DNA of 64,000 nucleotides from Cupriavidus taiwanensis (lineage in GTDB: Bacteria > Pseudomonadota > Gammaproteobacteria > Burkholderiales > Burkholderiaceae): positions 1,550,941 to 1,614,940 of the forward strand of contig NZ_LT977071.1 of the NCBI RefSeq assembly GCF_900250075.1. The letters are read 5' to 3'. Below are positions 1 to 64,000 of the stretch, piece after piece. Within the stretch, counting starts at the first letter, position 1; the number at the start of each line of letters is the position of its first letter. Below the pieces are notes generated by a model, which was given only the letters and a program-made list of their open reading frames with translations, was not told the origin of the DNA and ran no database searches. Made by a program: the position numbers and the translations under genes.

Positions 1-151
1 CCAGCACCGTGGTCATGACCGCGATCACCATGCCGGCGATGCCGAGCATGTTGCCGCGCCGGGCGGTGGCAGGATGGCTCAGCCCGCTCAGGCTGAGGAT
101 AAACAGCGCACTGGCGGCGAGGTAAGCGATATTGCTGATTCCGGATGGCAT
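1..151 (-). CDS. pntB: NAD(P) transhydrogenase beta subunit PntB, N-terminal fragment
   Basis: Only the first 50 codons lie in the window; the gene runs off the left edge. The fragment begins MPSGISNIAYLAASALFIL and is a hydrophobic N-terminus with a second hydrophobic stretch, as expected for the membrane domain of PntB. PntB carries the NADP(H)-binding domain of the proton-pumping transhydrogenase. The gene follows pntA by 16 bases on the same strand, the usual order in this operon. The ATG start is the only good one visible. Confidence 0.85.
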   Translation of the reverse strand, partial: MPSGISNIAYLAASALFILSLSGLSHPATARRGNMLGIAGMVIAVMTTVL

Positions 152-167
152 GGTTCTCTCCCTGGCC

Positions 168-1727
168 TTAGTCGCGCTGGAACATCTTCAGCATGCGCTG
201 CGTCACCAGGAAGCCCCCGGCGATATTGATGGTGGCCACCAGCACCGCGCAGCCGGCGATCACCGCCGTCAGCAGCGACGGCTTGCCCAGCTGCACCAGC
301 GCCCCCACCACGATGATCCCGCTGATGGCATTGGTCACGCTCATCAGCGGCGTGTGCAGCGCCGCGGTCACGTTCCACACCACCTGGTAGCCGACGAAGA
401 TCGCCAGCACGAACACCGTGAAATGCGCCATGAACGCCGGCGGCGCGACCGCCCCAAGTCCGAGCAGCGCAGCAACCGCCAGTGCCAGGGCAATCAGCGT
501 CGTGCCGGTGCGGCTGCGCGGCGGCGCGGCTTCGGCCGGCGCCGGGACCGCCGCCGGCGCCTGCTGCTGCGGCACCGCCACCGTCAGCGGCGGTGGCGGC
601 CAGGTCACCGCGCCCTGGTGCAGCACGGTCGCGCCGCGGATCATCTCGTCGTCCATGTCCACCACCAGCTGGCCGTCCTTGCCCGGCGTCAGCTCGCTCA
701 GCAGGTGGCGGATATTGGTGCCATAGAGCTGGCTCGCCTGCGCCGCCATGCGGCTGGGCAGGTCGGTGTAGCCGATGATGGTGACGCCGTCGCGGCGCAC
801 GCTTTCGCCGGGCACGGTCAGCACGCAGTTGCCGCCCTGCTCGGCGGCCAGGTCGACCACCACGCTGCCGGCGCGCATCAGCCCGACGGTGCCGGCCTCC
901 AGCAGCCTGGGCGCCGGCTTGCCCGGGATCAGCGCGGTGGTGATGATGATGTCGACCTCGCGCGCCTGCTCGGCAAAGAGGCGCATCTCCGCTTCGATGA
1001 AGGCCGGGCTCATTTCCTTGGCATAGCCGCCGCTGCCGCTGCCATCTTCTTCGATCTCGACCGTGAGGAACTCCGCGCCCAGGCTCTCGATCTGCTGGCG
1101 CACCACCGGCCGCGTATCGAAGGCGCGCACCACCGCTCCCAGGCTGCGCGCCGCGCCGATCGCCGCCAGCCCCGCCACGCCCGCGCCGATCACCAGCACC
1201 CGCGCCGGCGGGATCTTGCCGGCGGCGGTGATCTGCCCGGCGAAGGGCCGGCCGAAAGCGTGCGCGGCTTCGATCACCGCGCGGTAGCCGGCCATATTGG
1301 CCATCGAGCTGAGCGCATCCAGCTTCTGCGCGCGCGAGATGCGCGGCACGCAGTCCATCGCCAGCACCGTGGCGCCGCGCTGCGCCAGGCGCTCGAGCAT
1401 CGGCATCTGCTGCGCCGGCCAGACAAAGCCGATCAGCGTGGCGTGCTTCTTCAGGAGCGCGGCTTCTTCCACGCCCAGGCTGGGGTGGACCTGCGGCGGG
1501 CGCACCTTGACCACCACGTCGACCGAAGCCCACAGGCTGGCCGCGTCGACGATGGCGGCGCCGGCGGCGCGGTAGTCGTCGTCCGAGAACGACGCTTCCA
1601 GCCCGGCGCCGGTCTCCACTACCACCTGGTAGCCGAGCTTGAGCAGTTCCTTGACCGAGTCCGGGGTGGCGGCAACGCGCCGCTCGCCCGGGTGGACCTC
1701 GCGCGGCACACCGATCGTCATTGGCAT
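168..1727 (-). CDS. pntA: NAD(P) transhydrogenase alpha subunit PntA (fused form)
   Basis: Alpha subunit of the inner-membrane proton-translocating transhydrogenase, which couples hydride transfer from NADH to NADP+ with proton entry. The 519-aa protein opens with [19 protein letters not shown], the typical PntA start. It has a Rossmann loop [18 protein letters not shown] around residue 175, then a Pro/Ala linker and four predicted membrane helices in the last 110 residues. The NAD domain and membrane anchor are therefore in one chain, as in E. coli, not split as in Rhodospirillum. I chose the ATG at 1727, which has GGTGA just upstream; an in-frame GTG lies at 1736. pntB follows directly. Confidence 0.93.
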
Positions 1728-1763
1728 GGCATTCACCGTTTCAGGAAAGGAATGGGCGCCGGC

Positions 1764-2546
1764 TCAGCCGCGCACGTGGTTGACCAGCGAGCCGATGCCG
1801 GCGATCGACACCTCGACCACGGCGCCGTCCTTCATCGAACCCACGCCCAGCGAAGTGCCCACGGCAATCACATCGCCCGGCATCAGCGTCAGGTCCTGCG
1901 AGATGCGGCTGACCTGTTCCTCTGGCGAGAAGATCATGTCCGACAGCGGATAGTTCTGCCGCTCCACCCCGTCCAGCCGCGTGACCACGCTGGCGCCCTT
2001 CCAGGGGAAGCCGGTGACGATGGCCGGGCCGATGCAGCCGAAGGTGTCGAAGCCCTTGGCGCGGGTCCATTGCGGGAAATTGGGATCGGCCGTGATCAGC
2101 TCGGCCGCGGTCACGTCGTTGACGATGGTGTAGCCGAAGATATGCGCGCCGGCCTCCGCTACCGTCACGTTGCGCGCCTTCTTGCCGATGACGATGCCCA
2201 GCTCGCCCTCGTAGACGATCTTGCCGTCATAGCTCTTGGGGCGCTGCACGGCGTCGTTGGGCCCGGCCAGCGACGAGGCTGGCTTGATCAGGAACAGCGG
2301 GTGCGTCGGCACCGGCTTCTCAAGCTTGCGCGCCAGCGCGTGGAAGTTGTTCCACAGCGCCACCACCTTGCCCGGCGCGCACGGTGCCAGCAGCGTCAGC
2401 GCGGCGCGGTCGTGCACGGCGCCGGTGGGCCTGGGGTTGTCAAAGCCGTCGCGGTCATATTCCACGACGCGGTTGGGGTTGGCCTCATCCAGGCGGCCAT
2501 GGCCGATGCTGCCGTCGGCGCGGCGGAAACGAATCCAGGTTTGCAC
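1764..2546 (-). CDS. Fumarylacetoacetate hydrolase (FAH) family protein
   Basis: A 260-aa protein of the FAH / 2-hydroxyhepta-2,4-diene-1,7-dioate isomerase superfamily, which hydrolyses, isomerises or decarboxylates beta-dicarbonyl acids. The metal-binding region reads YEGELGIVIGKKARNV (two Glu ligands around residues 113-115) and is followed by NDVTAAE with the third acidic ligand. The start is GTG at 2546, preceded by AAGGAG at a normal distance; an ATG a few bases upstream is in another frame. It lies downstream of the Frc-like gene and may be co-transcribed, although a palindromic repeat separates them. The exact substrate cannot be read from sequence. Confidence 0.85.
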   Translation of the reverse strand: MQTWIRFRRADGSIGHGRLDEANPNRVVEYDRDGFDNPRPTGAVHDRAALTLLAPCAPGKVVALWNNFHALARKLEKPVPTHPLFLIKPASSLAGPNDAVQRPKSYDGKIVYEGELGIVIGKKARNVTVAEAGAHIFGYTIVNDVTAAELITADPNFPQWTRAKGFDTFGCIGPAIVTGFPWKGASVVTRLDGVERQNYPLSDMIFSPEEQVSRISQDLTLMPGDVIAVGTSLGVGSMKDGAVVEVSIAGIGSLVNHVRG

Positions 2547-2647
2547 AGCATGCTCCTTGCGCGGGCAAAGCGAGGCCCCGCCTGCGCCGATGTCGGTTCA
2601 GGGATCTTCGGAAAAGGGGTAGGCATGACGGCGCGCGGCCGCCGCGG

Positions 2648-2673
2648 GTCATTCCCGCACGCGCGGGAATGAC
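2648..2673. repeat. Palindromic intergenic repeat (REP-like)
   Basis: Perfect 11-bp inverted arms GTCATTCCCGC / GCGGGAATGAC around a 4-base loop ACGC, followed by a partial copy of the right arm (GGGAATGAC). This is the GTCATTCCCGC-type palindrome common between genes in many proteobacteria. It sits between the FAH gene and the Frc-like gene and could act as an mRNA hairpin or weak terminator. Confidence 0.75.
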
Positions 2674-2702
2674 GGGAATGACATCAGGCCGGGCTCATGC
2701 GC

Positions 2703-3935
2703 TCATACCGCGCCGGCCAGCTTCATCGCGGCGATCTGCGCCGGGGTGCGGCCGAGCCACTCGAGGATCTCCTCGGTGTGCTCGCCCAGCAGCGGCGAGC
2801 GTTCCACCTGCACCGGCGAGGCCGACAGCGTGATCGGGCAGCCAAGCTGCACGTAGTTGCCGCGCTGCGGATGCTCCAGTTCCACCAGGTAGCCGCGCTG
2901 GTACAGCGACTCGTCCTCGATCAGGTCCTTCATCGACAGGATCGGGCCGCACGGCACATCGACCTCGTTCAGCGCCGCCATCACCTCGAACTTGCTGAGG
3001 CTGCGCGTCCATTTCTCGATCACGGCGAAGCAGTCGGCCAGGTGCTTGAGGCGCGCTTCCGGCGTGGCGTAGTCCGGGTTGGTGATCAGATCCTCGCGCC
3101 CGCACAGGCGCATCAGCGGCTCCCAGCCCTGCGGCTGGATGATGACGTAGACATAGTCGTTGGGACCGCCCGGGGCGCAGCGCAGCGCCGCGCCCGGCTG
3201 CCCGCCGCCCGACGCATTGCCCGCGCGCGGCACGTGGTCGCCGAACTCCTGGTTGGGATACTCGCGCAGCGGGCCGTTGGCCAGGCGCTGCTGGTCGCGC
3301 AGCTTGACCCGGCACAGGTTCAGCACCGCGTCCTGCATCGCCACTTCCACGCGCTGGCCGCGGCCGGTGTGCTCGCGATGCAGCAGCGCGGCCAGGATGC
3401 CGACCACGGCATGCACACCGGTGCCGGAGTCGCCGATCTGCGCGCCGGTCACCGTGGGCACGCCGTCGGCGTCGCCGGTGGTCGAAGCCGAGCCGCCCAT
3501 GCACTGCGCCACGTTCTCATAGGCCTTGCAGTCCGCGTACGGGCCCGGGCCAAAGCCCTTGATCGAGGCGTAGACCAGTCGCGGATTCAGGTCCTGCATG
3601 TGGTCCCAGTCGAAGCCCGCGCGCGCCAGCACGCCCGGGCCGAAGTTCTCGATCAGCACGTCGCTGCGCTGGATCAGGTCTTCGAGCAGGGCCTTGCCTT
3701 CGGGCGTCTTCATGTTCAGCGTCAGGCTGCGCTTGTTGGAGTTCAGCATGGTGAAGTACAGGCTGTCGGCGTTCGGCACGTCGCGCAACTGGCTGCGCGT
3801 AATGTCGCCGCGTCCCGGCATCTCCACCTTGATCACGTCCGCGCCCAGCCACGCCATCAACTGCGTCGCCGACGGGCCCGCCTGGACGTGGGTCATGTCC
3901 AGGATGCGCACTCCTTGCAGGGCTTTGGTTTCCAT
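2703..3935 (-). CDS. frc: Class III CoA-transferase, formyl-CoA:oxalate CoA-transferase-like
   Basis: A 410-aa family III (CaiB/BaiF) CoA-transferase, which moves CoA between acids through aspartyl-CoA mixed anhydrides. From memory it follows Oxalobacter Frc closely: [16 protein letters not shown] at the N-terminus, VENVAQ-type core, [18 protein letters not shown], and the catalytic Asp at residue 169 (GAQIGDS), the same number as in Frc. The glycine loop reads NASGGGQPG instead of NAGGGGQPG, and roughly 18 residues just before it are missing. No oxalyl-CoA decarboxylase is nearby, so the acid acceptor may not be oxalate. The ATG is preceded by GAGGAG. A TGATATATCA operator lies 53 bases upstream. 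Confidence 0.85.
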
Positions 3936-3987
3936 TGCGAAGGGTCTCCTCTTCCGCTATTTGTAGTCTCTGATGACATACGGTATG

Positions 3988-3997
3988 TGATATATCA
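3988..3997. promoter_or_regulatory. TGATATATCA operator 1 (upstream of frc-like gene)
   Basis: Perfect 10-bp palindrome TGATATATCA, flanked by GTATG on its left, 53 bases upstream of the Frc-like start. The same core recurs at 4140, 5127 (one mismatch) and 6247, all between genes of this cluster. A palindrome of this size suits a dimeric FCD-type GntR repressor such as the one encoded at 4249-4968. Binding is inferred. Confidence 0.6.
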
Positions 3998-4139
3998 GAA
4001 GAGAGCAAGAGGAGTTTGGCGCTTCCGGCGTAAATATCGACGATGCGACGCAGCAGAGAGCTGCCATCCAGACGCGCAAGGCATAAAGACCGGCGTTTTC
4101 AGTAGCGGGATGGCATAAAGGCGGCTTGCCTTTTCACAT

Positions 4140-4149
4140 TGATATATCA
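4140..4149. promoter_or_regulatory. TGATATATCA operator 2
   Basis: Second perfect TGATATATCA palindrome, extended to TTGATATATCACACACC, about 205 bases upstream of the Frc-like gene and just beyond the GntR terminator. With operator 1, some 150 bases away, it could support looping. The 312 bases between the Frc-like start and the GntR stop hold only these two sites and the terminator; I see no convincing gene there. Confidence 0.55.
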
Positions 4150-4194
4150 CACACCATTTAGCGAAATGGCGTCGTGCAAGCAAACACCGTCGAA

Positions 4195-4223
4195 AAGCAA
4201 AACGGCGGACCGAAGTCCGCCGT
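4195..4223 (-). terminator. Rho-independent terminator of the GntR gene
   Basis: On the minus strand ACGGCGGAC-TTCG-GTCCGCCGT forms a 9-bp GC-rich stem with a TTCG tetraloop, followed by TTTGCTTTT. It starts 25 bases after the GntR stop codon. This insulates the Frc-like transcription unit from the regulator. Confidence 0.85.
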
Positions 4224-4248
4224 CTCTTGCACCGGATTGCCGGCTGCT

Positions 4249-4968
4249 TCAGTCCAGAAAATCGCAGTGCTTCTCCACGTAGTCCGCGAGGTCCAGCGAA
4301 TGCTGCCGCACCAGCCGCTCGGCGAGTTCGGTGTCCCGCCTCTCCAGCGCCTCGATGATGCGCAGGTGGTCCACGATCGAGCGTGCCGCGCGGTCGCTCT
4401 GCGAGATCGTCATCTTCCGGATCGCGCGCACATGGATAAAGATGTTGCGGATTGTGTCCATGATGATCTGCGATTTGGACAGCTGCACGATCGCCTGGTG
4501 GAACGCGATATTGGCGTCGGAATACTCTTCGATATGCTCGGCCGGGGTGGAGTCACGGAAGCTGTCGAACATGCTGCGCAACTGCGCGATCTCGGCGTCG
4601 GTGGCGTTCTCGGTGGCCAGCCGGGCCGCCATGCTTTCGAGCGCGGCCCACATCTGGATCATCTCGACGATCTCGCGCTTGGTCTTGCGCATGATGTAGA
4701 TGCCACGTCGCGGTACCGTGCGCAGGAAGCCCTCCTGCTCCAGCAACGTCATGGCCTCGCGGATCGGCGTGCGGCTCACGCCCATGGCCTCGCTCAGCAC
4801 GCGCTCGTCCAGCCGGATCTCGTCGCGCGACTGGTAGATGTCGGCGTCGGCAATGGCCTGCCGCAACATGGCGTAGGCCTGGTCGCGCAGGCTGGCGCCG
4901 GCGTTGATCGGTTGTACCGACAGGGACAGCCCGTTGGGCTGGACGATGGATTGGCTTTGCGCAGACAT
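4249..4968 (-). CDS. GntR family transcriptional regulator (FCD subfamily)
   Basis: A 239-aa DNA-binding regulator. The N-terminal winged helix contains RLDERVLSEAMGVSRTPIREAMTLLEQEGFL, the GntR signature, at about residues 48-80. The rest is an all-helical FCD ligand domain with the expected His positions (AFHQAIVQLSKS, HVRAIRKM, DHLRIIEALE). I used the ATG at 4968 (MSAQSQ); the frame stays open to 5031 but adds only low-complexity Arg/Pro/Ser residues. TGATATATCA-type sites lie upstream of this gene and of both neighbouring units, so it probably represses the cluster and itself. The effector is probably an acid or CoA-ester intermediate of the pathway. Confidence 0.9.
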   Translation of the reverse strand: MSAQSQSIVQPNGLSLSVQPINAGASLRDQAYAMLRQAIADADIYQSRDEIRLDERVLSEAMGVSRTPIREAMTLLEQEGFLRTVPRRGIYIMRKTKREIVEMIQMWAALESMAARLATENATDAEIAQLRSMFDSFRDSTPAEHIEEYSDANIAFHQAIVQLSKSQIIMDTIRNIFIHVRAIRKMTISQSDRAARSIVDHLRIIEALERRDTELAERLVRQHSLDLADYVEKHCDFLD

Positions 4969-5126
4969 GGATGTGCTCGTGTGAGACCGGCGGCCGGGCG
5001 GCCGGAATGGCTGCCCGCCGCATTGCTGCACAGCTTAGCAAAAACGCCCGATCCATTATGAAAGCGCATCAAACGATGCGCAGTCCACATGCATCGGCAC
5101 AGAAGCGGTGCGCGGCCTGTCGTATA

Positions 5127-5136
5127 TGGTATATCA
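5127..5136. promoter_or_regulatory. TGATATATCA-like operator 3 (upstream of GntR gene)
   Basis: TGGTATATCA, one mismatch from the shared palindrome, with TATA on its left and CACAAT on its right. It lies 159 bases upstream of the chosen GntR start and downstream of the ketopantoate-reductase-like stop. The placement is consistent with autoregulation. Confidence 0.5.
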
Positions 5137-5237
5137 CAATCGCCCTGCCTTCGGACTTTGCAAGCCGGGCGTGCGTCACGTTGCGTGCCCGGCTCCCGCT
5201 GCGGTGGGACGCCCGACCCCGAGGCGTCCCGTGCTGC

Positions 5238-6215
5238 TCAGGCGGCCAGCTTCGCCATCGCATCGCGCTGCTTGATCAGGCCCAGTACGGCGTCGCACAT
5301 CGGAGTCGGCGCACCCACCAGCCGCCCCATTTCCTGCACCACCGTCAGCAGCGGGTCGATTTCCATGGCCCGCCCCGCCTCCAGGTCCTGCAGCATCGAG
5401 GTCTTGTGCGCGCCGACGGCGCCGGCGCCGTTGATGCGCCGCTCCACGTCGACGCGGAACTTCACCCCGAAGCGCTCGGCGATGCCCTGCGCCTCCACCA
5501 TCATCTGGCGCGACAGCGCGCGCGTGGCCGGATCGGCGGTAATGACGTCCAGCGTGGCGTGGGTCAGCGCGCTGATCGGGTTGAAGCACAGGTTGCCCCA
5601 CAGCTTGAGCCAGATCTCGTCGCGGATATTGTCGCGCACGGGAGCATCCAGGTCGGCGGCCATCATCATTTCGCTGAGCCGGGTCACGCGCGCGGAGCGG
5701 CTGCCATCTGGCTCACCGAGCGGAAATTTCTTGCCGTAGACATGCTTGATCACGCCCGGCGCGATGATTTCCGCGGCCGGATAGACCACGCAGCCGATGG
5801 CCCGCTCCGGGCCCAGGCGTTGCCACTGGCGCCCGCCCGGATCGACGCTTTCCAGCGTGCGCCCGGCCAGATCGCCGCCGTGCTTGTAGAAGTACCAGTA
5901 AGGAATGCCGTTGACGCCGGTCACGATCGCCGTTTCGGGACCCAGCAGCGGCTGCATCTGGTCTACTACCCCGGGCACCGAATGCGCCTTGAGGGTGATG
6001 AACACATAATCCTGGTGCCCGAGCTCATGCGGATCGCTGGTGCAGCGCACCCGGGCGACGCGCTCCTCGCCGTCGATCAGCAGCTTGACGCCGTGCTCCT
6101 GCATCGCCGCGAGGTGGGGTCCGCGCGCGACGAAGCTGACCTCCGCCCCGGCGCGCGCCATTTGCGCGCCGACATAGCCGCCGATCGCTCCGGCGCCGTA
6201 GATACAGACTTTCAT
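5238..6215 (-). CDS. Ketopantoate reductase (ApbA/PanE) family NAD(P)-dependent oxidoreductase
   Basis: A 325-aa two-domain reductase. The N-terminal Rossmann fold begins MKVCIYGAGAIGGYVGAQMARAG, with the GxGxxG NADP loop at residues 7-12. The C-terminal helical domain contains KLWGNLCFNPISALTHATLD, where the family's catalytic Lys and Asn lie. It starts at the ATG at 6215, which has AAGGAGG five bases upstream; longer in-frame starts are less likely. Catabolic paralogues of PanE reduce 2-oxo acids. With the Frc-like and FAH-like genes and a shared operator it probably reduces a pathway intermediate and does not make pantoate. Confidence 0.85.
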   Translation of the reverse strand: MKVCIYGAGAIGGYVGAQMARAGAEVSFVARGPHLAAMQEHGVKLLIDGEERVARVRCTSDPHELGHQDYVFITLKAHSVPGVVDQMQPLLGPETAIVTGVNGIPYWYFYKHGGDLAGRTLESVDPGGRQWQRLGPERAIGCVVYPAAEIIAPGVIKHVYGKKFPLGEPDGSRSARVTRLSEMMMAADLDAPVRDNIRDEIWLKLWGNLCFNPISALTHATLDVITADPATRALSRQMMVEAQGIAERFGVKFRVDVERRINGAGAVGAHKTSMLQDLEAGRAMEIDPLLTVVQEMGRLVGAPTPMCDAVLGLIKQRDAMAKLAA

Positions 6216-6246
6216 GCTGCCTCCTTGATGGCTCGATTGGATCTTT

Positions 6247-6256
6247 TGATATATCA
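6247..6256. promoter_or_regulatory. TGATATATCA operator 4 (upstream of reductase gene)
   Basis: Perfect TGATATATCA followed by CATACTATATT, 31 bases upstream of the reductase ATG. The right flank CATAC matches the flank of operator 1 read on the other strand. The position overlaps where the promoter of the reductase gene must be. Confidence 0.6.
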
Positions 6257-6388
6257 CATACTATATTCCATAGCAGCACATGGCAACCTGAGCCGGCACC
6301 CTTTATCTTTATGTGACAGGCTGCGCGGCCAAGCGACGCTGCGCTAACATGAAGCCTGCATGCGCCCTCCCATCACTCCGGAGCCTTC

Positions 6389-7153
6389 ATGGAAGCGACG
6401 TTGGCATTGCTGCAGGATCCCGCCGCCTGGGCGGCACTGGCCACGCTGGTGGCCATGGAAATCGTGCTCGGGATCGATAACCTGATCTTTATCTCGATCC
6501 TGACCAACAAGCTGCCGCTGGAGATGCGGGAGAAGGCCCGCAAGATCGGCATCAGCCTGGCGCTGCTGATGCGCCTGGGCCTCCTGGCTACCATCGCCTT
6601 CATCGTCACGCTGACCCAACCGGTCTTCAGCGTGCTGGGCCATGGCCTGTCGTGGCGCGACCTGATCCTGATCGGGGGCGGCGGCTTCCTGGTATGGAAG
6701 GCCACGCGCGAAATCCACCAGCACGTCAACGCCGCCGAAGAAGCCGCGGAAGGCGGCACGGCCACGGCAGTGCACAGCTTTGCCTCGGCCATCGGCCAGA
6801 TTCTGGTGCTGGACCTGGTGTTTTCGATTGACAGCATCATCACCGCGGTGGGCATGACCGAGCACGTGCAGATCATGTTCGTGGCCGTCATCGCGGCGGT
6901 GATGGCGATGCTGTTCGCGGCGACGCCGCTGGCCAACTTCATCAACCGCAATCCCACCATCGTGATGCTGGCGCTGGCGTTTCTGATGATGATCGGCATG
7001 ACGCTGATCGCCGAAGGCCTCGGCACGCACGTGCCGAAGGGCTATATCTATACGGCGATGGCATTCTCGGCGGCGGTCGAGGGGCTGAACATGCTGGCGC
7101 GGCAGCGGCGGCGCCAGCGCCGCGCGGCGAGCGAGGTGCGCGAGATGCCGTGA
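6389..7153 (+). CDS. TerC/YgdQ family integral membrane protein
   Basis: A 254-aa inner-membrane protein of the TerC family. It carries the hallmark acidic membrane motifs [15 protein letters not shown] (about residues 23-37) and [15 protein letters not shown] (about 143-157), about seven hydrophobic helices, and a basic Arg-rich C-terminus. It follows the E. coli YgdQ pattern closely ([23 protein letters not shown]). Family members are linked to metal-ion export during exoenzyme metallation and to tellurite resistance; the precise role here is unknown. GGAG lies six bases before the ATG. It is monocistronic by spacing. Confidence 0.88.
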
Positions 7154-7260
7154 GGCACCGGCGCCACCCGCTGTAACAGAGGGTGTCCGAACTTTTCCGC
7201 GGCGGCGGCGTCTTTTACAGTTCTGCACAAACCCGGACAATAAAAGGACGCTTTCGCCAC

Positions 7261-8874
7261 ATGATGAATCGCCGAACCCTGCTGGTCTCTGCCACCGCCT
7301 CAGCCGCGCTTGCCGCCCTCGGCATTACCCCATCGGTACTGGCAGCCAGCCGGATCAAGCTAGGCGAGGCCCAGCCGTTCGGCTTCGACGCCCTGATCGA
7401 CCGCGCCCGCGCGCTGGCCGGCAAGCCTTACGCGCCGCCGCCCGCGCCACCGGCAGACGTGCTGTCCCGCATCGACTACGACGCCCACGGCAAGATCCGC
7501 TTCCGGACCGAGGACGCGCTCTTTGCCAGCGGCCCGGGCCAGTTCCCGGTCACGTTCTTCCACCTCGGCACCTACTTCCGCAGCCCGGTGCGCATGCATG
7601 TGATCGAGCGCGCCAAGGGCGGCACCGGCAAGGCGCGCGAGATCGTCTATGACGATGCCTACTTCGACATGCCGGCGGACAGCCCCGCGCACAAGCTGCC
7701 GCCGGGCAGCGGCTTTGCCGGCTTCCGCTTCCAGGAAAGCCGCCTGGGCGACCAGAAAACGCGCGACTGGCGCAAGAACGACTGGGTGGCCTTCCTCGGC
7801 GCCTCGTATTTCCGCGCCATCGGCGAGCTGTACCAGTACGGCCTGTCCGCGCGCGGCATCGCCATCGACGTCGCCGAAGCGGGCAAGCAGGAAGAATTCC
7901 CGGCCTTCACCCACTTCTGGTTCGAGACCCCCGAGGGCAACAGCGACACCGTCATGGTCTACGCGCTGCTGGACGGGCCCAGCATTTCCGGCGCCTACCG
8001 CTTCGTCATGCAGCGCGCCAAGGCCGTGATCATGGATGTCGAATGCGTGCTGTTCCTGCGCAAGGACGTGGCGCGGCTTGGGCTGGCGCCGCTGACCTCG
8101 ATGTACTGGTTCTCGGAAAGCATCAAGGGCACCGCCGTCGACTGGCGCCCCGAAGTGCACGACTCCGACGGCCTGGCGCTGTGGAACGGCGCCGGCGAGC
8201 ATATCTGGCGCCCGCTCAACAACCCGCCGCAGACCACCGCCTCGGCCTTCTCCGACGACAACCCGAAGGGCTTCGGGCTGCTGCAGCGCGACCGCCTGTT
8301 CGACCACTACCAGGACGGCGTCAACTACGACCGCCGCCCCAGCCTGTGGGTGGAGCCGCGCGACGGCTGGGGCGCCGGCTCGGTGCAGCTGGTGGAGCTG
8401 CGCACCGACGATGAGATCCACGACAATATCGTCGCCATGTGGGTGCCGAAGGCGCCGGCCAAGGCCGGCAACACCTACCGCCTGCGCTACCGGCTGCACT
8501 GGGCGGCCGACGAGCCCTACCCGTCGCCGCTGGCGCGCTGCGTCGCCACGCGCCTGGGCAACGGCGGCCAGCCAGGCCAGCCGCGGCCCAAGGGCGTGCG
8601 CAAGTTCATGGTCGAGTTCAAGGGTGCGCCGCTGGAGAAACTGCCCTTCGGCGTCAAGCCCGAAGCCGTGCTGACCGCCTCGCGCGGCAGTTTTTCCTAT
8701 GTCTTCACCGAAGCCGTGCCCAATGGCGTGGCCGGGCACTGGCGGGCCCAGTTCGACCTGACCACCGAGGGCGCCCAGCCGGTCGACCTGCGGCTGTTCC
8801 TGCGCCTGAACGGCAAGCCGCTGTCGGAAACCTGGCTGTACCAGTACCACCCATTCCAGTCGCCGGCGGGCTGA
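7261..8874 (+). CDS. opgD: Periplasmic glucan biosynthesis protein OpgD (MdoD)
   Basis: A 537-aa periplasmic protein of the MdoG/OpgD family, which controls the backbone structure of osmoregulated periplasmic glucans. A twin-arginine leader (NRRTLLVSATASAALAALG, Ala-rich, ending near residue 30) points to Tat export, as for E. coli OpgD. Conserved blocks follow: SFLGASYF-type WVAFLGASYFRAIGELYQYG, GLSARGIAIDV, DNNPKGFGLLQ-type SDDNPKGFGLLQRDR, YDRRPSLWVEP and the C-terminal SETWLYQYHPF. AAAAGGA precedes the ATG-ATG start. No opgH or opgG is adjacent. A hairpin terminator follows. Confidence 0.92.
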   Translation: MMNRRTLLVSATASAALAALGITPSVLAASRIKLGEAQPFGFDALIDRARALAGKPYAPPPAPPADVLSRIDYDAHGKIRFRTEDALFASGPGQFPVTFFHLGTYFRSPVRMHVIERAKGGTGKAREIVYDDAYFDMPADSPAHKLPPGSGFAGFRFQESRLGDQKTRDWRKNDWVAFLGASYFRAIGELYQYGLSARGIAIDVAEAGKQEEFPAFTHFWFETPEGNSDTVMVYALLDGPSISGAYRFVMQRAKAVIMDVECVLFLRKDVARLGLAPLTSMYWFSESIKGTAVDWRPEVHDSDGLALWNGAGEHIWRPLNNPPQTTASAFSDDNPKGFGLLQRDRLFDHYQDGVNYDRRPSLWVEPRDGWGAGSVQLVELRTDDEIHDNIVAMWVPKAPAKAGNTYRLRYRLHWAADEPYPSPLARCVATRLGNGGQPGQPRPKGVRKFMVEFKGAPLEKLPFGVKPEAVLTASRGSFSYVFTEAVPNGVAGHWRAQFDLTTEGAQPVDLRLFLRLNGKPLSETWLYQYHPFQSPAG

Positions 8875-8889
8875 CGCCCCCGGCGGCGC

Positions 8890-8915
8890 GGGGCTGGCGC
8901 CGGGCCAGCCCCTTT
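8890..8915 (+). terminator. Possible terminator after opgD
   Basis: GGGGCTGG and CCAGCCCC form an 8-bp stem around a 7-base loop, followed by TTT. The T-tract is short, so it may be only a partial terminator or an mRNA-stabilising hairpin. Confidence 0.5.
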
Positions 8916-9003
8916 ACCCCGTATTGCGACACCGTGATGTCAGGCGGGCGCGAGCGGGTATGATGGCTGGCTACGACAGTTACACCGCATCCGCCAGCCT
9001 CAC

Positions 9004-9696
9004 ATGATTGCTCAAGAGTTCAACGGCGCCGCCGACAGCGGCCAGGCTGCATCGCTCCCGCGCTCGGAGCGCGCCTACCAGCAGCTGCGCGCCGCCATCC
9101 AGGCCGGCCAGCTTTCCCCCGGCACGCGGCTGCGCGAGGTGGAACTGGCCGAATCGCTGGGGTTGTCGCGCACGCCGGTGCGTGAAGCGCTGTCCAGGCT
9201 GGAATCCGAGGGCCTGGTCGTCAACGAGCCCAATCGGGGGATGATGGTGACGCAGCTCGATGCCAGCATGGTCAGCGAGCTGTACGTGATGCGCGAAGTG
9301 CTGGAGGGCACCGCCGCCGCGCTGGCCGCGCGCCACGCCACCGACGTAGAGATCTCGCTGCTGCGCGATATCGTCGAGCGCGACCTCGCCATCGCCGACG
9401 ATCCCGACCGGCTCGCACTGAACAACCGGCTGTTCCATGAGACCCTGCACCGCTGCGCCCACAACCGCTACCTGCTGAAGACGCTGCGCTCGCTGCACGA
9501 GTCCATGGCGCTGCTCGGGCGCACCACGCTGGCGGTGCCGGGGCGTGCGCGCAGCTCGTACGAAGAACACATCTCGCTGGTGGAAGCGCTGGAACAGCGT
9601 GATCCGACGCTGGCCGAGCAGATCGCGCGCCGGCATATCCAGCAGGCCTACAAGGTCCGGCTGTCGCTGTGGATCCAGGAGCAGTCGGGCCGCTGA
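9004..9696 (+). CDS. GntR family transcriptional regulator (FCD subfamily)
   Basis: A 230-aa GntR regulator. The winged-helix signature is TRLREVELAESLGLSRTPVREALSRLESEGLV (about residues 41-72), and the FCD domain keeps the metal-binding residues (LFHETLHRCAHNRYL, EEHISLVEALEQRD). Its partner genes are not obvious: it follows opgD on the same strand and converges with the exporter gene at 9734. No good Shine-Dalgarno precedes the ATG at 9004. The target operon may be elsewhere. Confidence 0.88.
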   Translation: MIAQEFNGAADSGQAASLPRSERAYQQLRAAIQAGQLSPGTRLREVELAESLGLSRTPVREALSRLESEGLVVNEPNRGMMVTQLDASMVSELYVMREVLEGTAAALAARHATDVEISLLRDIVERDLAIADDPDRLALNNRLFHETLHRCAHNRYLLKTLRSLHESMALLGRTTLAVPGRARSSYEEHISLVEALEQRDPTLAEQIARRHIQQAYKVRLSLWIQEQSGR

Positions 9697-9733
9697 GCGG
9701 GATTGCGCAAGCGCCCGCGGCGGCGTGGCGCGC

Positions 9734-10609
9734 TCAGGCTGCCTGGGTCCGCGCCGCGCGCAGCGTGCCCAGGCTCAGCACCGTCAGCGCCACCAGGATC
9801 AGCACCACCGCGCCCAGCGTCTGCGGCGCGATCTGCTCGCCGCCCAGCCATGCGCCCATGGCCAGCGCCACCGGCGGGTTCACGTAGACATAGCTTGCCG
9901 CCAGCGTCTGGCTGACCGTCGAGACCAGGTACATGTAAGCGGAGAAGGCTACCAGGGACCCCGCCACCACCAGGTAGACCCAGGCCCAGCCGGCCTGCGC
10001 GCTGACGGAAGACGGCCACGGCTCCTGCCGCAGCAGCGACAGCGCCATCAGCACCGCGCCGCCGATCACCATCTCCGCGGCAAACGCCGCCGCCCCGGGC
10101 GGCAGGTCGAGCCGGCGCGCCAGCTGCGAGCCGAAGGACCAGCTTGCCACCGCCAGCAACAGCGCCACCACCCCGCCGCTACTGACCTGGAATTCCGCGC
10201 CCGCGGTCAGCACCAGGATGCCGGCGCTGCCAATGGCGATCGCCACATACTCGAACCACTTCGGCCGGTTGCCGAAGCACGCCCCCCAAATCAGCGCGAA
10301 GATCGGCATCGACCCGATCATCACCGTGGTGGCGCCCGAAGAAATCGTCTGCTCGGCGATGGCAGTGAGTCCCATGCCGCCCACCAGCAGAAACAACGCC
10401 GGCACCGCGCAATGGCGCAACTGCCGCCCCGACGGCATCGGCGTGCCGCGCCATGCCAGCCACGCACTCAGCAGCAGGCCCGCGCACAGGAAGCGCGTGC
10501 CCATCATGAACAGCGGCGGAAAGCTCTCCAGCGTAAAGCGGATCGCGAGATAGGTCGTGCCCCAGACCACATAGGTGATCAGCAGGCACAGCAGCACAAG
10601 CGGGGACAT
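9734..10609 (-). CDS. DMT superfamily EamA-type exporter (YedA-like)
   Basis: A 291-aa inner-membrane transporter with ten hydrophobic helices in two EamA repeats. It begins LCLLITYVVWGTTYLAIRF, the typical start of this family, and has a second-repeat motif SYVYVNPPVALAMGAWLGGE. It resembles E. coli YedA/RhtA-type metabolite and amino-acid exporters; the substrate is not readable. The ATG at 10609 is preceded by GGAG at a long distance. An in-frame TTG at 10639 is a possible alternative start. A palindromic site lies 78 bases upstream. Confidence 0.88.
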   Translation of the reverse strand: MSPLVLLCLLITYVVWGTTYLAIRFTLESFPPLFMMGTRFLCAGLLLSAWLAWRGTPMPSGRQLRHCAVPALFLLVGGMGLTAIAEQTISSGATTVMIGSMPIFALIWGACFGNRPKWFEYVAIAIGSAGILVLTAGAEFQVSSGGVVALLLAVASWSFGSQLARRLDLPPGAAAFAAEMVIGGAVLMALSLLRQEPWPSSVSAQAGWAWVYLVVAGSLVAFSAYMYLVSTVSQTLAASYVYVNPPVALAMGAWLGGEQIAPQTLGAVVLILVALTVLSLGTLRAARTQAA

Positions 10610-10686
10610 GGGCGCACGGGACTCCGGAAAGGCATCCAAGATAGCCCTGTCCGCCGCGGCGGCAAAACGAAAAGCACTGGCAAGCC

Positions 10687-10705
10687 TTGTGAGAGTTGCT
10701 CACAA
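10687..10705. promoter_or_regulatory. Inverted repeat upstream of the DMT exporter
   Basis: TTGTGAG-AGTTG-CTCACAA is a perfect 7-bp inverted repeat with a 5-base spacer, 78 bases upstream of the exporter start. Its size fits an operator for a dimeric regulator. It lacks a T-tract on either side, so a terminator is less likely. Confidence 0.4.
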
Positions 10706-10731
10706 AGCACTCCAACGCCGCAGGCAAAGCA

Positions 10732-10774
10732 AAACCGGCCGCGTTCACCCGGGCGGGCGCACGTATGGCCGGTT
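10732..10774 (-). terminator. Possible terminator after the 61-aa gene
   Basis: On the minus strand AACCGGCC pairs with GGCCGGTT across a loop of about 26 bases, and the right arm runs into TTGCTTTG. It lies 50-90 bases after the stop codon of the 61-aa gene. The long loop makes this tentative. Confidence 0.35.
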
Positions 10775-10825
10775 CTTCAACGCAGCCCGGAAGGGCCGCA
10801 ACTACCGTACTGCTAGTGCCAGCGA

Positions 10826-11011
10826 TCAGCCGTTGGCGTAAACCACCTTGGCCTTGCGGGCCTGGCTCTGCAGGCGCTCGATCACCGATTGCACGGTGGC
10901 GATGGCGCGCTTGACGTCGTGGGCGAAGCCCAGGCTTTGCGTGCCGAGCTCGCGCTCGATGAGTTGGCGTTCCAGTTGATCGGTCAGCTTGATATCGGAT
11001 TGGGTGTTCAT
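10826..11011 (-). CDS. Small hypothetical protein, 61 aa
   Basis: I do not recognise a family. The 61-aa product has a helical, charged centre (LTDQLERQLIERELGTQSLGF) and a basic C-terminus (LQSQARKAKVVYANG), with no signal peptide or membrane segment. The ATG at 11011 has AAGGAAGGA just upstream, which supports translation; upstream in-frame codons to 11113 look non-coding. A stand-alone small cytosolic or DNA/RNA-associated protein is possible, but this is a guess. Confidence 0.6.
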   Translation of the reverse strand: MNTQSDIKLTDQLERQLIERELGTQSLGFAHDVKRAIATVQSVIERLQSQARKAKVVYANG

Positions 11012-11432
11012 GGCGTCCTTCCTTTTCGGGATTACCCTTATGGGGTTTTCCCTGATTGTAGCAAAAGAATTGTCGCAATGCAGCATTAGGTGAAAGTACG
11101 TATGCCCGCTCATGGTTAAGTGATGCTTGCAGCATGGACGTTGCGGGGATCAGGTGAACCTTGGCGTCCGAAGGGATAGCTGCCGGGCCAGGCGTGGCGG
11201 CGCCGTCCCTGGCACCGCGGCGCCGGATCTGCTGGGCGACATGTTCCATGACGGCATTGATTTTTGACGGCATTCCCACCACTGGGTACCAGTCGCCGGC
11301 AGTGGCAAAGGCCGGCCGAACCGCAGCGAGGAATTCACGCGGCGATTGGCAGCCCCTGCGTGCGAGCCAGTGATCTCGGTATCGAGATTGGCCCGGGAGC
11401 ACGGGCTGCAATCGATATCGGGTCTCGTTAGC
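11012..11432. other. Intergenic stretch without a convincing gene
   Basis: 421 bases between the 61-aa gene and the first TGTAC operator. The left part is AT-rich (about 11030-11100) and probably holds the promoter of the 61-aa gene. At about 11150-11400 a minus-strand frame encodes a helix-prone stretch (REFLAAVRPAF, MPSKINAVMEHVAQQIRRR) without a start, Shine-Dalgarno or recognisable domain. It could be a decayed gene remnant at the edge of the catabolic region. Confidence 0.4.
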
Positions 11433-11450
11433 TGTACAATTGACCCAAAT
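11433..11450 (+). promoter_or_regulatory. TGTAC-N4-GACC operator A (upstream of TetR gene)
   Basis: TGTACAATTGACCCAAAT, the first of seven related sites in this region. The core TGTACAATTGACC is an imperfect dyad centred on CAATTG. It lies 54 bases before the TetR start, where an autoregulatory operator would be expected. Confidence 0.6.
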
Positions 11451-11503
11451 TCTTTCGAAAGCCGGTCAAAAGAGGGCCGTGGAAGTCGATAGCTCAGATA
11501 CCG

Positions 11504-12226
11504 ATGAAAAATTCACCGAGTGCTGCCACAAGCGAGCGGACCAAGCCAGCCGCAGGTAGCGTTCCTGGCGTCATTCGGACCAATACGAGGAAGGCTGGGG
11601 ACGCGACGCGCGATCGCATGCTCGATGCCGCGGAGGCATTGTTTGCAAGGAACGGATACCACGGGACCTCGATGCGGGATGTGGCAGAGGCAACCGATAC
11701 CCGGATTGCTCTGGTTACGTATCACTTTGGCACCAAGGACGTTCTCTTCAACAAGGTTATCGAACGTCGCGCTTCCTATATGGCGCATCAGCGCATTCTC
11801 GCCCTCGATGCAGCACGAACTCGCGCAGGCGACAATCCTGTCCCGCTCGAAGACCTGATTACCGGTTACGTTTATCCGTTCGTGGAACGGAGTTCGCACG
11901 GAGGACAGGGCTGGAAGAACTATTCACTGCTGATCTCTCGCGTCTCCAATTCTCCCGATTGGGCGAAGTTCATCAGCGACCACTATGACCCCATTGCGCG
12001 TCAGTTTGTCGCTGAATTCCGCCGGAGTTTGCCAACAATCCCCGAAGAGGATATCTACCACGCCTTCAGCTTTATGGTTGGCGCGATGGTTGCCCTGGTG
12101 TCGGAACCTGGAAGAGTCGAGAGCCTTTCGCTGCGCAAGTTCAAATCCACCAACCTGGAACAGGCTTTCAAGTGCATGCTCCCGTTCCTGGCCGGCGGTT
12201 TTCGGGCGCTCGTTGACAGATCATGA
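11504..12226 (+). CDS. TetR family transcriptional regulator
   Basis: A 240-aa regulator with a Ser/Thr/Ala-rich 30-residue lead-in, then the TetR helix-turn-helix RMLDAAEALFARNGYHGTSMRDVAEATDTRIALVTYHFGTKDVLF at about residues 38-82. The C-terminal ligand domain is helical and does not match a named effector class. No strong Shine-Dalgarno is visible before the ATG. Codon choice is less GC-biased than in flanking housekeeping genes, a possible sign of transfer. It is the only TetR gene in the region and the best candidate to bind the TGTAC-N4-GACCAA sites. Confidence 0.9.
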   Translation: MKNSPSAATSERTKPAAGSVPGVIRTNTRKAGDATRDRMLDAAEALFARNGYHGTSMRDVAEATDTRIALVTYHFGTKDVLFNKVIERRASYMAHQRILALDAARTRAGDNPVPLEDLITGYVYPFVERSSHGGQGWKNYSLLISRVSNSPDWAKFISDHYDPIARQFVAEFRRSLPTIPEEDIYHAFSFMVGAMVALVSEPGRVESLSLRKFKSTNLEQAFKCMLPFLAGGFRALVDRS

Positions 12227-12338
12227 CCGTCTTGCCTGGCGGGTCCCGCAGGGGCTCTCACCGGGCATCGCTACAGGAAGTTCTGCGAGGCCGCGGTGAG
12301 GGTTCTGCATCAATTTGATATGCAGCGACGCTTGCACG

Positions 12339-13502
12339 TCATGACTTGGCGGCACGGTTTGCCGCGAGTACATCGGCAATCCAGTCCGCCATGTAATCCG
12401 TTGCAAGACTCATGTTGCCGATGCTGCAGTGTTGCTCGCCGCCCTCCTCGGCCGTGAAGATCCGCAGTTCGCGACGCGGGCTGTTGATGCAATCCTCATA
12501 GGTCAGATACGCCGACTCCACCGGAACCTGACGATCCAGCTCGCCGTGGTTGATAAGAATCGGCACGCGGATACGGTCGAGAATCCCTTTCAGGGTGAAG
12601 CCGCTGGCAGTATCGAGACATGCCTCCACTGATTGCGCGCCAAGCACCCATTGCACGTGCTCAACAAAATGCGGAACCGACTTTTGCGTGCCCTGACCTT
12701 CCAGCCGCATGCGGAAGCGCTTGCCGAAGTCGTAGTTCGCCCCCCAGGCGACGCAGCATTTGAAGCGCGGCTCGAATGCGGTGGCGCGCGGTGCATGATA
12801 GCCGCCCATACTCAGCGCAATCATGCCAATTCGATCGCGATCTACCTCCGGGCGACGCTCAAGATAATCGATACACGCCGCAGCGGGAACCTCAGCTTCC
12901 GGGAAGTTGTGCAGGCCGTGCTTGCGCAACGCTTCTCCGACTCCGGGATTGTCGACGATCAGCGTAGAGATGCCGCGTTTTGCCAAAGCCGCGGGGAAGC
13001 CTGACATAAACAAAAATTCTTTGACGCCATCCAGGCCATTGAAGTGCACCATGCAAGGTGCCGGCGTTGCGCCTTCTGCCTTGACCAGCAAAGCTGGCAA
13101 TACAGCGTCTTGGTAGGGAACCATGACGCGCTCACAATTCACGTGGCCGAGCTCCACATACTTTGCAAAGTAATGGAGCATGCGGTCATACGCCTCCAGA
13201 CGAGGCGGATAATTGTGGTGCGGCATCCGCTCCGCGGTGATGAGCATGATCGCCGCGCGTCGGTACTTCTCCGACGCCGTCAGGCCATGCCCGGCTTCTT
13301 CGTCGCCCGCGGCGCTTGCAGCCAGCTTCTGACCCGCGTCATCCCACGCGTGAAAAAACGCCTGGGCCGGGTCCATGCCTTCCGGAATTTTTCCATCGCG
13401 TAGCGAACGGGATGCCCGGTCGATCTCATCCATGTTCGCGCCCATATCCAGGGCCATGGAAAGCGACAGGTTCCAGGGGTAATCCGAAAAGTATTCAAGC
13501 AT
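12339..13502 (-). CDS. Alpha/beta hydrolase, pseudooxynicotine-hydrolase/FrsA-like
   Basis: A 387-aa alpha/beta hydrolase with a long helical N-terminal region (about residues 1-125), like 2,6-dihydroxypseudooxynicotine hydrolase and FrsA/DUF1100 proteins. The nucleophile is Ser231 in IALSMGGYHAPR, with likely partners Asp323 (NHGELDRQVP) and His358 (GEQHCSIG). Members hydrolyse C-C or ester bonds of aromatic or diketone compounds. The gene is transcribed alone, with two TGTAC sites in its 345-base upstream region, so it is probably part of the TetR regulon. Substrate unknown. Confidence 0.85.
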   Translation of the reverse strand: MLEYFSDYPWNLSLSMALDMGANMDEIDRASRSLRDGKIPEGMDPAQAFFHAWDDAGQKLAASAAGDEEAGHGLTASEKYRRAAIMLITAERMPHHNYPPRLEAYDRMLHYFAKYVELGHVNCERVMVPYQDAVLPALLVKAEGATPAPCMVHFNGLDGVKEFLFMSGFPAALAKRGISTLIVDNPGVGEALRKHGLHNFPEAEVPAAACIDYLERRPEVDRDRIGMIALSMGGYHAPRATAFEPRFKCCVAWGANYDFGKRFRMRLEGQGTQKSVPHFVEHVQWVLGAQSVEACLDTASGFTLKGILDRIRVPILINHGELDRQVPVESAYLTYEDCINSPRRELRIFTAEEGGEQHCSIGNMSLATDYMADWIADVLAANRAAKS

Positions 13503-13604
13503 CCTCTACCTCTACTGTTTCGACAACAAGCCATCAATCTGTGAGTCTGCGCAGTAGCTCCACGGTGAAATCTACGGCGAGCGACAGACAACACACAAAT
13601 TATC

Positions 13605-13624
13605 TGTACAGATGACCAAATTGG
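13605..13624 (+). promoter_or_regulatory. TGTAC-N4-GACCAA operator B (upstream of hydrolase)
   Basis: TGTACAGATGACCAAATTGG, preceded by ATTATC as at 31247. It lies about 100 bases upstream of the alpha/beta hydrolase start. Its orientation points away from the gene, as at 25940 and 31253. Confidence 0.6.
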
Positions 13625-13788
13625 TATACCTAGGGATTACCCGCTGCAGCCAGACAACGCAAAGCCAACTCGTCGAAGTCGAGACCAATGGCCATTCAAT
13701 ATACCGACGAAATCCCGTCGATATCGGCATGGATCCCCGGTTGCATCGCCCCTCAAGGCGGGTCGAACATTGATGAAAATCCGTGTTT

Positions 13789-13805
13789 AATTGGTCATAT
13801 GTACA
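13789..13805 (-). promoter_or_regulatory. TGTAC-N4-GACCAA operator C (apparently orphan)
   Basis: On the minus strand TGTACATATGACCAATT. It points towards operator B from 184 bases away. Only 43 bases separate it from the 3' end of the GMC gene, so no gene starts where a divergent partner would be expected; compare the pair at 25940/26047. Confidence 0.55.
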
Positions 13806-13847
13806 GCTTGCAACTTGCCTGTGTCATCCGAATGGCAGGAATCCGCA

Positions 13848-15518
13848 TCAAACGCGGGCCTTGATCAGGTCAGCAGCCCTCTCTGCCACCATGATGGTTG
13901 GCAGGTTGGTATTCGCGCTTGGCACCGACGGCATGACCGAAGCGTCCACGACACGCAGGCGCTCAAGGCCGATGACCCGGCAATGCGCATCGACCACCGC
14001 GTCCGGGTCACTGGCATTGCCCATCCGGCAAGTAGACGCCACATGTCCCATGGGTGCCACCGCGCCGAGAATTTCATCGTCCGAAAGGCGCCGCTGCCCC
14101 GCCCGATTCGCGATCCATTTGCCCGGCTTCAGTGCCCGGCCAAGCAATGCACGCGAGACGAAGCCCGGCGAGTTCAACGCAACCTTCGCTCCCAAGGCAA
14201 GCAGGTGCCCGCGTACACCGCCTCGATTGAACTGATTCGCCGCCATCACCGGAGGCAGAATAAAGGCGTCGTGGTAGCAAGATGCGAACTCAGGGGCGGC
14301 CAGCAGCATTTCGACCAGCCGAGCCGCCTGCAGCATCCGGGGTGCATCACGCGGGTCGTCGAAGAACCGAAAGTCGATCAAAGGGGTGACATCCGGATCC
14401 GGCGATGCCAGGCTGACACGGCCGCGGGAGAACGGCGCATACAGGGCGGCACTGAGCATGGCGAGATCGGTCCCGAAACCGCGCGGTCCGACCCGGCCCA
14501 GCAAGGAAAGGAACAGGTCACCATCGGGACTCTCCGCCTGGCCCGACGAGTGCCTCAGCCCGGCGCAGGCAAAGGTGCGCAGCGCCGCGGACTGACGCGC
14601 ATGGCGCGGCATGGTCATCGCGAACTGCAGATAGGGATGGTTCTGCAGATGGCGTCCCACGCCTTTGAGATGAAGCCTAGGTGCAACCCCCAGTGCCCGC
14701 AGGCATTCGGCATCGCCAATACCGGAGCGCAGCAGGATCGCAGGCGAATGGACACCACCCGCGCAAAGGATAATCTCCTCGGCAGCGACACGGGCACGCT
14801 CCCCTTTGCTGACGTAGACGGCGCCGGTGACCCTGCCACCGTCGATCTCGAGGTGGTGGACGGTGGCATCGGCCAGGATGGTCAGGTTCGGCCTGGCACG
14901 GACTTCCCGGGTCAGATAGCACGATACCCCCGAGGATCGCTTGCCACCGCTTGCAGCGTAAGGCATGGCGAAGAATCCACACCCCGGCTCCTCGTTGATG
15001 TCGTCGATAGTCTGAAACCCTCGTGCGTTGAGCACCTTCTCAGCTGCGGCCGCAAATCCCGGCCACTCCGGGCGCGGCGGGCGGCGGATCACGAACGGGC
15101 CCGATTGACCGGGTCCAGGTCGCCTGCCGACATCCCCCTCGGCGCGCCGGAAGTAAGGCAGAACATCGTCCCAGCCCCAGCCCGCCGCCCCGGTTTTCAC
15201 CCAACTGTCGTAGTTGGCCGGCAGTCCCCTCAGCGTCCACATGCCATTGATGCTCGAGCCCCCGCCGAGAACCCTAGCCTGGGGATAGGGGTATTCGTCG
15301 CCGTCGGAGCGCCGACGCGCGCGCAAGTCCTTCCAGAAATAGGCCGGATTCAGCGACGCGCTCGGAAAGTCGTCATCGATGTCCGAAGGCACGGCATCCG
15401 GTCGGATGTCGGGTCCCGCTTCGAGCAGGCACACCGTAGCCGAGGGATCTTCCGACAATCTCGCCGCGAGCACTGCGCCGGCCGTCCCGCCGCCGATGAT
15501 CAGGTACGTTACTTTCAC
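13848..15518 (-). CDS. GMC family FAD-dependent oxidoreductase
   Basis: A 556-aa flavoprotein. The FAD-binding GxGxxG is at the N-terminus (TYLIIGGGTAGAVLAARLSE), GMC signature 1 reads RVLGGGSSINGMWTLRG, and the active-site His/Asn region reads GHVASTCRMG ... NTNLPTIMVAERAADLI. Such enzymes oxidise primary or secondary alcohols. I chose the GTG at 15518, directly before the flavin fold. The frame stays open to 15656, but that would overlap the YciI gene and add an unrelated tail. It is the last gene of the ABC/dioxygenase unit and may oxidise a cyclic alcohol on the way to an aromatic triol (inference). Confidence 0.88.
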   Translation of the reverse strand: MKVTYLIIGGGTAGAVLAARLSEDPSATVCLLEAGPDIRPDAVPSDIDDDFPSASLNPAYFWKDLRARRRSDGDEYPYPQARVLGGGSSINGMWTLRGLPANYDSWVKTGAAGWGWDDVLPYFRRAEGDVGRRPGPGQSGPFVIRRPPRPEWPGFAAAAEKVLNARGFQTIDDINEEPGCGFFAMPYAASGGKRSSGVSCYLTREVRARPNLTILADATVHHLEIDGGRVTGAVYVSKGERARVAAEEIILCAGGVHSPAILLRSGIGDAECLRALGVAPRLHLKGVGRHLQNHPYLQFAMTMPRHARQSAALRTFACAGLRHSSGQAESPDGDLFLSLLGRVGPRGFGTDLAMLSAALYAPFSRGRVSLASPDPDVTPLIDFRFFDDPRDAPRMLQAARLVEMLLAAPEFASCYHDAFILPPVMAANQFNRGGVRGHLLALGAKVALNSPGFVSRALLGRALKPGKWIANRAGQRRLSDDEILGAVAPMGHVASTCRMGNASDPDAVVDAHCRVIGLERLRVVDASVMPSVPSANTNLPTIMVAERAADLIKARV

Positions 15519-15579
15519 TGCGTTCCAGCCAGGATCAGGCTGCGCGACACGTCGGGTTGCGCAAGCCTTCGTTAAGGGT

Positions 15580-15864
15580 TTATCGATTGTCGACGCGCTT
15601 GTTGAATGCATGGATGCTGACTTGCTGCCAGAGTCCGGCGTGCGCAAACGGGTCATTGGCGTTAAAGGCTACGGCATCCCCCTTGTTCTCTGCCTCCACG
15701 AGGAAGAACGAGCCGATCATGGTTTCACCGTCATCAGCAACGAGTGGACCAGAGATCAGTGTCTTGATGCGGGCCTGTGCAAGATAGGCCTTGTGCGCAT
15801 CGTAGTTCGCCAGGCGCAGGGACAGCGCATCCGGCTTGTCGACGGCATGAATGACGTAGAACAT
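15580..15864 (-). CDS. YciI-like protein
   Basis: A 94-aa YciI/YCII-family protein with a ferredoxin-like fold (MFYVIHAVDKPDALSLR, FLVEAENKGDAVAFNANDPFAHAGLW). The conserved His/Asp positions of the family appear as H7 and the NDPF motif. Relatives are chlorohydroquinone dehydrochlorinase-like enzymes and muconolactone-isomerase-like small proteins of ring-cleavage pathways. It follows the Dabb gene by 12 bases. A role in handling a lactone or in dehydration after ring cleavage is plausible but unproven. Confidence 0.85.
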   Translation of the reverse strand: MFYVIHAVDKPDALSLRLANYDAHKAYLAQARIKTLISGPLVADDGETMIGSFFLVEAENKGDAVAFNANDPFAHAGLWQQVSIHAFNKRVDNR

Positions 15865-15876
15865 TGTTACTTCTCC

Positions 15877-16185
15877 TTAGTTGGCAATGTAATCAACCTG
15901 ATATCGGGCGATCCGCAAGTCACCGAGTTCGCGCTTGACACGCTGGTGCTCAGGGTGGCTTGCATAGTCTTCCAGCGCGCTGCGCGAAGCGAACTCTGTA
16001 TAGAGAACGACATCGCACGCATAATCAACGCGGCTTGAATCCACGCCGATCTCAAGGTGCAGAAGTCCGGGAATCCGGCCGCGCAGGCTCTCGAAGGCGG
16101 ACTTGAGCCGCGCCACCGCGGAACGCTTTTCGCCCTCGCTGTCGCCACGCAGGTTCCACATCACGATGTGCTTGACGATGGTCAC
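15877..16185 (-). CDS. Stress-responsive A/B barrel (Dabb) domain protein
   Basis: A 102-aa single-domain Dabb protein (IVKHIVMWNLRGDSE, PGLLHLEIGVDSS, VLYTEFASRSALEDYASHPEHQRV). Dabb proteins are dimeric alpha/beta barrels that bind or cyclise small aromatic or polyketide-like molecules. Its start overlaps the dioxygenase stop by four bases, so the two are translationally coupled. An accessory role on the ring-cleavage product or its precursor is likely. Confidence 0.88.
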   Translation of the reverse strand: MTIVKHIVMWNLRGDSEGEKRSAVARLKSAFESLRGRIPGLLHLEIGVDSSRVDYACDVVLYTEFASRSALEDYASHPEHQRVKRELGDLRIARYQVDYIAN

Positions 16186-17063
16186 GGCTTCCTCCGCGTC
16201 TGGTCGGTCGCCGGATTCAGTACAAAGTCGAAATCCAGCGTGTAGAACGGCGTAGCCGATTGATCGCCATCCGGCGTCGTGCCGGCCGCATGCTCTACCC
16301 AGTCCGCGATCAGCGAGGACCGCACACCGAACACCGCATCGCTATCCAGATATTCACCGCCCTCCCGGAATACATGCGTGACCAGCGTCTCGTAACCGGG
16401 GGCCGATACCATGAAGTGCAGGTGCGCTGGCCGCCAGGGATGACGCCCCATGGCATCAAGCATCCTGCCAACCGGTCCGTCGTGCGGAATCGGATAGCTT
16501 TCCGCGACGATGGACTTGAAGTGGAAATGTCCGGTCGCGTCGGCTACCAGTGTCCCGCGTCCCTGGACATGCCCTTGCGCGAGCTGGACATCATAGAAGC
16601 CTTCGGAGTCCGCCTGCCACACCTCCAGCTTTGCACCGGGAATCGCTTCGCCAGAAATCCCGCGGACCTGTCCGCTCACGAAGCAGGGTTGTCCGGCCAT
16701 GCCGTTGCCGACGTCCGCGCCAAGCTCGTATTCGGGCGCGTCATCGACATAGAACGGCCCGAATACGGTTGCCTCGGTGCAGCCCTGGGGCTTGCGGTGA
16801 TTCTGCGCGGTGACCAGCGTCGACAAGCCAAGGGTATCGGAAAGCAGGATGAACTCCTGCCGCGTCGGCGAACACGTCTGCCCCACCTCGGTCAGGAACC
16901 GGATGCCGGCGGCCCACTCAGCTTCAGTCAGCCTTGTTTCGCGGGCAAAGGCATGAAGGTGCTGGATCAGGCTGGTCATGATTTCCCGGAGCCTCCTGTC
17001 CTTCATGTCGATGTTGCGCGCCAGTACCGCCTGGGTAATGGTCTCCTCATTGAGGTTGCGCAT
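16182..17063 (-). CDS. Intradiol ring-cleavage dioxygenase, hydroxyquinol 1,2-dioxygenase-like
   Basis: A 293-aa non-haem Fe(III) dioxygenase. It has the helical N-terminal dimerisation domain of catechol/hydroxyquinol dioxygenases (EFILLSDTLGLSTLVTAQNH) and the four iron ligands Tyr157 (EGFYDVQ), Tyr190 (ESYPIPHDGPVG), His214 and His216 (RPAHLHFMV). The YPIPHDGPVG and GCTEATVFGPFYVDDAP blocks fit hydroxyquinol 1,2-dioxygenases, which open 1,2,4-benzenetriol to maleylacetate. A maleylacetate-reductase-like gene at 23729 supports this. It is the fifth gene after the ABC importer genes in one unit. Confidence 0.9.
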   Translation of the reverse strand: MRNLNEETITQAVLARNIDMKDRRLREIMTSLIQHLHAFARETRLTEAEWAAGIRFLTEVGQTCSPTRQEFILLSDTLGLSTLVTAQNHRKPQGCTEATVFGPFYVDDAPEYELGADVGNGMAGQPCFVSGQVRGISGEAIPGAKLEVWQADSEGFYDVQLAQGHVQGRGTLVADATGHFHFKSIVAESYPIPHDGPVGRMLDAMGRHPWRPAHLHFMVSAPGYETLVTHVFREGGEYLDSDAVFGVRSSLIADWVEHAAGTTPDGDQSATPFYTLDFDFVLNPATDQTRRKP

Positions 17064-17099
17064 GATGGTTACTCCTGAGTTGCAAGATAAAAAGGGGGA

Positions 17100-18068
17100 T
17101 CAGGTTTTGCTAACGTCTTCCCAGCTGGGGCAGGTGCGCTTGTCAGCAGGAATATCGAGTGCCTGAAAGTTGGACTTGTCGATCACGGTGGCCGGCAGCA
17201 CGATTTCTTGCCGGACCGGCAGCCCTCGCAATTTGCGGATCGCGGTCATGGTGCCAAGGCAGCCCTGCACAAAGCCGTTGTAGTCGCCGGTCGCCAGCAT
17301 CGTGCCATTCTTGATCGCGTCGATCGCTTCCTTGGTGCCATTGATGCCGGAAACCAGAGCCTTGCGATTGGCGCCTTGCAGCGCCTCGATCGCTCCGATC
17401 GCCATCGCGTCGTTCGCGGCGAAGACCGCGTCAATCTGCGGATATGACTGCATCAGGTTTTCCATCACCTGCAGTGCCTGCAGACGCTGGTAGTTGGCAG
17501 GCTGCGACGCCAGCAGCTTGATGCCTGGGAACGACTTCAGCGCCTCTTTCACCCCGCGCACGCGATCGATGCTGGTGGCGGATCCCTTGACACCTTCCAG
17601 CAGGATCAGGTTGCCCTTGCCGTCCATGACCTTGAACAGATGCGTCGCGGTCTTCAGGCCCAGTTCATAGTCGCTCGCGCCGACGAATGCGACGAAGCTG
17701 CCGGAGTCACTGCGATCCGTCACGTTGACGACCGGGATGTTCGCAGCATTGATCTTCTTCACGCCCGGCCCCATCGCCTTGTAGTCGACCGGGACGAACA
17801 CCACGGCGTCAGCCTTCTTGACGACGACGTCTTCGATCTGGCTCATCTGTTCCGGAATGCTGTCCGGCTTGGTAGGGATGTAGTGCGTAGTTTTTGCATT
17901 CATGCCCTTCGCCGCCGCATCCGCACCCTGCCGCAGCGCCTGGAAGTATGGATTGGTCTGGTTCTTGGTAAAGACCGCAATCCGTTCACCGTCCGCATGC
18001 GCCGCCGTCATGGCGAGCATGCCGAAGCTGGCCAGGGCCGCTAACTGCTTGAGATGTCGGGTATTCAT
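17100..18068 (-). CDS. ABC transporter periplasmic substrate-binding protein (ribose type)
   Basis: A 322-aa solute-binding protein of the RbsB/Peripla_BP_4 class with a signal peptide ending near residue 25 (TAAHA-DGERIAVF). Typical blocks: FTKNQTNPYFQALRQGADAAAK, VPVDYKAMGPGVKKINAANIPVVNV, GVKGSATSIDRVRG, VFAANDAMAIGAIEAL. The class binds pentoses, hexoses, cyclitols and some polyols. It is unusual upstream of a ring-cleavage dioxygenase, which begins 37 bases after its stop. The ligand may be a cyclitol, a glycoside or another polyhydroxylated compound (inference). Confidence 0.92.
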   Translation of the reverse strand: MNTRHLKQLAALASFGMLAMTAAHADGERIAVFTKNQTNPYFQALRQGADAAAKGMNAKTTHYIPTKPDSIPEQMSQIEDVVVKKADAVVFVPVDYKAMGPGVKKINAANIPVVNVTDRSDSGSFVAFVGASDYELGLKTATHLFKVMDGKGNLILLEGVKGSATSIDRVRGVKEALKSFPGIKLLASQPANYQRLQALQVMENLMQSYPQIDAVFAANDAMAIGAIEALQGANRKALVSGINGTKEAIDAIKNGTMLATGDYNGFVQGCLGTMTAIRKLRGLPVRQEIVLPATVIDKSNFQALDIPADKRTCPSWEDVSKT

Positions 18069-18108
18069 GAGATGTCTCCTGCTATCGGGTAAGTATTGGA
18101 ATTGAAGT

Positions 18109-19080
18109 TCAGCGCGTACCGTTGCGGCGACGGGAAATGGTGTCGAGGAATACCGCCAGCACGACGATGACGCCAGTGAGCAGCGGCTGCCAGTTCGCGC
18201 TGATGGTCAGCAGGTTCATGCCATTGAGCACCAGCGTCAGAATGATGGCGCCGATCAGCGTGCCCGAGACCCTGCCCACGCCCCCGAACAGCGACGTCCC
18301 ACCGATCAGCACCGCGGCAATGGCCGGCAAGGTCAGCGCCTCGCCGATATCGCCCTCGGCCGAGTTCAGGCGCGCGAGGAACACCAGGCTTGCAAGCCCT
18401 GCCATGGCACCGCTAACCATATAGACCAGCACCAGGCGCCGCTTGACCGGAACGCCGGACAGGCGCGCGGCGACGGGATTTGCGCCGATTGCATAGATCT
18501 CCTGTCCGAACGTGGTCTTCTGCGATACCGCCATGCCCGCAAACAGGAAGACCAGCATCAGGAATACGGGGATCGGCACCCCCAGCAAGTAGCCGCTGCC
18601 AATGGCACGGAACGCCGGCGAGAATCCGTGAATCGTTTCACCGGCCATGAACCAGTATGTGAGTCCGTGGAGTACCCACAGCATGCCGTAGGTGGCGATA
18701 AACGGTGGAATCCGCAGGGCGGCCACCAGCACGCCATTGGCAAGCCCGATCAGCATGCCGCAGCCAAGGCCGACCCCGACCCCGAGCAGCGTGGAGCCGG
18801 TAGCCTTCATGACACTTGCCGCCAGGCAGGCAGACATTGCGACATTCGCACCAACCGACAGATCGAGTCCCCCGGTCAGGATCACCAGGGTGAGGCCCGA
18901 GGCGAGCAGGAACAGCAGGCTGGCCTGGCGCAGCACATTGAGCAGGTTCCCGGTTGTCAGGAACGCATCCGATGCGATGGCCAGCAAGGCACAGAGCAGG
19001 CCGAGCGCCCCGAGCCGGTACGCGAATGAACGGGCATCGGCGGAAAGCGCAAAGCGCGGCGTGAGCGCGTGGGTGTTCAT
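18109..19080 (-). CDS. ABC transporter permease (RbsC type)
   Basis: A 323-aa inner-membrane permease of the BPD_transp_2 family with eight to ten hydrophobic helices. Characteristic motifs are LTLVILTGGLDLSVGANVAMSACLAA near the N-terminus and AIGANPVAARLSGVPVKRRLVLVYMVSG, the cytoplasmic loop that contacts the ATPase. It overlaps the upstream permease gene by four bases. Together the two permeases form a heterodimeric pore. Confidence 0.92.
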   Translation of the reverse strand: MNTHALTPRFALSADARSFAYRLGALGLLCALLAIASDAFLTTGNLLNVLRQASLLFLLASGLTLVILTGGLDLSVGANVAMSACLAASVMKATGSTLLGVGVGLGCGMLIGLANGVLVAALRIPPFIATYGMLWVLHGLTYWFMAGETIHGFSPAFRAIGSGYLLGVPIPVFLMLVFLFAGMAVSQKTTFGQEIYAIGANPVAARLSGVPVKRRLVLVYMVSGAMAGLASLVFLARLNSAEGDIGEALTLPAIAAVLIGGTSLFGGVGRVSGTLIGAIILTLVLNGMNLLTISANWQPLLTGVIVVLAVFLDTISRRRNGTR

Positions 19081-20084
19081 GCCTTCTCCTTATTCTTGTA
19101 CGACTCGATCAGCAGGACCACGAGGACGAGCAGCCCGATGGCGGCAACTTGCACCGCGGAGGGCACGCCGAGCAGATTGAGCCCGTTGCGCAGCACACCC
19201 ACGGTCAGCACACCGAGAAGCGTGCCGGGCAGCCAGCCATTGCCGCGATCGAAGGTGGTACCACCCACCGCCACCGCCGCGATGGCATCGAACTCGAGCC
19301 CGATGGCAGCGGTCGGATGCCCGGCGTTCATCCGCGCAGTTAGCAGCAATGCTGCGAGACCTGCCATCAGCCCGCCCAGGGCATAGACCGCGATCAGGTA
19401 GCGATTGACGCGAACGCCGGCAAACTTGAGTGCTTCGCGATTGCCACCCAGGGCAAAGACATAAGCTCCGAATCGGGAGCGGTAAAGCAGCCAATGGAAC
19501 AGGCCGTAGCAGGTTGCGGCAATCCAGAGCGGGATCGGGATACCGAGCCACGCGCCGGCATAGATCGCCGGAATCGTGTCGCCGATGCCGACGACGCTCT
19601 GGCCGTCGGTCATCACCAATGCGAACCCTTGCGCCACACCGAGGGTGCCAAGCGTTGCCACGAATGGCGGCATGCCAAGCCACGCAACCAGTCCGCCATT
19701 GAGCAGCCCAAACGCGACGCCCACACCCAGGGCGGCCGCCAGGGCGAGGCCGACCGAACCTGTGCCAATCACAACCGTTGCCAGCACCACGCCGCATAGC
19801 GTCAGCACCGCGCCGATCGAAAGATCGAGTCCCTCCGTCATGATGATCAGCGTCATCGGCAAGGCAACCAGCAGCAAGATCGTGGATTGAGTGCCGACGT
19901 TGAGCAGATTGGCGACACTCAGGAAGCCCTGGCCGGCCACGCTGAACGCGAGCACCAGCAGAAGCAGCACCCAGGCCGAGCCTGGTACGCGCGCCAGCGC
20001 GGGGGTGAGCAAGCTGACAGGCGATGCAGCGGGCGGTCGCGACATGGCGTGCGACAACATTTGGGTATCAGGCGTATCAGACAT
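19077..20084 (-). CDS. ABC transporter permease (RbsC type), second subunit
   Basis: A 335-aa permease paralogous to its neighbour: LPMTLIIMTEGLDLSIGAVLTLCGVV and FALGGNREALKFAGVRVNRYLIAVYALGG. It has a longer N-terminal tail before the first helix. Its start lies inside the end of the ATPase gene (8-base overlap) and its stop overlaps the next permease start, so the importer genes are tightly coupled. Two non-identical permeases are common for AraH/XylH-type importers with unusual substrates. Confidence 0.92.
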   Translation of the reverse strand: MSDTPDTQMLSHAMSRPPAASPVSLLTPALARVPGSAWVLLLLVLAFSVAGQGFLSVANLLNVGTQSTILLLVALPMTLIIMTEGLDLSIGAVLTLCGVVLATVVIGTGSVGLALAAALGVGVAFGLLNGGLVAWLGMPPFVATLGTLGVAQGFALVMTDGQSVVGIGDTIPAIYAGAWLGIPIPLWIAATCYGLFHWLLYRSRFGAYVFALGGNREALKFAGVRVNRYLIAVYALGGLMAGLAALLLTARMNAGHPTAAIGLEFDAIAAVAVGGTTFDRGNGWLPGTLLGVLTVGVLRNGLNLLGVPSAVQVAAIGLLVLVVLLIESYKNKEKA

Positions 20085-21585
20085 CGTTCATCCCCAGTTG
20101 CAGAATGCTTTCCTCACTCATCTGGCCGTGCGCGAGTTCGCCGGCAATCCGGCCTTCCCGCATGACATAGGTGCGGTCGCAGACATTGATGATTTCCGGC
20201 AGCTCGGAACTGATCAGCAGCACCGCAGCGCCTTGCTTCACAAGCCCGTCGATCAGCGCGAAGATCTCGGCCTTGGCGCCGACATCGATGCCGCGAGTCG
20301 GTTCGTCGAAGATAAAGAGGCGCGCCTCGGCAAGCAGCCACTTTCCGATCACGATCTTCTGCTGGTTGCCGCCCGACAGGTTCTGCGCGAGCTGGTCGCC
20401 ATTGGGGGTTGCGATGCGCAGCCGCTCGATCTCCCTGGCGGACATGACCTCCGCCTTGCCATGGCGGTACCACTGCATCGGAAATGCTCGGTTCAGCCCG
20501 GCCAGCAGCAGGTTGTCGCGCACCGAGCGAATCAGCGCCAGACCTTCGGTCTTGCGGCTTTCCGGAATCAACGCCGCGCCGAGCGCCCTTGCCTTTTCGG
20601 GTCCGCCGCGCATTGCCTGGCCAAAGATCCGGATCTCGCCCTCACGGATCGGGTCCGCGCCGAACACCGCGCGCGCGACTTCGCTGCGTCCCGAACCGAC
20701 CAGGCCGGCAAGGCCGACAATCTCTCCTGCGCGCACCTGGAGGCTGACGTTCTCGATGCCATTTCCCGCACTGACGTTGCGCACATCCAGCACCAGCTCG
20801 CCGGGCAGCCCGCCCCGCTCGCGGCAATAGCTCATGTCAACCTTGCGGCCCACCATGCGCGTGACGAGCTCGTCGGGCGTCGCGTCGCCGGGCAGATAGC
20901 TGCCGACCTTGCGGCCATCACGCATCACCGTAATGCGGTCGCCGAGCGCAAACACTTCGGCCATCCGGTGCGAGATATAAATTAGCGATACGCCGTCGGC
21001 CTTCAGCCGGCCGATCACATCGAACAGCCGCTCTGTTTCGCGGTCGGAGAGCGCAGCGGTCGGCTCGTCGAGCACGAGAATGCGCGCATCCTGCGACAGC
21101 GCCTTGGCGATCTCGATCATCTGCTGCTGGGCCACGCCAAGACGATGCACCGGGGTATGGGTGCTCAGATCCATGCCGAGCATGTCGAGCAGGCGACGCG
21201 CCTCGGCGTGCATCCGTTTGTGGTCGACCGAGCCGGGAAGGCGGCCGCGCGGTTCGCGTCCGAGAAAGATGTTCTGCGCGATATCGAGATACGGGACCAG
21301 CGAAAACTCCTGGAAGATCACGGCAATGCCGAGCCGCATCGTATCTGCGGGACCCGACACCTTGACCTGCCTGCCTTCATGGTAGAACTCACCCGCGTCC
21401 GCGGCATAGACGCCGCACAGGACTTTCATCAGTGAGGATTTTCCCGCTCCGTTCTCCCCCAGCAGCATATGCACCTCGCCGGGATAGACCGAGAACGAGA
21501 TATCGTCCAGTGCCCTGACCCCGGGAAAGGTCTTCGAGATGCCACGCATCTCGAACAGCGGTGTGATTTCGTGGATTGTGTTCAT
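20077..21585 (-). CDS. Sugar-type ABC transporter ATP-binding protein (RbsA type)
   Basis: A 502-aa ATPase with two fused nucleotide-binding domains. Domain 1 has Walker A GENGAGKSS (about residue 43), signature LGVAQQQMIEIAKAL and Walker B ILVLDEPTAAL. Domain 2 has the degenerate Walker A GLVGSGRSE, signature LSGGNQQKIVIGKWLL and IFDEPTRGIDVG. This asymmetry is normal for RbsA/XylG. It is the first gene of the eight-gene unit running to 13848. AGGAG lies just before its ATG, and the divergent LysR gene at 21881 is the likely regulator. Confidence 0.93.
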   Translation of the reverse strand: MNTIHEITPLFEMRGISKTFPGVRALDDISFSVYPGEVHMLLGENGAGKSSLMKVLCGVYAADAGEFYHEGRQVKVSGPADTMRLGIAVIFQEFSLVPYLDIAQNIFLGREPRGRLPGSVDHKRMHAEARRLLDMLGMDLSTHTPVHRLGVAQQQMIEIAKALSQDARILVLDEPTAALSDRETERLFDVIGRLKADGVSLIYISHRMAEVFALGDRITVMRDGRKVGSYLPGDATPDELVTRMVGRKVDMSYCRERGGLPGELVLDVRNVSAGNGIENVSLQVRAGEIVGLAGLVGSGRSEVARAVFGADPIREGEIRIFGQAMRGGPEKARALGAALIPESRKTEGLALIRSVRDNLLLAGLNRAFPMQWYRHGKAEVMSAREIERLRIATPNGDQLAQNLSGGNQQKIVIGKWLLAEARLFIFDEPTRGIDVGAKAEIFALIDGLVKQGAAVLLISSELPEIINVCDRTYVMREGRIAGELAHGQMSEESILQLGMNDV

Positions 21586-21715
21586 GGTCTCCTCTTATGC
21601 GCGGTGCCCGATGGCGGAAATAGGTTCGCCTTTCCATCAGCATGTCGACAACCAGATCGCCATGCATGGCATCCATCGTGACGGGCGCAGCGCTGCGAAT
21701 CGGTGTTCGCATCAT
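21389..21715 (-). CDS. Possible small ORF with strong Shine-Dalgarno overlapping the ATPase start
   Basis: A frame beginning ATG-ATG at 21715/21712 is preceded by GGAGGAAGGAGG, the strongest Shine-Dalgarno in the intergenic region. It encodes MMRTPIRSAAPVTMDAMHG and continues out of frame into the first 197 bases of the ATPase gene, 108 aa in total. I recognise no family, and the part inside the ATPase gene is probably not selected as protein. It could be a regulatory leader peptide, a relic, or an artefact. Confidence 0.3.
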   Translation of the reverse strand: MMRTPIRSAAPVTMDAMHGDLVVDMLMERRTYFRHRAPRIRGDHEHNPRNHTAVRDAWHLEDLSRGQGTGRYLVLGLSRRGAYAAGGERSGKILTDESPVRRLCRGRG

Positions 21716-21880
21716 GACGTTGCCTCCTTCCTCCTGCATCAGCACTAATTGTTCATTCATTGATGACTGGCTGATTGCAAAGAAGTCTATACTTTAAAAA
21801 AACAAAAAAAAAATCGCATAAGGGAAATCAATCTTCCTCGCCGCGAGAAAATTGAACGACGCAAGTGTTGGAGACGCTGC
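21586..21880. promoter_or_regulatory. Divergent promoter region, ABC/dioxygenase operon and LysR
   Basis: 295 bases between the ATPase and LysR starts. The LysR-proximal half (about 21735-21830) is markedly AT-rich, with A-tracts and a TTCATTCATTGATGAC stretch that could hold a LysR-type box. The ATPase-proximal half carries the possible small ORF described at 21389-21715. Both promoters should lie here. Confidence 0.55.
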
Positions 21881-22795
21881 ATGGATCGGTGGACGGAAAT
21901 TGAGTTGTTTGTGCAGACCGCGGAATTGGGAAGCCTCACCAAGGCCGCCGAGAATCTGGAAATGTCGAATGCCGCGGCGAGCCGCCACCTGACCTCGCTC
22001 GAGCGCAGGCTGGCTGCACGCCTGATCGAGCGAAGTACGCGCCGCCTCTACCTGACGCAGGTCGGAGAGCAATTCTTCAGGCGCTGCAAGGACTTGCTTT
22101 CAGAAATGAAGGAAGCAGAGGCCGATGTCAGCGCCAACGTGCTGGAACCGGCCGGCACTCTGACTGTGACGGCATCCCTGTCGTTCTCGATGCTCCACCT
22201 GGCGCCGCTGATTCCGGAATTTACCGAGCGCTATCCGAAAGTCAGCGTGAATATCGTTGCCGCTAATCGCTATTACGACATCATGGATAGCGGTATTGAT
22301 CTCGCCATTCGCACCCGCGAGTTCGAGCCTGATTCCAATCTCACCGTGCGCCGCCTGGCGCAAATGCGCCGCGTGCTGGCGGCATCGCCCCGCTATCTTG
22401 AGCGCAAGGGGATGCCTCGCACCATCGAAGATCTCGCCAGTCATGCCATGCTGATCTATTCCTATGCGAATCGCCCCAACGAACTCACCTTCAGCCGCGA
22501 CGAGGTACAGCAGACCATCAATGTGCGCAGCACGCTGGAATCGAACGACGGTCAGGTACTTCGGGCCGCCGCCCTCAACGGCATGGGCATTCTTGTGCAA
22601 CCGAAGTACATCGTGTACGACGACATCGTCGCCGGACGGCTCGTGCCGGTGCTGGACGACTGGGACCTGCCACGGCTCACCGTCAATATCGCGTTCCAGA
22701 CCCGTACATACTTGCCCGCACGGGTTCGGCTGTTTATCGAGTTCCTGGTGGACCATTTCCACCAGATGGACTACGAACGGAAGTGGACGACCTGA
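21881..22795 (+). CDS. LysR family transcriptional regulator
   Basis: A 304-aa LysR regulator. The N-terminal helix-turn-helix reads FVQTAELGSLTKAAENLEMSNAAASRHLTSLERRLAARLIERSTRRLYLT, and the effector domain has the AaeR/DsdC-like pattern (DLAIRTREFEPDSNLTVRRLA, NGMGILVQPKYIV). GGAG lies eight bases before the ATG. It is divergent from the ABC/dioxygenase operon and convergent with the dehydrogenase gene at 22822, so it most likely activates the ring-cleavage pathway. The inducer is probably the imported substrate or an aromatic intermediate. Confidence 0.92.
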   Translation: MDRWTEIELFVQTAELGSLTKAAENLEMSNAAASRHLTSLERRLAARLIERSTRRLYLTQVGEQFFRRCKDLLSEMKEAEADVSANVLEPAGTLTVTASLSFSMLHLAPLIPEFTERYPKVSVNIVAANRYYDIMDSGIDLAIRTREFEPDSNLTVRRLAQMRRVLAASPRYLERKGMPRTIEDLASHAMLIYSYANRPNELTFSRDEVQQTINVRSTLESNDGQVLRAAALNGMGILVQPKYIVYDDIVAGRLVPVLDDWDLPRLTVNIAFQTRTYLPARVRLFIEFLVDHFHQMDYERKWTT

Positions 22796-22821
22796 ACGGT
22801 TATCGCGGTCACGACCAGGAA

Positions 22822-23694
22822 TTAGCGCTGCGGCACTCCTGCCGCTTGCCCGGCGAACTTGATCACGGCTGCGTAGTCCTCGCCAGCAAAGCCTTGCGCT
22901 GCGGCACCTTGCAGCATCTGGCCCAGCAAAGCGGTCAAGCCCATTGGCACCCGCAGGTCCGCGCCGGCGTCGAGGATCAGGCCGACATCCTTGAGCATCT
23001 GGTCAACGGTAAAGGTCGGCGCGTAGTCGTGCACCGCTAGCTGTGCGGACTTCGCCTTGACAATGGGCGATGCGACCGCACTGGCTGCAATCACTTCCCA
23101 CATGGCCTTCCAGTCGAGCCCCCCCTTCTGGCCAAGCGTCAGCGCTTCCGCGAGCATCCCGGAGGTCAATGCAATCAGCAGGTTGATGACCAGCTTCATC
23201 AGGCGGGCTTGCTCCGCGTCACCGAGATAGAACTGGGTCGGGCCGACCAGCGCGAGCAAGGGCTTGACGTGCTCAAACGCCGCGGCGGGACCGGACACCA
23301 TCGCGGTCAGGTTCGCCGCCTCGGCCATATGGTTGTTGCCCGACACCGTCACCCGCAGGTACGCGATATTGCGTGCCGCCAGGTGCAAGGCCGCGGCAGC
23401 CGAAGCCGCCGGAGAAATCGTGCTGGTGTCTACATAGATGGACCCTGGCGGCGCGCAGGCCGCGACTTCAGCGGATACGGCGGCAAACGCCGCGTCGTGC
23501 GGCATAGAACTGAATATCACCTGCGCCGGTGCGACAGCATCGGCAAGCGATGCCGCAATCGCGAGGCCGGCCTCACGTGCCAGTGCAAGCTGGGCTGAGG
23601 CGATATCGAACGCCACAACCTCATGCCCACCACACGCCATGTGCCGTGCCATCGGCAAGCCCATCTTTCCTGTACCCAGGAACGCTATCCTCAT
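22822..23694 (-). CDS. 3-hydroxyisobutyrate dehydrogenase family NAD(P)-dependent oxidoreductase
   Basis: A 290-aa beta-hydroxyacid dehydrogenase. It starts MRIAFLGTGKMGLPMARHM with the NAD loop GTGKMG at residues 7-12. It has the substrate-binding YVDTSTISP motif and the conserved catalytic Lys in EQARLMKLVINLLIALT. The conserved V-S-G-G stretch reads VTVSGNNHMAEAANLT, so the glycines after VSG are replaced by Asn. The ATG at 23694 has GGAGTGAG upstream. It follows the maleylacetate-reductase-like gene by 34 bases, so the two form a small operon. Its substrate is probably a 3-hydroxyacid or tartronate-semialdehyde-like compound. Confidence 0.88.
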   Translation of the reverse strand: MRIAFLGTGKMGLPMARHMACGGHEVVAFDIASAQLALAREAGLAIAASLADAVAPAQVIFSSMPHDAAFAAVSAEVAACAPPGSIYVDTSTISPAASAAAALHLAARNIAYLRVTVSGNNHMAEAANLTAMVSGPAAAFEHVKPLLALVGPTQFYLGDAEQARLMKLVINLLIALTSGMLAEALTLGQKGGLDWKAMWEVIAASAVASPIVKAKSAQLAVHDYAPTFTVDQMLKDVGLILDAGADLRVPMGLTALLGQMLQGAAAQGFAGEDYAAVIKFAGQAAGVPQR

Positions 23695-23728
23695 GCTCTC
23701 ACTCCATTCTTCTCTGTCGTTCGCGTCG

Positions 23729-24802
23729 TCATGCCGGGCGACTACCGTCGTATGCCGCCTGCAACAATGCCCGGATCGGTTCGCGCTCAATCGGACGGGG
23801 ATTCCAGTAGGGATTGGCAAGCGCCTGCTCGACTGCGACGTCGATGTCCTGGGCGCGCATGCCGATGTCGCGCAGCGCGAGCGGCGCGCCGTGTTGCCCT
23901 GCCAGGTCGTACAGCGCAGCCGCGGCGGAGGTCTGATGGTTGCCAACTGCGCGCTGGATGCGGAACATCGCCTCAGGGGCGGCCGCGGCGTTATAGGCCA
24001 GCGCATGCGGCAGCACGATGGTGTGCGTTTCCGCATGCGGCAAGTTGAAACTGCCACCCAGCGTGTGACATAGCTTGTGGTGCAGCGCCATGCCCACGCT
24101 GCCAAGTACGGTGCCACACAGCCAGGCGCCATAGAGGCATTGCGCCCGGCCCTCGAGGTTATCCGGCGTCGTCACAACGGCAGGAATGCCTGCGGCCAGG
24201 GCGCGAATGCCCTCTTCCGCCATCAATGCCATCACCGGATTGGTGTCGCGCGCATAGAGTCCTTCGGCCGCATGCGCAATGGCATTGAGCCCGCTCGTCA
24301 CGGTAAGCTGTGCGGGCAGCCCGACGGTCAGCTCCGGATCGTAAAGCGTGACACGGGGCAGCACGCGCGGATTCCGCCCGGTCTTCTTCTGCCCGCCCGC
24401 AGTCAGGCCATAGATCGGTGTCATTTCGGATCCCGCATAGCTGGTCGGGATGGCGATATAGGGCAGTCCCGTCTCCAGCGCTATCGCCTTGGCCAGGCCA
24501 GTCGTGGAGCCCCCGCCGATCGCCACCGCGCCGTCGGCATCGAGCGCGCTTGCCCGCGCAACCGCCTCCTGCGCACTCTCCTCCGGAACGTGCATGACGG
24601 CGCCAGCGTGAATCCCGGCGCAACGCGAGCCAAGCAGGTCTGCGACACGCTGCGCCTCGGATCGCTGATTCGGCGTGCTGAGTACCAAAGCGCGACGCAA
24701 ACCGAGGCGCTCGGCTTCCGCCGCGACCTGCCGCAGTGCGCCAGCACCAAAAACTACGCGAGCCGCGTTCGCCTCATAGACGAATGACTGGACCGGTTCC
24801 AT
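23729..24802 (-). CDS. Iron-containing alcohol dehydrogenase family, maleylacetate reductase-like
   Basis: A 357-aa enzyme of the maleylacetate reductase group, which reduces maleylacetate to 3-oxoadipate with NAD(P)H. It has the cofactor loop AVAIGGGSTTGLAKAIALETGLPYIAIPTSYAGSEMTPIYG and an HHKLCHTLGGSFNLPHAETH motif, where classical Fe-ADHs would bind metal. This wording is that of maleylacetate reductases. AGGAG precedes the ATG at 24802; an upstream in-frame start at 24829 is less likely. It complements the hydroxyquinol dioxygenase encoded 7 kb away on the same strand. Confidence 0.9.
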   Translation of the reverse strand: MEPVQSFVYEANAARVVFGAGALRQVAAEAERLGLRRALVLSTPNQRSEAQRVADLLGSRCAGIHAGAVMHVPEESAQEAVARASALDADGAVAIGGGSTTGLAKAIALETGLPYIAIPTSYAGSEMTPIYGLTAGGQKKTGRNPRVLPRVTLYDPELTVGLPAQLTVTSGLNAIAHAAEGLYARDTNPVMALMAEEGIRALAAGIPAVVTTPDNLEGRAQCLYGAWLCGTVLGSVGMALHHKLCHTLGGSFNLPHAETHTIVLPHALAYNAAAAPEAMFRIQRAVGNHQTSAAAALYDLAGQHGAPLALRDIGMRAQDIDVAVEQALANPYWNPRPIEREPIRALLQAAYDGSRPA

Positions 24803-24955
24803 ATGTCTCCTGTTAATGCCAGATGGCACGCGGGAAATCCGTTATCGAGACCTTACACGCACGCTGGTTGCGTCGAAACGGCGCGGGCGGAAAACAGATT
24901 TCTGGAAAGTGGAAGACTTCTCGCACCGAGCGTCGGACACAACTGCAGGTCGCAC

Positions 24956-25906
24956 TTACTCCATCTGGATACCGAGTGACGGCAGTTGCGTCTTGAACCT
25001 CACTACTTCAGACTCCAACTCCTTCGCGAACTGATCCGGGGCCATCAGCACAACGTTCGCCGCATTGATTTTCAGGCTTGCCTGGAACTCAGGCGTCTTT
25101 ACAGCCTGCTGCAAAGCAGCGTAGAGCTTCTTAACGCTTTCCGGCGACATGCCTGCGGGCCCCAGCAATCCCGACCACGCGGGCACGTCAGCGCCTTTAA
25201 CCCCGACTTCTTCAAAGGTCGGCACATCCGGCAAGGTCGGGGAGCGCTTCGAAGCCGAAATGGCGAGTGCACGAACCTTTCCGTCCTTGAGCAGAGGCAT
25301 TGCGGTCGACTCTCCAATGAAGATCGAGTCCACTTGCCCGCCAAGGAAATCACTGACGGGAGACCGGTACGGGACGTGCAGCATCTGAACGCCTGCACCC
25401 CTCGCGAACAATGCACCTACCACGTGCGTGGTGTTGCCGATACCGAAAGAGCCAAAGGAAACCGATCCGGGTTTCGACTTCGCTGCGGCAATCAGGTCGC
25501 GCACCGTCCGGAATGGCGAGTCAGCACGAACCAGCAGGACGAAGCCGCTGCTTTGCGTGATCATGCTGATGGGTGTGAAGCTCTTGATGCTGTCGTACTG
25601 AAGCTTGGCGTGCAGCGCAGCGTTGGTCGCGTGGCCCGCGGTGGTGTACAGCAGTGTCAGCCCATCGGGCTTGGCACGAGCAACCTCTGCAGTACCGACT
25701 ATGCCGCCGCCGCCCGGCCGGTTATCGACGATGTAACTTTGCCCGGTCGCCTTGCGCAATGCTTCGGCAAGCACGCGTGCGGAGGTATCGAAACTGTTTC
25801 CAACGCCAATAGGCACTACGATTCGAACGACTTGCCCCTGCGCCATGGCCGCATTGGCGGCAAACAGGCAGAAGCACGTCGCGAGGAAGATGAACTTGCG
25901 TAACAT
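24956..25906 (-). CDS. Bug (TctC) family periplasmic substrate-binding protein
   Basis: A 316-aa extracytoplasmic receptor with a signal peptide (cleavage near residue 22, NAAMA-QGQVV). Family hallmarks are RIVVPIGVGNSFDTSARVLAEALRKATGQSYIVDNRPGGGGIVGT, PDGLTLLYTT and the LPDVPTFEEVG block. Bug proteins bind carboxylates or aromatics; like most, this one has no tctAB membrane genes nearby. A TGTAC operator lies 34 bases upstream, placing it in the putative TetR regulon. It may deliver or sense the compound processed by the 27010-31179 operon. Confidence 0.92.
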   Translation of the reverse strand: MLRKFIFLATCFCLFAANAAMAQGQVVRIVVPIGVGNSFDTSARVLAEALRKATGQSYIVDNRPGGGGIVGTAEVARAKPDGLTLLYTTAGHATNAALHAKLQYDSIKSFTPISMITQSSGFVLLVRADSPFRTVRDLIAAAKSKPGSVSFGSFGIGNTTHVVGALFARGAGVQMLHVPYRSPVSDFLGGQVDSIFIGESTAMPLLKDGKVRALAISASKRSPTLPDVPTFEEVGVKGADVPAWSGLLGPAGMSPESVKKLYAALQQAVKTPEFQASLKINAANVVLMAPDQFAKELESEVVRFKTQLPSLGIQME

Positions 25907-25939
25907 CGATGTCTCCTTTAGCCAGACCGAATATTACAC

Positions 25940-25957
25940 TGTACAATTGACCAAGTT
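25940..25957 (+). promoter_or_regulatory. TGTAC-N4-GACCAA operator D (upstream of Bug gene)
   Basis: TGTACAATTGACCAAGTT, identical over the core with operator A. It lies 34 bases before the Bug start and is oriented away from it, within the expected promoter. Confidence 0.65.
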
Positions 25958-26046
25958 CAAGGAAGGGTTTCCACCATCATGCTTTAAGCTTTTTTCGCAC
26001 CACAAAGCGCGCAATTGTCCACATCAGCCCGCCCGTCTTTCCATGT

Positions 26047-26063
26047 AACTTGGTCACTCGTAC
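26047..26063 (-). promoter_or_regulatory. TGTAC-N4-GACCAA operator E (upstream of the 245-aa gene)
   Basis: On the minus strand GGTACGAGTGACCAAGTT, one base off the TGTAC core and matching operator D over GACCAAGTT. It lies 34 bases before the start at 26097, mirroring the spacing of operator D to the Bug gene. Confidence 0.55.
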
Positions 26064-26096
26064 CTCTACTGAGCAGCCTCCGAAAAAAAATTTTCG

Positions 26097-26834
26097 ATGA
26101 AAACTAAGATGCATGTCAGCCCGGCAATCCGCACGATCATCAACGGTCGCGAAATCCCTCGCCAGATGGTCCTCGAGTGGGAGCAACGCCGCGCACAGAT
26201 TGTTCTGGGAAAACTGGGCGCCCGCCCTGCCAGCCTCGACCTGGCGGCCATTCGTCGACAATTGCTAGCCCTCAAGCTGGAGCTCGGCGCGGAGGGCTTG
26301 ATGAAGACCTTGCGTCTTGAGTTAGGGATCTCCTCGCCCCTTGCCGAGCTGACGGCTGCCATGTCTCGCGGCTCCCGCCGCTTCTCCGTGACAGAGCTGA
26401 TTGTCTCCGGGGGTACAGCAGAACATTTCGTAGACTGGTTCCAGGCGCGCACGCGGAGCAACGACGAGCTGGCGATGCTGTCGGCCGCACCAGACCACTA
26501 CATGATCCGCACGGGCGCTGGTGGTATTCAAGAAGTCATCGAAACGACTGGAGGCGCGCCATTTTCCACGCGCTTCTTTATCGACTATTCCGACCTGTCG
26601 AGCCTGCGATCCCCGCCAGACCAGGCGTACCCGCACCAGATTGCCGGAGTGGCCAGAAGTGCCAAGGGCACTGCTTTAGGAGGCGTTCGCCATCAATTTC
26701 GCAACGAAGGCCAGGGCTTCAGAGCTAAACTCCTGGTCGAGTTTCCCCTGTTGATCCTGCCGCAAGTCGTTTCGGGCCATCAATGGCACCTGGCAAGTGA
26801 ATTTGGGAATTGGATCGATGCGTGCTTCGCATAA
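26097..26834 (+). CDS. Unrecognised 245-aa protein of the TetR-linked region
   Basis: I do not recognise a family. The first ~110 residues look helical (PRQMVLEWEQRRAQIVLGKLG, LRLELGISSPLAELTAAMSRG). The rest looks beta-rich (HYMIRTGAGGIQEVIETTGG, FSTRFFIDYSDLSSL, RAKLLVEFPLLILPQVV), with several His and Trp near the C-terminus. There is no signal peptide or membrane helix. Instead of a Shine-Dalgarno, a CGAAAA-AAAA-TTTTCG palindrome abuts the ATG. It is divergent from the Bug gene with its own operator, so it is probably co-regulated with it. A ligand-binding or tautomerase/decarboxylase-like role is only a guess. Confidence 0.7.
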   Translation: MKTKMHVSPAIRTIINGREIPRQMVLEWEQRRAQIVLGKLGARPASLDLAAIRRQLLALKLELGAEGLMKTLRLELGISSPLAELTAAMSRGSRRFSVTELIVSGGTAEHFVDWFQARTRSNDELAMLSAAPDHYMIRTGAGGIQEVIETTGGAPFSTRFFIDYSDLSSLRSPPDQAYPHQIAGVARSAKGTALGGVRHQFRNEGQGFRAKLLVEFPLLILPQVVSGHQWHLASEFGNWIDACFA

Positions 26835-27009
26835 TGCAAGGCACTCAACCCTGCACAGACCCGCGCAATGCGCCGAGGGCACAACATCACCGTCGCATGT
26901 ACCAAGGGGGTAGAAACTCGCGGGGCGGGTGCACCTGCCTGGCTTCAGATATGGCTTCGTGCTCACGCGGCCGGCGACAAGACAAAGTTTGCGCGATTGC
27001 GGGGATACC

Positions 27010-28044
27010 TCAAGCCTTTTTCTCGGCGTAGCCGAAGTTGCGGGCGGAGTATCCGGCATAGAAATCCGCGAACGTCAGGTCCGCGTATTTCCTCGGCTGG
27101 TCTTCACTGCAGCAGCTCGGCACGCATGAGATGACAGCATCCAGATTCGGGTAAAGGAAGAAGATGGCCGAATAGCGCTCTTCCCTGGTCGAGGCGACCA
27201 CACGATGCGGGGTAGCGATAAACTGGTCATTGGACCAGGTCCGCAGGGTATCGCCTGTGTTCACCAAAATGCCACCCTCGACGATCGGCTGGTCTATCCA
27301 CGTGCCGGCCGCTGTCAGAATCTGCAGCCCGGGAGCCGTGGCCGGCGGAATCATGGTGAGGAAACTCAAATCCGTGTGACCGGGCAAACCAAACTGGTTT
27401 TCCTCCGGCTTGACCACGGGATAGAAAGCGCTTCGCATCACGGAATCGCTTTTACGGAATGCCTCGTCAAAGAAGTCCGGGGACTGACCCAACGCAACCG
27501 CGACCGGCGCCAGCAGGCGCTTGGCAAGTTCGTTGAACTCCGCGTGATAGCGCAGGAACGCTTGTTTATCTTCTTCGGGCAGGGCTTCCGGCCATTGGTT
27601 ATGCCCACGAAAACGCTTGCTGCCCCGGAAATCCGGGTCCGTCGGCTCAAGTTCCGGACCGAATTTGAATGCCTCCGTGGCTTGTGGCTTTACCACCTTG
27701 TCGAAGCTGTCGCCATGAATGGCGACATTCGGTGCCTGCCAGCCCGACTGGTGCTCGTTCATGCGCACCTTGATTTTTTCGGATGCGGGCAGCGTGAAGA
27801 AACTTTCCATCGCCTTGAACACCCGGTCCACGGTCGCCTGAGATGCACCGTGATTGACGATATAAAAGAAGCCGATCTCGGTACAGGCCTCGCGGATTCG
27901 CTCACCTACATTTGCGAGAGCCCCGGGAACACCCGCGAAGTACGGCCCCACGTCGATAATGGGAATCTCCTCGGTGATGGCCTGCGACTGCTGGCCTCCG
28001 ACATTGACTGAAGTCACTTCCTGCCTGCGAAGAACCTTGTTCAT
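27010..28044 (-). CDS. 2-oxoglutarate/Fe(II)-dependent oxygenase, isopenicillin N synthase-like
   Basis: A 344-aa non-haem oxygenase. It has the DIOX_N domain (IPIIDVGPYFAG, EIGFFYIVNHG) and the 2OG-Fe(II) core with ligands in LPGHTDLSFLTM (His and Asp) and TPHRVVAS (His); the 2OG-binding Arg is probably in REERYSAIFF. Such enzymes hydroxylate or desaturate small molecules. The ATG at 28044 has AGGGA upstream; codons further upstream overlap the CocE gene and look non-coding. It is the last gene of the MFS / CocE / oxygenase operon, 55 bases after the CocE stop. Confidence 0.9.
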   Translation of the reverse strand: MNKVLRRQEVTSVNVGGQQSQAITEEIPIIDVGPYFAGVPGALANVGERIREACTEIGFFYIVNHGASQATVDRVFKAMESFFTLPASEKIKVRMNEHQSGWQAPNVAIHGDSFDKVVKPQATEAFKFGPELEPTDPDFRGSKRFRGHNQWPEALPEEDKQAFLRYHAEFNELAKRLLAPVAVALGQSPDFFDEAFRKSDSVMRSAFYPVVKPEENQFGLPGHTDLSFLTMIPPATAPGLQILTAAGTWIDQPIVEGGILVNTGDTLRTWSNDQFIATPHRVVASTREERYSAIFFLYPNLDAVISCVPSCCSEDQPRKYADLTFADFYAGYSARNFGYAEKKA

Positions 28045-28099
28045 GGGAATCCCTGTATGTAAAGCAAATGAAGCTGGGTTAATCGGTTCGTGACACGCT

Positions 28100-29836
28100 C
28101 TAGCGCTGCGGAACGACGGGCAGCAGGAGATACGGGACCATGTCTTCGCCTGCATGCAGCGTGGTCCGGCCTCCAAAAACGGACGGCGGCCGGTCTTCCG
28201 GATCGTCGTGCAGGAATGGCCCGCACCCCTTCATCGGGAACTTCACGTTCGACAAGTGCGTAGCTGCTCCCGCGTACTCGTAGTCCTTCCCCCGGACAGT
28301 CAAGCTGATGCGCCAGCCGGCAGGTACAACGATGCAGGTGGGCCAGATCTCAACGTCTAGCTCGACCGGCTTTCCCGGCTCAAGCGGCTGCTGCCGCCGG
28401 TGCGCATGGTAGGGGCGCCACGGCAGCGAGCGCGCCGTGTCCAGTTCCCGGTGCGATGCGCGCAACCAGCCCTGGGCCACGGGCGTGTGCGGGTCCAAGG
28501 CCCCCTGGAAGACCACTTCCTTGTCTTGCGGATCGAACAAACCGAGCACCAGAAAGATGTCCGCGTCGGTGGTCGATGAGGACACGAACAGCTTGCAGGC
28601 GAGCGGTCCGGTGATTTCCGTTTCGCCCTCGAACGGCGCGGACATGAAGCGGATGCCGTCCCCCATCGCATCGAAAGTCGCCGAAGCCGGCTCCTCGCTG
28701 CCCTCGCTCGACAGCGACTGGCGCTTCAGGTCCAGGTGCATCCTGGTCCATTGCGTGCGCCCCAGCGGCCATTCGCTTTCCGCGCGTTCGACGAACTTGT
28801 CCACATGGCGCACCTTCAGCAGGATTGGCGGGCGCTTGTTCCAGCCGTTGTCCTCGCCCTTCAGGTAATGGCCAAAGAACTGCTTCTGCAGGCCCACACC
28901 GTAGCGGGTGTAGAACGAAGTCCAGTGCTCCTCACCGTGTATCTCCAGCCATTTCTGCTTCGACCCGGCCTGGACGAAACCCTCCACGTTCCCGCGCAGA
29001 TGCAGCCCCTGCCCTCCCCAGTTGGCGGCGGACAGAACCGGCACCGTGATTTCGTCCAGCCGCGCCCGGCGCCGCGCATAAAAGTCATCGTCAAACCGGT
29101 GGTCATTGGAACGGCCCGATATTTCCGCCCGGTTGGCCTTCAGTTGCGCTTCGCTGAGCGCCTCGTCGCCACACACCAGCTTGCCAGTCACCTTGCTGCG
29201 CGGCGCGCTCTCGCCCCGCCCGTACTGGACGGTCTTGACCTGAATCTCCTGCCAGTTCTTGCCAAACGTGCACAGGATGCCGCCGTGGAACGCTGACTCC
29301 CGGTAGCCGTCGCTGAAGCCCTCCCAGGGGCAGATCGCGGCCAGATGCGGCGGCCGCATCCCCGCGACAACCCATTGGTTGGCCCCGTAGTACGAGATCC
29401 CGTTCAAGCCCACCTTGCCATTCGACCAGGGCTGAACGCCGGCCCATTCGATGCACTGGTAGTAGTCGAGTGCCTCTCGCTCGGAGAAGTGGTCGATGAT
29501 CCCGGGCGAGCGCCCCGCGCCGCGCGAATCCACGCGCACGACGACGTAGCCGTCCGGCACCCATTTTTCCGGGTCGGCTACCTCCCACGCCTGGTAGAGG
29601 TTCGACGAGCCCTCCAGCGCATCCGGGTAACGCGCGGCCATCAGATCCCAGGCGGTCTTGTACCCCTCCTGGAAGGACAGCCCCTTGCCATAGGGGCCAT
29701 AGGTCATGATGACAGGGTACTTGCCCGGCGCAATGGGCCTGTAGACGTCGGCCCGCAGCACGGTGCCATCGTCCATCTCGATCGGTACGTCCCAATCGAT
29801 GGCCATGCCGTCTCTGATTTCCGTTACTTGTGTCAT
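28100..29836 (-). CDS. CocE/NonD family hydrolase
   Basis: A 578-aa serine hydrolase of the X-Pro dipeptidyl-peptidase S15 / cocaine esterase class. The alpha/beta domain contains VRVDSRGAGRSPG (oxyanion region) and the nucleophile Ser148 in GLNGISYYGANQW. His is probably in EIHGEEHWTSFY or a later motif. The C-terminal ~200 residues form the jelly-roll (TGPLACKLFVSSSTTDADIFLVLGLFDP). Members hydrolyse esters or acyl-amino-acid bonds. Its start overlaps the MFS stop by four bases, so it is coupled to the transporter. It probably opens the imported ester or amide. Confidence 0.9.
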   Translation of the reverse strand: MTQVTEIRDGMAIDWDVPIEMDDGTVLRADVYRPIAPGKYPVIMTYGPYGKGLSFQEGYKTAWDLMAARYPDALEGSSNLYQAWEVADPEKWVPDGYVVVRVDSRGAGRSPGIIDHFSEREALDYYQCIEWAGVQPWSNGKVGLNGISYYGANQWVVAGMRPPHLAAICPWEGFSDGYRESAFHGGILCTFGKNWQEIQVKTVQYGRGESAPRSKVTGKLVCGDEALSEAQLKANRAEISGRSNDHRFDDDFYARRRARLDEITVPVLSAANWGGQGLHLRGNVEGFVQAGSKQKWLEIHGEEHWTSFYTRYGVGLQKQFFGHYLKGEDNGWNKRPPILLKVRHVDKFVERAESEWPLGRTQWTRMHLDLKRQSLSSEGSEEPASATFDAMGDGIRFMSAPFEGETEITGPLACKLFVSSSTTDADIFLVLGLFDPQDKEVVFQGALDPHTPVAQGWLRASHRELDTARSLPWRPYHAHRRQQPLEPGKPVELDVEIWPTCIVVPAGWRISLTVRGKDYEYAGAATHLSNVKFPMKGCGPFLHDDPEDRPPSVFGGRTTLHAGEDMVPYLLLPVVPQR

Positions 29837-31179
29837 AGCGCAGATACTCCTTGAACTTGATATTGAAGTTTCGGGCGCCGGGCGGCGAAGACCATGATGA
29901 CGGCCGCGGCGGCATAGAGCGCGACCACCAGGAGCAGGCTGGAGGCGTTGCTGCCCGTCGAGGTTCGCAGCCAGGTGCTGATGGAGGGCGTCACCATCGG
30001 CGCGATGTTGGCGAGCGAACTCACCAGCGCGAGGCCGCTGGCCGCCTGTTCCTTCGGAAGGTACTCGCTGACGAAGGAGAAGAACAACGGTGTCATGGAA
30101 GCCGTGCCGATGGTCGCGATCGAGAGCAGCGCAATTGACTCAGCCACGCCACCGTTCAGCCAGGCGATCCCGAGCAGGCCGGCCGCGATCAGGACCACGC
30201 CGGCCACGAAATGCCATCGCCGCTCGTTGTTCCGGTCGGAGCTGCGGCTCATGAGGATCATGCCGGCGGCGCCGACGATGTTCGGGATCCCTTGCAGCAA
30301 GCCGATGTGAAACACGTCCTGCACACCCCAACTCTGGATCAGAGTCGGTACCCAGAACACCAGTACATAGACCGCGCCGAGGTACAGGAAACAGATGAAC
30401 GAGAGCACATAGACCTTGGGATCGCGCAGCAGCGCCCCAAGAGCGCCCTTGTGGCTGCCTCCACCGGACCCACCGCCCCTGGCAAGTCGATCGGCCAGCA
30501 GCTTCTTCTGCTCGGAGGAGAGCCATTTGGCCTCAGCCGGCCTGTCGCTCAGGCAGAGGTAGCAGAGAAAGCCAATCAGCAGGCAGGGCGCACCATTGAC
30601 AATGAACATCCACTGCCAGCCCTGGTAGCCGAGAAAGCCGTGGCCGAACTTCATCAGCGCGCCGTTGACCGGACCGATGAGGATGCCGGAGACAACCGTG
30701 GAGGTCATGAACACCGCGATGGCCCGGCCGCGCCGGGCCGGCGGGTACCAGTAGGTGAAGTAGAGAACAACGCCGGGAAAGAAGCCCGCCTCGAAAGCGC
30801 CAAGCAGGAAGCGCAGCGTATAGAACTGCCAGGGCTCCGAAACCCAGGCCATGCCGGTAGCACAAGCGCCCCAGCACAGCATGATGCGCAGGATGGTCTT
30901 GCGTGCCCCGATCCTCTCCAGCAGCATGTTGCTCGGCACCTCGAACAGGAGGTAGCCGACGAAGAACATGCCCGCGCCGAGAGCAAAGACCTGATCGCTG
31001 AAATGGAGCTCGCCCTTCATCTGAAGCTGGGCAAAACCGATGTTCACCCGGTCGATGAATGCAAAACAGTAGGCAATCAGCAGCAAGGGCAGGATGTGCC
31101 AGTTGATCTTGGAAAAGAGCGCCTTTTCCTCCGGGCTCTCAACGAGAACGTCGCTTTTCGGAACGGATATTGCTGTCAT
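29833..31179 (-). CDS. MFS transporter, anion:cation symporter (ACS) family
   Basis: A 448-aa twelve-helix importer. Family features are RVNIGFAQLQMKGELHFSDQVFALGAGMFFVGYLLFEVPSNMLLERIGARK and the central loop before YVLSFICFLYLGAVY. ACS transporters take up organic acids, including tartrate, phthalate and hydroxybenzoates. The ATG at 31179 has GTAGGAGC upstream; an in-frame extension to 31308 would run over the operator and lacks membrane character. It is the first gene of the operon with the CocE hydrolase and the 2OG oxygenase. Confidence 0.92.
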   Translation of the reverse strand: MTAISVPKSDVLVESPEEKALFSKINWHILPLLLIAYCFAFIDRVNIGFAQLQMKGELHFSDQVFALGAGMFFVGYLLFEVPSNMLLERIGARKTILRIMLCWGACATGMAWVSEPWQFYTLRFLLGAFEAGFFPGVVLYFTYWYPPARRGRAIAVFMTSTVVSGILIGPVNGALMKFGHGFLGYQGWQWMFIVNGAPCLLIGFLCYLCLSDRPAEAKWLSSEQKKLLADRLARGGGSGGGSHKGALGALLRDPKVYVLSFICFLYLGAVYVLVFWVPTLIQSWGVQDVFHIGLLQGIPNIVGAAGMILMSRSSDRNNERRWHFVAGVVLIAAGLLGIAWLNGGVAESIALLSIATIGTASMTPLFFSFVSEYLPKEQAASGLALVSSLANIAPMVTPSISTWLRTSTGSNASSLLLVVALYAAAAVIMVFAARRPKLQYQVQGVSAL

Positions 31180-31252
31180 GGATAAGCTCCTACCTGGTGT
31201 TCGAGCCCGACCGCGATGGCGCACCGCGTCTCGCACTATGCACGACATTATC

Positions 31253-31270
31253 TGTACACTTGAACAATTA
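31253..31270 (+). promoter_or_regulatory. TGTAC-N4-GAnCAA operator F (upstream of MFS operon)
   Basis: TGTACACTTGAACAATTA, preceded by ATTATC as in operator B. One base in the GACC half differs. It lies 74 bases upstream of the MFS start and is oriented away from it. Confidence 0.55.
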
Positions 31271-31839
31271 GTGTAATCGGAAGAAACCCTGTAGGCATGG
31301 AGCGACATCGGGGAAGCTACGGATGTCAGTGGGCGTTCCGTCGTGTCGACGAATCCCGATCAGCTTAGCGAGCCAAGCTAACGCGAGCTGCACTCACCGA
31401 CGGGGGCCCGGTGTCGAGTGCCACGGGTGAAGGCTATATAGGCTCAGGCGGTCGGCACGTACTCGATGGAATCCCTCTCTTTTTATTGGTCACGAGTACA
31501 GTCTAAAAATTCGGCAAGGCAGGCAGATGCCGGAGATGCAGGTCAGCTCATACCTTTCATGGCGAGTTGGAACTGGCTGAGTTCCTCGGGTCTTGCTGTC
31601 ACCTTGCGTCATACAAGGGACGCGTCTGTCAGCCTTCAACGCACGAATAGATGCGAATGAAGGGGACGCCAAGCCGAGCGAAGAAGGCGAGCGAGCGGTA
31701 TGAACCATGCCGGCGAGAATGCCGCAAGGAACAGCGCAAACGATATCAATCAGCGATCAGAGGCAGCTTGCTCTTCGCGACGAATTCCAAGGCGCGAAAC
31801 CAGCCCTTCGCCCTTGTCCATTCACCTGACCTTTGTGCC
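31271..31839. other. Long intergenic stretch without a convincing gene
   Basis: About 570 bases between the MFS operon promoter and the end of the SDR gene. It holds operator G at 31485 and an A/T-rich patch around it. Frames of 60-70 codons on both strands around 31466-31708 lack recognisable domains and good start signals. By analogy with the Bug/26097 pair, a gene divergent from the MFS operon may once have started near 31530 and decayed (inference). Confidence 0.45.
31485..31500 (-). promoter_or_regulatory. TGTAC-N4-GACCAA operator G (apparently orphan)
   Basis: On the minus strand TGTACTCGTGACCAAT, facing operator F from 215 bases away. No gene starts to its right at the expected distance, as with operator C. 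Confidence 0.55.
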
Positions 31840-32724
31840 TCAGACCAGCCTTGTCCCTGTCGCGCGTGCCAGCTCGCCGAGCAACCGATCTTGATATCGC
31901 GTGTCGTGGACGGCGGGGTGCGGCTCCTGCAGCCGCTGGTGGTACCAATACCCCCCGCTGGTCAGCGCCCGCGGATCATTGCTGGTCGCCAGCCACTCCT
32001 GGGTCAGATGTCCCAGCCGAAGGTCGTCTGGCGCATTCGCACCGCCCATCTTGGTGGGAACCCAGCCCGGATCGACTGCGTTGCTGTAGACGTCGGGCCA
32101 CAACCGCGCCACGGCTGCCGCCAGGGTCGTGATGAAAAGCTTGCTCTCCGAATAGCCAGCTGTGCCGGTACGCCCGGACCAGTCGATGCGGTCAAGACTT
32201 ACCCGGCCACCTTTGTGCATGCTGCTGCTCAGGTAGATCAGCCGCCTGGGGCGCCGGATCAGCGCCGTGAGCAGGTACGGCGCGACGACGTTGACCATCA
32301 GGACCTGGGGCCCTGACAGGATCCCCGCGTTGTGGATCACCGCGTCCATCGTGCCAATGGCGTTGACCTGCCGGGCCAGGTCCCGTGTCTGCTCCAGGTC
32401 GGAAAGGTCGCCGATGGTCGCGATGGCACCCTGCTCCACGAGCTCCCTGACGGCGGGCAGCCGCGCCTGGGAGCGAACGTGCACCACGACCTCATGCCCG
32501 TCGCCGAGCAGCGTCCGCGCCGCCGCATGACCGAGACCGTCGGACGAACCAGTGATGAAGATGCGGGCCTTACGTCCGCGGCTGCGTTGAACGGGTGTCG
32601 CGGCGGACCTTGCCGAGGGACTGGATGCGGGTTGCGCCAATGCAGCAGCGACGGTCAGCAACGGCGCCATGACCAGGCCCACACCCAGATGCGCACCATT
32701 CAGAATGAGTTTGCGGCGGTCCAT
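31840..32724 (-). CDS. Short-chain dehydrogenase/reductase with an N-terminal export-like leader
   Basis: A 294-aa SDR. The cofactor motif TGSSDGLGHAAA starts near residue 58, and the catalytic residues are in IYLSSSMHKGG (Ser) and GYSESKLF (Tyr-x3-Lys). Unusually, a 50-residue leader begins MDRRKLILNGAHLGVGLVMAPLLTVAAALAQPA, which looks like a Tat or Sec signal followed by a linker. NNAG appears as HNAGI. It is monocistronic, with a GTTAC-CAA-GTAAC site upstream. Either the SDR is exported or the leader is an anchor; a mis-called start is less likely because the leader is a coherent signal-like sequence. Confidence 0.85.
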   Translation of the reverse strand: MDRRKLILNGAHLGVGLVMAPLLTVAAALAQPASSPSARSAATPVQRSRGRKARIFITGSSDGLGHAAARTLLGDGHEVVVHVRSQARLPAVRELVEQGAIATIGDLSDLEQTRDLARQVNAIGTMDAVIHNAGILSGPQVLMVNVVAPYLLTALIRRPRRLIYLSSSMHKGGRVSLDRIDWSGRTGTAGYSESKLFITTLAAAVARLWPDVYSNAVDPGWVPTKMGGANAPDDLRLGHLTQEWLATSNDPRALTSGGYWYHQRLQEPHPAVHDTRYQDRLLGELARATGTRLV

Positions 32725-32777
32725 GGCGCCTCCTGCTCAGCATGAAGTTTTTTTTGAAACAGGCGATTCTTTCAAAT

Positions 32778-32790
32778 GTTACCAAGTAAC
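32778..32790. promoter_or_regulatory. GTTAC-CAA-GTAAC inverted repeat upstream of the SDR
   Basis: A 5-bp perfect inverted repeat with a 3-base spacer in an AT-rich stretch, 54 bases upstream of the SDR start. It resembles sites used by HxlR/MarR-type regulators of SDR genes. No such regulator is encoded in the window next to it. Confidence 0.4.
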
Positions 32791-32813
32791 GCAGTGAGTC
32801 AAGGGAGCGCCCG

Positions 32814-33200
32814 TCATTTCGCCACAAAGCGCGCCGTGACAGTCTTGCCGTCCGCAAACCGGATCGTCGCCACCAGCTTGGAGCCGGCAGTGAGTTGCAG
32901 CTTGTCGGCCGCAACCAGCGCATTGTCCGCGCCCGGGTTCAGCGCCGTTTCCGTCTTGCGGGTGCCGGTCAGCACCGTCAGCTTGCCGCTGGCGCCGGCC
33001 ACGGGCAGCTTCCTGTCATGGTCGTCGACATAAATCGTGACGGCACCGTCGCGGTTGACCAGCTCGAACTGCAGGTCGCCGGCGGCCTGCACGATGCCGC
33101 CGTATTGCGCAGGCTTGGCGCCATGCGCCAGGGCCAGGCCGGAAAGCCCGGACAGGGCAACACTGGCGGCAAACAACATGGCAGGGATCTGTTTCTTCAT
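32814..33200 (-). CDS. Small periplasmic protein of the metal efflux operon
   Basis: A 128-aa protein with a signal peptide (MKKQIPAMLFAASVALSGL, cleavage near ALA-HGAKP). The mature start HGAKPAQYGGIVQAAGDLQFELV resembles the N-terminal segment of some CzcB-type adaptors (PxxYGGxV) and may bind metal. The rest is beta-rich with alternating charged residues. A GCAGCGGC/GCCGCTGC hairpin and GGAG precede the ATG at 33200. It is the last gene of the RND efflux operon, 53 bases after the pump gene. A metal chaperone or sensor role is inferred. Confidence 0.75.
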   Translation of the reverse strand: MKKQIPAMLFAASVALSGLSGLALAHGAKPAQYGGIVQAAGDLQFELVNRDGAVTIYVDDHDRKLPVAGASGKLTVLTGTRKTETALNPGADNALVAADKLQLTAGSKLVATIRFADGKTVTARFVAK

Positions 33201-33253
33201 CGCATACTCCGTTGCTGCAGCGGCTTGCGGGCGCCGCTGCCAAAGCCCGTGAA

Positions 33254-36200
33254 TCAGTAAGTGTCCTCCGGCTGCTGCGACAGGATGCGCTGCAGCGGGC
33301 GGCGCCCGAACAGCCAGAACGCCAGCGGCGTCAGCATGGAATCGAGCAGGGTCGAACTGACCAGCCCGCCGAAGATCACCACCGCGACCGGATGCAGGAT
33401 CTCCTTGCCCGGCGCATCGGCCGATACCAGCAAGGGCACCAGCGCGAACGCCGCCACCAGCGCGGTCATCAGCACCGGCGTCAGGCGCTCCAGCGAACCG
33501 CGCACGATCATCGGCATGCCGAAGGTCTCGCCTTCGAAGCGGCACAGGTTGATGTAGTGGCTGACCTTCAGGATGCCGTTGCGCGTGGCAATGCCGGTCA
33601 GCGTGATGAAGCCGACCATCGACGCCACCGACAGGCTCAGCCCCGCCAGCCACATCGCGATCACGCTGCCGATCAGGGCGAACGGGATATTGGCCATGAT
33701 CACCAGCGCGAGGGTCGCGGAGCGGTAGCGCGAGTAAAGCACCAGGTAGATCAGCGCCAGCGACACCAGCGACAGCAGCACGATGCGGCGCGTGGCCTGC
33801 TCCTGCGCCTGGAACTGGCCCTCGATGCTGACGAAATAGCCACCGGGCAGTCCTGCGCGCGCCACCGCGCCGCGCACCGCGCCGATGACCTGCGCCATGT
33901 CGGAGCCGTCGGTATTGGCATAGACCACGATGCGGCGCCGGCCGTTCTCGCGCCCGATCTGATTGGGGCCATCGCCCTCCTCCACGCTGGCGATGGCCGA
34001 CAACGGCACCGCGCCGCGCGGCGAATCCAGCATGACCCGGGACAGGTCCTGCGGCGTACGGCCGCTATCGGGCAGGCGCACCACCAGGTCGTGGCGGCGC
34101 ACGCCGTCGATCAGCTGCGTGACGCGCGTGCCGTCGGACAAGGTCTGCAGCGCCTTCAGCGCCTCACCGGCAGGGATGCCGTACTGCGCGGCCTTGCGAT
34201 AGTCGAGCCGCACATTGACCTGCGGAATCAGCACCTGGCGCTCGACCGTGATGTCGACCAGGCCGGGTATCGCCGCCAGGCGCCCACGCACGTTCTCAGC
34301 CAGGCCGCGCAGCGTATCGAGGTCGTCGCCATAGATCTTCAGCGCGATCTGCGCCCGCACGCCGGACAGCAGGTGATCCAGCCGATGCGAAATCGGCTGG
34401 CCGATCGCCACCGACGCAGGCAGCCCGGCCAGTTGCGCGCGGATCGCGGCCATGACCTGTTCCCGGCTGCGGCCGGAGGGCTTCAGGTCGATGTCGATCT
34501 CCGAGGCATGCACGCCTTCCGCATGTTCGTCGAGTTCGGCGCGGCCGGTCCGGCGCCCGACCCGCGTGACCTCCGGAACCTGCAGGATGAGCGTTTCCGC
34601 CAGGGCGCCGATGCGGTTGGCTTCGGCCAGCGAGGTGCCGGGATTGAGCATCAGCGACATCACCATCGAGCCCTCGTTGAAGCCCGGCAGGAAGGCGCGC
34701 GGCATCCACGGCACGGTGGCGGCCGCCAGCACGACCGCGACGGCGGCCACGGCGAGCACCGCACGCGCGCGCGGGAACGACCAGTCCAGGATGCGGGCAT
34801 CGGCGCGCTTGAGCCATGCCACCAGCGGACTGTCGGGATGTTCGAGCCGCTTCATCCGCGGCAGCAGGTAGTACGACAGCACCGGCGTCACCGTCATCGA
34901 CACCAGCATCGACGCCAGGATCGACACGATGTAGGCAATCCCCAGCGGCGCGAACAGGCGCCCTTCGATCCCCGGCAGCGCAAACAGCGGCACGAACACC
35001 AGCACCACCACCAGCGTGGCATAGACGATGCCGGAGCGCACTTCGACCGAGGCGCGCCAGATGGTCTCCAGCACCGGCGGCGGGTTGTCCATGCCGGCAC
35101 GCTGCCGCAACCGGCGCTGGATATTCTCCACGTCGACGATCGCGTCGTCGACCAGTTCGCCGATGGCGATGGCCAGGCCGCCCAGCGTCATCACGTTGAT
35201 CGACTGGCCCAGCAGGTGGAAGGCCAGCGCGGACACGGCCAGCGACAGCGGGATCGCCACCAGGGAGATCGCGGTGGTGCGCGCGCTCAGCAGGAACGCG
35301 AACAGGATCACCGTCACCATGATGGCGCCATCGCGCAGCGCCTCGACCACGTTGCCGATCGAGGCCTCGATAAAGTCGGCCTGGCGGAACAGCACCTGCG
35401 GCGTGGACAGCCCCTGCGGCAGCCCCTGCTTCAGTTCGCCCAGCGCGGCTTCCAGGTCGCGCGTCAGGCGCACCGTGTCGGCGGCGGGCTGCTTCTGCAC
35501 GCTGACGATCACCGCGGGCTTGCCGTTGAAGCCGGCGTCGCCGCGCTTGAGCGCCGCGGCGTAGCGTACCTGGGCTACCTGCTCCAGCAGCACCGGCACG
35601 CCGTCCTTGTAAGCAACCGCCAGGCCCTTGAGGTCGTCGAGCCGGTTCGTGCGGCCGAGATTGCGGATCAGGTATTCGCGGCCGTTGAGGTCAATGAAGC
35701 CGCCACTGGTATTGGCGGCGAAGTCGCGCAAGGCACCCTGCACCTGTGCCAGCGCCACGCCGAATTGCGCCATGCGCGCGGTATCGGGCTCGACCCGCAA
35801 TTGCCGCACCTCGCCGCCGATCGGGATCACCTGCGACACGCCAGGCACCGACAGCAGCCGCGGCCGCAGCACGAAGTCGGCATACTCGCGCGCCTGCATC
35901 GGGCTGGCGCGCGCCGGATCGATCGGCAAGGCGATCAGCATGATCTCGCCCATGATCGACGAGACCGGGCCGAGGATGGGCGTGAGCCCGCCCGGCAACT
36001 GCTCCTTCACCAGCGCCAGCCGTTCCGACACGAGCTGGCGGTTGCGGTAGATATCGCTGCCCCAGTCGAACTCCGCATAGACAATGGACAGGCCGACGCC
36101 GGACACCGAGCGCACCCGCGTGACGCCGGGCATGCCGTTGAGCGCGGTCTCGATCGGGAACGACACCAGCAGCTCGACTTCCTGCGGCGCCATGCCGCCC

Positions 36201-36358
36201 GCTTCGGTGATCACGGTCACCAGCGGCTTGTTCAGGTCCGGGAACACATCGACCGGCGTGCGCCATGCGGTGAGGCCGCCGTAGACCATCAGGATCAGCG
36301 CGATGGCCAGTACCAGCAGCCGGTTGCCCAGGCTGGCGCGAACGGTCCAGTTGAACAT
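33254..36358 (-). CDS. Heavy-metal RND efflux pump (CzcA/CusA family)
   Basis: A 1034-aa inner-membrane proton/cation antiporter of the HME-RND family, slightly shorter than typical (1040-1070). N-terminal [28 protein letters not shown] is the first helix; two periplasmic loops and twelve helices follow. The proton-relay helix 4 reads [22 protein letters not shown], with two adjacent Asp and a further Asp, unlike the DFGxxxDGAxxxVEN of CzcA. It ends QPEDTY. With the adaptor and outer-membrane genes it forms a tripartite export system; the metal cannot be assigned from sequence by eye. Confidence 0.93.
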
Positions 36359-36367
36359 GCGCGCCCC

Positions 36368-37513
36368 TCAGCGAATCTGGTTGATCAGCGCCGCGCCGGA
36401 CACCACCACCCGGTTCTCCGGCGACAGTCCGCCGACCACGACCACGGTGCGCGCATCGAGCACGCGCGCCTCGACCGGCTGCGCGATAAAGCGCTGCGTG
36501 CCGGACTTGATCCACACCACCGGCAGGTTGCTGGCGTTGCGCACCAGCGCCTCGCTGGGCAGCGCGATGCCGCGGACGGTATCGCTCAGCGTCGCGACCA
36601 CGGTCACGGGCTGGCCGACGGCCAGCGGCACGTCGTTGGCGGTCAGCCGGAACGTCAGCGGCACCGCGCCGTTCTTCAGGCTGCGGCCGGCACCGACGAA
36701 TTCCAGCTTGCCGCCAGTGCCGCTAGCCAGGGCGCCGCCCTTGATGCGGCTGGCCAGCGAACTGTCCGCGGTGCTGGCCTCGATCAGCAGGCGGGCGGGG
36801 TCGACCACCTCGTACAGCACGTCCCCGGCCGCAACCACCTGCCCCGCCAGCACATTGGCGCTGGCGATCACGCCACTGGCCGGCGCGGTCAGCGTATCGG
36901 TCTGGTGCAGGCTCTTGCCAACCGCATCGCGCTGGCCGGACAGGCTCTGGACCTCGGCGCGGGCGGCTTCGATTTCCTTGCGCGGGATGCTGTCCGGCAG
37001 CGACTCCAGCCGCTGCAGCCGCTGCCGCGCCAGCTTCAGGCTGGCGCTCAGGTTGGCGAACTGTGCCTGCTGGTTGCCGATGTCGAAGGGCTCGCTCTTG
37101 TGGCGCAGCACGGCCAGCACCTGGCCCTTGGCGACACGCTGCCCCAGCACGGGAAAGCCGCCCGGCGGCGGTTCGATCCAGCCCGGGTGGCCCGCCTGCA
37201 GGCGCCCGCCCGCGTTCGGATCGATCGCCACGACGGCGTTCAGTTCCACGGTCACGGGGTGCGCGGCAGGCTGCGGCATCGCGGTCCGTATGCCCATGCG
37301 GCGCTGGGCCAGCTTGGGCACGTGGACGCTGCCGTCGGGCAGCCGGGCCAGGCCACTGCCGACCGGCACCGCGGCCGGTGCATCGAGGTGTTCGCCATTC
37401 GGGCCGTGCGCGCCGGGTCCGGCCAGCGCCGGCAAGGTTGACCAGGCGGTCAGCGCAATCACCAGGGTTGCGATATGGGTTGCGATATGGGTCGCGATAT
37501 GGGTCGTCTTCAT
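36368..37513 (-). CDS. RND efflux membrane fusion (periplasmic adaptor) protein, CzcB-like
   Basis: A 381-aa adaptor with a signal peptide, then GPGAHGPNGEHLDAPA, a lipoyl/hairpin region (FPVLGQRVAKGQVLAVLRHKSEPFDI, coiled coil around LKLARQRLQRLESLPDSIPRKEIEAAR) and a beta-barrel domain. The start at 37513 overlaps the preceding stop (TGATG). The n-region of the signal peptide is made of a repeated HIAT unit (see 37469-37504). It connects the RND pump to the outer-membrane channel. The His- and Asn-rich mature N-terminus may bind metal. Confidence 0.9.
   Translation of the reverse strand: MKTTHIATHIATHIATLVIALTAWSTLPALAGPGAHGPNGEHLDAPAAVPVGSGLARLPDGSVHVPKLAQRRMGIRTAMPQPAAHPVTVELNAVVAIDPNAGGRLQAGHPGWIEPPPGGFPVLGQRVAKGQVLAVLRHKSEPFDIGNQQAQFANLSASLKLARQRLQRLESLPDSIPRKEIEAARAEVQSLSGQRDAVGKSLHQTDTLTAPASGVIASANVLAGQVVAAGDVLYEVVDPARLLIEASTADSSLASRIKGGALASGTGGKLEFVGAGRSLKNGAVPLTFRLTANDVPLAVGQPVTVVATLSDTVRGIALPSEALVRNASNLPVVWIKSGTQRFIAQPVEARVLDARTVVVVGGLSPENRVVVSGAALINQIR
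37469..37504. repeat. Three 12-bp tandem repeats in the adaptor signal peptide
   Basis: Unit TGCGATATGGGT, three copies in a row with a single T/C difference in the third. They encode Thr-His-Ile-Ala three times near the start of the adaptor. Being a multiple of three, copy-number change would alter signal-peptide length without shifting the frame. Confidence 0.85.
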
Positions 37514-38085
37514 CACGCCATGCCTCCGTTCCTCTTGCCAGCGCGGCGCTTCACGCCCCAGGCCGCGGCTGCCGCAAGCAGCGCCGCAAGCAGGACCAGC
37601 CACGGCCAGCGCGCCTGCCACCACGCCAGGCCGTGGTCGTGTCCGTCCGCCGCGACGTTCAGGGTGCCCTCGATCAGGTCCGACTCGTTGCCGGTGACGA
37701 GCGTAAACACCAGCGCATGCTGGCCGGGCTGGCGCAGCGCCAGCAGCAGCTTCTCGTCGCTAAAGGCATAGTCGCCGGCATCGGCATGCAGCTTGCCCTG
37801 GGCCTTGATGCCGTTGAACTCGACCTCGAGCGTGCCGTCGAGCACCGGCTCGTTGGTGACGTAGCGGTCCACCATGACCGAGAGTTCGTCCGTGGAGAGG
37901 GTGCCGACCAGTTCGAATGCTTCCGTATGGGCTTCGATGGTCGGCTGGGCGTGCGCCGCCGCGCCAGTGCCGGCGGGCGCGTCCAGGTGCTCGCCATTGG
38001 GGCCGTGCGCGCCGGGGCCGGCATGCGCCGCCGGCGCCGCGAGCGCGAGCGACAGGAACAGGGAAAGAAACAACTGGCGGATCAT
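37513..38085 (-). CDS. Periplasmic protein with C-terminal membrane anchor, metal efflux operon
   Basis: A 190-aa protein: signal peptide (MIRQLFLSLFLSLALAAPA), a GPGAHGPNGEHLDAPAG motif shared with the next gene's product, a beta domain (VGTLSTDELSVMVDRYVTNEPVLDG, NGIKAQGKLHADAGDYAF), a His-rich DGHDHGLAW stretch, one transmembrane helix and a basic tail. It overlaps both neighbours by a few bases. I recognise it only as a conserved companion of CzcCBA-type operons. It may assist metal handling or adaptor assembly. Confidence 0.8.
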   Translation of the reverse strand: MIRQLFLSLFLSLALAAPAAHAGPGAHGPNGEHLDAPAGTGAAAHAQPTIEAHTEAFELVGTLSTDELSVMVDRYVTNEPVLDGTLEVEFNGIKAQGKLHADAGDYAFSDEKLLLALRQPGQHALVFTLVTGNESDLIEGTLNVAADGHDHGLAWWQARWPWLVLLAALLAAAAAWGVKRRAGKRNGGMA

Positions 38086-39299
38086 GGCAGGACTCCGAGC
38101 GCCTGGTTCAGGGTGGCAATGGCGATGCCGTGCCGGGCACGCTGGCGCACGAGGTCGGCCTCGGCTTCCAGCGCCTGGTTTTGTGCGCGCAGCACTTCCG
38201 GCAGGCCGATCTCGCCGGCATCGAAGGTCTTGCGCAGCAGCGCCGCCCGTTCGGACAGCGTGGCGCTGCGCTCTTGCGTCAGGCCGAGCTGCTGCCCGGC
38301 CAGCCGCAGCGCGGCCTGCGCCGCGTCGATCTCGGCGCGCACCATGCGTTCGGTGCGCGCGAGTTCGGCCCGGGCTGTCATCAGCTCGGTCTGCGCGGCG
38401 GCTTCGCGCGGCAGGTTGCGCGCATCCGTGGCGAACGGGATCCTGACGAACAGGCCGACGGTCTGGTCGCCGGGCATGCCGCCGCCGGCCCGGTCGTTGC
38501 GGTACATCACGCCGACTTCCGGCGGGTCGCGGCGCGATTTGCGCAGGTAGCCCAGCTGGCGTTCGCTGCGCAGCACGGCCTGTTGCACCGCTTCCAGGCG
38601 TGGATGGCTCGCGGCCAGGCCGCCCGGGTCTCCCGGCGGCGCCGCCGCCTCGTCGTACCGCGACGGCAGCGCGGCAACGCCGGTGGCTTGCAGCAGCCGT
38701 GCGCTGGCCTCGACCACGCGCGCCTCGCTGTCGGCGAGCAGCCCCTGTGCCGCCAGGTGGTCCTGCTGCGCCAGCAGCAGGTCGGTGCGCGCCAGGTCGC
38801 CCGCATTGACGCGCCGGCGGACATCGTCGCGCAGCGACGCGGCGATCCCGTTGCGTCGACGCATCACCTCGCGCTCGCCTTCCGCGGCGGCCAGCTGCCA
38901 GACGCGCTCGCGGACTTCCGCGGCAAGATTCAGCCGCGCCAGCGCGACGCCAGCCTCGGCCTCGGCCGCCTGGGCGTCGGCCAGCTCGCCGCGTGCCGCG
39001 CGCTGGCCTGGCAGCCACACCGGCACGCCCAGCTGGACCTCGCTCTCGCGCACGCCGCGCTGCTCGGTCCAGCGGTCGTCACGGTGCAGCAGGCCGAGCG
39101 TGGGCGGTCCCGCGATCAGCGAATCGGCCTGGACCCGGCTGGCCGCCGCCTCCAGGCGCCGCCCCTCGGTGGCCTGGAAGGCGACGGAGCGCTCCCAGGC
39201 GGCATCGAACAGCGCGCGCAGGTCGGCCGGCGCGGGCTGGCCATGGGCCGCCGGCATCAGCAACGCCGACGCCACCACGGAGATGAAGAATTTGTGCAT
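38082..39299 (-). CDS. Outer-membrane efflux channel, TolC/CzcC family
   Basis: A 405-aa outer-membrane factor with a signal peptide (MHKFFISVVASALLMPAAHG). Two outer-membrane-efflux repeats of long helices follow (LARLNLAAEVRERVWQLAAAEGEREVMRRR; TARAELARTERMVRAEIDAAQAALRLAGQQL). It lacks a lipobox. The ATG at 39299 is preceded by GGGGATT. It gives the tripartite metal pump its exit duct. It is followed, with a 4-base overlap, by the periplasmic protein gene. Confidence 0.9.
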   Translation of the reverse strand: MHKFFISVVASALLMPAAHGQPAPADLRALFDAAWERSVAFQATEGRRLEAAASRVQADSLIAGPPTLGLLHRDDRWTEQRGVRESEVQLGVPVWLPGQRAARGELADAQAAEAEAGVALARLNLAAEVRERVWQLAAAEGEREVMRRRNGIAASLRDDVRRRVNAGDLARTDLLLAQQDHLAAQGLLADSEARVVEASARLLQATGVAALPSRYDEAAAPPGDPGGLAASHPRLEAVQQAVLRSERQLGYLRKSRRDPPEVGVMYRNDRAGGGMPGDQTVGLFVRIPFATDARNLPREAAAQTELMTARAELARTERMVRAEIDAAQAALRLAGQQLGLTQERSATLSERAALLRKTFDAGEIGLPEVLRAQNQALEAEADLVRQRARHGIAIATLNQALGVLP

Positions 39300-39397
39300 G
39301 GAATCCCCAACGCAGATTGCGACAAGCAGGCAATGCGGCGGGGCGCGGCGCAAGGCATTGCGCCACGGCAGGCAATCAGCAGATCAGTGCCCCGCCG

Positions 39398-39751
39398 TCA
39401 GGCGGGCGCGTGAGGGGGGCGTAACGGTGGACTGGAGCCCGGGTCGGGGATGCGACTGCCGAGGAACGACGGCTCGCGCTGCGTCTGCAGCGTCAGCGGC
39501 GGCACCATGCCGGCTGGCAATGGCGCCTGGAAGTGGGTGCCGTAGTCGAAGTCGAGCTGGTGCGACGCGGAAGCCGCGGAATCGTCGAAGGCGATTTCGC
39601 CATCCTCATCATGGTGATGCGGAACATGTTCGGCGTGCGCGGCCATGTGGTCCGGCGGGAAGCCGGCCGCGTGCGCGAGCTGCCGCTGCGCTGCGGCCAA
39701 CGCCTGCAGCGGCAGGATCAGCATCAGGAGCAAGGCAATCATGCGCGACAT
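39398..39751 (-). CDS. CzcI-like small periplasmic protein
   Basis: A 117-aa exported protein: signal peptide MSRMIALLLMLILPLQALA, then a short His-rich stretch (HMAAHAEHVPHHHDEDGE) and a Pro-rich C-terminus. Its size, leader and position at the head of the efflux operon match CzcI-type proteins, which influence efflux gene expression. I chose the ATG at 39751, since upstream codons have no signal-peptide character. The His cluster probably binds the exported metal. Confidence 0.75.
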   Translation of the reverse strand: MSRMIALLLMLILPLQALAAAQRQLAHAAGFPPDHMAAHAEHVPHHHDEDGEIAFDDSAASASHQLDFDYGTHFQAPLPAGMVPPLTLQTQREPSFLGSRIPDPGSSPPLRPPHAPA

Positions 39752-39913
39752 AGGGCGGGATTCTACCCGAGCTGCCGGCAATCGAGTGAGACCGGGGCGC
39801 CGAATGCCGTAAGCGTCGCCCGAAACGGATTGCCGGCACGAGCAGCCAGGCCGGGACGCCGTTCGCACCGGACAGGCGCGAAGGCAAGCCGGCCGGCCCT
39901 GACGCCCTGCCGC

Positions 39914-41080
39914 TCAGAACGAGCGCGGCAGGCCCAGCACGTGTTCGGCGACGAAGGAGTAGATCAGGTTGGTCGAGATCGGCGCCACCTGGTACAGGCG
40001 CGTCTCGCGGAACTTGCGCTCGACATCGTATTCGCAGGCAAAGCCGAAGCCGCCGTGGAACTGCAGGCAGGCATTGCCGGCCTCCCAGCTGGCCTTGGCG
40101 GCCAGGTACTTGGCCATGTTGGCCTGGGCGCCCATGGACTCGTGCTTGTCGAACAGCTCGCACGCTTTCCAGCGCATCAGGTTGGCGGCCTCGAGTTCGA
40201 TGAACGACTCCGCGATCGGGAACTGCACGCCCTGGTTCTGGCCGATGGGGCGGCCGAAGACTTCGCGCTCCTTCACGTACTTCGTCACCCGATCCATGAA
40301 CCAGTAGCCGTCGCCGATGCACTCGGCGGCGATCAGCGTGCGCTCGGCATTCAGGCCATCGAGGATGTACTTGAAGCCCTTGCCCTCCTCGCCGATCAGG
40401 TTTTCCTCGGGAATCTCCAGGTCCTCGAAGAACAGTTCGTTGGTCTCGTGGTTGACCATGTTGGGGATGGGGCGCACCGTCAGGCCCTTCTTCTGCGCCT
40501 CGTGCAGGTCCACCATGAAGATCGACATGCCCTCGCTCTTCTTCCTGACCTCGGCCAGCGGCGTGGTGCGCGCCAGCAGGATCATGAAATCGCTGTGCTG
40601 CACGCGGCTGATCCATACCTTCTGGCCGTTGACGACGTAGCGGCCGTCCTTCTTCACCGCCGAAGTCTTGATCTTGGTGGTGTCGGTGCCGGTGGTGGGC
40701 TCGGTCACGCCCATCGACTGCAGGCGCCATTCGCCGGAGGCGATCTTGGGCAGGTACTTTTCCTTCTGCGCGGTTGAGCCGTGCCGCAGCAGCGTGCCCA
40801 TGTTGTACATCTGGCCATGGCAGGCACCGGAATTGCCGCCGCAACGGTTGATCTCTTCCATGATGACCGAGGCTTCGGTCAGGCCCAGGCCGGAGCCGCC
40901 GTATTCCTGCGGAATCAGCGCTGCCAGCCAGCCCGCCGCGGTCAGCGCATTGACGAAGGCCTCGGGATAGGCGCGTTGTTCATCGACCTTGCGGAAATAC
41001 TCGTCGGGAAACTCGGCGCACAGCGCACGGATGGCATCGCGGATTTCGTGGAAATTATTCGATAGGGTCTGTTCGATCAT
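39914..41080 (-). CDS. Acyl-CoA dehydrogenase
   Basis: A 388-aa FAD-dependent acyl-CoA dehydrogenase with the expected three domains (SMGVTEPTTGTDTTKIKTSA, VNGQKVWISRVQHSDF, FGRPIGQNQGVQFPIAE, QFHGGFGFACEYDVER). The C-terminal position that holds the catalytic Glu in medium-chain enzymes is Pro here (LYQVAPISTN). A Glu is present at residue 246 (LNAERTL), where isovaleryl- and long-chain enzymes keep their base. A branched, cyclic or otherwise bulky acyl-CoA substrate is therefore plausible. It is divergent from the CoA-transferase/thiolase/ligase genes. Confidence 0.92.
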   Translation of the reverse strand: MIEQTLSNNFHEIRDAIRALCAEFPDEYFRKVDEQRAYPEAFVNALTAAGWLAALIPQEYGGSGLGLTEASVIMEEINRCGGNSGACHGQMYNMGTLLRHGSTAQKEKYLPKIASGEWRLQSMGVTEPTTGTDTTKIKTSAVKKDGRYVVNGQKVWISRVQHSDFMILLARTTPLAEVRKKSEGMSIFMVDLHEAQKKGLTVRPIPNMVNHETNELFFEDLEIPEENLIGEEGKGFKYILDGLNAERTLIAAECIGDGYWFMDRVTKYVKEREVFGRPIGQNQGVQFPIAESFIELEAANLMRWKACELFDKHESMGAQANMAKYLAAKASWEAGNACLQFHGGFGFACEYDVERKFRETRLYQVAPISTNLIYSFVAEHVLGLPRSF

Positions 41081-41401
41081 GGCGCTGCCTTGCGGTCGGT
41101 CTGTGTCTGTGGCGGTCGGGTACGTGGCGATCTATGCGGCGACGTGGCGGATGGCCGACGCCGCGTGATAGCCGCCATGGTCGCGGCGTTCGGCCGGCGG
41201 GACAATCAGCGATTCCGAAAGCGCGCCTTCCACGCGGCTTAAGTCCCGGCAGCCAGCGCCCGGCCGGCATTTCGCCAGTGCCGAAGCCGGCCATTGGCAT
41301 TGTCGAATAGCGCAAACGCGGCTTTGGCGACATGCTTCGGGCTATCCGGCGCGGCCCTGCCGATTTCCGGCCGTGAGCCGACCCAACGTTTTCCCGTGGA
41401 C
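41081..41401. other. Divergent promoter region of the acyl-CoA gene cluster
   Basis: 321 bases between the dehydrogenase and CoA-transferase starts. It is GC-rich, with a small AT-richer stretch near 41290-41320 (TTGGCATTGTCGAATAG) that could hold the rightward promoter. I see no gene and no clear operator. Confidence 0.4.
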
Positions 41402-42706
41402 ATGCACGACCTGGCTTCCCGACTGCAAACCCTGATCCGCCCCGGCGATCACCTCTGGTGGGGACAAGCCACCGCCGAGCCGCTGACGCTGACGCGCGCG
41501 CTGGTGGCGCATCGCCATGCCATCGCGCGAGGCGGGCGCTTAAGCGTCTTCGTCGGCATCGGCCAGTCGGACACGCTGCAACCGGAGCAGGCCGATGTCA
41601 TCGATTTCTTCGGCTATGCCGCCAGCGGGCCGCATCGCCGGCTGGCCAGCGCGGGCGTGCTCGACATCGTGCCGAGCCATTATTCGCACCTGCCGGGGCT
41701 GATCCGGCACGGCACGCTGCGTGCGGACGTGGTGCTGGTGCAGGTCTCGCCCGCCGACGAACAGGGGCGTCACAGCCTGGGCCTGGTGCACGAATACCTT
41801 CCCGCCGCACTCGACCGCGCCCGCGTGATCATTGCTGAAGTGAACCCGGAGGTGCCGTGGACCCACGGCAGCCGTTATCTCACCGCTGACCAGATCGACC
41901 TGCAGGTCGAGGCGCTGTATCCGCCCATCAGTCTGGAGCGCAGCGCTGCCGGCCCCGCGGAACAGGCCATTGCCGGCCATATCGCCGGCTGGGTGGAGGA
42001 TGGCGCGACCCTGCAGATGGGCATCGGCAACCTTCCTGAAGCAGTGGTTGCCGCGCTGCATGACCGCCGCGACCTGGGGCTGCACAGCGGCGCGGTCGGC
42101 GACGGCATTGCCGCGCTGGCCGAGGCCGGCGTGCTGACCAACGCACGCAAGCGCATCGATACGGGCATCGGCATTGGCGGCATCCTGATGGGCAGCGAGC
42201 GGTTGCGGCGCTGGGCTCATCGCAATCCGCAGCTGCAGCTGCGCGAAACCGCCTACACCCACCATCCCGAAGTGCTCGCCAGCGTGGACAAGCTGACCGC
42301 GATCAATTCGGCGATCGAGGTCGACCTGACCGGACAGGTCAATGCGGAAGTTGCCGCCGGCGTCTATGTCGGCGCCGTCGGCGGCGCGGTGGATTTCCTG
42401 CGCGGCGCCGCGCGCAGCCGCGGCGGCCTGCCGATCGTGGCGCTGCCTGCCACCGCCAAAGGTGCGAGCCGCATCGTCGCGCAATTGTCCGGCCCGGTCA
42501 GCACGCCGCGTGCCGACGCCGGCCTGATCGTCACCGAGCATGGCGTGGCCGACCTGCGCGGCCAGCCCCTGTCGCAGCGCGTGCGCCGCATGCTGGACAT
42601 CGCTGCCCCCGAACACCGCGCCGACCTGGAGCGCCAGGCCCATGCGCTGCTGCGCCAGTGCGGCGCGGCCTTCGTCGCCCTTCCGGGGACGACGCACACC
42701 GACTAA
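41402..42706 (+). CDS. Acetyl-CoA hydrolase/transferase family CoA-transferase
   Basis: A 434-aa class I-type CoA-transferase of the 4-hydroxybutyrate/acetate:CoA-transferase group. It has GATLQMGIGNLPEAVVAAL, LGLHSGAVGDGIAAL, the catalytic Glu in INSAIEVDLTGQVNAE, and VGAVGGAVDFLRGAARSRGG. I used the ATG at 41402 (MHDLASRLQTLI). The frame is open further upstream, but no Shine-Dalgarno supports either start. It heads the rightward operon with a thiolase and a ligase, and probably moves CoA onto an acid intermediate. Confidence 0.88.
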   Translation: MHDLASRLQTLIRPGDHLWWGQATAEPLTLTRALVAHRHAIARGGRLSVFVGIGQSDTLQPEQADVIDFFGYAASGPHRRLASAGVLDIVPSHYSHLPGLIRHGTLRADVVLVQVSPADEQGRHSLGLVHEYLPAALDRARVIIAEVNPEVPWTHGSRYLTADQIDLQVEALYPPISLERSAAGPAEQAIAGHIAGWVEDGATLQMGIGNLPEAVVAALHDRRDLGLHSGAVGDGIAALAEAGVLTNARKRIDTGIGIGGILMGSERLRRWAHRNPQLQLRETAYTHHPEVLASVDKLTAINSAIEVDLTGQVNAEVAAGVYVGAVGGAVDFLRGAARSRGGLPIVALPATAKGASRIVAQLSGPVSTPRADAGLIVTEHGVADLRGQPLSQRVRRMLDIAAPEHRADLERQAHALLRQCGAAFVALPGTTHTD

Positions 42707-42746
42707 CTTGATGATTCACCCGATACCGAATACCAAGGAGACTTCC

Positions 42747-43955
42747 ATGCGCAGAGCTGCAATCGTCACCCCCCTTCGCACCCCCGTCGGCACCTTTGGC
42801 GGCAGCCTGCGCCCGGTGCCGGTCGAGGAACTGGCCGCGACCGCCGTGCGCGCGGTGGTGGAACGCAGCGGCATCGACCCGGCGCGCATCGACGACGTCG
42901 TCTTTGCCCAGTCCTATGCCAACAGCGAAGTGCCGTGCGTGGGCCGCTGGGCCGCGCTGCAGGCCGGCCTGCCGGTTGAGGTGCCGGGCATGCAGCTGGA
43001 TCGCCGCTGTGGCGGCGGGCTGCAGGCCATCGTTACCGCGGCGATGATGGTGCAGAGCGGCGCGGCCGACGTGGTGATCGCCGGCGGCGTCGAAAGCATG
43101 AGCAATATCGAGTACTACACCACCGATATGCGCTGGGGCGCGCGCTCCGGCAACGTGCGCTTCTTCGACCGGCTCGACCGTGGCCGCGAGCGCTCGCAGC
43201 CGGTGGAGCGCTTCGGCAAGATCTCGGGCATGATCGAGACCGCCGAGAACCTCGCGCGCGACTACGGCATCAGCCGCGAAGCCGCCGATGCCTTCGCCGT
43301 GCGCAGCCACCAGCGCGCCGCGGCCGCCTGGGAGGCCGGGCGCTTCGACGCCGAGATCGTTCCGGTGCAGGTGCCGCAGCGCAAGGGCGAGCCGGTGGCA
43401 TTTACGCGCGACGAGGGCTTCCGCCCGCAGACCACGCCCGAAAGCCTGGCCAAGCTGCGCGTGCTGATGCCGAACGGCACGGTCACCGCGGGCAACGCAA
43501 GCCAGCAGAACGATGCGTCGGCCGCCTGCCTGATCGTCGCCGAGGACAAGCTCGCCGAACTCGGCCTGACCCCCATGGCCTCGCTGGTGGGCTGGGCGGC
43601 TGCCGGCTGCGAGCCGTCGCACATGGGCATCGGCCCGGTGCCGGCGGTGAAGAAGCTGCTGGCGCGCCTGAACCTGACGCTGGACCAGATGGACCTGGTC
43701 GAGCTGAACGAGGCCTTTGCCTGCCAGGTGCTGGCCGTGCTCAAGGGCTGGGACTGGCAGGACCAGGACGCCATCGAGCAGAAGCTCAACGTCAACGGTT
43801 CGGGCATCTCGCTGGGCCATCCGATCGGCGCCACCGGCGTGCGCATCCTGGCCACGCTGCTGCACGAACTGCAGCGCCGCGGCGGCCGCTACGGCCTGGA
43901 AACCATGTGCATCGGCGGCGGCCAGGGCATTGCCGCGGTATTTGAACGCTATTGA
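42747..43955 (+). CDS. Thiolase (acetyl-CoA C-acyltransferase family)
   Basis: A 402-aa thiolase II. The nucleophilic Cys88 is in DRRCGGGLQAI, followed by the NEAFA motif (VELNEAFACQVLAV), the His in GHPIGATGVRIL and the second Cys in MCIGGGQG. AAGGAG sits seven bases before the ATG at 42747. It cleaves a 3-ketoacyl-CoA to acetyl-CoA and a shortened acyl-CoA, or the reverse. It lies 40 bases after the CoA-transferase gene, so it is co-transcribed. Confidence 0.95.
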   Translation: MRRAAIVTPLRTPVGTFGGSLRPVPVEELAATAVRAVVERSGIDPARIDDVVFAQSYANSEVPCVGRWAALQAGLPVEVPGMQLDRRCGGGLQAIVTAAMMVQSGAADVVIAGGVESMSNIEYYTTDMRWGARSGNVRFFDRLDRGRERSQPVERFGKISGMIETAENLARDYGISREAADAFAVRSHQRAAAAWEAGRFDAEIVPVQVPQRKGEPVAFTRDEGFRPQTTPESLAKLRVLMPNGTVTAGNASQQNDASAACLIVAEDKLAELGLTPMASLVGWAAAGCEPSHMGIGPVPAVKKLLARLNLTLDQMDLVELNEAFACQVLAVLKGWDWQDQDAIEQKLNVNGSGISLGHPIGATGVRILATLLHELQRRGGRYGLETMCIGGGQGIAAVFERY

Positions 43956-44033
43956 TGCCGCAGCGGCGGCGTGGGGCCCTGTGCTTGCCGCACGCCCGCC
44001 GCACGCTTTGCCCCGCACCAGGACGCCTGAATC

Positions 44034-45566
44034 ATGCCACCGGACCGAGCCCCCCTCACCCGCATCAGCGACATCCCGCGCCACTGGGCCGCGCACACGC
44101 CCGGCCATGTCGCCGTGTTCGAGGAAGACCGAAGCACCACCTATGCGCAACTGTGGGCCGGCATCGGCGAGGCGCAGCGCTACCTGCAGTCGCAGGGTGT
44201 CGGCAGCGGCGACCGGGTGCTGGTGGTGGCCGAGAACTGCCTGGCGGTGGTCACGCTGGTGTTCGCACTGGCGGAGCTGGGCGCATGGCCGGTGGTCGTC
44301 AACGCGCGCCTGTCCGAGCGCGAGATCGAGGTGATCCGCGCCCACTGCCACCCGCGGCTGATGCTGTTCACCCACGCGGCCTCGCCGGATGCGCTGCGCC
44401 ACGGCGTGCGCTATCGCGCCCGCGAAATTGCCCCGGCCGGCCTGGGCCCGTTGATGGCCGGCGCCGTCGACGAGACCGCCACGCGCGAGCCCGAAGCGCT
44501 GGCGCGCGAGGTGGCCGCGCTGATCTACACCTCGGGCACCACCGGACAGCCCAAAGGGGTGATGGTCACGCACCGCGGCCTGCTGCACTTTGCCGACGTA
44601 ACCGTGGCCTCGCGCCGCATGCAGCCGGACGACTGCGCCTACGCGGTGATGCCGATGTCGCATGTGTTCGGGCTGGGCACGTTGCTGGTATCGACCTTGC
44701 ACGCCGGCGCCAGCCTGTACCTGTGTGCGCGCTTCAACGCCGCGGACCTGGCCGCGGCGATCCGCGATGGCGCGATCACGCTGCTGCAGGGCGTGCCGGC
44801 CATGTTCAGCCGCATCCTGGCCCACGTGCGGGCCACCGGTGTGCCATTGCAGCCCTCGCCGCGACTGCGCTATCTCTACACCGGCGGCGGCCCGCTCGAC
44901 CCTACCCTCAAGCGCGATGTCGAGGCGGCATTCGGCCAGCCGCTGCACCACGGCTACGGCATGACGGAGTACGCGGGATCGATGTTCGTGACGCGCCTGG
45001 ACCGGCCGCGCACCGATTGCGCCGCGGGCGAGATCGTCGCGGGGGCGGACCTGCTGGTGGTCGGCGCTGACGGCAAGCCGGTGCCGCCGGGGCAGCCCGG
45101 CGAACTGTGGATCCGCGGGCCGGGCATGATGCGCGGCTACTACCGCGCGCCCGAACTGACCGCCGCGGCGCTGCGCCCCGGCGGCTGGCTCAACACCGGC
45201 GATATCGGCCGCCTGGATGCCGACGGTGCCTTGTTTATCGTCGGACGCACCAAGGACCTGATCATCCGTTCGGGCTTCACCGTCTACCCGATCGAAGTCG
45301 AATCGGTGCTCAACACGCATCCGTCGGTGCGGGTGTCGGCCGTGATCGGCCAGCCCGCCGCGGACGGCAACGAGGAAGTGGTCGCCTTCGTCGAGATCCG
45401 CGAGGGCGAGCGCTTCGACGCGCCGGAGTTGCATGACTACCTGGTCGGGCGCCTGTCGCCCTACAAGCGCCCCGAGCGCATCGTGCGCGTGGCGGCGATG
45501 CCGACGACTGCCAGCGGCAAGCTGCTCAAGCACCAGTTGCGGCAGACGCTCGCGGGCCAGGCGTAG
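44034..45566 (+). CDS. AMP-forming acyl-CoA ligase
   Basis: A 510-aa class I adenylating enzyme. Its P-loop AALIYTSGTTGQPKGVMVTH spans residues 161-180; YGMTEYAG and the hinge region GWLNTGDIGRLDADGALFIVGRTKDLIIRSGFTVYPIEVE follow. The catalytic Lys is in TASGKLLKHQL near the C-terminus. It activates a carboxylic acid, fatty or aromatic, to its CoA thioester. It is the third gene of the CoA-transferase/thiolase unit and probably feeds the acyl-CoA dehydrogenase encoded divergently. Confidence 0.93.
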   Translation: MPPDRAPLTRISDIPRHWAAHTPGHVAVFEEDRSTTYAQLWAGIGEAQRYLQSQGVGSGDRVLVVAENCLAVVTLVFALAELGAWPVVVNARLSEREIEVIRAHCHPRLMLFTHAASPDALRHGVRYRAREIAPAGLGPLMAGAVDETATREPEALAREVAALIYTSGTTGQPKGVMVTHRGLLHFADVTVASRRMQPDDCAYAVMPMSHVFGLGTLLVSTLHAGASLYLCARFNAADLAAAIRDGAITLLQGVPAMFSRILAHVRATGVPLQPSPRLRYLYTGGGPLDPTLKRDVEAAFGQPLHHGYGMTEYAGSMFVTRLDRPRTDCAAGEIVAGADLLVVGADGKPVPPGQPGELWIRGPGMMRGYYRAPELTAAALRPGGWLNTGDIGRLDADGALFIVGRTKDLIIRSGFTVYPIEVESVLNTHPSVRVSAVIGQPAADGNEEVVAFVEIREGERFDAPELHDYLVGRLSPYKRPERIVRVAAMPTTASGKLLKHQLRQTLAGQA

Positions 45567-45591
45567 CACGCAGGCGTGCCGCGGTGCTGCC

Positions 45592-46494
45592 TCAGTCCTG
45601 GCGTCCCTGCCCGTCTTCCACCAGCAGGTCCACCAGCTTGCGCGCGAACAGCGGCAAGGCGTCGAGGTCGGCCACGCAGATCTGCAGCTGGCGCTCGGCC
45701 CACTCGTCGTCGAGCTGGACGATGCGCAGCGCCATGGCCCTGGCATGGCGGCGCGCGGTGGTCTCGGGCAGCACGGCCAGGCCGACATTGGCCTCGACCA
45801 TGCGGCACGCGGTCTCGAAATTGCTGACCTGCACGCGCCAGCGCAGGTTGCGCTGCAGGTCCGCCGCGGCCCGCTTCAGAAAGTTGTGGATGGCGCTGTC
45901 CTCGGGCAGGCCGATGAAGTCGTAGTCGAGCGTATCGAGGAAATCCACGCGGCCGCGCTCGGCCAGCGGATGGCTCAGCGCGGTGGCCAGCACCAGCCGG
46001 TCGCGCCGGTATGGCATGACTTCCAGCCCATCGGTACGCACATTGCCGGCGATGATGCCGATATCGACGATGCCCTCCTGCACCGCGCGCACGATGTCCG
46101 GGCTGAGCCGTTCGTGCATGTCGATGGTCACGTCCGGATGGCTGACCAGGTAGCTGCGCAGCACCGCCGGCAGGAACTCGCTCATGGCGGTGGTGTTGGC
46201 GAACACGCGCACATGGCCTTTGACGCCGGCCGCGTATTCCTGCAGGTCGCCGCTGAGCTGCTCCAGCTGGCGCAGCACGCGGCGCGCATGGGCCAGCAAG
46301 GTCTCGCCGGCACCGGTCACCTTCACGCCCTGGCTGCTGCGGCTCAGCAGCTTGACGCCGACGTGTTCCTCCAGGTTCTTGATGCGCGTGCTGGCCGCGG
46401 CCAGCGACAGGTGCGAGCGCTGTGCACCGCCGGTCAGGCTCTGGGCCTCCGCGATATGCGTGAACAGTTTCAGGTCGACCAGATCAAAGCGCAT
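45592..46494 (-). CDS. LysR family transcriptional regulator
   Basis: A 300-aa LysR protein with HTH FTHIAEAQSLTGGAQRSHLSLAAASTRIKNLEEHVGVKLLSR and an effector domain of the CidR/YbhD-like kind (NTTAMSEFLPAVLRSYLVSHPDVTIDMHERLS, MVEANVGLAVLPE). GGAAGGA precedes the ATG. It converges with the acyl-CoA ligase gene, 25 bases between stops. It may regulate that cluster or act elsewhere; it is not divergent from any target here. Confidence 0.9.
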   Translation of the reverse strand: MRFDLVDLKLFTHIAEAQSLTGGAQRSHLSLAAASTRIKNLEEHVGVKLLSRSSQGVKVTGAGETLLAHARRVLRQLEQLSGDLQEYAAGVKGHVRVFANTTAMSEFLPAVLRSYLVSHPDVTIDMHERLSPDIVRAVQEGIVDIGIIAGNVRTDGLEVMPYRRDRLVLATALSHPLAERGRVDFLDTLDYDFIGLPEDSAIHNFLKRAAADLQRNLRWRVQVSNFETACRMVEANVGLAVLPETTARRHARAMALRIVQLDDEWAERQLQICVADLDALPLFARKLVDLLVEDGQGRQD

Positions 46495-46568
46495 GACATC
46501 CTTCCCGGGCGTAACGACGGATTATCGCGCAAACCGCGTCATGGAACACCCCTGAGCCGCGCCGCGAT

Positions 46569-47201
46569 TCACGCCACCGAGCGCTGCCGCGGCATGGCGC
46601 GCCCGCCGGCCAGCCTTCGCGCCGCTTCCAGCGAGACGCCGAAGCGATCATAGAATGCGCTGTCCAGATCACCGCCGGCCGGCCAGCCGACCCGGCGCCT
46701 GGCCTCGGCAAGGCCCGCTTCGCCCGCCATGACGTCGAACAGCAGCCGCATCAGCCGTTGCGTGCGGCACAGGTCGGTCAGCGCGGTCCCCTGCGCGAAC
46801 AGCGCGCGGCGCAACTGCGCCGCCGACATGCCGAGCCGTTCCGCGATAAAGGCTGCGTTCCAGGCGTACTGCGGCTGCAGGAACACCCGCTTGGCAATGC
46901 GGTGATGCAGGCATTCGGAGGGTTGCGCCGGGGTCAGCCCCAGCAGCTCCAGCGTGCATGCCGCGGGCTGGGCACTGCTGCCATCCAGGCGCAGCGCAAA
47001 CGCCTCGAACGGCTCGAGGGTGGCCTGCTGGCCGGCCAGCAGCACCCGTTCGTAGCCGCGCCGCCGGACCACCACCCTGCCGCGCTCGGCGCCGACCGAC
47101 AGCGGAAAGGCCAGCAGCAACTGCTGCAGGCTGGCGTGCATGGAAGACTGCAGATGGACATGCATGGCGGAGCGCGAATGGCGGACAGGATCAAGCTGCA
47201 T
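46569..47201 (-). CDS. AraC-type helix-turn-helix regulator, short form
   Basis: A 210-aa protein ending in an AraC-type double helix-turn-helix (NAAFIAERLGMSAAQLRRALFAQGTALTDLCRTQRLMRLLFDV; FYDRFGVSLEAARRLAGG). The N-terminal ~90 residues form a small beta-rich domain (RVVVRRRGYERVLLAGQQATLEPFEAFALRLDG), shorter than a full AraC cupin. The usual GFxxxSxFxRxFK motif at the second HTH is only loosely kept (DLDSAFYDRFGVS), so it is a divergent member. Target unknown. Confidence 0.75.
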   Translation of the reverse strand: MQLDPVRHSRSAMHVHLQSSMHASLQQLLLAFPLSVGAERGRVVVRRRGYERVLLAGQQATLEPFEAFALRLDGSSAQPAACTLELLGLTPAQPSECLHHRIAKRVFLQPQYAWNAAFIAERLGMSAAQLRRALFAQGTALTDLCRTQRLMRLLFDVMAGEAGLAEARRRVGWPAGGDLDSAFYDRFGVSLEAARRLAGGRAMPRQRSVA

Positions 47202-47276
47202 GATGGCCGCAATCCGGCGCGCGCGCCTCTGCCATTCCCGAACACTCCGTTCGCCGCCGCCGCATGCCGCGCCGTG

Positions 47277-48185
47277 TCAGGCGGTCGGAAACGCCTTCAC
47301 CAGGTGCCGCAGCAAACCGTCCGCCACCGGCGATAAATGCCGGCCGGCGCGCGTCAGGATGTGGATGCGGCTGTTGTTCAGGATGGGATTGGCCAGCGGC
47401 AGCGATACCAGCTGCCGCAGCTGCGGCTCCTTCAGCGGCACCGAGCGCGCCGTCAGGATATAGCCCAGCCCCATCGCGGCGTATTCCCACAGCACCTTGA
47501 ATGAGTTGGTGACCAGCATCGGCTTGAGCGTGATGTGCTCGTCCAGCTCCGCTGCCTGCACATGCTTGCGCACGCCGAACGAACCGGCCAGGAACGCGCC
47601 CTGGTGCTGCGCCAGGTCTGCCAGCGTCAGCGCGCGGCGGCGCCGCGCCAGCGGATGGTCCTTGTGCACGTGCGCGCGGATCGGCGACAGCCGCGAATAG
47701 TGCGAGTGCAGCCGCGCATCGTCGGGCGGCTGGAACACGAAGCCGATATGGGCCAGGTCTTCCAGCAGCAGCCGCACGGTCTCGTCCGTGCCCGCCACCT
47801 GGATGCTGCAGGTGACGTCGGGGTGCTTGCGCAGGAAGCCCTGCAGCACCGGTTCCAGCACCAGGTCGACAAAGCCTTCGCCGAAGGACAGTTCGACATG
47901 GCCGCGCTGGGCGTTCTTCAGGTTGTTCACCTCGGCCAGGAAGGTGTCGTTCAGGTCCTGCTGGCGCCGCGCGAACAGCGCCAGCAGCCGTCCCGCGTCG
48001 GTGGCGACCACGCCGCGCCCGCGCCGCTCCAGCAGCGCCAGGCCGGTGTCCTGCTCCAGCTTGGCCACGGCGCGGCTGACCACCGAGGGGTCCAGCTCCA
48101 GCACTTCGGCGGCGCCGCGCACCGAGCCGGTCTCGATGATCTGCAGCAGGCACAGCGCCCGCTTGCGGTCCAGCACGTCTTCCAT
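47277..48185 (-). CDS. LysR family transcriptional regulator
   Basis: A 302-aa LysR regulator: HTH LQIIETGSVRGAAEVLELDPSVVSRAVAKLEQDTGLALLERRGRGVVAT and a ligand domain with SFGEGFVDLVLEPVLQGFLRKHPDVTCSIQ. GGAGG lies seven bases before the ATG. It is divergent from the M20 amidohydrolase gene, with a 21-bp palindrome in between, so it very probably controls the amidohydrolase/Bug operon. Confidence 0.92.
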   Translation of the reverse strand: MEDVLDRKRALCLLQIIETGSVRGAAEVLELDPSVVSRAVAKLEQDTGLALLERRGRGVVATDAGRLLALFARRQQDLNDTFLAEVNNLKNAQRGHVELSFGEGFVDLVLEPVLQGFLRKHPDVTCSIQVAGTDETVRLLLEDLAHIGFVFQPPDDARLHSHYSRLSPIRAHVHKDHPLARRRRALTLADLAQHQGAFLAGSFGVRKHVQAAELDEHITLKPMLVTNSFKVLWEYAAMGLGYILTARSVPLKEPQLRQLVSLPLANPILNNSRIHILTRAGRHLSPVADGLLRHLVKAFPTA

Positions 48186-48248
48186 GTCTTGGCCTCCTCC
48201 GGCGCCGGCGCAACGTTGTCGTTCCTGGCCGCGCCACGCGATCTCTTA

Positions 48249-48269
48249 TCGTTGCATTTTATACAACGA
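48249..48269. promoter_or_regulatory. 21-bp palindrome between LysR and amidohydrolase genes
   Basis: TCGTTG-N9-CAACGA: 6-bp perfect arms around CATTTTATA, in the only AT-rich part of the 161-base divergent region. Half-sites GTTGTC also occur at 48215 and 48291. The centre could double as a -10 element. This is the probable LysR recognition site. Confidence 0.6.
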
Positions 48270-48320
48270 TTTGTCGCTACCGTTGTCATGGTTTTGGCGC
48301 GCCCCTGCGGTGAGAATGCG

Positions 48321-48350
48321 ATGAACCACCACCATCCCGATGTCCCATGA
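48321..48350 (+). CDS. Possible leader mini-ORF (9 codons) coupled to the amidohydrolase
   Basis: ATG at 48321 with GGTGAG upstream encodes MNHHHPDVP and stops at TGA, which overlaps the ATG of the amidohydrolase gene (ATGA). The amidohydrolase itself lacks a good Shine-Dalgarno, so translational coupling through this short frame is possible. It may also be chance. Confidence 0.3.
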   Translation: MNHHHPDVP

Positions 48351-49528
48351 CCCTCGCCCTGCCCGCCGACCTGCAGTCATCGATCGCGACCCTCGCGCCG
48401 GAATTCGTTGCCATCCGGCGCAGGATCCACGCGCATCCCGAACTGGCCTTCGAAGAGCGCCAGACCAGCAACCTGGTCGCCGAACAGCTGGCGGCGTGGG
48501 GCTACACGGTGCATCGCGGCCTGGGTACCACCGGCGTGGTGGGCACGCTGCGCAAGGGCCACGGCAGCAAGGCTCTGGGGATCCGCGCCGACATGGACGC
48601 GCTGCCGATCCAGGAACGGACCGGACTGGACTATGCCAGCACCATCGCGGGCAAGATGCATGCGTGCGGCCATGACGGCCACACCGCGATCCTGCTGTGC
48701 GCCGCGCGCTACCTGGCCGAGTGCGCCGACTTCAACGGCACGCTGAACCTGATCTTCCAGCCGGCCGAAGAGAACGAAGGCGGCGCGCTGCGCATGCTGG
48801 AGGACGGGCTATTCGAGCGCTTCCCGTGCGACGAGGTGTACGCGCTGCACAACTCGCCGGGCATGCCGGTGGGACAGATCGGCGTGATCGCCGGCCCCGC
48901 CATGGCCTCGTTCGACCGCGCCACGGTCACGCTGCGCGGGCGCGGCGCGCACGGCGCCATGCCGCACCATGGCATCGACGTGATGCAGGGCGCGGCCAGC
49001 ATGGTGCTGGGGCTGCAATCCATCGTCAGCCGCGAGATCGACGCGCTCAAGTCGGCGGTCATCACGGTGGGCGCGCTGCAGGCCGGCAGCACCTACAACG
49101 TGGTGCCCGACACCGCGACCATCAAGATCGGCGTGCGCACGCTGGACCCGCGCGTGCGCACGCTGGTCGAAGAACGCATCCAGGCCTTCGTCACGGCGCA
49201 GGCACAGAGCTTCCGCCTGCAGGCCGAGGTGGTCTACGAGCGCAAGTACCCGGTGCTGGTCAACCACGCCGCGCAGACCGAATTCGCGCGCCAGGCGGCG
49301 ATCCGGCTGGTGGGCGCGGACAACGTGGTGGAGCGCCCGCCGGTGATGGGCAGCGAAGACTTCGCCTACATGCTGGAGCAGCGGCCCGGCGCCTACATCC
49401 GGCTGGGCAATGGCCTGGGCGAAGACGGCGGCTGCATGGTGCACAACCCGCTGTACGACTTCAACGACAGGGCCCTGCCGGTCGGCGCCGCATTCTGGGC
49501 GCACCTGGCGCAAAGCTATCTGGCCTGA
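48347..49528 (+). CDS. M20 family amidohydrolase (hippurate hydrolase-like)
   Basis: A 393-aa dinuclear metallohydrolase of the M20D group (hippurate/IAA-amino-acid hydrolases). Metal-binding blocks: RADMDALPIQE, MHACGHDGHTAILL, QPAEENEGGA and GSEDFAYMLEQRPG, with the dimerisation-domain His in HGAMPHHGIDVM. It cleaves N-acyl amino acids or related amides in the cytoplasm. It is co-transcribed with a Bug receptor that starts 25 bases after its stop. A divergent LysR gene and palindrome suggest induction by substrate. Confidence 0.93.
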   Translation: MTLALPADLQSSIATLAPEFVAIRRRIHAHPELAFEERQTSNLVAEQLAAWGYTVHRGLGTTGVVGTLRKGHGSKALGIRADMDALPIQERTGLDYASTIAGKMHACGHDGHTAILLCAARYLAECADFNGTLNLIFQPAEENEGGALRMLEDGLFERFPCDEVYALHNSPGMPVGQIGVIAGPAMASFDRATVTLRGRGAHGAMPHHGIDVMQGAASMVLGLQSIVSREIDALKSAVITVGALQAGSTYNVVPDTATIKIGVRTLDPRVRTLVEERIQAFVTAQAQSFRLQAEVVYERKYPVLVNHAAQTEFARQAAIRLVGADNVVERPPVMGSEDFAYMLEQRPGAYIRLGNGLGEDGGCMVHNPLYDFNDRALPVGAAFWAHLAQSYLA

Positions 49529-49553
49529 ACAAGAAACCGAGGAGACAACCCCC

Positions 49554-50564
49554 ATGGCTACCCTGAACCGCCGCCGCTTCCTGCAACACGCCGGCCTTGC
49601 TGCCGGAGCTTCCGTACTGTCCGGCCTGCCGGCATTTGCGGCCGATGCCTTTCCCGCCAAGGCCCTGTCGCTGGTGGTGCCCTACCCCGCCGGCGGCGCC
49701 AGCGATGCGTCGGCGCGCATCTTCGGCGAATCGATCAGCAAGAGCGTGCGCCAGCAGGTGGTGGTGGAGAACTACGGCGGCGGCACCGGACTGATCGGCG
49801 CCAACAAGGTGCTGGCCGCGCCGGCCGACGGCTACACCTTCTTCCATGGCTCGATCAACGAGGTGTTCCTGGCGCCGCTGCTGAACCCCGCGGCGCGCTA
49901 CAAGCCGCAGGACTTCCTGCTGGCCGCGCCGATCAGCGACGCCAATATCGTGCTGATGGTGCGCAACGGCATCGCCGTGGACAGCCTGGACAAGTTCATC
50001 GAGTTCGCGCGGCAGGGCAAGGGCAAGTCGCTGACCTACGCCACCGTCGGCATCGACTCGATCTATCACCTGATGGGCGATGCGCTGGCCGCGCGCCTGG
50101 GCGTGCCGTTCCTGCACGTGCCCTACAAGGGCGGCGCGCCGGCGCTGCAGGGCCTTGCCGGCGGCGAAGTGGACTTTGCCATCCTGCCCTACCAGTCCAG
50201 CTTCGACAGCATGCAGCAGCAGGGCCGGCTGAAGATACTGACCAGCTTCTCGCGCGCCTTGCCACCGGCGCTCAAGTCGGTGCCGCTGATTTCGCAGAGC
50301 AAGCTGGTGCCGGATTTCGAATACACCATCGGCGGCGGCTATTTCGTCAGGCAAGGCACGCCGGCGGATCGCGTGGCGGTGCTGCGCAAGGCCATCGGCG
50401 AAGCACTGGCCAAGCCGGAGATCCGCGCCAAGCTTGAAGCCGAGGGCCGCACCGTGCTGCAGCCGATCGACAGCCAGGAGCAGGCGAACCGGATGTTCGA
50501 ACAGTACCTGGCCCGCGTCAACAAGCTGATCCAGGGCGTCGGCCGCAAGACCAACGCGGCCTGA
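49554..50564 (+). CDS. Bug (TctC) family periplasmic receptor with Tat-type signal
   Basis: A 336-aa Bug receptor. Its leader has a twin-arginine motif (NRRRFLQHAGLAAGASVL) ending near residue 30. Hallmarks: SLVVPYPAGGASDASARIFGE, VVVENYGGGTGLIGANKV, ADGYTFFHGS, VPFLHVPYKGGAPALQGLAGGEVDFAI. GAGGAGA lies upstream of the ATG. The ligand is probably the N-acyl amino acid hydrolysed by the preceding enzyme. No cognate membrane components are encoded nearby. Confidence 0.92.
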   Translation: MATLNRRRFLQHAGLAAGASVLSGLPAFAADAFPAKALSLVVPYPAGGASDASARIFGESISKSVRQQVVVENYGGGTGLIGANKVLAAPADGYTFFHGSINEVFLAPLLNPAARYKPQDFLLAAPISDANIVLMVRNGIAVDSLDKFIEFARQGKGKSLTYATVGIDSIYHLMGDALAARLGVPFLHVPYKGGAPALQGLAGGEVDFAILPYQSSFDSMQQQGRLKILTSFSRALPPALKSVPLISQSKLVPDFEYTIGGGYFVRQGTPADRVAVLRKAIGEALAKPEIRAKLEAEGRTVLQPIDSQEQANRMFEQYLARVNKLIQGVGRKTNAA

Positions 50565-50591
50565 GGCGCGGCGAGTTGCGGCGGCAAGGCA

Positions 50592-52100
50592 TCAAGGCGT
50601 GCCGTCCGAGGCATCGATCCGGTAGACCCGCCCGCTGTTTGCGGACGTGCCCGGATCGGCCATCACATAGAGCGCCTGCGCGCCATCCACGCCGAACGAG
50701 AACACGCTGCCCGGCACCGTGACGTTCCAGTCGACCGGTTCGGTGGCGGCGCCATCGCGGTACACGAAGCTCTGCAGCTTGCCGGTGCACAGATCGGAAT
50801 AGAAGTAGCGCCCCCGCAGCGCCGGGCTGGCGCTGCCGCGGTACACGTAGCCGCCGACGATGGCACAGCCGCCGTCGTCGTGGCCGTACTCGAACGCGGG
50901 CATGGTCAGTCCGCTCTTGTCGCAGGTGGCGGCGCCCACGCACACACTGCCTTCAGTCAGGTTCCAGCCGTAGTTCAGGCCCGCGCTGGTGGACGGCGCG
51001 ACGTCGACTTCCTCGAGGAGGTTCTGGCCGACATCGGCGATATACAGCGACCCGGCGTCGAACGAGAACCGCCACGGGTTGCGCAGCCCGAGCGCCCAGA
51101 TCTCGCCGCGGCTGCCGGACTGGCCCAGCAGCGGGTTGCCGGCAGGCACGCCGTAGCCCGCCGCGCCGCTGACATCGATGCGCAGCATCTTGCCGAGCAG
51201 CGTCGCCGCGTTCTGCGCGTTGCCCGCCGGATCGCCGCCACCGCCGCCGTCGCCCGTGCCGATATAGAGCATGCGGTCGGGGCCGAACGCGAGCTGGCCG
51301 CCGTTATGGTTGGAGAAGGTGGGGTGCGGAATCGACAGCAGCACCGTGCCCGAGGCGTCGGCAAGGTCCGGGTTGGCGGCCGAGACCTGGTAGCGGGCGA
51401 TGGTGATGGCGCCAGCGGTGTCGGTGTAATAGACGTAGAAGCGGCCGTTGGCCGCATAGTCAGGATCGAACGCCATCGACAGCAGCCCGCGCTCGCCATC
51501 GGTAGTGGTCAGCGCGGCAATATCGAGAAACGGCGTGGCCAGCAGCGCGCCGTCGCGCACGACGCGGATACGGCCGGCGCGTTCCACCACGAACAGGCGC
51601 GCATCGCCGGCGGGCGCGGTCAGGAAGATCGGCGCCGAGTACTCGCCGGGCACCTGCGCCAGCGACAACTGCATCGATTCCGGCGCACCGTAGGCAACGC
51701 TGGCGGTCACACCCGTGCCAGCGGCCACTGCGACCACCTGCGACGGCAGCTGCGGCTTGCGCAGCGCACTGCCCGTCAGCACGCTGTCTGCGGTGACGGT
51801 GTAACTGCCGGGCGCGAGGTTGGACAGCGTGGTCGACTGGACCACGGCCTGGCGGAACTGTCCCGGCCCCGCTACCGTGATGGCCGCCGGGGTTCCGGAC
51901 GGCAGGCCCGAGATGGCCAGCGTCAGCGAACCGTTGCCGCCGGTGCCGCCACCTCCCCCCCCTCCACCACCTCCACCGCCTGCACCGCCAGCGTCGCCGG
52001 CACCGGTGCTGTCACCCCCGCCACCACCTCCGCAGGCGGCAAGGCCCAGGCAGCAGGCGATGGCGAATCGGCGAAGCGCGTGGCGCAGTGCGTCGGGCAT
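50592..52100 (-). CDS. Lipoprotein, PQQ-type sugar dehydrogenase/sorbosone dehydrogenase-like
   Basis: A 502-aa lipoprotein: lipobox LGLAACGG, then a glycine-dominated linker (residues ~22-55), a short beta domain (SLTLAISGLPSGTPAAITVAG, GSYTVTADS) and a six-bladed propeller of the soluble glucose/sorbosone dehydrogenase type (LFVVERAGRIRVVRDG, GERGLLSMAFDPDYAANGRFYVYYTD, NHNGGQLAFGPD, GLRNPWRFSFD). It ends near VYRID. AGGAG precedes the ATG at 52100. It probably oxidises a sugar or aldose-like compound at the cell surface or in the periplasm; PQQ use is assumed from the family. Confidence 0.88.
   Translation of the reverse strand: MPDALRHALRRFAIACCLGLAACGGGGGGDSTGAGDAGGAGGGGGGGGGGGGTGGNGSLTLAISGLPSGTPAAITVAGPGQFRQAVVQSTTLSNLAPGSYTVTADSVLTGSALRKPQLPSQVVAVAAGTGVTASVAYGAPESMQLSLAQVPGEYSAPIFLTAPAGDARLFVVERAGRIRVVRDGALLATPFLDIAALTTTDGERGLLSMAFDPDYAANGRFYVYYTDTAGAITIARYQVSAANPDLADASGTVLLSIPHPTFSNHNGGQLAFGPDRMLYIGTGDGGGGGDPAGNAQNAATLLGKMLRIDVSGAAGYGVPAGNPLLGQSGSRGEIWALGLRNPWRFSFDAGSLYIADVGQNLLEEVDVAPSTSAGLNYGWNLTEGSVCVGAATCDKSGLTMPAFEYGHDDGGCAIVGGYVYRGSASPALRGRYFYSDLCTGKLQSFVYRDGAATEPVDWNVTVPGSVFSFGVDGAQALYVMADPGTSANSGRVYRIDASDGTP
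51955..51962. repeat. Run of eight C within the poly-glycine linker
   Basis: Eight consecutive C on the plus strand (G on the coding strand) inside the Gly linker, next to further C-rich repeats. A slip of one base here would frameshift the lipoprotein just after its export signal, switching the enzyme off. Confidence 0.8.
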
Positions 52101-52497
52101 GGCGGGCTCCTGTGACGGCCGGGGCACCGCCTGGCATGCAGCAGCCGCTGCGCGGCCGCGCACTTGCGCCGGCGTGTCCGGCGGCAGGGGGCGCCTTGCC
52201 CTTGTAAAGTATGTCATGCGCGCGGCATCGGCCAACCACTGCAGATGCGCTTCAAAGCGCGCATTCCGTACAGGCGTAGTTTCCCGCACCAGCGCCGCTA
52301 TCATCGGTGTGAATCTTTGCCTACAGTAAATGCGGCGGCGGTTGGCGAGTGCCGGCGGCGCCGCCTTCGCCGTCTGGTCGCGCCCCCGGAATACTGCCCG
52401 CCCGGGCGCCGCAGGCCCGATGCTGTCGCCCCCGGCACGGGTGCGAGGGCTTCGTCGCAGACCTTCGCCGTGGGCAGTTGCTGCCGGGTGCAAGCCA
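52101..52497. other. Intergenic region without a convincing gene
   Basis: 397 bases between the lipoprotein start and the next plus-strand gene. An AT-rich patch (CATGACATACTTTACAAGG on the minus strand, about 52203-52221) is a candidate promoter for the lipoprotein gene. Another (52310-52330, CTTTGCCTACAGTAAAT) could serve the rightward genes. A frame open from 52330 is Arg/Pro-rich and I treat it as non-coding. Confidence 0.45.
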
Positions 52498-53175
52498 GTG
52501 CTGACTACTTCCCTAGATCCCCACGCGGCCGAAGCACGGCCGCGGCTGCTCGATACCGTCGACCGCGTATGCGAGACGTGCTTCGGCCTGTTCATGGCGC
52601 TGACCTTCGTGGGCGCGGTGTCGGCCGTCGGCGCGCCGGCGGATGCCCCGCGCACGATGTTCTTCACGGCGCTGGGCTGCAACCTGGCCTGGGGGCTGGC
52701 CGACGCCGTGATGTACCTGGTGCGCACGCTGACCGAGCGCGGCCGCAGGCTGTCCCTGGTCAAGGCGGTTCGCAATGCCGGCGACCCGGGAGACGCCATC
52801 GCGCGCCTGCGTGATGCGCTTTCGCCGGCCTTGCGCACGCTGGTCGACGATGCCGAGCTGGAAGCACTGCGAGGCCGCCTCGCCCGCTCCGCCGACCTGC
52901 CCGCGCGCCCGACGCTGAGCGCGCAGGATTTGCTGGCAGCGGTCGGGATCTTCCTGCTGGTGGTGCTGGCGACGTTCCCGGTGGCGCTGCCGTTTATCGT
53001 GTTTACTGATGTCTCCACGGCGCTGCTGGTATCGCGCGTGCTGACCATCCTGATGCTGTTCGGCGCCGGCATCGCACTTGGGCGCCATGCCGGCTTCGGC
53101 GGATGGATTGCCGGTGCGGCGATGACGCTGGTCGGGGTTGCACTGACCATGGCCATCATCGCACTGGGAGGCTGA
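52498..53175 (+). CDS. Membrane protein, VIT1/CCC1-like
   Basis: A 225-aa membrane protein with an N-terminal helix pair (FGLFMALTFVGAVSAVGA; FFTALGCNLAWGLADAVMYLV), a soluble middle part (RLRDALSPALRTLVDDAELEALRGRLA) and three C-terminal helices. The GCNLAWGLADAVMYL motif is typical of VIT1/CCC1-like iron/manganese transport family proteins. The start is uncertain: I used GTG at 52498, just before conserved sequence. An ATG at 52420 or 52330 would add an Arg/Pro-rich tail. GGAGG at its end serves the next gene. Confidence 0.7.
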   Translation: MLTTSLDPHAAEARPRLLDTVDRVCETCFGLFMALTFVGAVSAVGAPADAPRTMFFTALGCNLAWGLADAVMYLVRTLTERGRRLSLVKAVRNAGDPGDAIARLRDALSPALRTLVDDAELEALRGRLARSADLPARPTLSAQDLLAAVGIFLLVVLATFPVALPFIVFTDVSTALLVSRVLTILMLFGAGIALGRHAGFGGWIAGAAMTLVGVALTMAIIALGG

Positions 53176-53177
53176 CC

Positions 53178-53879
53178 GTGCAGGCCGGAGGCAGCGCTGC
53201 ACGTCCGGCGGCACGGCCGCCCACGCGGGCCGCGCTACTGGCTCCGCGACTGGCAGCACGCTGCCTGGTGCTGGCCGCGGCCATCGCGCCGCTGCCCTTG
53301 CATGCCGCCGAAGACAGCGGCACGCCGGCGAGCGCTGAGGCGCCGGCGTGGAGCGGCGGGATCTCGGCTTACCTCAACCTGCCGCGCGGCAGCGAAGCCT
53401 ATGTCACGGGCATCGCCATCGCCAAGCGCGGCGTCTTGCACCTGGAGGCGCGCAGCAACTACGAAGGCATGGATGCGTACTCGTTCTTCGTCGGCTACAA
53501 CCTTGGCTGGGGTGAGGCGTTGCGGCTGGATTTCACGCCGATCCTCGGCGTGGTCACCGGCAGCACGCACAGCGTCGTGGGCGGGTTCGAGGCCACCCTG
53601 ACCGGCCGCTATGCCGATGCCTATATCGAGTTCGAATACGTGCCGGACGCCGAACCGTCCGGGTACGCCTACGCATGGAGCGAGCTAGCCTGGCGCCCCC
53701 GGGACTGGCTGCGGCTTGGCCTGGCAGCCCAGCGCACGCGTGTGCCCGACAATGGCCGCAATCTGCAGCGCGGCGTGTTTGCGCAAGTGAAAGGCAAGCA
53801 TGTCTCCGGTGCGGTCTACTGGTTCAACCCGGCCGCGCACGACCAGATCGCCGTGGTCTCGGTCGCGCTGAGCTTCTGA
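53178..53879 (+). CDS. Exported hypothetical protein, beta-rich
   Basis: A 233-aa protein with a signal peptide after a basic 25-residue start (CLVLAAAIAPLPLHA-AED). The mature part looks like an outer-membrane or periplasmic beta-barrel: alternating strands such as GVLHLEARSNYEGMDAYSFFVGYNLGW and KHVSGAVYWFNPAAHDQIAVVSVALSF, ending in an aromatic residue (Phe) as outer-membrane proteins do. I do not recognise a family. The GTG at 53178 lies three bases after the previous stop, with GGAGG six bases upstream, so it is translated together with the VIT-like protein. Confidence 0.75.
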   Translation: MQAGGSAARPAARPPTRAALLAPRLAARCLVLAAAIAPLPLHAAEDSGTPASAEAPAWSGGISAYLNLPRGSEAYVTGIAIAKRGVLHLEARSNYEGMDAYSFFVGYNLGWGEALRLDFTPILGVVTGSTHSVVGGFEATLTGRYADAYIEFEYVPDAEPSGYAYAWSELAWRPRDWLRLGLAAQRTRVPDNGRNLQRGVFAQVKGKHVSGAVYWFNPAAHDQIAVVSVALSF

Positions 53880-53931
53880 CGCGGCCCCGGGCGATGCGAG
53901 AAACCGGGGACGGTTTTTCCGGGGTGCGGGA

Positions 53932-54567
53932 ATGGACCTGAAGCGCAACATCCAGCTTCACCAACCCGCCGCGCTCGAGGCCCTGCTGGCCGAGGTCCGT
54001 GCCTGCCGCGCCTGCGCGCACCACTTGCCGCTCGGCCCGCGCCCGGTGGTGCGCGCCGGCGCCAGCGCGCGCATCCTGATCGTCGGCCAGGCGCCGGGAA
54101 CGCGCGTGCACGAGACCGGCATTCCATGGAACGACGCCAGCGGCGAGCGGTTGCGGCAGTGGCTCGGGGTCGACGACGCCACCTTCTGCGACGCCTCGCA
54201 ATTCGCCATCATCCCGATGGGCTTGTGCTATCCGGGCCGTGGCAAGGGCGGCGACAACCCGCCGCGCCCCGAATGCGCGCCCTTGTGGATGGACCGCCTG
54301 CTGGCACAATTGCCGTCTATCGCCCTGACCCTGCTGGTCGGCCAGTACGCGCAACGGCATTTCCTCGGGGCGCGCCGCAAGCCCACGCTGACCGAAACCG
54401 TCCGGGCATGGCAGGACTACGCGCCCGCCTTCATACCGCTGCCGCACCCGTCGCCGCGCAACCAGCCGTGGTTCAAGCAGCATCCGTGGTTTGAGGCGGA
54501 GGTGCTGCCGATGCTGCGGGAGCGGGTCAGGCTGCTGCTGCGGCCTGGCGATATGCCGCCAGGCTAG
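53932..54567 (+). CDS. Uracil-DNA glycosylase superfamily protein
   Basis: A 211-aa protein of the UDG superfamily. An N-terminal CRAC pair (RACRACAHHLPLGPRPVVRA) resembles half of the Fe-S cluster site of family 4 UDGs. Motif 1 reads ILIVGQAPGTRVHETGIPWNDASGERLRQWLGV and motif 2 HPSPRNQPWF near the C-terminus. Only one clear Cys pair is seen here, with two more single Cys further on, so cluster binding is uncertain. It probably removes uracil or another damaged base. It stands 52 bases after the preceding gene. Confidence 0.87.
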   Translation: MDLKRNIQLHQPAALEALLAEVRACRACAHHLPLGPRPVVRAGASARILIVGQAPGTRVHETGIPWNDASGERLRQWLGVDDATFCDASQFAIIPMGLCYPGRGKGGDNPPRPECAPLWMDRLLAQLPSIALTLLVGQYAQRHFLGARRKPTLTETVRAWQDYAPAFIPLPHPSPRNQPWFKQHPWFEAEVLPMLRERVRLLLRPGDMPPG

Positions 54568-54609
54568 GCTGCACGCGATACCTGCCGCGCCGTAGCCTGT
54601 CGAGGCGCC

Positions 54610-55608
54610 TCATTCGCTGGCCGTAAAGCCCGAGGCCACCACCACCGGCTGCCACTGCGCGCGCTGCGCCTGGATCAGCTTGCGCAAGGCATCTCCCGGC
54701 TTGCCGTTCATTTCCATGCCCAGCGCCGCCATCTTGTCGCGCACCGCGGGGTCCTTGACGGCGTCGAGCAGCGCCTTTTCGATCTTCGCCACCGCAGCCG
54801 GCGGCGTCCCCGCCGGCACAAAGGCCGAGTACCAGCCGGATGCCGTCTCGAACCCCGGCGCGCCCGCCTCCGCCAGCGTTGGCACATCGGGCAGCAGCGC
54901 CGACCGGCGAGTGCCGGTGACACCCAGGAAACGGATCTTGCCCGCCCGGTAGAGCTCCATCTGCCCGCCCACCGCATCGATACCCAGCGGCAGCGTGCCG
55001 CCGATCTCATCGGTCAGCATCATCACGGCGCCGCGATAGGCGGTGGGCAGCAAGGGCACGCCAATCGCCTTGCCGAGCGACAGCACCCCGAAGTGAATGC
55101 TGCCGCCGAGCGTGACCAGCCCCACGCCGCCCTTGTCCGGGTTGCGCTTCACCCATGCCAGGTATTCCGGCATGGTCCGATAGGGCTGGTTGATGCTGGC
55201 GGATGCCACCAGCGGCACGTCGGCCAGGTAGGCGACGGGAACCAGGTCCTTGTCGGGGTCATAGGCCAGCCGCTTGTAGGTCAGCGGAAAGATGGTGAAT
55301 GGCGGCGCGGGGGAGATCAGCACCGTCTTGCCATCCGGTGGCGCGCGTTTGACGTTCTCCAGTGCCAGCCGCGCCGATGCGCCGGGGCGGTTCTCGACCA
55401 GCACAGGCGTGTCGAGCGAAACACGCAATTTTTCAGCAAGCGTTCGCGCGAAAATGTCGAGCGCGCCACCGGCCGCAAAGCCGACGACGATGCGCATGGG
55501 CGCTTCGCCGCTGGCGGCGCGGGCCATGGCGGGAGCGGCACTGATGCCCAGGGCCAGGGCCAATGCCAGCGCGGGGGCCAGCCGTTGCAGGGAATTCAGA
55601 AACAGCAT
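54610..55608 (-). CDS. Bug (TctC) family periplasmic receptor
   Basis: A 332-aa Bug receptor with a Sec signal peptide (LALALALGISAAPAMARA). Hallmarks: MRIVVGFAAGGALDIFARTLAEKL, VLVENRPGASARLALENV, PDGKTVLIS, LLPDVPTLAEAGAPGFE. GGAG precedes the ATG. It is the last gene of a three-gene unit, Bug (57167), M81 protein (55641) and this gene, suggesting two receptors for one substrate class. Confidence 0.92.
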   Translation of the reverse strand: MLFLNSLQRLAPALALALALGISAAPAMARAASGEAPMRIVVGFAAGGALDIFARTLAEKLRVSLDTPVLVENRPGASARLALENVKRAPPDGKTVLISPAPPFTIFPLTYKRLAYDPDKDLVPVAYLADVPLVASASINQPYRTMPEYLAWVKRNPDKGGVGLVTLGGSIHFGVLSLGKAIGVPLLPTAYRGAVMMLTDEIGGTLPLGIDAVGGQMELYRAGKIRFLGVTGTRRSALLPDVPTLAEAGAPGFETASGWYSAFVPAGTPPAAVAKIEKALLDAVKDPAVRDKMAALGMEMNGKPGDALRKLIQAQRAQWQPVVVASGFTASE

Positions 55609-55640
55609 GCGGGACTCCGATTGACGGGCGGCGGCTGCGG

Positions 55641-57140
55641 TCAGGCAGCATCCAGCTCAGTGTGCGCTTCCAGCGGATAGATGGGGCGGCGCAGGTTGCG
55701 GAACGGAAACTGGCTATAGTCGGAGCTGCAGACGCCGGGGCCGGCCACCAGCACGATCTCGCTGGCGATCGGCTCGAACCCGGCGCGGAAATGCTGGCGC
55801 GACTTGATCAGGATGTACTTGCGGCGCGACAGGTCGATGCCCGCGTGCGTGAACACGCCGGTATCGAACGGCTCCTGCGGCTTTTCGCAGATCACCACCA
55901 ACGTGCCCGCGACATCCAGCACCACGGTGCGGCCCAGGCTCAGCTTCATGCCCGTGAACATCGGGCCGGTGACCTGATAGTTGCCGTCGGTAATGCACTG
56001 CACCCGGCCGGTCAGCCGCAGCGGGCGGCCCTTCAGGTCCAGCGCCGGCATGTCGGTCTTGCCGCCCACATCGAGCGTGACGGACTGCCCTACGCCGGCG
56101 GCAATCAATTCCACCACGGCGCCCGGATCCCAGAACGGCCCGGCGACCACGCCTTCGAGCCCCTGGCGCAGGACTTCGCCCAACACCGTCATTTCGTCCG
56201 TTGGCCCGCCTGCACCACAGTTGTCGCCATGATCCACCAGCACGACCGGACCTTGCGCGAGCGTCTTGGCGCGCGCGATGGATGCTGCCATCGGCTCGAT
56301 CGGGAAGACGAAATCAGCCCGGCGTTCCCACGCCATGCCGCAGAGCTCATCGAGCAAGCGCCGGCCCGCTTCGATTCTGGTGGTCTCAGCCACGATCACC
56401 ACTGCCAGGCCCGTATGCGGGATATCGGCAAGCGGAAAGCCACCGAACACCGACGCGTTGAGCACCTCGCCATCGCGCTCGGCCGTGATCGCACGCTCCA
56501 TGATGTCCTTCATGGGTTGCGCGCGCGGGGTCTGGCGCAGCATGTGAGTCAGCATCGGCAGCGTGCGCCACAGCAACACCGGGCGGGCTTCCCCTTGCAG
56601 CGCCGCCATCAGGGTACGGGCGGCGCGCACGCCGGTCTCGTACACATCCACGTGGGGATAGGTGCAATAGCCGGTGATCACGGTCGCATTGTCGACCAGT
56701 GCAGCGCTGAAGTTGGCGTGGAAATCGAGCGCAACCGCGATCGGCGTCTCCGGTGCGACGGCACGGATGCGGGCCAGCAACTCGCCTTCCGCATCCGGAT
56801 AACCCTCGGCCACCATGGCGCCGTGCAAGTCCAGCATCACCGCATCGCAGCCGGCGCGTACCGCCTCCACGATGGTGGCCGCCATCGACTCAAAGGCTTC
56901 GGCAGTGACCATGCCGCTGGGCACTGCGTTAGCCATCAACGGCATCACGAACTCGTCGCCCTGGCGCCGGGCGATATCGATGAATGCGGCCGCGGCGCTG
57001 TTGGTGCCCTGGCAGGCCCGCACCGCGTCGTCACCGTAAAGCGGGCCGTCGGTGCTGCCGCGGTTGAACGCGCTCAGTGGCGTGGGGATCGGCGAAAAGG
57101 TATTGGTTTCATGCCGCATCAGGGCAATGACAAAGCGCAT
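55641..57140 (-). CDS. M81 family metallopeptidase, MlrC-like
   Basis: A 499-aa protein of the MlrC family (named after microcystin-degradation protein MlrC), a zinc hydrolase of linear peptides or amides. Zn-binding candidates: DLHGAMVAEG, ALDFHANFS and YPHVDVYETG. The N-terminus MRFVIALMRHETNTFSPIPT is the family's standard start, and a C-terminal MlrC domain follows (GPVVLVDHGDNCGAGGPTDEMTVL, FDTGVFTHAGID). It lies between two Bug receptor genes on the same strand. The operon probably takes up and hydrolyses a peptide-like or amide compound. Confidence 0.92.
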   Translation of the reverse strand: MRFVIALMRHETNTFSPIPTPLSAFNRGSTDGPLYGDDAVRACQGTNSAAAAFIDIARRQGDEFVMPLMANAVPSGMVTAEAFESMAATIVEAVRAGCDAVMLDLHGAMVAEGYPDAEGELLARIRAVAPETPIAVALDFHANFSAALVDNATVITGYCTYPHVDVYETGVRAARTLMAALQGEARPVLLWRTLPMLTHMLRQTPRAQPMKDIMERAITAERDGEVLNASVFGGFPLADIPHTGLAVVIVAETTRIEAGRRLLDELCGMAWERRADFVFPIEPMAASIARAKTLAQGPVVLVDHGDNCGAGGPTDEMTVLGEVLRQGLEGVVAGPFWDPGAVVELIAAGVGQSVTLDVGGKTDMPALDLKGRPLRLTGRVQCITDGNYQVTGPMFTGMKLSLGRTVVLDVAGTLVVICEKPQEPFDTGVFTHAGIDLSRRKYILIKSRQHFRAGFEPIASEIVLVAGPGVCSSDYSQFPFRNLRRPIYPLEAHTELDAA

Positions 57141-57166
57141 GGACTGGCTCCGACAACGTCAAGGGA

Positions 57167-58156
57167 TCAGTTGGATTCGAGATCGACCGCGCGCGCAATG
57201 GCGCCATAGCGGATCGATTCGGTCTGCAGGAAGCGGCGGGCCTGCTCGGGGGTGGACAGGACCGGCTCGTAGGCAAGCGTCTTCAGGCGTGCGGCGAAGT
57301 CCGCTTCATGCACGCTCGCCTTCACTTCCTGGTAGAGCCGGTCGATGACCGGGGCCGGCGTACCCGCCTTGACCATCAGCGCCAGGTTGCCGCGCACCTG
57401 CAGTGCGTCGGCACCACCCGGCCTCTGCGTTTCGAGGGCAGGAAACTGCGCAACCGGTTCCACCTGCAACACGGCCAGCGGCTTGGCCTTGCCATCCTGG
57501 ACGTAGTTGACCGAAGAGCCGATCACATCGACATGGGCATAGGTCTGGCCGCCAATCAGATCCGCCATGGCCGGCGGCGAGCCGCGGTACGGAACGATAG
57601 TGAAGTCCAGGCCATTGCGGCGCTTCCAGTCGGCCAGGCCGAGGTGAGCGGCCCCTGCCACAACGTTGATGCTGATCGACACCTTGCCGGGATTGCGCTG
57701 GATATGCGCTTTCAGTTCACTCAGCGTCATCTGCTTGCGGTCGGCGCGCGTGATGATCCAGTGCGGCACGGTGCTGACGATGGTCACCGGCGTCAGGTCG
57801 GTATCGGGCCGATAGCGCAGGCCCTTGATCGTGTACGGATTGATACTGAGCGTGCCGTCGCTAGCCAGCAGCAGCGTGTTGCCGTCGGCCTTTTCCTTGA
57901 GCACTGAGGACACGCCCGGCACGGTCGCACCGCCGGCGATGTTCTCCACCACCACCGGCTGCCCCAGCCGCTGCTCCAGCTTGCGCGCGAGCGTCCGGCC
58001 GATGATGTCGTAGGAACCGCCGGCCGGGAACGGCACGACCAGGCGCAGCGGCCGGTCAGGCCACGCGGTCGCGGCACTTGCGCAAGTGGCCGTCAGCAAG
58101 GCTGCGCCGGCAAGCATGCAGCGCATGGTCGAGCGCAATCGGCATACTGCTTCCAT
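57167..58156 (-). CDS. Bug (TctC) family periplasmic receptor
   Basis: A 329-aa Bug receptor with a signal peptide (MLAGAALLTATCASA-ATAW). Hallmarks: RLVVPFPAGGSYDIIGRTLARKLEQRLGQPVVVENIAGG, ADGNTLLLASDG, VPYRGSPPAMADLIGGQ. AGGAGG lies before the ATG. It is the first gene of the Bug / M81 / Bug unit and is divergent from the LysR gene at 58276. Confidence 0.92.
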   Translation of the reverse strand: MEAVCRLRSTMRCMLAGAALLTATCASAATAWPDRPLRLVVPFPAGGSYDIIGRTLARKLEQRLGQPVVVENIAGGATVPGVSSVLKEKADGNTLLLASDGTLSINPYTIKGLRYRPDTDLTPVTIVSTVPHWIITRADRKQMTLSELKAHIQRNPGKVSISINVVAGAAHLGLADWKRRNGLDFTIVPYRGSPPAMADLIGGQTYAHVDVIGSSVNYVQDGKAKPLAVLQVEPVAQFPALETQRPGGADALQVRGNLALMVKAGTPAPVIDRLYQEVKASVHEADFAARLKTLAYEPVLSTPEQARRFLQTESIRYGAIARAVDLESN

Positions 58157-58275
58157 TGGTCTCCTCCTGAGGTCTGATTGCCTCGTGATGGCTTGGAATG
58201 AATCAGGTGATGCGCCGACTATATGGGATTGGTCTCGATACCAAAAGCGAATTAAACTCGCTGTTTATTGAGCAA

Positions 58276-59328
58276 ATGGTTAATCCACAAAGAAGCCAGT
58301 CAGCCCTGCACTCGCCTGCCATGCCTGCCGAAACCTTCATCCATACCCTGCTTGGCCGCCTCAAGCTGCGGCATCTGCGCATCATGCTGGCGCTGAGCGA
58401 GATGCAGACCGCCGCCGCCGTTGCCGTGCGCTTCCATGTCAGCCCAGCGGCAGTGTCCAAGACACTGGCCGAGATCGAAGACATCGTGGGCATGCCGCTG
58501 TTCGAGCGCGGCCGCCGCGGCCTGCGGCTGACCGATCCCGGCCGGGAAATGGCGTCGCATGCTGCGGTCTTGCTGGCGCAGCTGGAACGGCTCGCCGAAT
58601 CGCTGGAGGCGGTACGCGCCGGCAGCCAGGGGGCGTTGCGCATTGCGTTTCGGACGATGTCGGTGCAGCCCTTCCTGGCACGGGCGATGAGCGACTTCTA
58701 CCGGGATCATCCGCGCGTGGAGATCAGCGTGATCGAAGGCGGCATCGGCGAACTGGCGGATCAGCTTGTGGATGGCTCGCTGGATCTGCTGTTCGCCTAT
58801 GACGATCCGCGCCTGTCGCTACCGGCGCTGCGCGCGGCGCCGGTGGTCCCGGCACAGAAGGTGGTGATCGTCGCCAGCCACGACCATCCGCTGCTCGCCC
58901 GCCGCAAGCTGACGGCGCGTGAATTGTCCGGGCAGCAATGGTGTATTCCGGTGTCCGGCTCGCGCATGCTTCACCTGCTGCACTCGGCGTTCCAGGCGCT
59001 GGACGCGCCAGCACCCACGCTTGGTATCCGCACCAGCGATGTCGCCGCCACCGCCAGCCTGTTGCAGGCCGGTCATTTCCTCGCGGTGTTTCCCGAGCGC
59101 ATCGCCGCGCAGCTCGCCCTGGCCAAGGTGGGAAGAGTGCTGCGCTTCGAACTCGGCAGCCGCGTGGAGCCGGTGGTCGCGGTGTGGAACGACGAACTCA
59201 CGCCGCGCACGCCGGCTCGCCTGTTTCGCGAGCTTGTCATGCACCGGGCCGGCGAATCCTTCATGGCCCAGCCGGTACCGTTGCTGGCCGCGCGCGCGGT
59301 TGCTGCCGCTGGCGTTAGCAAGCGCTGA
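58276..59328 (+). CDS. LysR family transcriptional regulator
   Basis: About 350 aa; HTH LRIMLALSEMQTAAAVAVRFHVSPAAVSKTLAEIEDIVGMPLFERGRRGLRLT starts near residue 35. The effector domain resembles GbpR/PcaQ-type regulators (GALRIAFRTMSVQPFLARAMSDFYRDHP). The start is uncertain: in-frame ATGs lie at 58198, 58276 and 58321, and only 58276 has a weak GAG upstream. It is divergent from the Bug / M81 / Bug operon, so it is the probable regulator. Confidence 0.87.
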   Translation: MVNPQRSQSALHSPAMPAETFIHTLLGRLKLRHLRIMLALSEMQTAAAVAVRFHVSPAAVSKTLAEIEDIVGMPLFERGRRGLRLTDPGREMASHAAVLLAQLERLAESLEAVRAGSQGALRIAFRTMSVQPFLARAMSDFYRDHPRVEISVIEGGIGELADQLVDGSLDLLFAYDDPRLSLPALRAAPVVPAQKVVIVASHDHPLLARRKLTARELSGQQWCIPVSGSRMLHLLHSAFQALDAPAPTLGIRTSDVAATASLLQAGHFLAVFPERIAAQLALAKVGRVLRFELGSRVEPVVAVWNDELTPRTPARLFRELVMHRAGESFMAQPVPLLAARAVAAAGVSKR

Positions 59329-59349
59329 GCGGAAAGCTTGCGGCCAGGC

Positions 59350-60174
59350 TCAGTGCGAGCACAACACCGCCGCCATCTCCTTCGCCGCACCCTGCAGCGT
59401 CGGCACCGCCTGCAGCAACGCTTCGAGCGAGGCCCGCGCGGTCGGCGCATGACAGGCAATCGCCGCGACCACCCGGCCGGGCCCGGCGCTGTCCGGTTCG
59501 CGCACCGGCACCGCCACGGCGCACATGCCGCGCACGAATTCCTCGTGATCGACGCCGATGCCGCGCGCGGCCAGCCGGTCGAGTTCGGTGTTGAGTACGG
59601 GCAGGTCGGACAGCGTGCGCGGCGTGTGCGCGGCGAGGTCCAGGCGCCGCAGTGTCTGCTGGCGTTCCAGCCGGTTCATCGCTGACAGGAACAGCTTGCC
59701 GCTGGCGGTGCAATGCAGCGGCACATGGATGCCAGGCGACAACTGCAGGCGCAGCGGCTCGTGTGTTTCCACGCGCTCGACGTAAAGCACGCGGTCGCCG
59801 TCGAGCGCGGTCAGGTTGCAGGTCTCTCCCAGCCGCGCCACCAGCCGGGCCAGGATGCCGCGGCATTCCCGCAGCAGCGGCGGGCTGCGCAGCGTCTGCA
59901 GCGACAACGCCGCCGCGGCCGGACCAGGCACATAGCCGCGCTCGGCCGGCATCCGCACCACGAAGCCGCTGCGCTCCATCGCCGCCAGCAGGCGCATCAG
60001 CGTCGCCTTCGGCACATGCAGCCGCTGCGACAGCTGCGACAGCGTCTGCGGCTGCTGCGCCCGCGCCAGGCTGGACAGCACCGCCAGCACGCGCAGGCTG
60101 CGGGCGTCCTCCTCCGGCGCCGCGTCCTCTGCTGCAGTGCGATTCTGAAACGGCATTGTCATGTTCTGTTTCAC
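59350..60174 (-). CDS. IclR family transcriptional regulator
   Basis: A 274-aa IclR regulator: winged HTH RSLRVLAVLSSLARAQQPQTLSQLSQRLHVPKATLMRLLAAMERSGFV (about residues 26-73) and the IclR effector domain (ETCNLTALDGDRVLYVERVE, HCTASGKLFLSAM, DHEEFVRGMCAVAVPVRE). The start is GTG at 60174 with GAGGAG upstream. It is divergent from the GMC oxidoreductase gene, with a candidate operator in between, so it probably controls the GMC/MHS transporter pair. Confidence 0.92.
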   Translation of the reverse strand: MKQNMTMPFQNRTAAEDAAPEEDARSLRVLAVLSSLARAQQPQTLSQLSQRLHVPKATLMRLLAAMERSGFVVRMPAERGYVPGPAAAALSLQTLRSPPLLRECRGILARLVARLGETCNLTALDGDRVLYVERVETHEPLRLQLSPGIHVPLHCTASGKLFLSAMNRLERQQTLRRLDLAAHTPRTLSDLPVLNTELDRLAARGIGVDHEEFVRGMCAVAVPVREPDSAGPGRVVAAIACHAPTARASLEALLQAVPTLQGAAKEMAAVLCSH

Positions 60175-60233
60175 AACCGGCGTCTCCTCGCGATTGGGCT
60201 TTCCATTCCGGCCTTGAAAAATAAAATCCGGAA

Positions 60234-60246
60234 CAGAACGTTTCAG
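60234..60246. promoter_or_regulatory. Candidate IclR operator
   Basis: CAGAA-CGT-TTCAG, an imperfect dyad (one mismatch) in the 128-base IclR/GMC divergent region, beside an AT-rich stretch. The halves TTTCA and CAGAAC recur, reordered, across the IclR start (60157-60173), suggesting a second site. Binding is inferred. Confidence 0.35.
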
Positions 60247-60302
60247 ATTATAAATCCAGGCCGCGGGCTACGTGCCCAGGCCAGCAACAGGAGACAGCGA
60301 CG

Positions 60303-61958
60303 ATGTCGCAAACCGTTGACTACATCGTGGTGGGCGCGGGCTCGGCCGGGTGCGTGCTGGCCAACCGGCTCAGCGAAGACGGCCGCTATTCGGTCTGCCT
60401 GCTCGAGGCGGGCCCGCCCGACCGCTACCCGTGGATCCATATCCCGATCGGCTATGGCAAGACCATGTTCCACAAGCAGGTGAACTGGGGCTTCTATACC
60501 GACCCCGATCCCAACATGCTGAACCGCCGCATCTACTGGCCGCGCGGGCGCACGCTGGGCGGCAGCAGCGCCATCAACGGCCTGATCTACGTGCGCGGCC
60601 AGCGCGAGGACTACGACCACTGGGCCGCGCTGGGCAATCCGGGCTGGGGCTGGGACGACTGCCTGCCCTACTTCCGCAAGCTCGAGAACAACGACCTCGG
60701 CGCCGGGCCGACGCGTGGCACCGGGGGCCCGCTCAATGCCACCTCGATCGACAGGCGCCATCCGCTGGTCGATGCCTTCGTCGCCGCCGGGCAGGCGCTG
60801 GGCCTGCCGCGCCAGACCGACTTCAACGGCGGCGACCAGGAAGGCGTGGGCTATTACCAGCTCACCACGCGCAACGGCTGGCGCTGCTCCACCGCGGTGG
60901 CCTACCTGCGCCCGGCGCGCGGGCGCGCCAACCTGCGCGTCGAGACCGATGCGCACACCACCGGCATCCTGTTCGAAGGCAAGCGCGCCGTGGGCGTGCG
61001 CTACACCCAGCATGGCCAGCCCTATATCCTGCGGGCGCGGCGCGAGGTGATCCTGTGCGCCGGGGCGCTGCAGTCGCCGCAGCTGCTGCAGCTGTCCGGC
61101 ATCGGCCCGGCGCCGCTGCTGCACGAGCTGGGCGTGCCGGTGGTGCACGCGCTGCCGGGCGTCGGCGAAAACCTGCAGGACCACCTGCAGATCCGGCTGA
61201 TCTACGAGGTGGCCAAACCCATCACCACCAACGACCAGCTGCGCACGCTGGCCGGCAAGGCGCGCATGGGCCTGGAATGGCTGCTGCTGCGCAAGGGCCC
61301 GCTGGCGATCGGCATCAACCAGGGCGCGATGTTCTGCCGCGCCCTGCCGCAGGAAAGCGCCACGCCGGACACGCAGTTCCATTTCTCGACACTGTCGGCC
61401 GACATGGCCGGCGGCACGGTGCATCCGTTCTCGGGCTGCACCTATTCCGTGTGCCAGCTGCGCCCGGCGTCGCGCGGCACCGTGCGGATCCGTTCGACCG
61501 ACCCGTTCGAGCCGCCGTCGATGCAGCCCAACTACCTGTCGGCCGAACTGGACCGGCGCTGCACCATCGCCGCGGTGCGCTATGCGCGGCGCGTGGCGCA
61601 GACCGAACCGATGCGGGGCTTGATGCGGCGCGAGTTCCGGCCAGGCGACGATGTGCGCAGCGACGACGAGATCCTGCACTTCTGCCGCGAGTACGGCGCC
61701 ACCATCTTCCATCCGTCGGGCACGGCCAAGATGGGCCCGGCCGCCGATCCGCTGGCGGTGGTCGATGCGCGCCTGCGCGTGCACGGCATCGGCGGGCTGC
61801 GCGTGGTGGACTGCTCGGTGATGCCCACGCTGGTCTCGGGCAACACCAACGTGCCGGTGGTGATGATGGCCGAGCGCGCGGCAGACCTGATCCGCGAAGA
61901 CGCGCGGCGCGAGATCCACCACGCCGACGTCGCGGCGCCGATGGCCGCCGCGGCCTGA
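60303..61958 (+). CDS. GMC family oxidoreductase (choline/alcohol dehydrogenase-like)
   Basis: A 551-aa FAD enzyme: YIVVGAGSAGCVLANRLSED at the N-terminus, GMC signature 1 GRTLGGSSAINGLIYVRG, signature 2 GALQSPQLLQLSGIGP, and active-site HPSGTAKMGP with GNTNVPVVMMAERAADLI. It matches BetA/AlkJ-type alcohol dehydrogenases, which pass electrons to the respiratory chain. It is divergent from the IclR gene and followed by an MHS transporter gene, suggesting uptake and oxidation of one alcohol. Confidence 0.93.
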   Translation: MSQTVDYIVVGAGSAGCVLANRLSEDGRYSVCLLEAGPPDRYPWIHIPIGYGKTMFHKQVNWGFYTDPDPNMLNRRIYWPRGRTLGGSSAINGLIYVRGQREDYDHWAALGNPGWGWDDCLPYFRKLENNDLGAGPTRGTGGPLNATSIDRRHPLVDAFVAAGQALGLPRQTDFNGGDQEGVGYYQLTTRNGWRCSTAVAYLRPARGRANLRVETDAHTTGILFEGKRAVGVRYTQHGQPYILRARREVILCAGALQSPQLLQLSGIGPAPLLHELGVPVVHALPGVGENLQDHLQIRLIYEVAKPITTNDQLRTLAGKARMGLEWLLLRKGPLAIGINQGAMFCRALPQESATPDTQFHFSTLSADMAGGTVHPFSGCTYSVCQLRPASRGTVRIRSTDPFEPPSMQPNYLSAELDRRCTIAAVRYARRVAQTEPMRGLMRREFRPGDDVRSDDEILHFCREYGATIFHPSGTAKMGPAADPLAVVDARLRVHGIGGLRVVDCSVMPTLVSGNTNVPVVMMAERAADLIREDARREIHHADVAAPMAAAA

Positions 61959-62069
61959 AGCGGCAAACCGGCGGGCCGGGCATCCATAAGCACCCGGCCA
62001 GCCCTGCAGCGCATCGGCGTCCATAAACATCCTTCCAGAGGACGCCGCCCACCACCAGAGGAGACAAGC

Positions 62070-63398
62070 ATGACTAGCCCTAACGAACAGGCGATCCGCA
62101 AGGTCGCGCTGGCGTCCGTGATCGGCGCCACCATCGAGTGGTATGACTTCTTCCTGTACGGCGTGGTAGCCGGCCTGGTCTTCAACAAGCTGTACTTCCC
62201 CGGCGACGACCCGCTGGTGGCCACCATGCTGGCCTACACCACCTTTGCGGTGGGATTTGTCACGCGCCCGCTCGGCGGCGTGATCTTCGGGCACTTCGGC
62301 GACAAGGTCGGACGCAAGAGCATGCTGGTGATGACGCTGATGATCATGGGCGTCTCCACCTTCCTGATCGGGCTGGTGCCGACCTATGACAGCATCGGCA
62401 TCCTGGCGCCGGTGCTGTTGCTGCTGCTGCGCGTGCTGCAGGGCATCGGCCTGGGCGGCGAATGGGGCGGCGCGGTGCTGATGGCGTACGAGTACGCGCC
62501 GCCGCACCGCAAGGGCTTCTACGCGTCGCTGCCGCAGATCGGGCTGGCGATCGGGCTGTGCCTGGCCTCGGGCGTGGTGGCGCTGCTGTCGCTGACGCTG
62601 TCGGATGCGCAGTTCCTGGCCTGGGGCTGGCGTGTCGCGTTCCTGATCTCGGCGGCGATGGTGTTCGTCGGCATGTACATACGGCTGAACGTCAAGGAAA
62701 CGCCGGAATTCGCCGTGATCAAGCAGCGCAATGCCGAAACGCAGATTCCATTTGTCGACATGATGCGGCGCTACCCCGGCAATATCGTCAAGGGCATGGG
62801 CGCGCGCTATATCGACGGCGTCTTCTTCAACATCTTCGGCGTGTTCTCCATCACCTACCTGACCCAGACCGTCAACATCAGCCGCACGCAGGCGCTGGTC
62901 GGCGTGATGGCGGCGGCGATCGCGATGTGCTTCTTCATCCCGTTCTTTGGCCACCTGTCCGACCGCATTGGCCGCACGCGGGTGTATTTCTGGGGTTCGC
63001 TGATCACCGCGCTGTCGGCCTTCCCGGCGTTCTGGCTGATGCTGAACAGCGGCGGCAACACCATGCTGCTGTGGCTGGCGATCGTGGTGCCGTTCGGCAT
63101 CCTCTACGCCGCGGTGTACGGGCCGGAGGCGGCGCTGTTCTGCGAGCTGTTCGATGCCCGGGTGCGCTACACCGGGATCTCGTTCGTCTACCAGTTCTCG
63201 GGCATCTTCGCTTCCGGCATCACCCCCATCATCGCCACGGCGCTGCTCAAGTCGGGCGGCGGACAACCGTGGCAGATCTGCGCCTACGTGGCGTTCGCGG
63301 GACTGGTGTCGGCGCTGTCGGTGGCGCTGATCGGGCGGCGCGCGGGGACCCCGGAGCCGGGCGAGAGCGGCGTGCCGCTGCACGGCCCGGCGCGCTGA
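62070..63398 (+). CDS. MFS transporter, metabolite:H+ symporter (MHS) family
   Basis: A 442-aa twelve-helix symporter of the ProP/ShiA type: ASVIGATIEWYDFFLYG at helix 1, GGVIFGHFGDKVGRKSMLVMTL in loop 2-3, and GEWGGAVLMAYEYAPPHRKGFYASLPQ in the middle. GAGGAGAC precedes the ATG. It follows the GMC gene by 111 bases, and its substrate is probably the compound oxidised by that enzyme (a betaine, an acid or an aromatic). Confidence 0.93.
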   Translation: MTSPNEQAIRKVALASVIGATIEWYDFFLYGVVAGLVFNKLYFPGDDPLVATMLAYTTFAVGFVTRPLGGVIFGHFGDKVGRKSMLVMTLMIMGVSTFLIGLVPTYDSIGILAPVLLLLLRVLQGIGLGGEWGGAVLMAYEYAPPHRKGFYASLPQIGLAIGLCLASGVVALLSLTLSDAQFLAWGWRVAFLISAAMVFVGMYIRLNVKETPEFAVIKQRNAETQIPFVDMMRRYPGNIVKGMGARYIDGVFFNIFGVFSITYLTQTVNISRTQALVGVMAAAIAMCFFIPFFGHLSDRIGRTRVYFWGSLITALSAFPAFWLMLNSGGNTMLLWLAIVVPFGILYAAVYGPEAALFCELFDARVRYTGISFVYQFSGIFASGITPIIATALLKSGGGQPWQICAYVAFAGLVSALSVALIGRRAGTPEPGESGVPLHGPAR

Positions 63399-63475
63399 GC
63401 GCGGGGGCAGCGGCCAGCGTTGCGGCAGGCCGGCAATGTCTTAGAATGGCACCACGCTAATGACAGGGACATTGC

Positions 63476-64000
63476 ATGCAACCTTCGGACGGCACCGGCA
63501 CCGGAACCGGCACCACCGCCGCCCCGCTTCTGCCCAAGGTGGTGCGCCAGCGGCTGCACGACACCGTGGTCGACCACCTGCGCAACTTCATCGTCGAAGG
63601 GGTGCTGGCGCCCGGCATGAAGCTGAACGAGCGCGAACTGTGCGAAACGCTGGGGATCTCGCGCACGCCGCTGCGCGAGGCGCTCAAGGTGCTAGCCGCC
63701 GAAGGGCTGATCGAGATCTCGCCCAACCGCGGCGCCAGCGTCTCGCGCATGAGCGAGGCCGAGGCGTGGGAGGCGTTCGAGCTGATGAGCGGGCTGGAAG
63801 CCTTTGCCGGCGAGCTGGCGTGCGAGCGCATCACCGCGCCGGAACTGGCCGAGATCAAGGCGCTGCATTACGCCATGCTGGCCTGCCATGCCCGCAACGA
63901 CCTTCCCGGCTACTACAGCCGCAACCAGGAAATCCACGACCGCATCGCCGCGGCGGCGCGCAACCAGACCCTGCTGCAGACCTACCTGACGCTGAACCGG
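63476..64000 (+). CDS. GntR family regulator (FCD subfamily), 3' end missing
   Basis: The first 175 codons of a GntR regulator; it is cut by the window end. A Thr/Gly-repeat lead-in (GTGTGTGTT) is followed by the winged HTH MKLNERELCETLGISRTPLREALKVLAAEGLIEI (about residues 46-80) and the beginning of an FCD domain. AGGGAC lies before the ATG. It begins 78 bases after the MHS transporter stop and could be co-transcribed with it or start its own unit. Confidence 0.88.
   Translation, partial: MQPSDGTGTGTGTTAAPLLPKVVRQRLHDTVVDHLRNFIVEGVLAPGMKLNERELCETLGISRTPLREALKVLAAEGLIEISPNRGASVSRMSEAEAWEAFELMSGLEAFAGELACERITAPELAEIKALHYAMLACHARNDLPGYYSRNQEIHDRIAAAARNQTLLQTYLTLNR

What the first reader, a model, noticed from the sequence alone, without database searches (positions are those of the whole stretch)
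11433..31500. Seven copies of a TGTAC-N4-GACCAA operator mark a putative undescribed TetR regulon
Seven sites (11433, 13605, 13789, 25940, 26047, 31253, 31485) share TGTAC, four variable bases and GACCAA. They occur only between genes of this region as far as I could read. They precede the TetR gene, an alpha/beta hydrolase, a Bug receptor, an unrecognised 245-aa protein and an MFS / CocE / 2OG-oxygenase operon. Two sites sit exactly 34 bases from the divergent starts at 25906 and 26097. A single TetR gene lies in the region, so these genes probably form one induced pathway.
Basis: partly seen in the sequence, partly recalled or inferred. Interest (0 to 1): 0.75.

Follow-up and report, generated by a model that had tools for sequence, protein, structure and literature searches.

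The report
TetR operators of an aromatic-degradation regulon
Seven copies of one short DNA switch sit in front of genes that probably break down an aromatic compound, and the same switch travels with the same TetR regulator in other bacteria, so it is very likely that regulator's binding site.

Summary
The motif is real: four sites match TGTAC-N4-GACCAA exactly and three have one mismatch, all between genes; the four exact ones are the only exact matches in the 6.77 Mb genome. The TetR assignment, a guess in the finding, now has comparative support: five TetRs of one orthologous group (window, OLGA172 plasmid, G503, G1116, G957) all have close copies of the motif nearby, even where no other tested window gene (OLGA172) and no close LysR or GntR relative is found. 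A sister clade of four TetRs has only diverged or ambiguous sites. The operator is a 16-bp even-centred imperfect palindrome, TTGGTCANNNGTACAG; at 9 of 12 structural-gene promoters TA follows one base on (TANNNT at 7 of 12), so it probably fills the -35/-10 spacer: a repressor site. The genes fit hydroxyquinol catabolism: a maleylacetate reductase lies behind the Bug gene, a hydroxyquinol 1,2-dioxygenase-like gene nearby (without a site). The 245-aa protein models as a relative of phloretin and diacetylphloroglucinol hydrolases. Binding, inducer and substrate are untested. Ordinary mechanism, new regulon: a new member of a known kind.

The parts
11432..11447 (+). operator before tetR (CTGTACAATTGACCCA)
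   Evidence: 1 mismatch to the pattern; 56 bases before the tetR start
11504..12226 (+). TetR regulator, 240 aa, C-terminal domain TetR_C_30
   Evidence: PF00440 and PF17939
12339..13502 (-). 387-aa alpha/beta hydrolase, C-C hydrolase-like
   Evidence: best solved relative 2JBW, 74 bits
13604..13619 (+). operator before the 387-aa hydrolase
   Evidence: exact match
13791..13806 (-). outer operator, inward-facing partner of 13605, no gene of its own seen
   Evidence: exact match
22822..23694 (-). 3-hydroxyisobutyrate-dehydrogenase-like gene, third of the Bug operon (start inferred from the domain)
   Evidence: PF03446, PF14833
23729..24829 (-). maleylacetate reductase, second of the Bug operon
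   Evidence: 3W5S maleylacetate reductase 395 bits; 3JZD 586 bits
24956..25906 (-). Bug-type periplasmic receptor (name from the finding; not scanned against Pfam; no NCBIfam match)
   Evidence: aligns to genes annotated 'tripartite tricarboxylate transporter substrate binding protein' in L052, L053 and L055
25939..25954 (+). operator before the Bug operon, between TTGAAC and TAATAT
   Evidence: exact match
26050..26065 (-). operator before the 245-aa gene
   Evidence: 1 mismatch
26097..26834 (+). 245-aa protein, model like phloretin hydrolase and PhlG
27010..28044 (-). 2OG-Fe(II) oxygenase (start approximate)
   Evidence: PF14226, PF03171
28100..29836 (-). CocE/NonD family hydrolase
   Evidence: TIGR00976 233 bits, cut-off 66.3
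29833..31179 (-). MFS transporter (start at ATG behind AGGAG)
   Evidence: NCBIfam MFS subfamilies, below cut-offs; start
31252..31267 (+). operator before the MFS-CocE-2OG operon
   Evidence: 1 mismatch
31486..31501 (-). outer operator, inward-facing partner of 31253, no gene of its own seen
   Evidence: exact match
16182..17063 (-). hydroxyquinol 1,2-dioxygenase-like gene, same pathway block but no operator found
   Evidence: 1TMX 293 bits

Best explanation
The sites are operators of the TetR protein encoded at 11504-12226. A TetR dimer (inferred) binds the 16-bp pseudo-palindrome TTGGTCANNNGTACAG, which lies where the -35/-10 spacer of the target promoters should be, and so keeps RNA polymerase off tetR itself and four transcription units: the 387-aa hydrolase, Bug-maleylacetate reductase-HIBADH-like, the 245-aa protein, and MFS-CocE-2OG oxygenase. 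A pathway substrate or intermediate, perhaps an acylated polyhydroxybenzene or its product, would release it (inferred). Shown: the sites, their confinement in the genome, their linkage to this TetR across genomes, and their fixed position next to a -10-like box. Inferred: binding, repression, operon limits, inducer.
For: 4 of 4 exact and 7 of 30 near matches of the genome lie in this 20 kb. Motif copies at the loci of 5 of 5 TetRs of this group, including one (OLGA172) sharing only TetR of 17 tested genes. 11 places of 20 bits or more in 241,673 bases of ortholog loci against 0 in 20 resampled sets; 8 of the 11 are in the motif-bearing group, 3 in the sister clade. A 36%-identical TetR in Variovorax VAI-C has a palindromic form of the motif before its gene. 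TA one base behind the operator at 9 of 12 promoters. NicR2, a distant relative (59 bits), is described as a repressor whose sites overlap -35/-10 (PMC6550519, passages).
Against: No binding data. Four sister-clade TetR orthologs lack an exact operator; their best sites are weaker or could belong to LysR. The -35 hexamers at the expected place are mostly poor, 1-4 of 6, and the consensus promoter scans did not find these promoters. In three pairs the outer site has no gene. One exact match in G1116 lies elsewhere in its genome.
Confidence: 0.85

Rival explanations
1. The sites belong to the LysR regulator (21881-22795), as activator sites for the pathway.
For: LysR lies in the block and is conserved (61-65%) in 4 of 9 TetR loci; sites of 21-25 bits lie in the dioxygenase/LysR gap of L032-L034.
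Against: OLGA172 and G1116 have the motif and no LysR relative in 39-41 kb, G503 only a 28% one; the gap before the window's own LysR has no site; even centre and tetR promoter site fit TetR better.
Confidence: 0.06
2. A regulator outside the block, or the nearby GntR-like gene (9004-9696), uses the sites.
For: TTGGT/ACCAA-type half-sites are typical of FCD-type GntR proteins (recalled).
Against: No GntR relative in 9 of 9 TetR loci; the motif tracks TetR; exact matches are confined to the TetR block.
Confidence: 0.06
3. The sites are not regulatory: chance similarity or a small repeat family.
For: Copies are confined to 20 kb of this genome.
Against: 0.07 expected against 7 found; flanks differ between copies; the same motif at the same promoter position in other genomes.
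Confidence: 0.02

Closest known systems
NicR2 of Pseudomonas putida S16 (TetR repressor of nicotine degradation)
   Same: Related TetR (5FHP, 59 bits); represses catabolic operons in its own cluster; binding sites CTATATGTACAGCCATATAA and TTATACCGTCGTACATATAA contain GTACA close to the -10 and overlap -35/-10 (PMC6550519, passages).
   Different: Inverted repeat defined differently in the paper (20 bp with CATATAA half-sites, two dimers); low sequence similarity; other pathway genes.
PsrA-type TetR (TetR_C_30)
   Same: Same C-terminal Pfam domain (103 bits); NCBIfam PsrA model matches at 87 bits.
   Different: Far below the PsrA cut-off of 300 bits; the PsrA operator (recalled) is different.
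Hydroxyquinol pathways (intradiol dioxygenase plus maleylacetate reductase)
   Same: Both enzymes present by sequence.
   Different: Here joined with CocE hydrolase, a 2OG oxygenase, a GMC oxidoreductase, the 387-aa hydrolase and the 245-aa protein; I found no paper with this set in the listings.
ifc isoflavone-catabolism cluster of Variovorax sp. V35
   Same: Also holds an alpha/beta hydrolase similar to 2,6-dihydroxypseudooxynicotine hydrolase (PMC11069340, passages).
   Different: Different key enzymes (IfcA, B, D); disrupting that hydrolase did not affect daidzein degradation there; no shared operator was examined.
PhlG (diacetylphloroglucinol hydrolase) and phloretin hydrolase

Membership tests
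TetR-family transcriptional regulator | TetR_N DNA-binding domain with a TetR-type C-terminal domain | tested here: met
   PF00440 49.8 bits (cut-off 24), PF17939 103.3 bits (cut-off 26.3)
TetR-family transcriptional regulator | Palindromic operator at its own and neighbouring promoters | tested here: met
   sequence only, binding not shown
TetR-family transcriptional regulator | Release from DNA by a small-molecule ligand | not testable with these tools
   needs EMSA or reporter assays
PsrA | Score above the NCBIfam PsrA cut-off | tested here: not met
   87.4 against 300 bits
NicR2 | Close sequence similarity to NicR2 | tested here: not met
   59 bits only; works alike at most
Hydroxyquinol degradation pathway | Hydroxyquinol 1,2-dioxygenase and maleylacetate reductase in the cluster | tested here: met
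   1TMX 293 bits; 3W5S 395 bits; by similarity only
Hydroxyquinol degradation pathway | Activity on hydroxyquinol | not testable with these tools
   needs enzyme assays
PhlG / phloretin hydrolase family (245-aa protein) | Same fold over most of the length | tested here: inconclusive
PhlG / phloretin hydrolase family (245-aa protein) | Recognisable by sequence | tested here: not met
   no PhlG or phloretin hydrolase chain in a profile search of solved structures up to E 10; no such family among the weak Pfam matches
PhlG / phloretin hydrolase family (245-aa protein) | Zinc ligands of the active site | tested here: inconclusive
   H134, E149, H199, H228, H231 and E235 invariant but not superposed on the known ligands; the PhlG ligand pattern H-x3-E is recalled

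The most novel reading that the evidence does not exclude
A TetR lineage with its own spacer-filling operator, laid mostly as inward-facing pairs (7 of 7 pairs in four loci), controls a modular, sporadically distributed pathway for an acylated polyhydroxybenzene; its 245-aa protein, from a family of at least 213 homologs, is a new class of PhlG-like C-C hydrolase that removes the acyl chain before hydroxyquinol cleavage.
Probability: 0.3. Interest if true: 0.55.

Novelty: new member of a known kind. Interest (0 to 1): 0.42.

Why it matters
It turns a by-eye motif into a testable regulon with a named regulator, a precise operator and a predicted promoter mechanism. It offers a natural set of orthologous TetR proteins with kept and with diverged operators for studying specificity. 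It also points to the substrate class of an uncharacterised catabolic cluster and to a possible function for a protein family without a name.

Tried and rejected
A second element upstream of the operators (GGGTTTTCCC / GTGGAAAYCC, about 10 bases upstream) looked promising by eye. With 15 upstream stretches the best 10-base motif had information content 8.57 against at most 8.50 in 60 mononucleotide shuffles, but no unusual clustering in position (7, against mean 6.15 and maximum 9). An earlier run on 17 stretches also beat 15 shuffles, but with more starts for the real data than for the shuffles, so I discount it. The pattern is not enriched in the window. Left as a lead.

Consensus promoter scans found 0, 1, 0 and 1 sites in four regions, not the promoters proposed here.

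The control loci gave 3 places of 20 bits or more in 400,733 bases: one is the VAI-C TetR promoter (L055), two are own-genome places (L007, L061) fetched because they resemble the motif, so that control is biased upwards. The context of L061 was only listed; L007 showed no clear ORF by my filter. In one search one-mismatch matches outside the clusters are common (reversed control 0-5 per genome), so only exact matches are used.

A near DNA search in plasmids found no homologous block (24 records, none covering 80%). TetR searches show rarity: 60% identity or more only in the window genome among 100 relatives and, at E up to 1e-60, 1 of 399 in the order sample, 2 of 101, 3 of 268 and 3 of 399, each count including genomes already known.

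I first labelled the sister clade 'no motif'; its loci hold weaker or ambiguous sites, so 'diverged or unresolved' is the right wording. Two protein correlates (R67 against G/S; T72 against A together with CTGTAC against CTGAAC) rest on one or two events and prove nothing.

Literature: motif strings gave no relevant paper; TetR with hydroxyquinol and maleylacetate reductase gave listings without such a regulon; no open paper with PhlG zinc ligands was found in listings. The library lacks most subscription journals.

Full report
OBSERVATION. TGTAC-N4-GACCAA occurs exactly at 13605+, 13791-, 25940+ and 31486-, and with one mismatch at 11433+, 26050- and 31253+. So four, not seven, sites carry the full string. 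In the whole genome (6.77 Mb, 14 contigs) these four are the only exact matches; 7 of 30 places with up to one mismatch fall in this 20 kb; the reversed control pattern has 23. About 0.07 would be expected by density. An 18-letter form of the motif puts six of the seven sites among the best eight places of the genome (two other places tie at 2 mismatches); the seventh, 26050, is not listed at up to 3 mismatches. In 59 other genomes of the genus the exact pattern occurs only as scattered matches, no two of them close together.

ANATOMY. The sites are intergenic and precede five starts: tetR (56 bases away), the 387-aa hydrolase (102), the Bug receptor (33), the 245-aa protein (32) and the MFS-CocE-2OG operon (about 73, counted from the sequence). 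A hydroxyquinol 1,2-dioxygenase-like gene with a sugar-type ABC transporter (16182-21585), a LysR gene and a GMC oxidoreductase lie in the same block without a site.

WHOSE OPERATOR. A matrix made from the seven window sites alone was run on loci of TetR orthologs found elsewhere. Four orthologs group with the window's TetR: OLGA172 plasmid 64%, G503 62%, G1116 66%, G957 61% by tblastn. All four have close copies: OLGA172 33.8, 23.5 and 20.5 bits; G503 30.9 and 19.0; G1116 32.6, 26.0, 22.8 and 15.6; G957 23.3. On OLGA172 only TetR of the 17 window genes tested was found in 40.7 kb. A GntR relative was found in none of nine TetR loci, a LysR relative of 61% or more in four of nine. A TetR of only 36% identity in Variovorax VAI-C has GAATTAGTACATTTGACCAATTC between it and fahA. 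In 20 first-order resampled sets of the ortholog loci no place reaches 20 bits; the real loci have 11, of which 8 in this group and 3 in the sister clade. Genome-wide, exact matches to CTGWAC-N3-TGANCAAW lie in the TetR cluster in 4 of 4 (window), 2 of 3 (G1116), 1 of 1 (G957) and 1 of 1 (G503) cases; one-mismatch matches elsewhere are common. This is the main evidence that TetR is the binder.

THE SISTER CLADE. Variovorax L031, Achromobacter L032 and L033 and Verticiella L034 have TetR orthologs (58-62%) beside the same pathway genes: 387-aa hydrolase, HIBADH-like and Bug in 4 of 4, GMC, dioxygenase and LysR in 3 of 4 each, CocE and maleylacetate reductase in 2 of 4 each, a 245-aa homolog in 1 of 4, within about 20 kb fetched. 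They form a supported clade (99/100) and none of the four genomes has an exact operator. Before tetR, L031 has TTGGACAGATGAACAG and L034 CTGAACAGACGAACAG, related to the motif; L032 and L033 share another sequence there. Sites of 21-25 bits lie in the gap between dioxygenase and LysR in L032-L034; they fit an even-centred TetR site and also a LysR site. This clade shows that TetR and pathway genes stay together, but for the operator it neither supports nor refutes the assignment; divergence is likely.

MECHANISM. Read in the direction of the target gene, 12 of 12 structural-gene sites have the TTGGTCA-like half upstream and the GTACAG-like half nearest the gene (read by eye); the tetR sites of the window and OLGA172 are the other way round. 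Nine of 12 have TA exactly one base behind the operator and 7 of 12 TANNNT, against 0.29 and 0.08 per offset further downstream. A 16-bp operator plus one base equals a 17-bp promoter spacer, so the operator should fill the space between -35 and -10. At the Bug promoter TTGAAC and TAATAT flank it with an 18-base spacer. The hexamers at the -35 place match TTGACA in only 1 to 4 of 6 positions. A repressor bound there would exclude RNA polymerase, as described for NicR2, whose binding sites overlap -35/-10 (PMC6550519, passages). Sites paired within a gap face inward in 7 of 7 cases (window 3, G1116 2, G503 1, OLGA172 1, pairs defined by eye); 11433, OLGA172 19960, G957 1293 and VAI-C 11911 are single. 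Where genes are divergent, inward facing follows from promoter geometry; at 13791, 31486 and OLGA172 13990 the outer site has no gene that I could see and may be a remnant or serve looping.

VERDICT. It is an ordinary type of system, a local TetR repressor of a catabolic cluster, with an operator and regulon that I did not find described in the papers searched.

Noticed in passing
window 26097-26834: The 'unrecognised' 245-aa protein belongs to a family of at least 213 homologs without a Pfam model; its predicted fold is nearest to phloretin hydrolase and PhlG, with an invariant H-x3-E.
   Followed up: partly
upstream of the operators, e.g. window 13632-13643 and 25965-25974; L068 and L069: A GGGTNNTCCC / GTGGAAAYCC element recurs about 10 bases upstream of many operators; only marginally above shuffles.
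   Followed up: partly
window 11027-11053: Two copies of the same GGGTAATCCC / GGGTTTTCCC type lie side by side before a small minus-strand ORF (about 61 aa) between tetR and an EamA-like transporter.
   Followed up: no
window 9004-9696: A GntR-like regulator ORF lies about 2 kb left of tetR; named by eye, not scanned.
   Followed up: no
L032 16848, L033 16739, L034 19638: Motif-like sites in the dioxygenase/LysR gap of sister-clade loci; whether TetR or LysR uses them is open.
   Followed up: partly
L051, L053, L050 and L054: Distant TetR relatives (29-35%) in Shinella, Variovorax boronicumulans and two Cupriavidus plasmids again lie within about 5 kb of a CocE hydrolase gene, in Shinella also near maleylacetate reductase and an intradiol dioxygenase.
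   Followed up: partly
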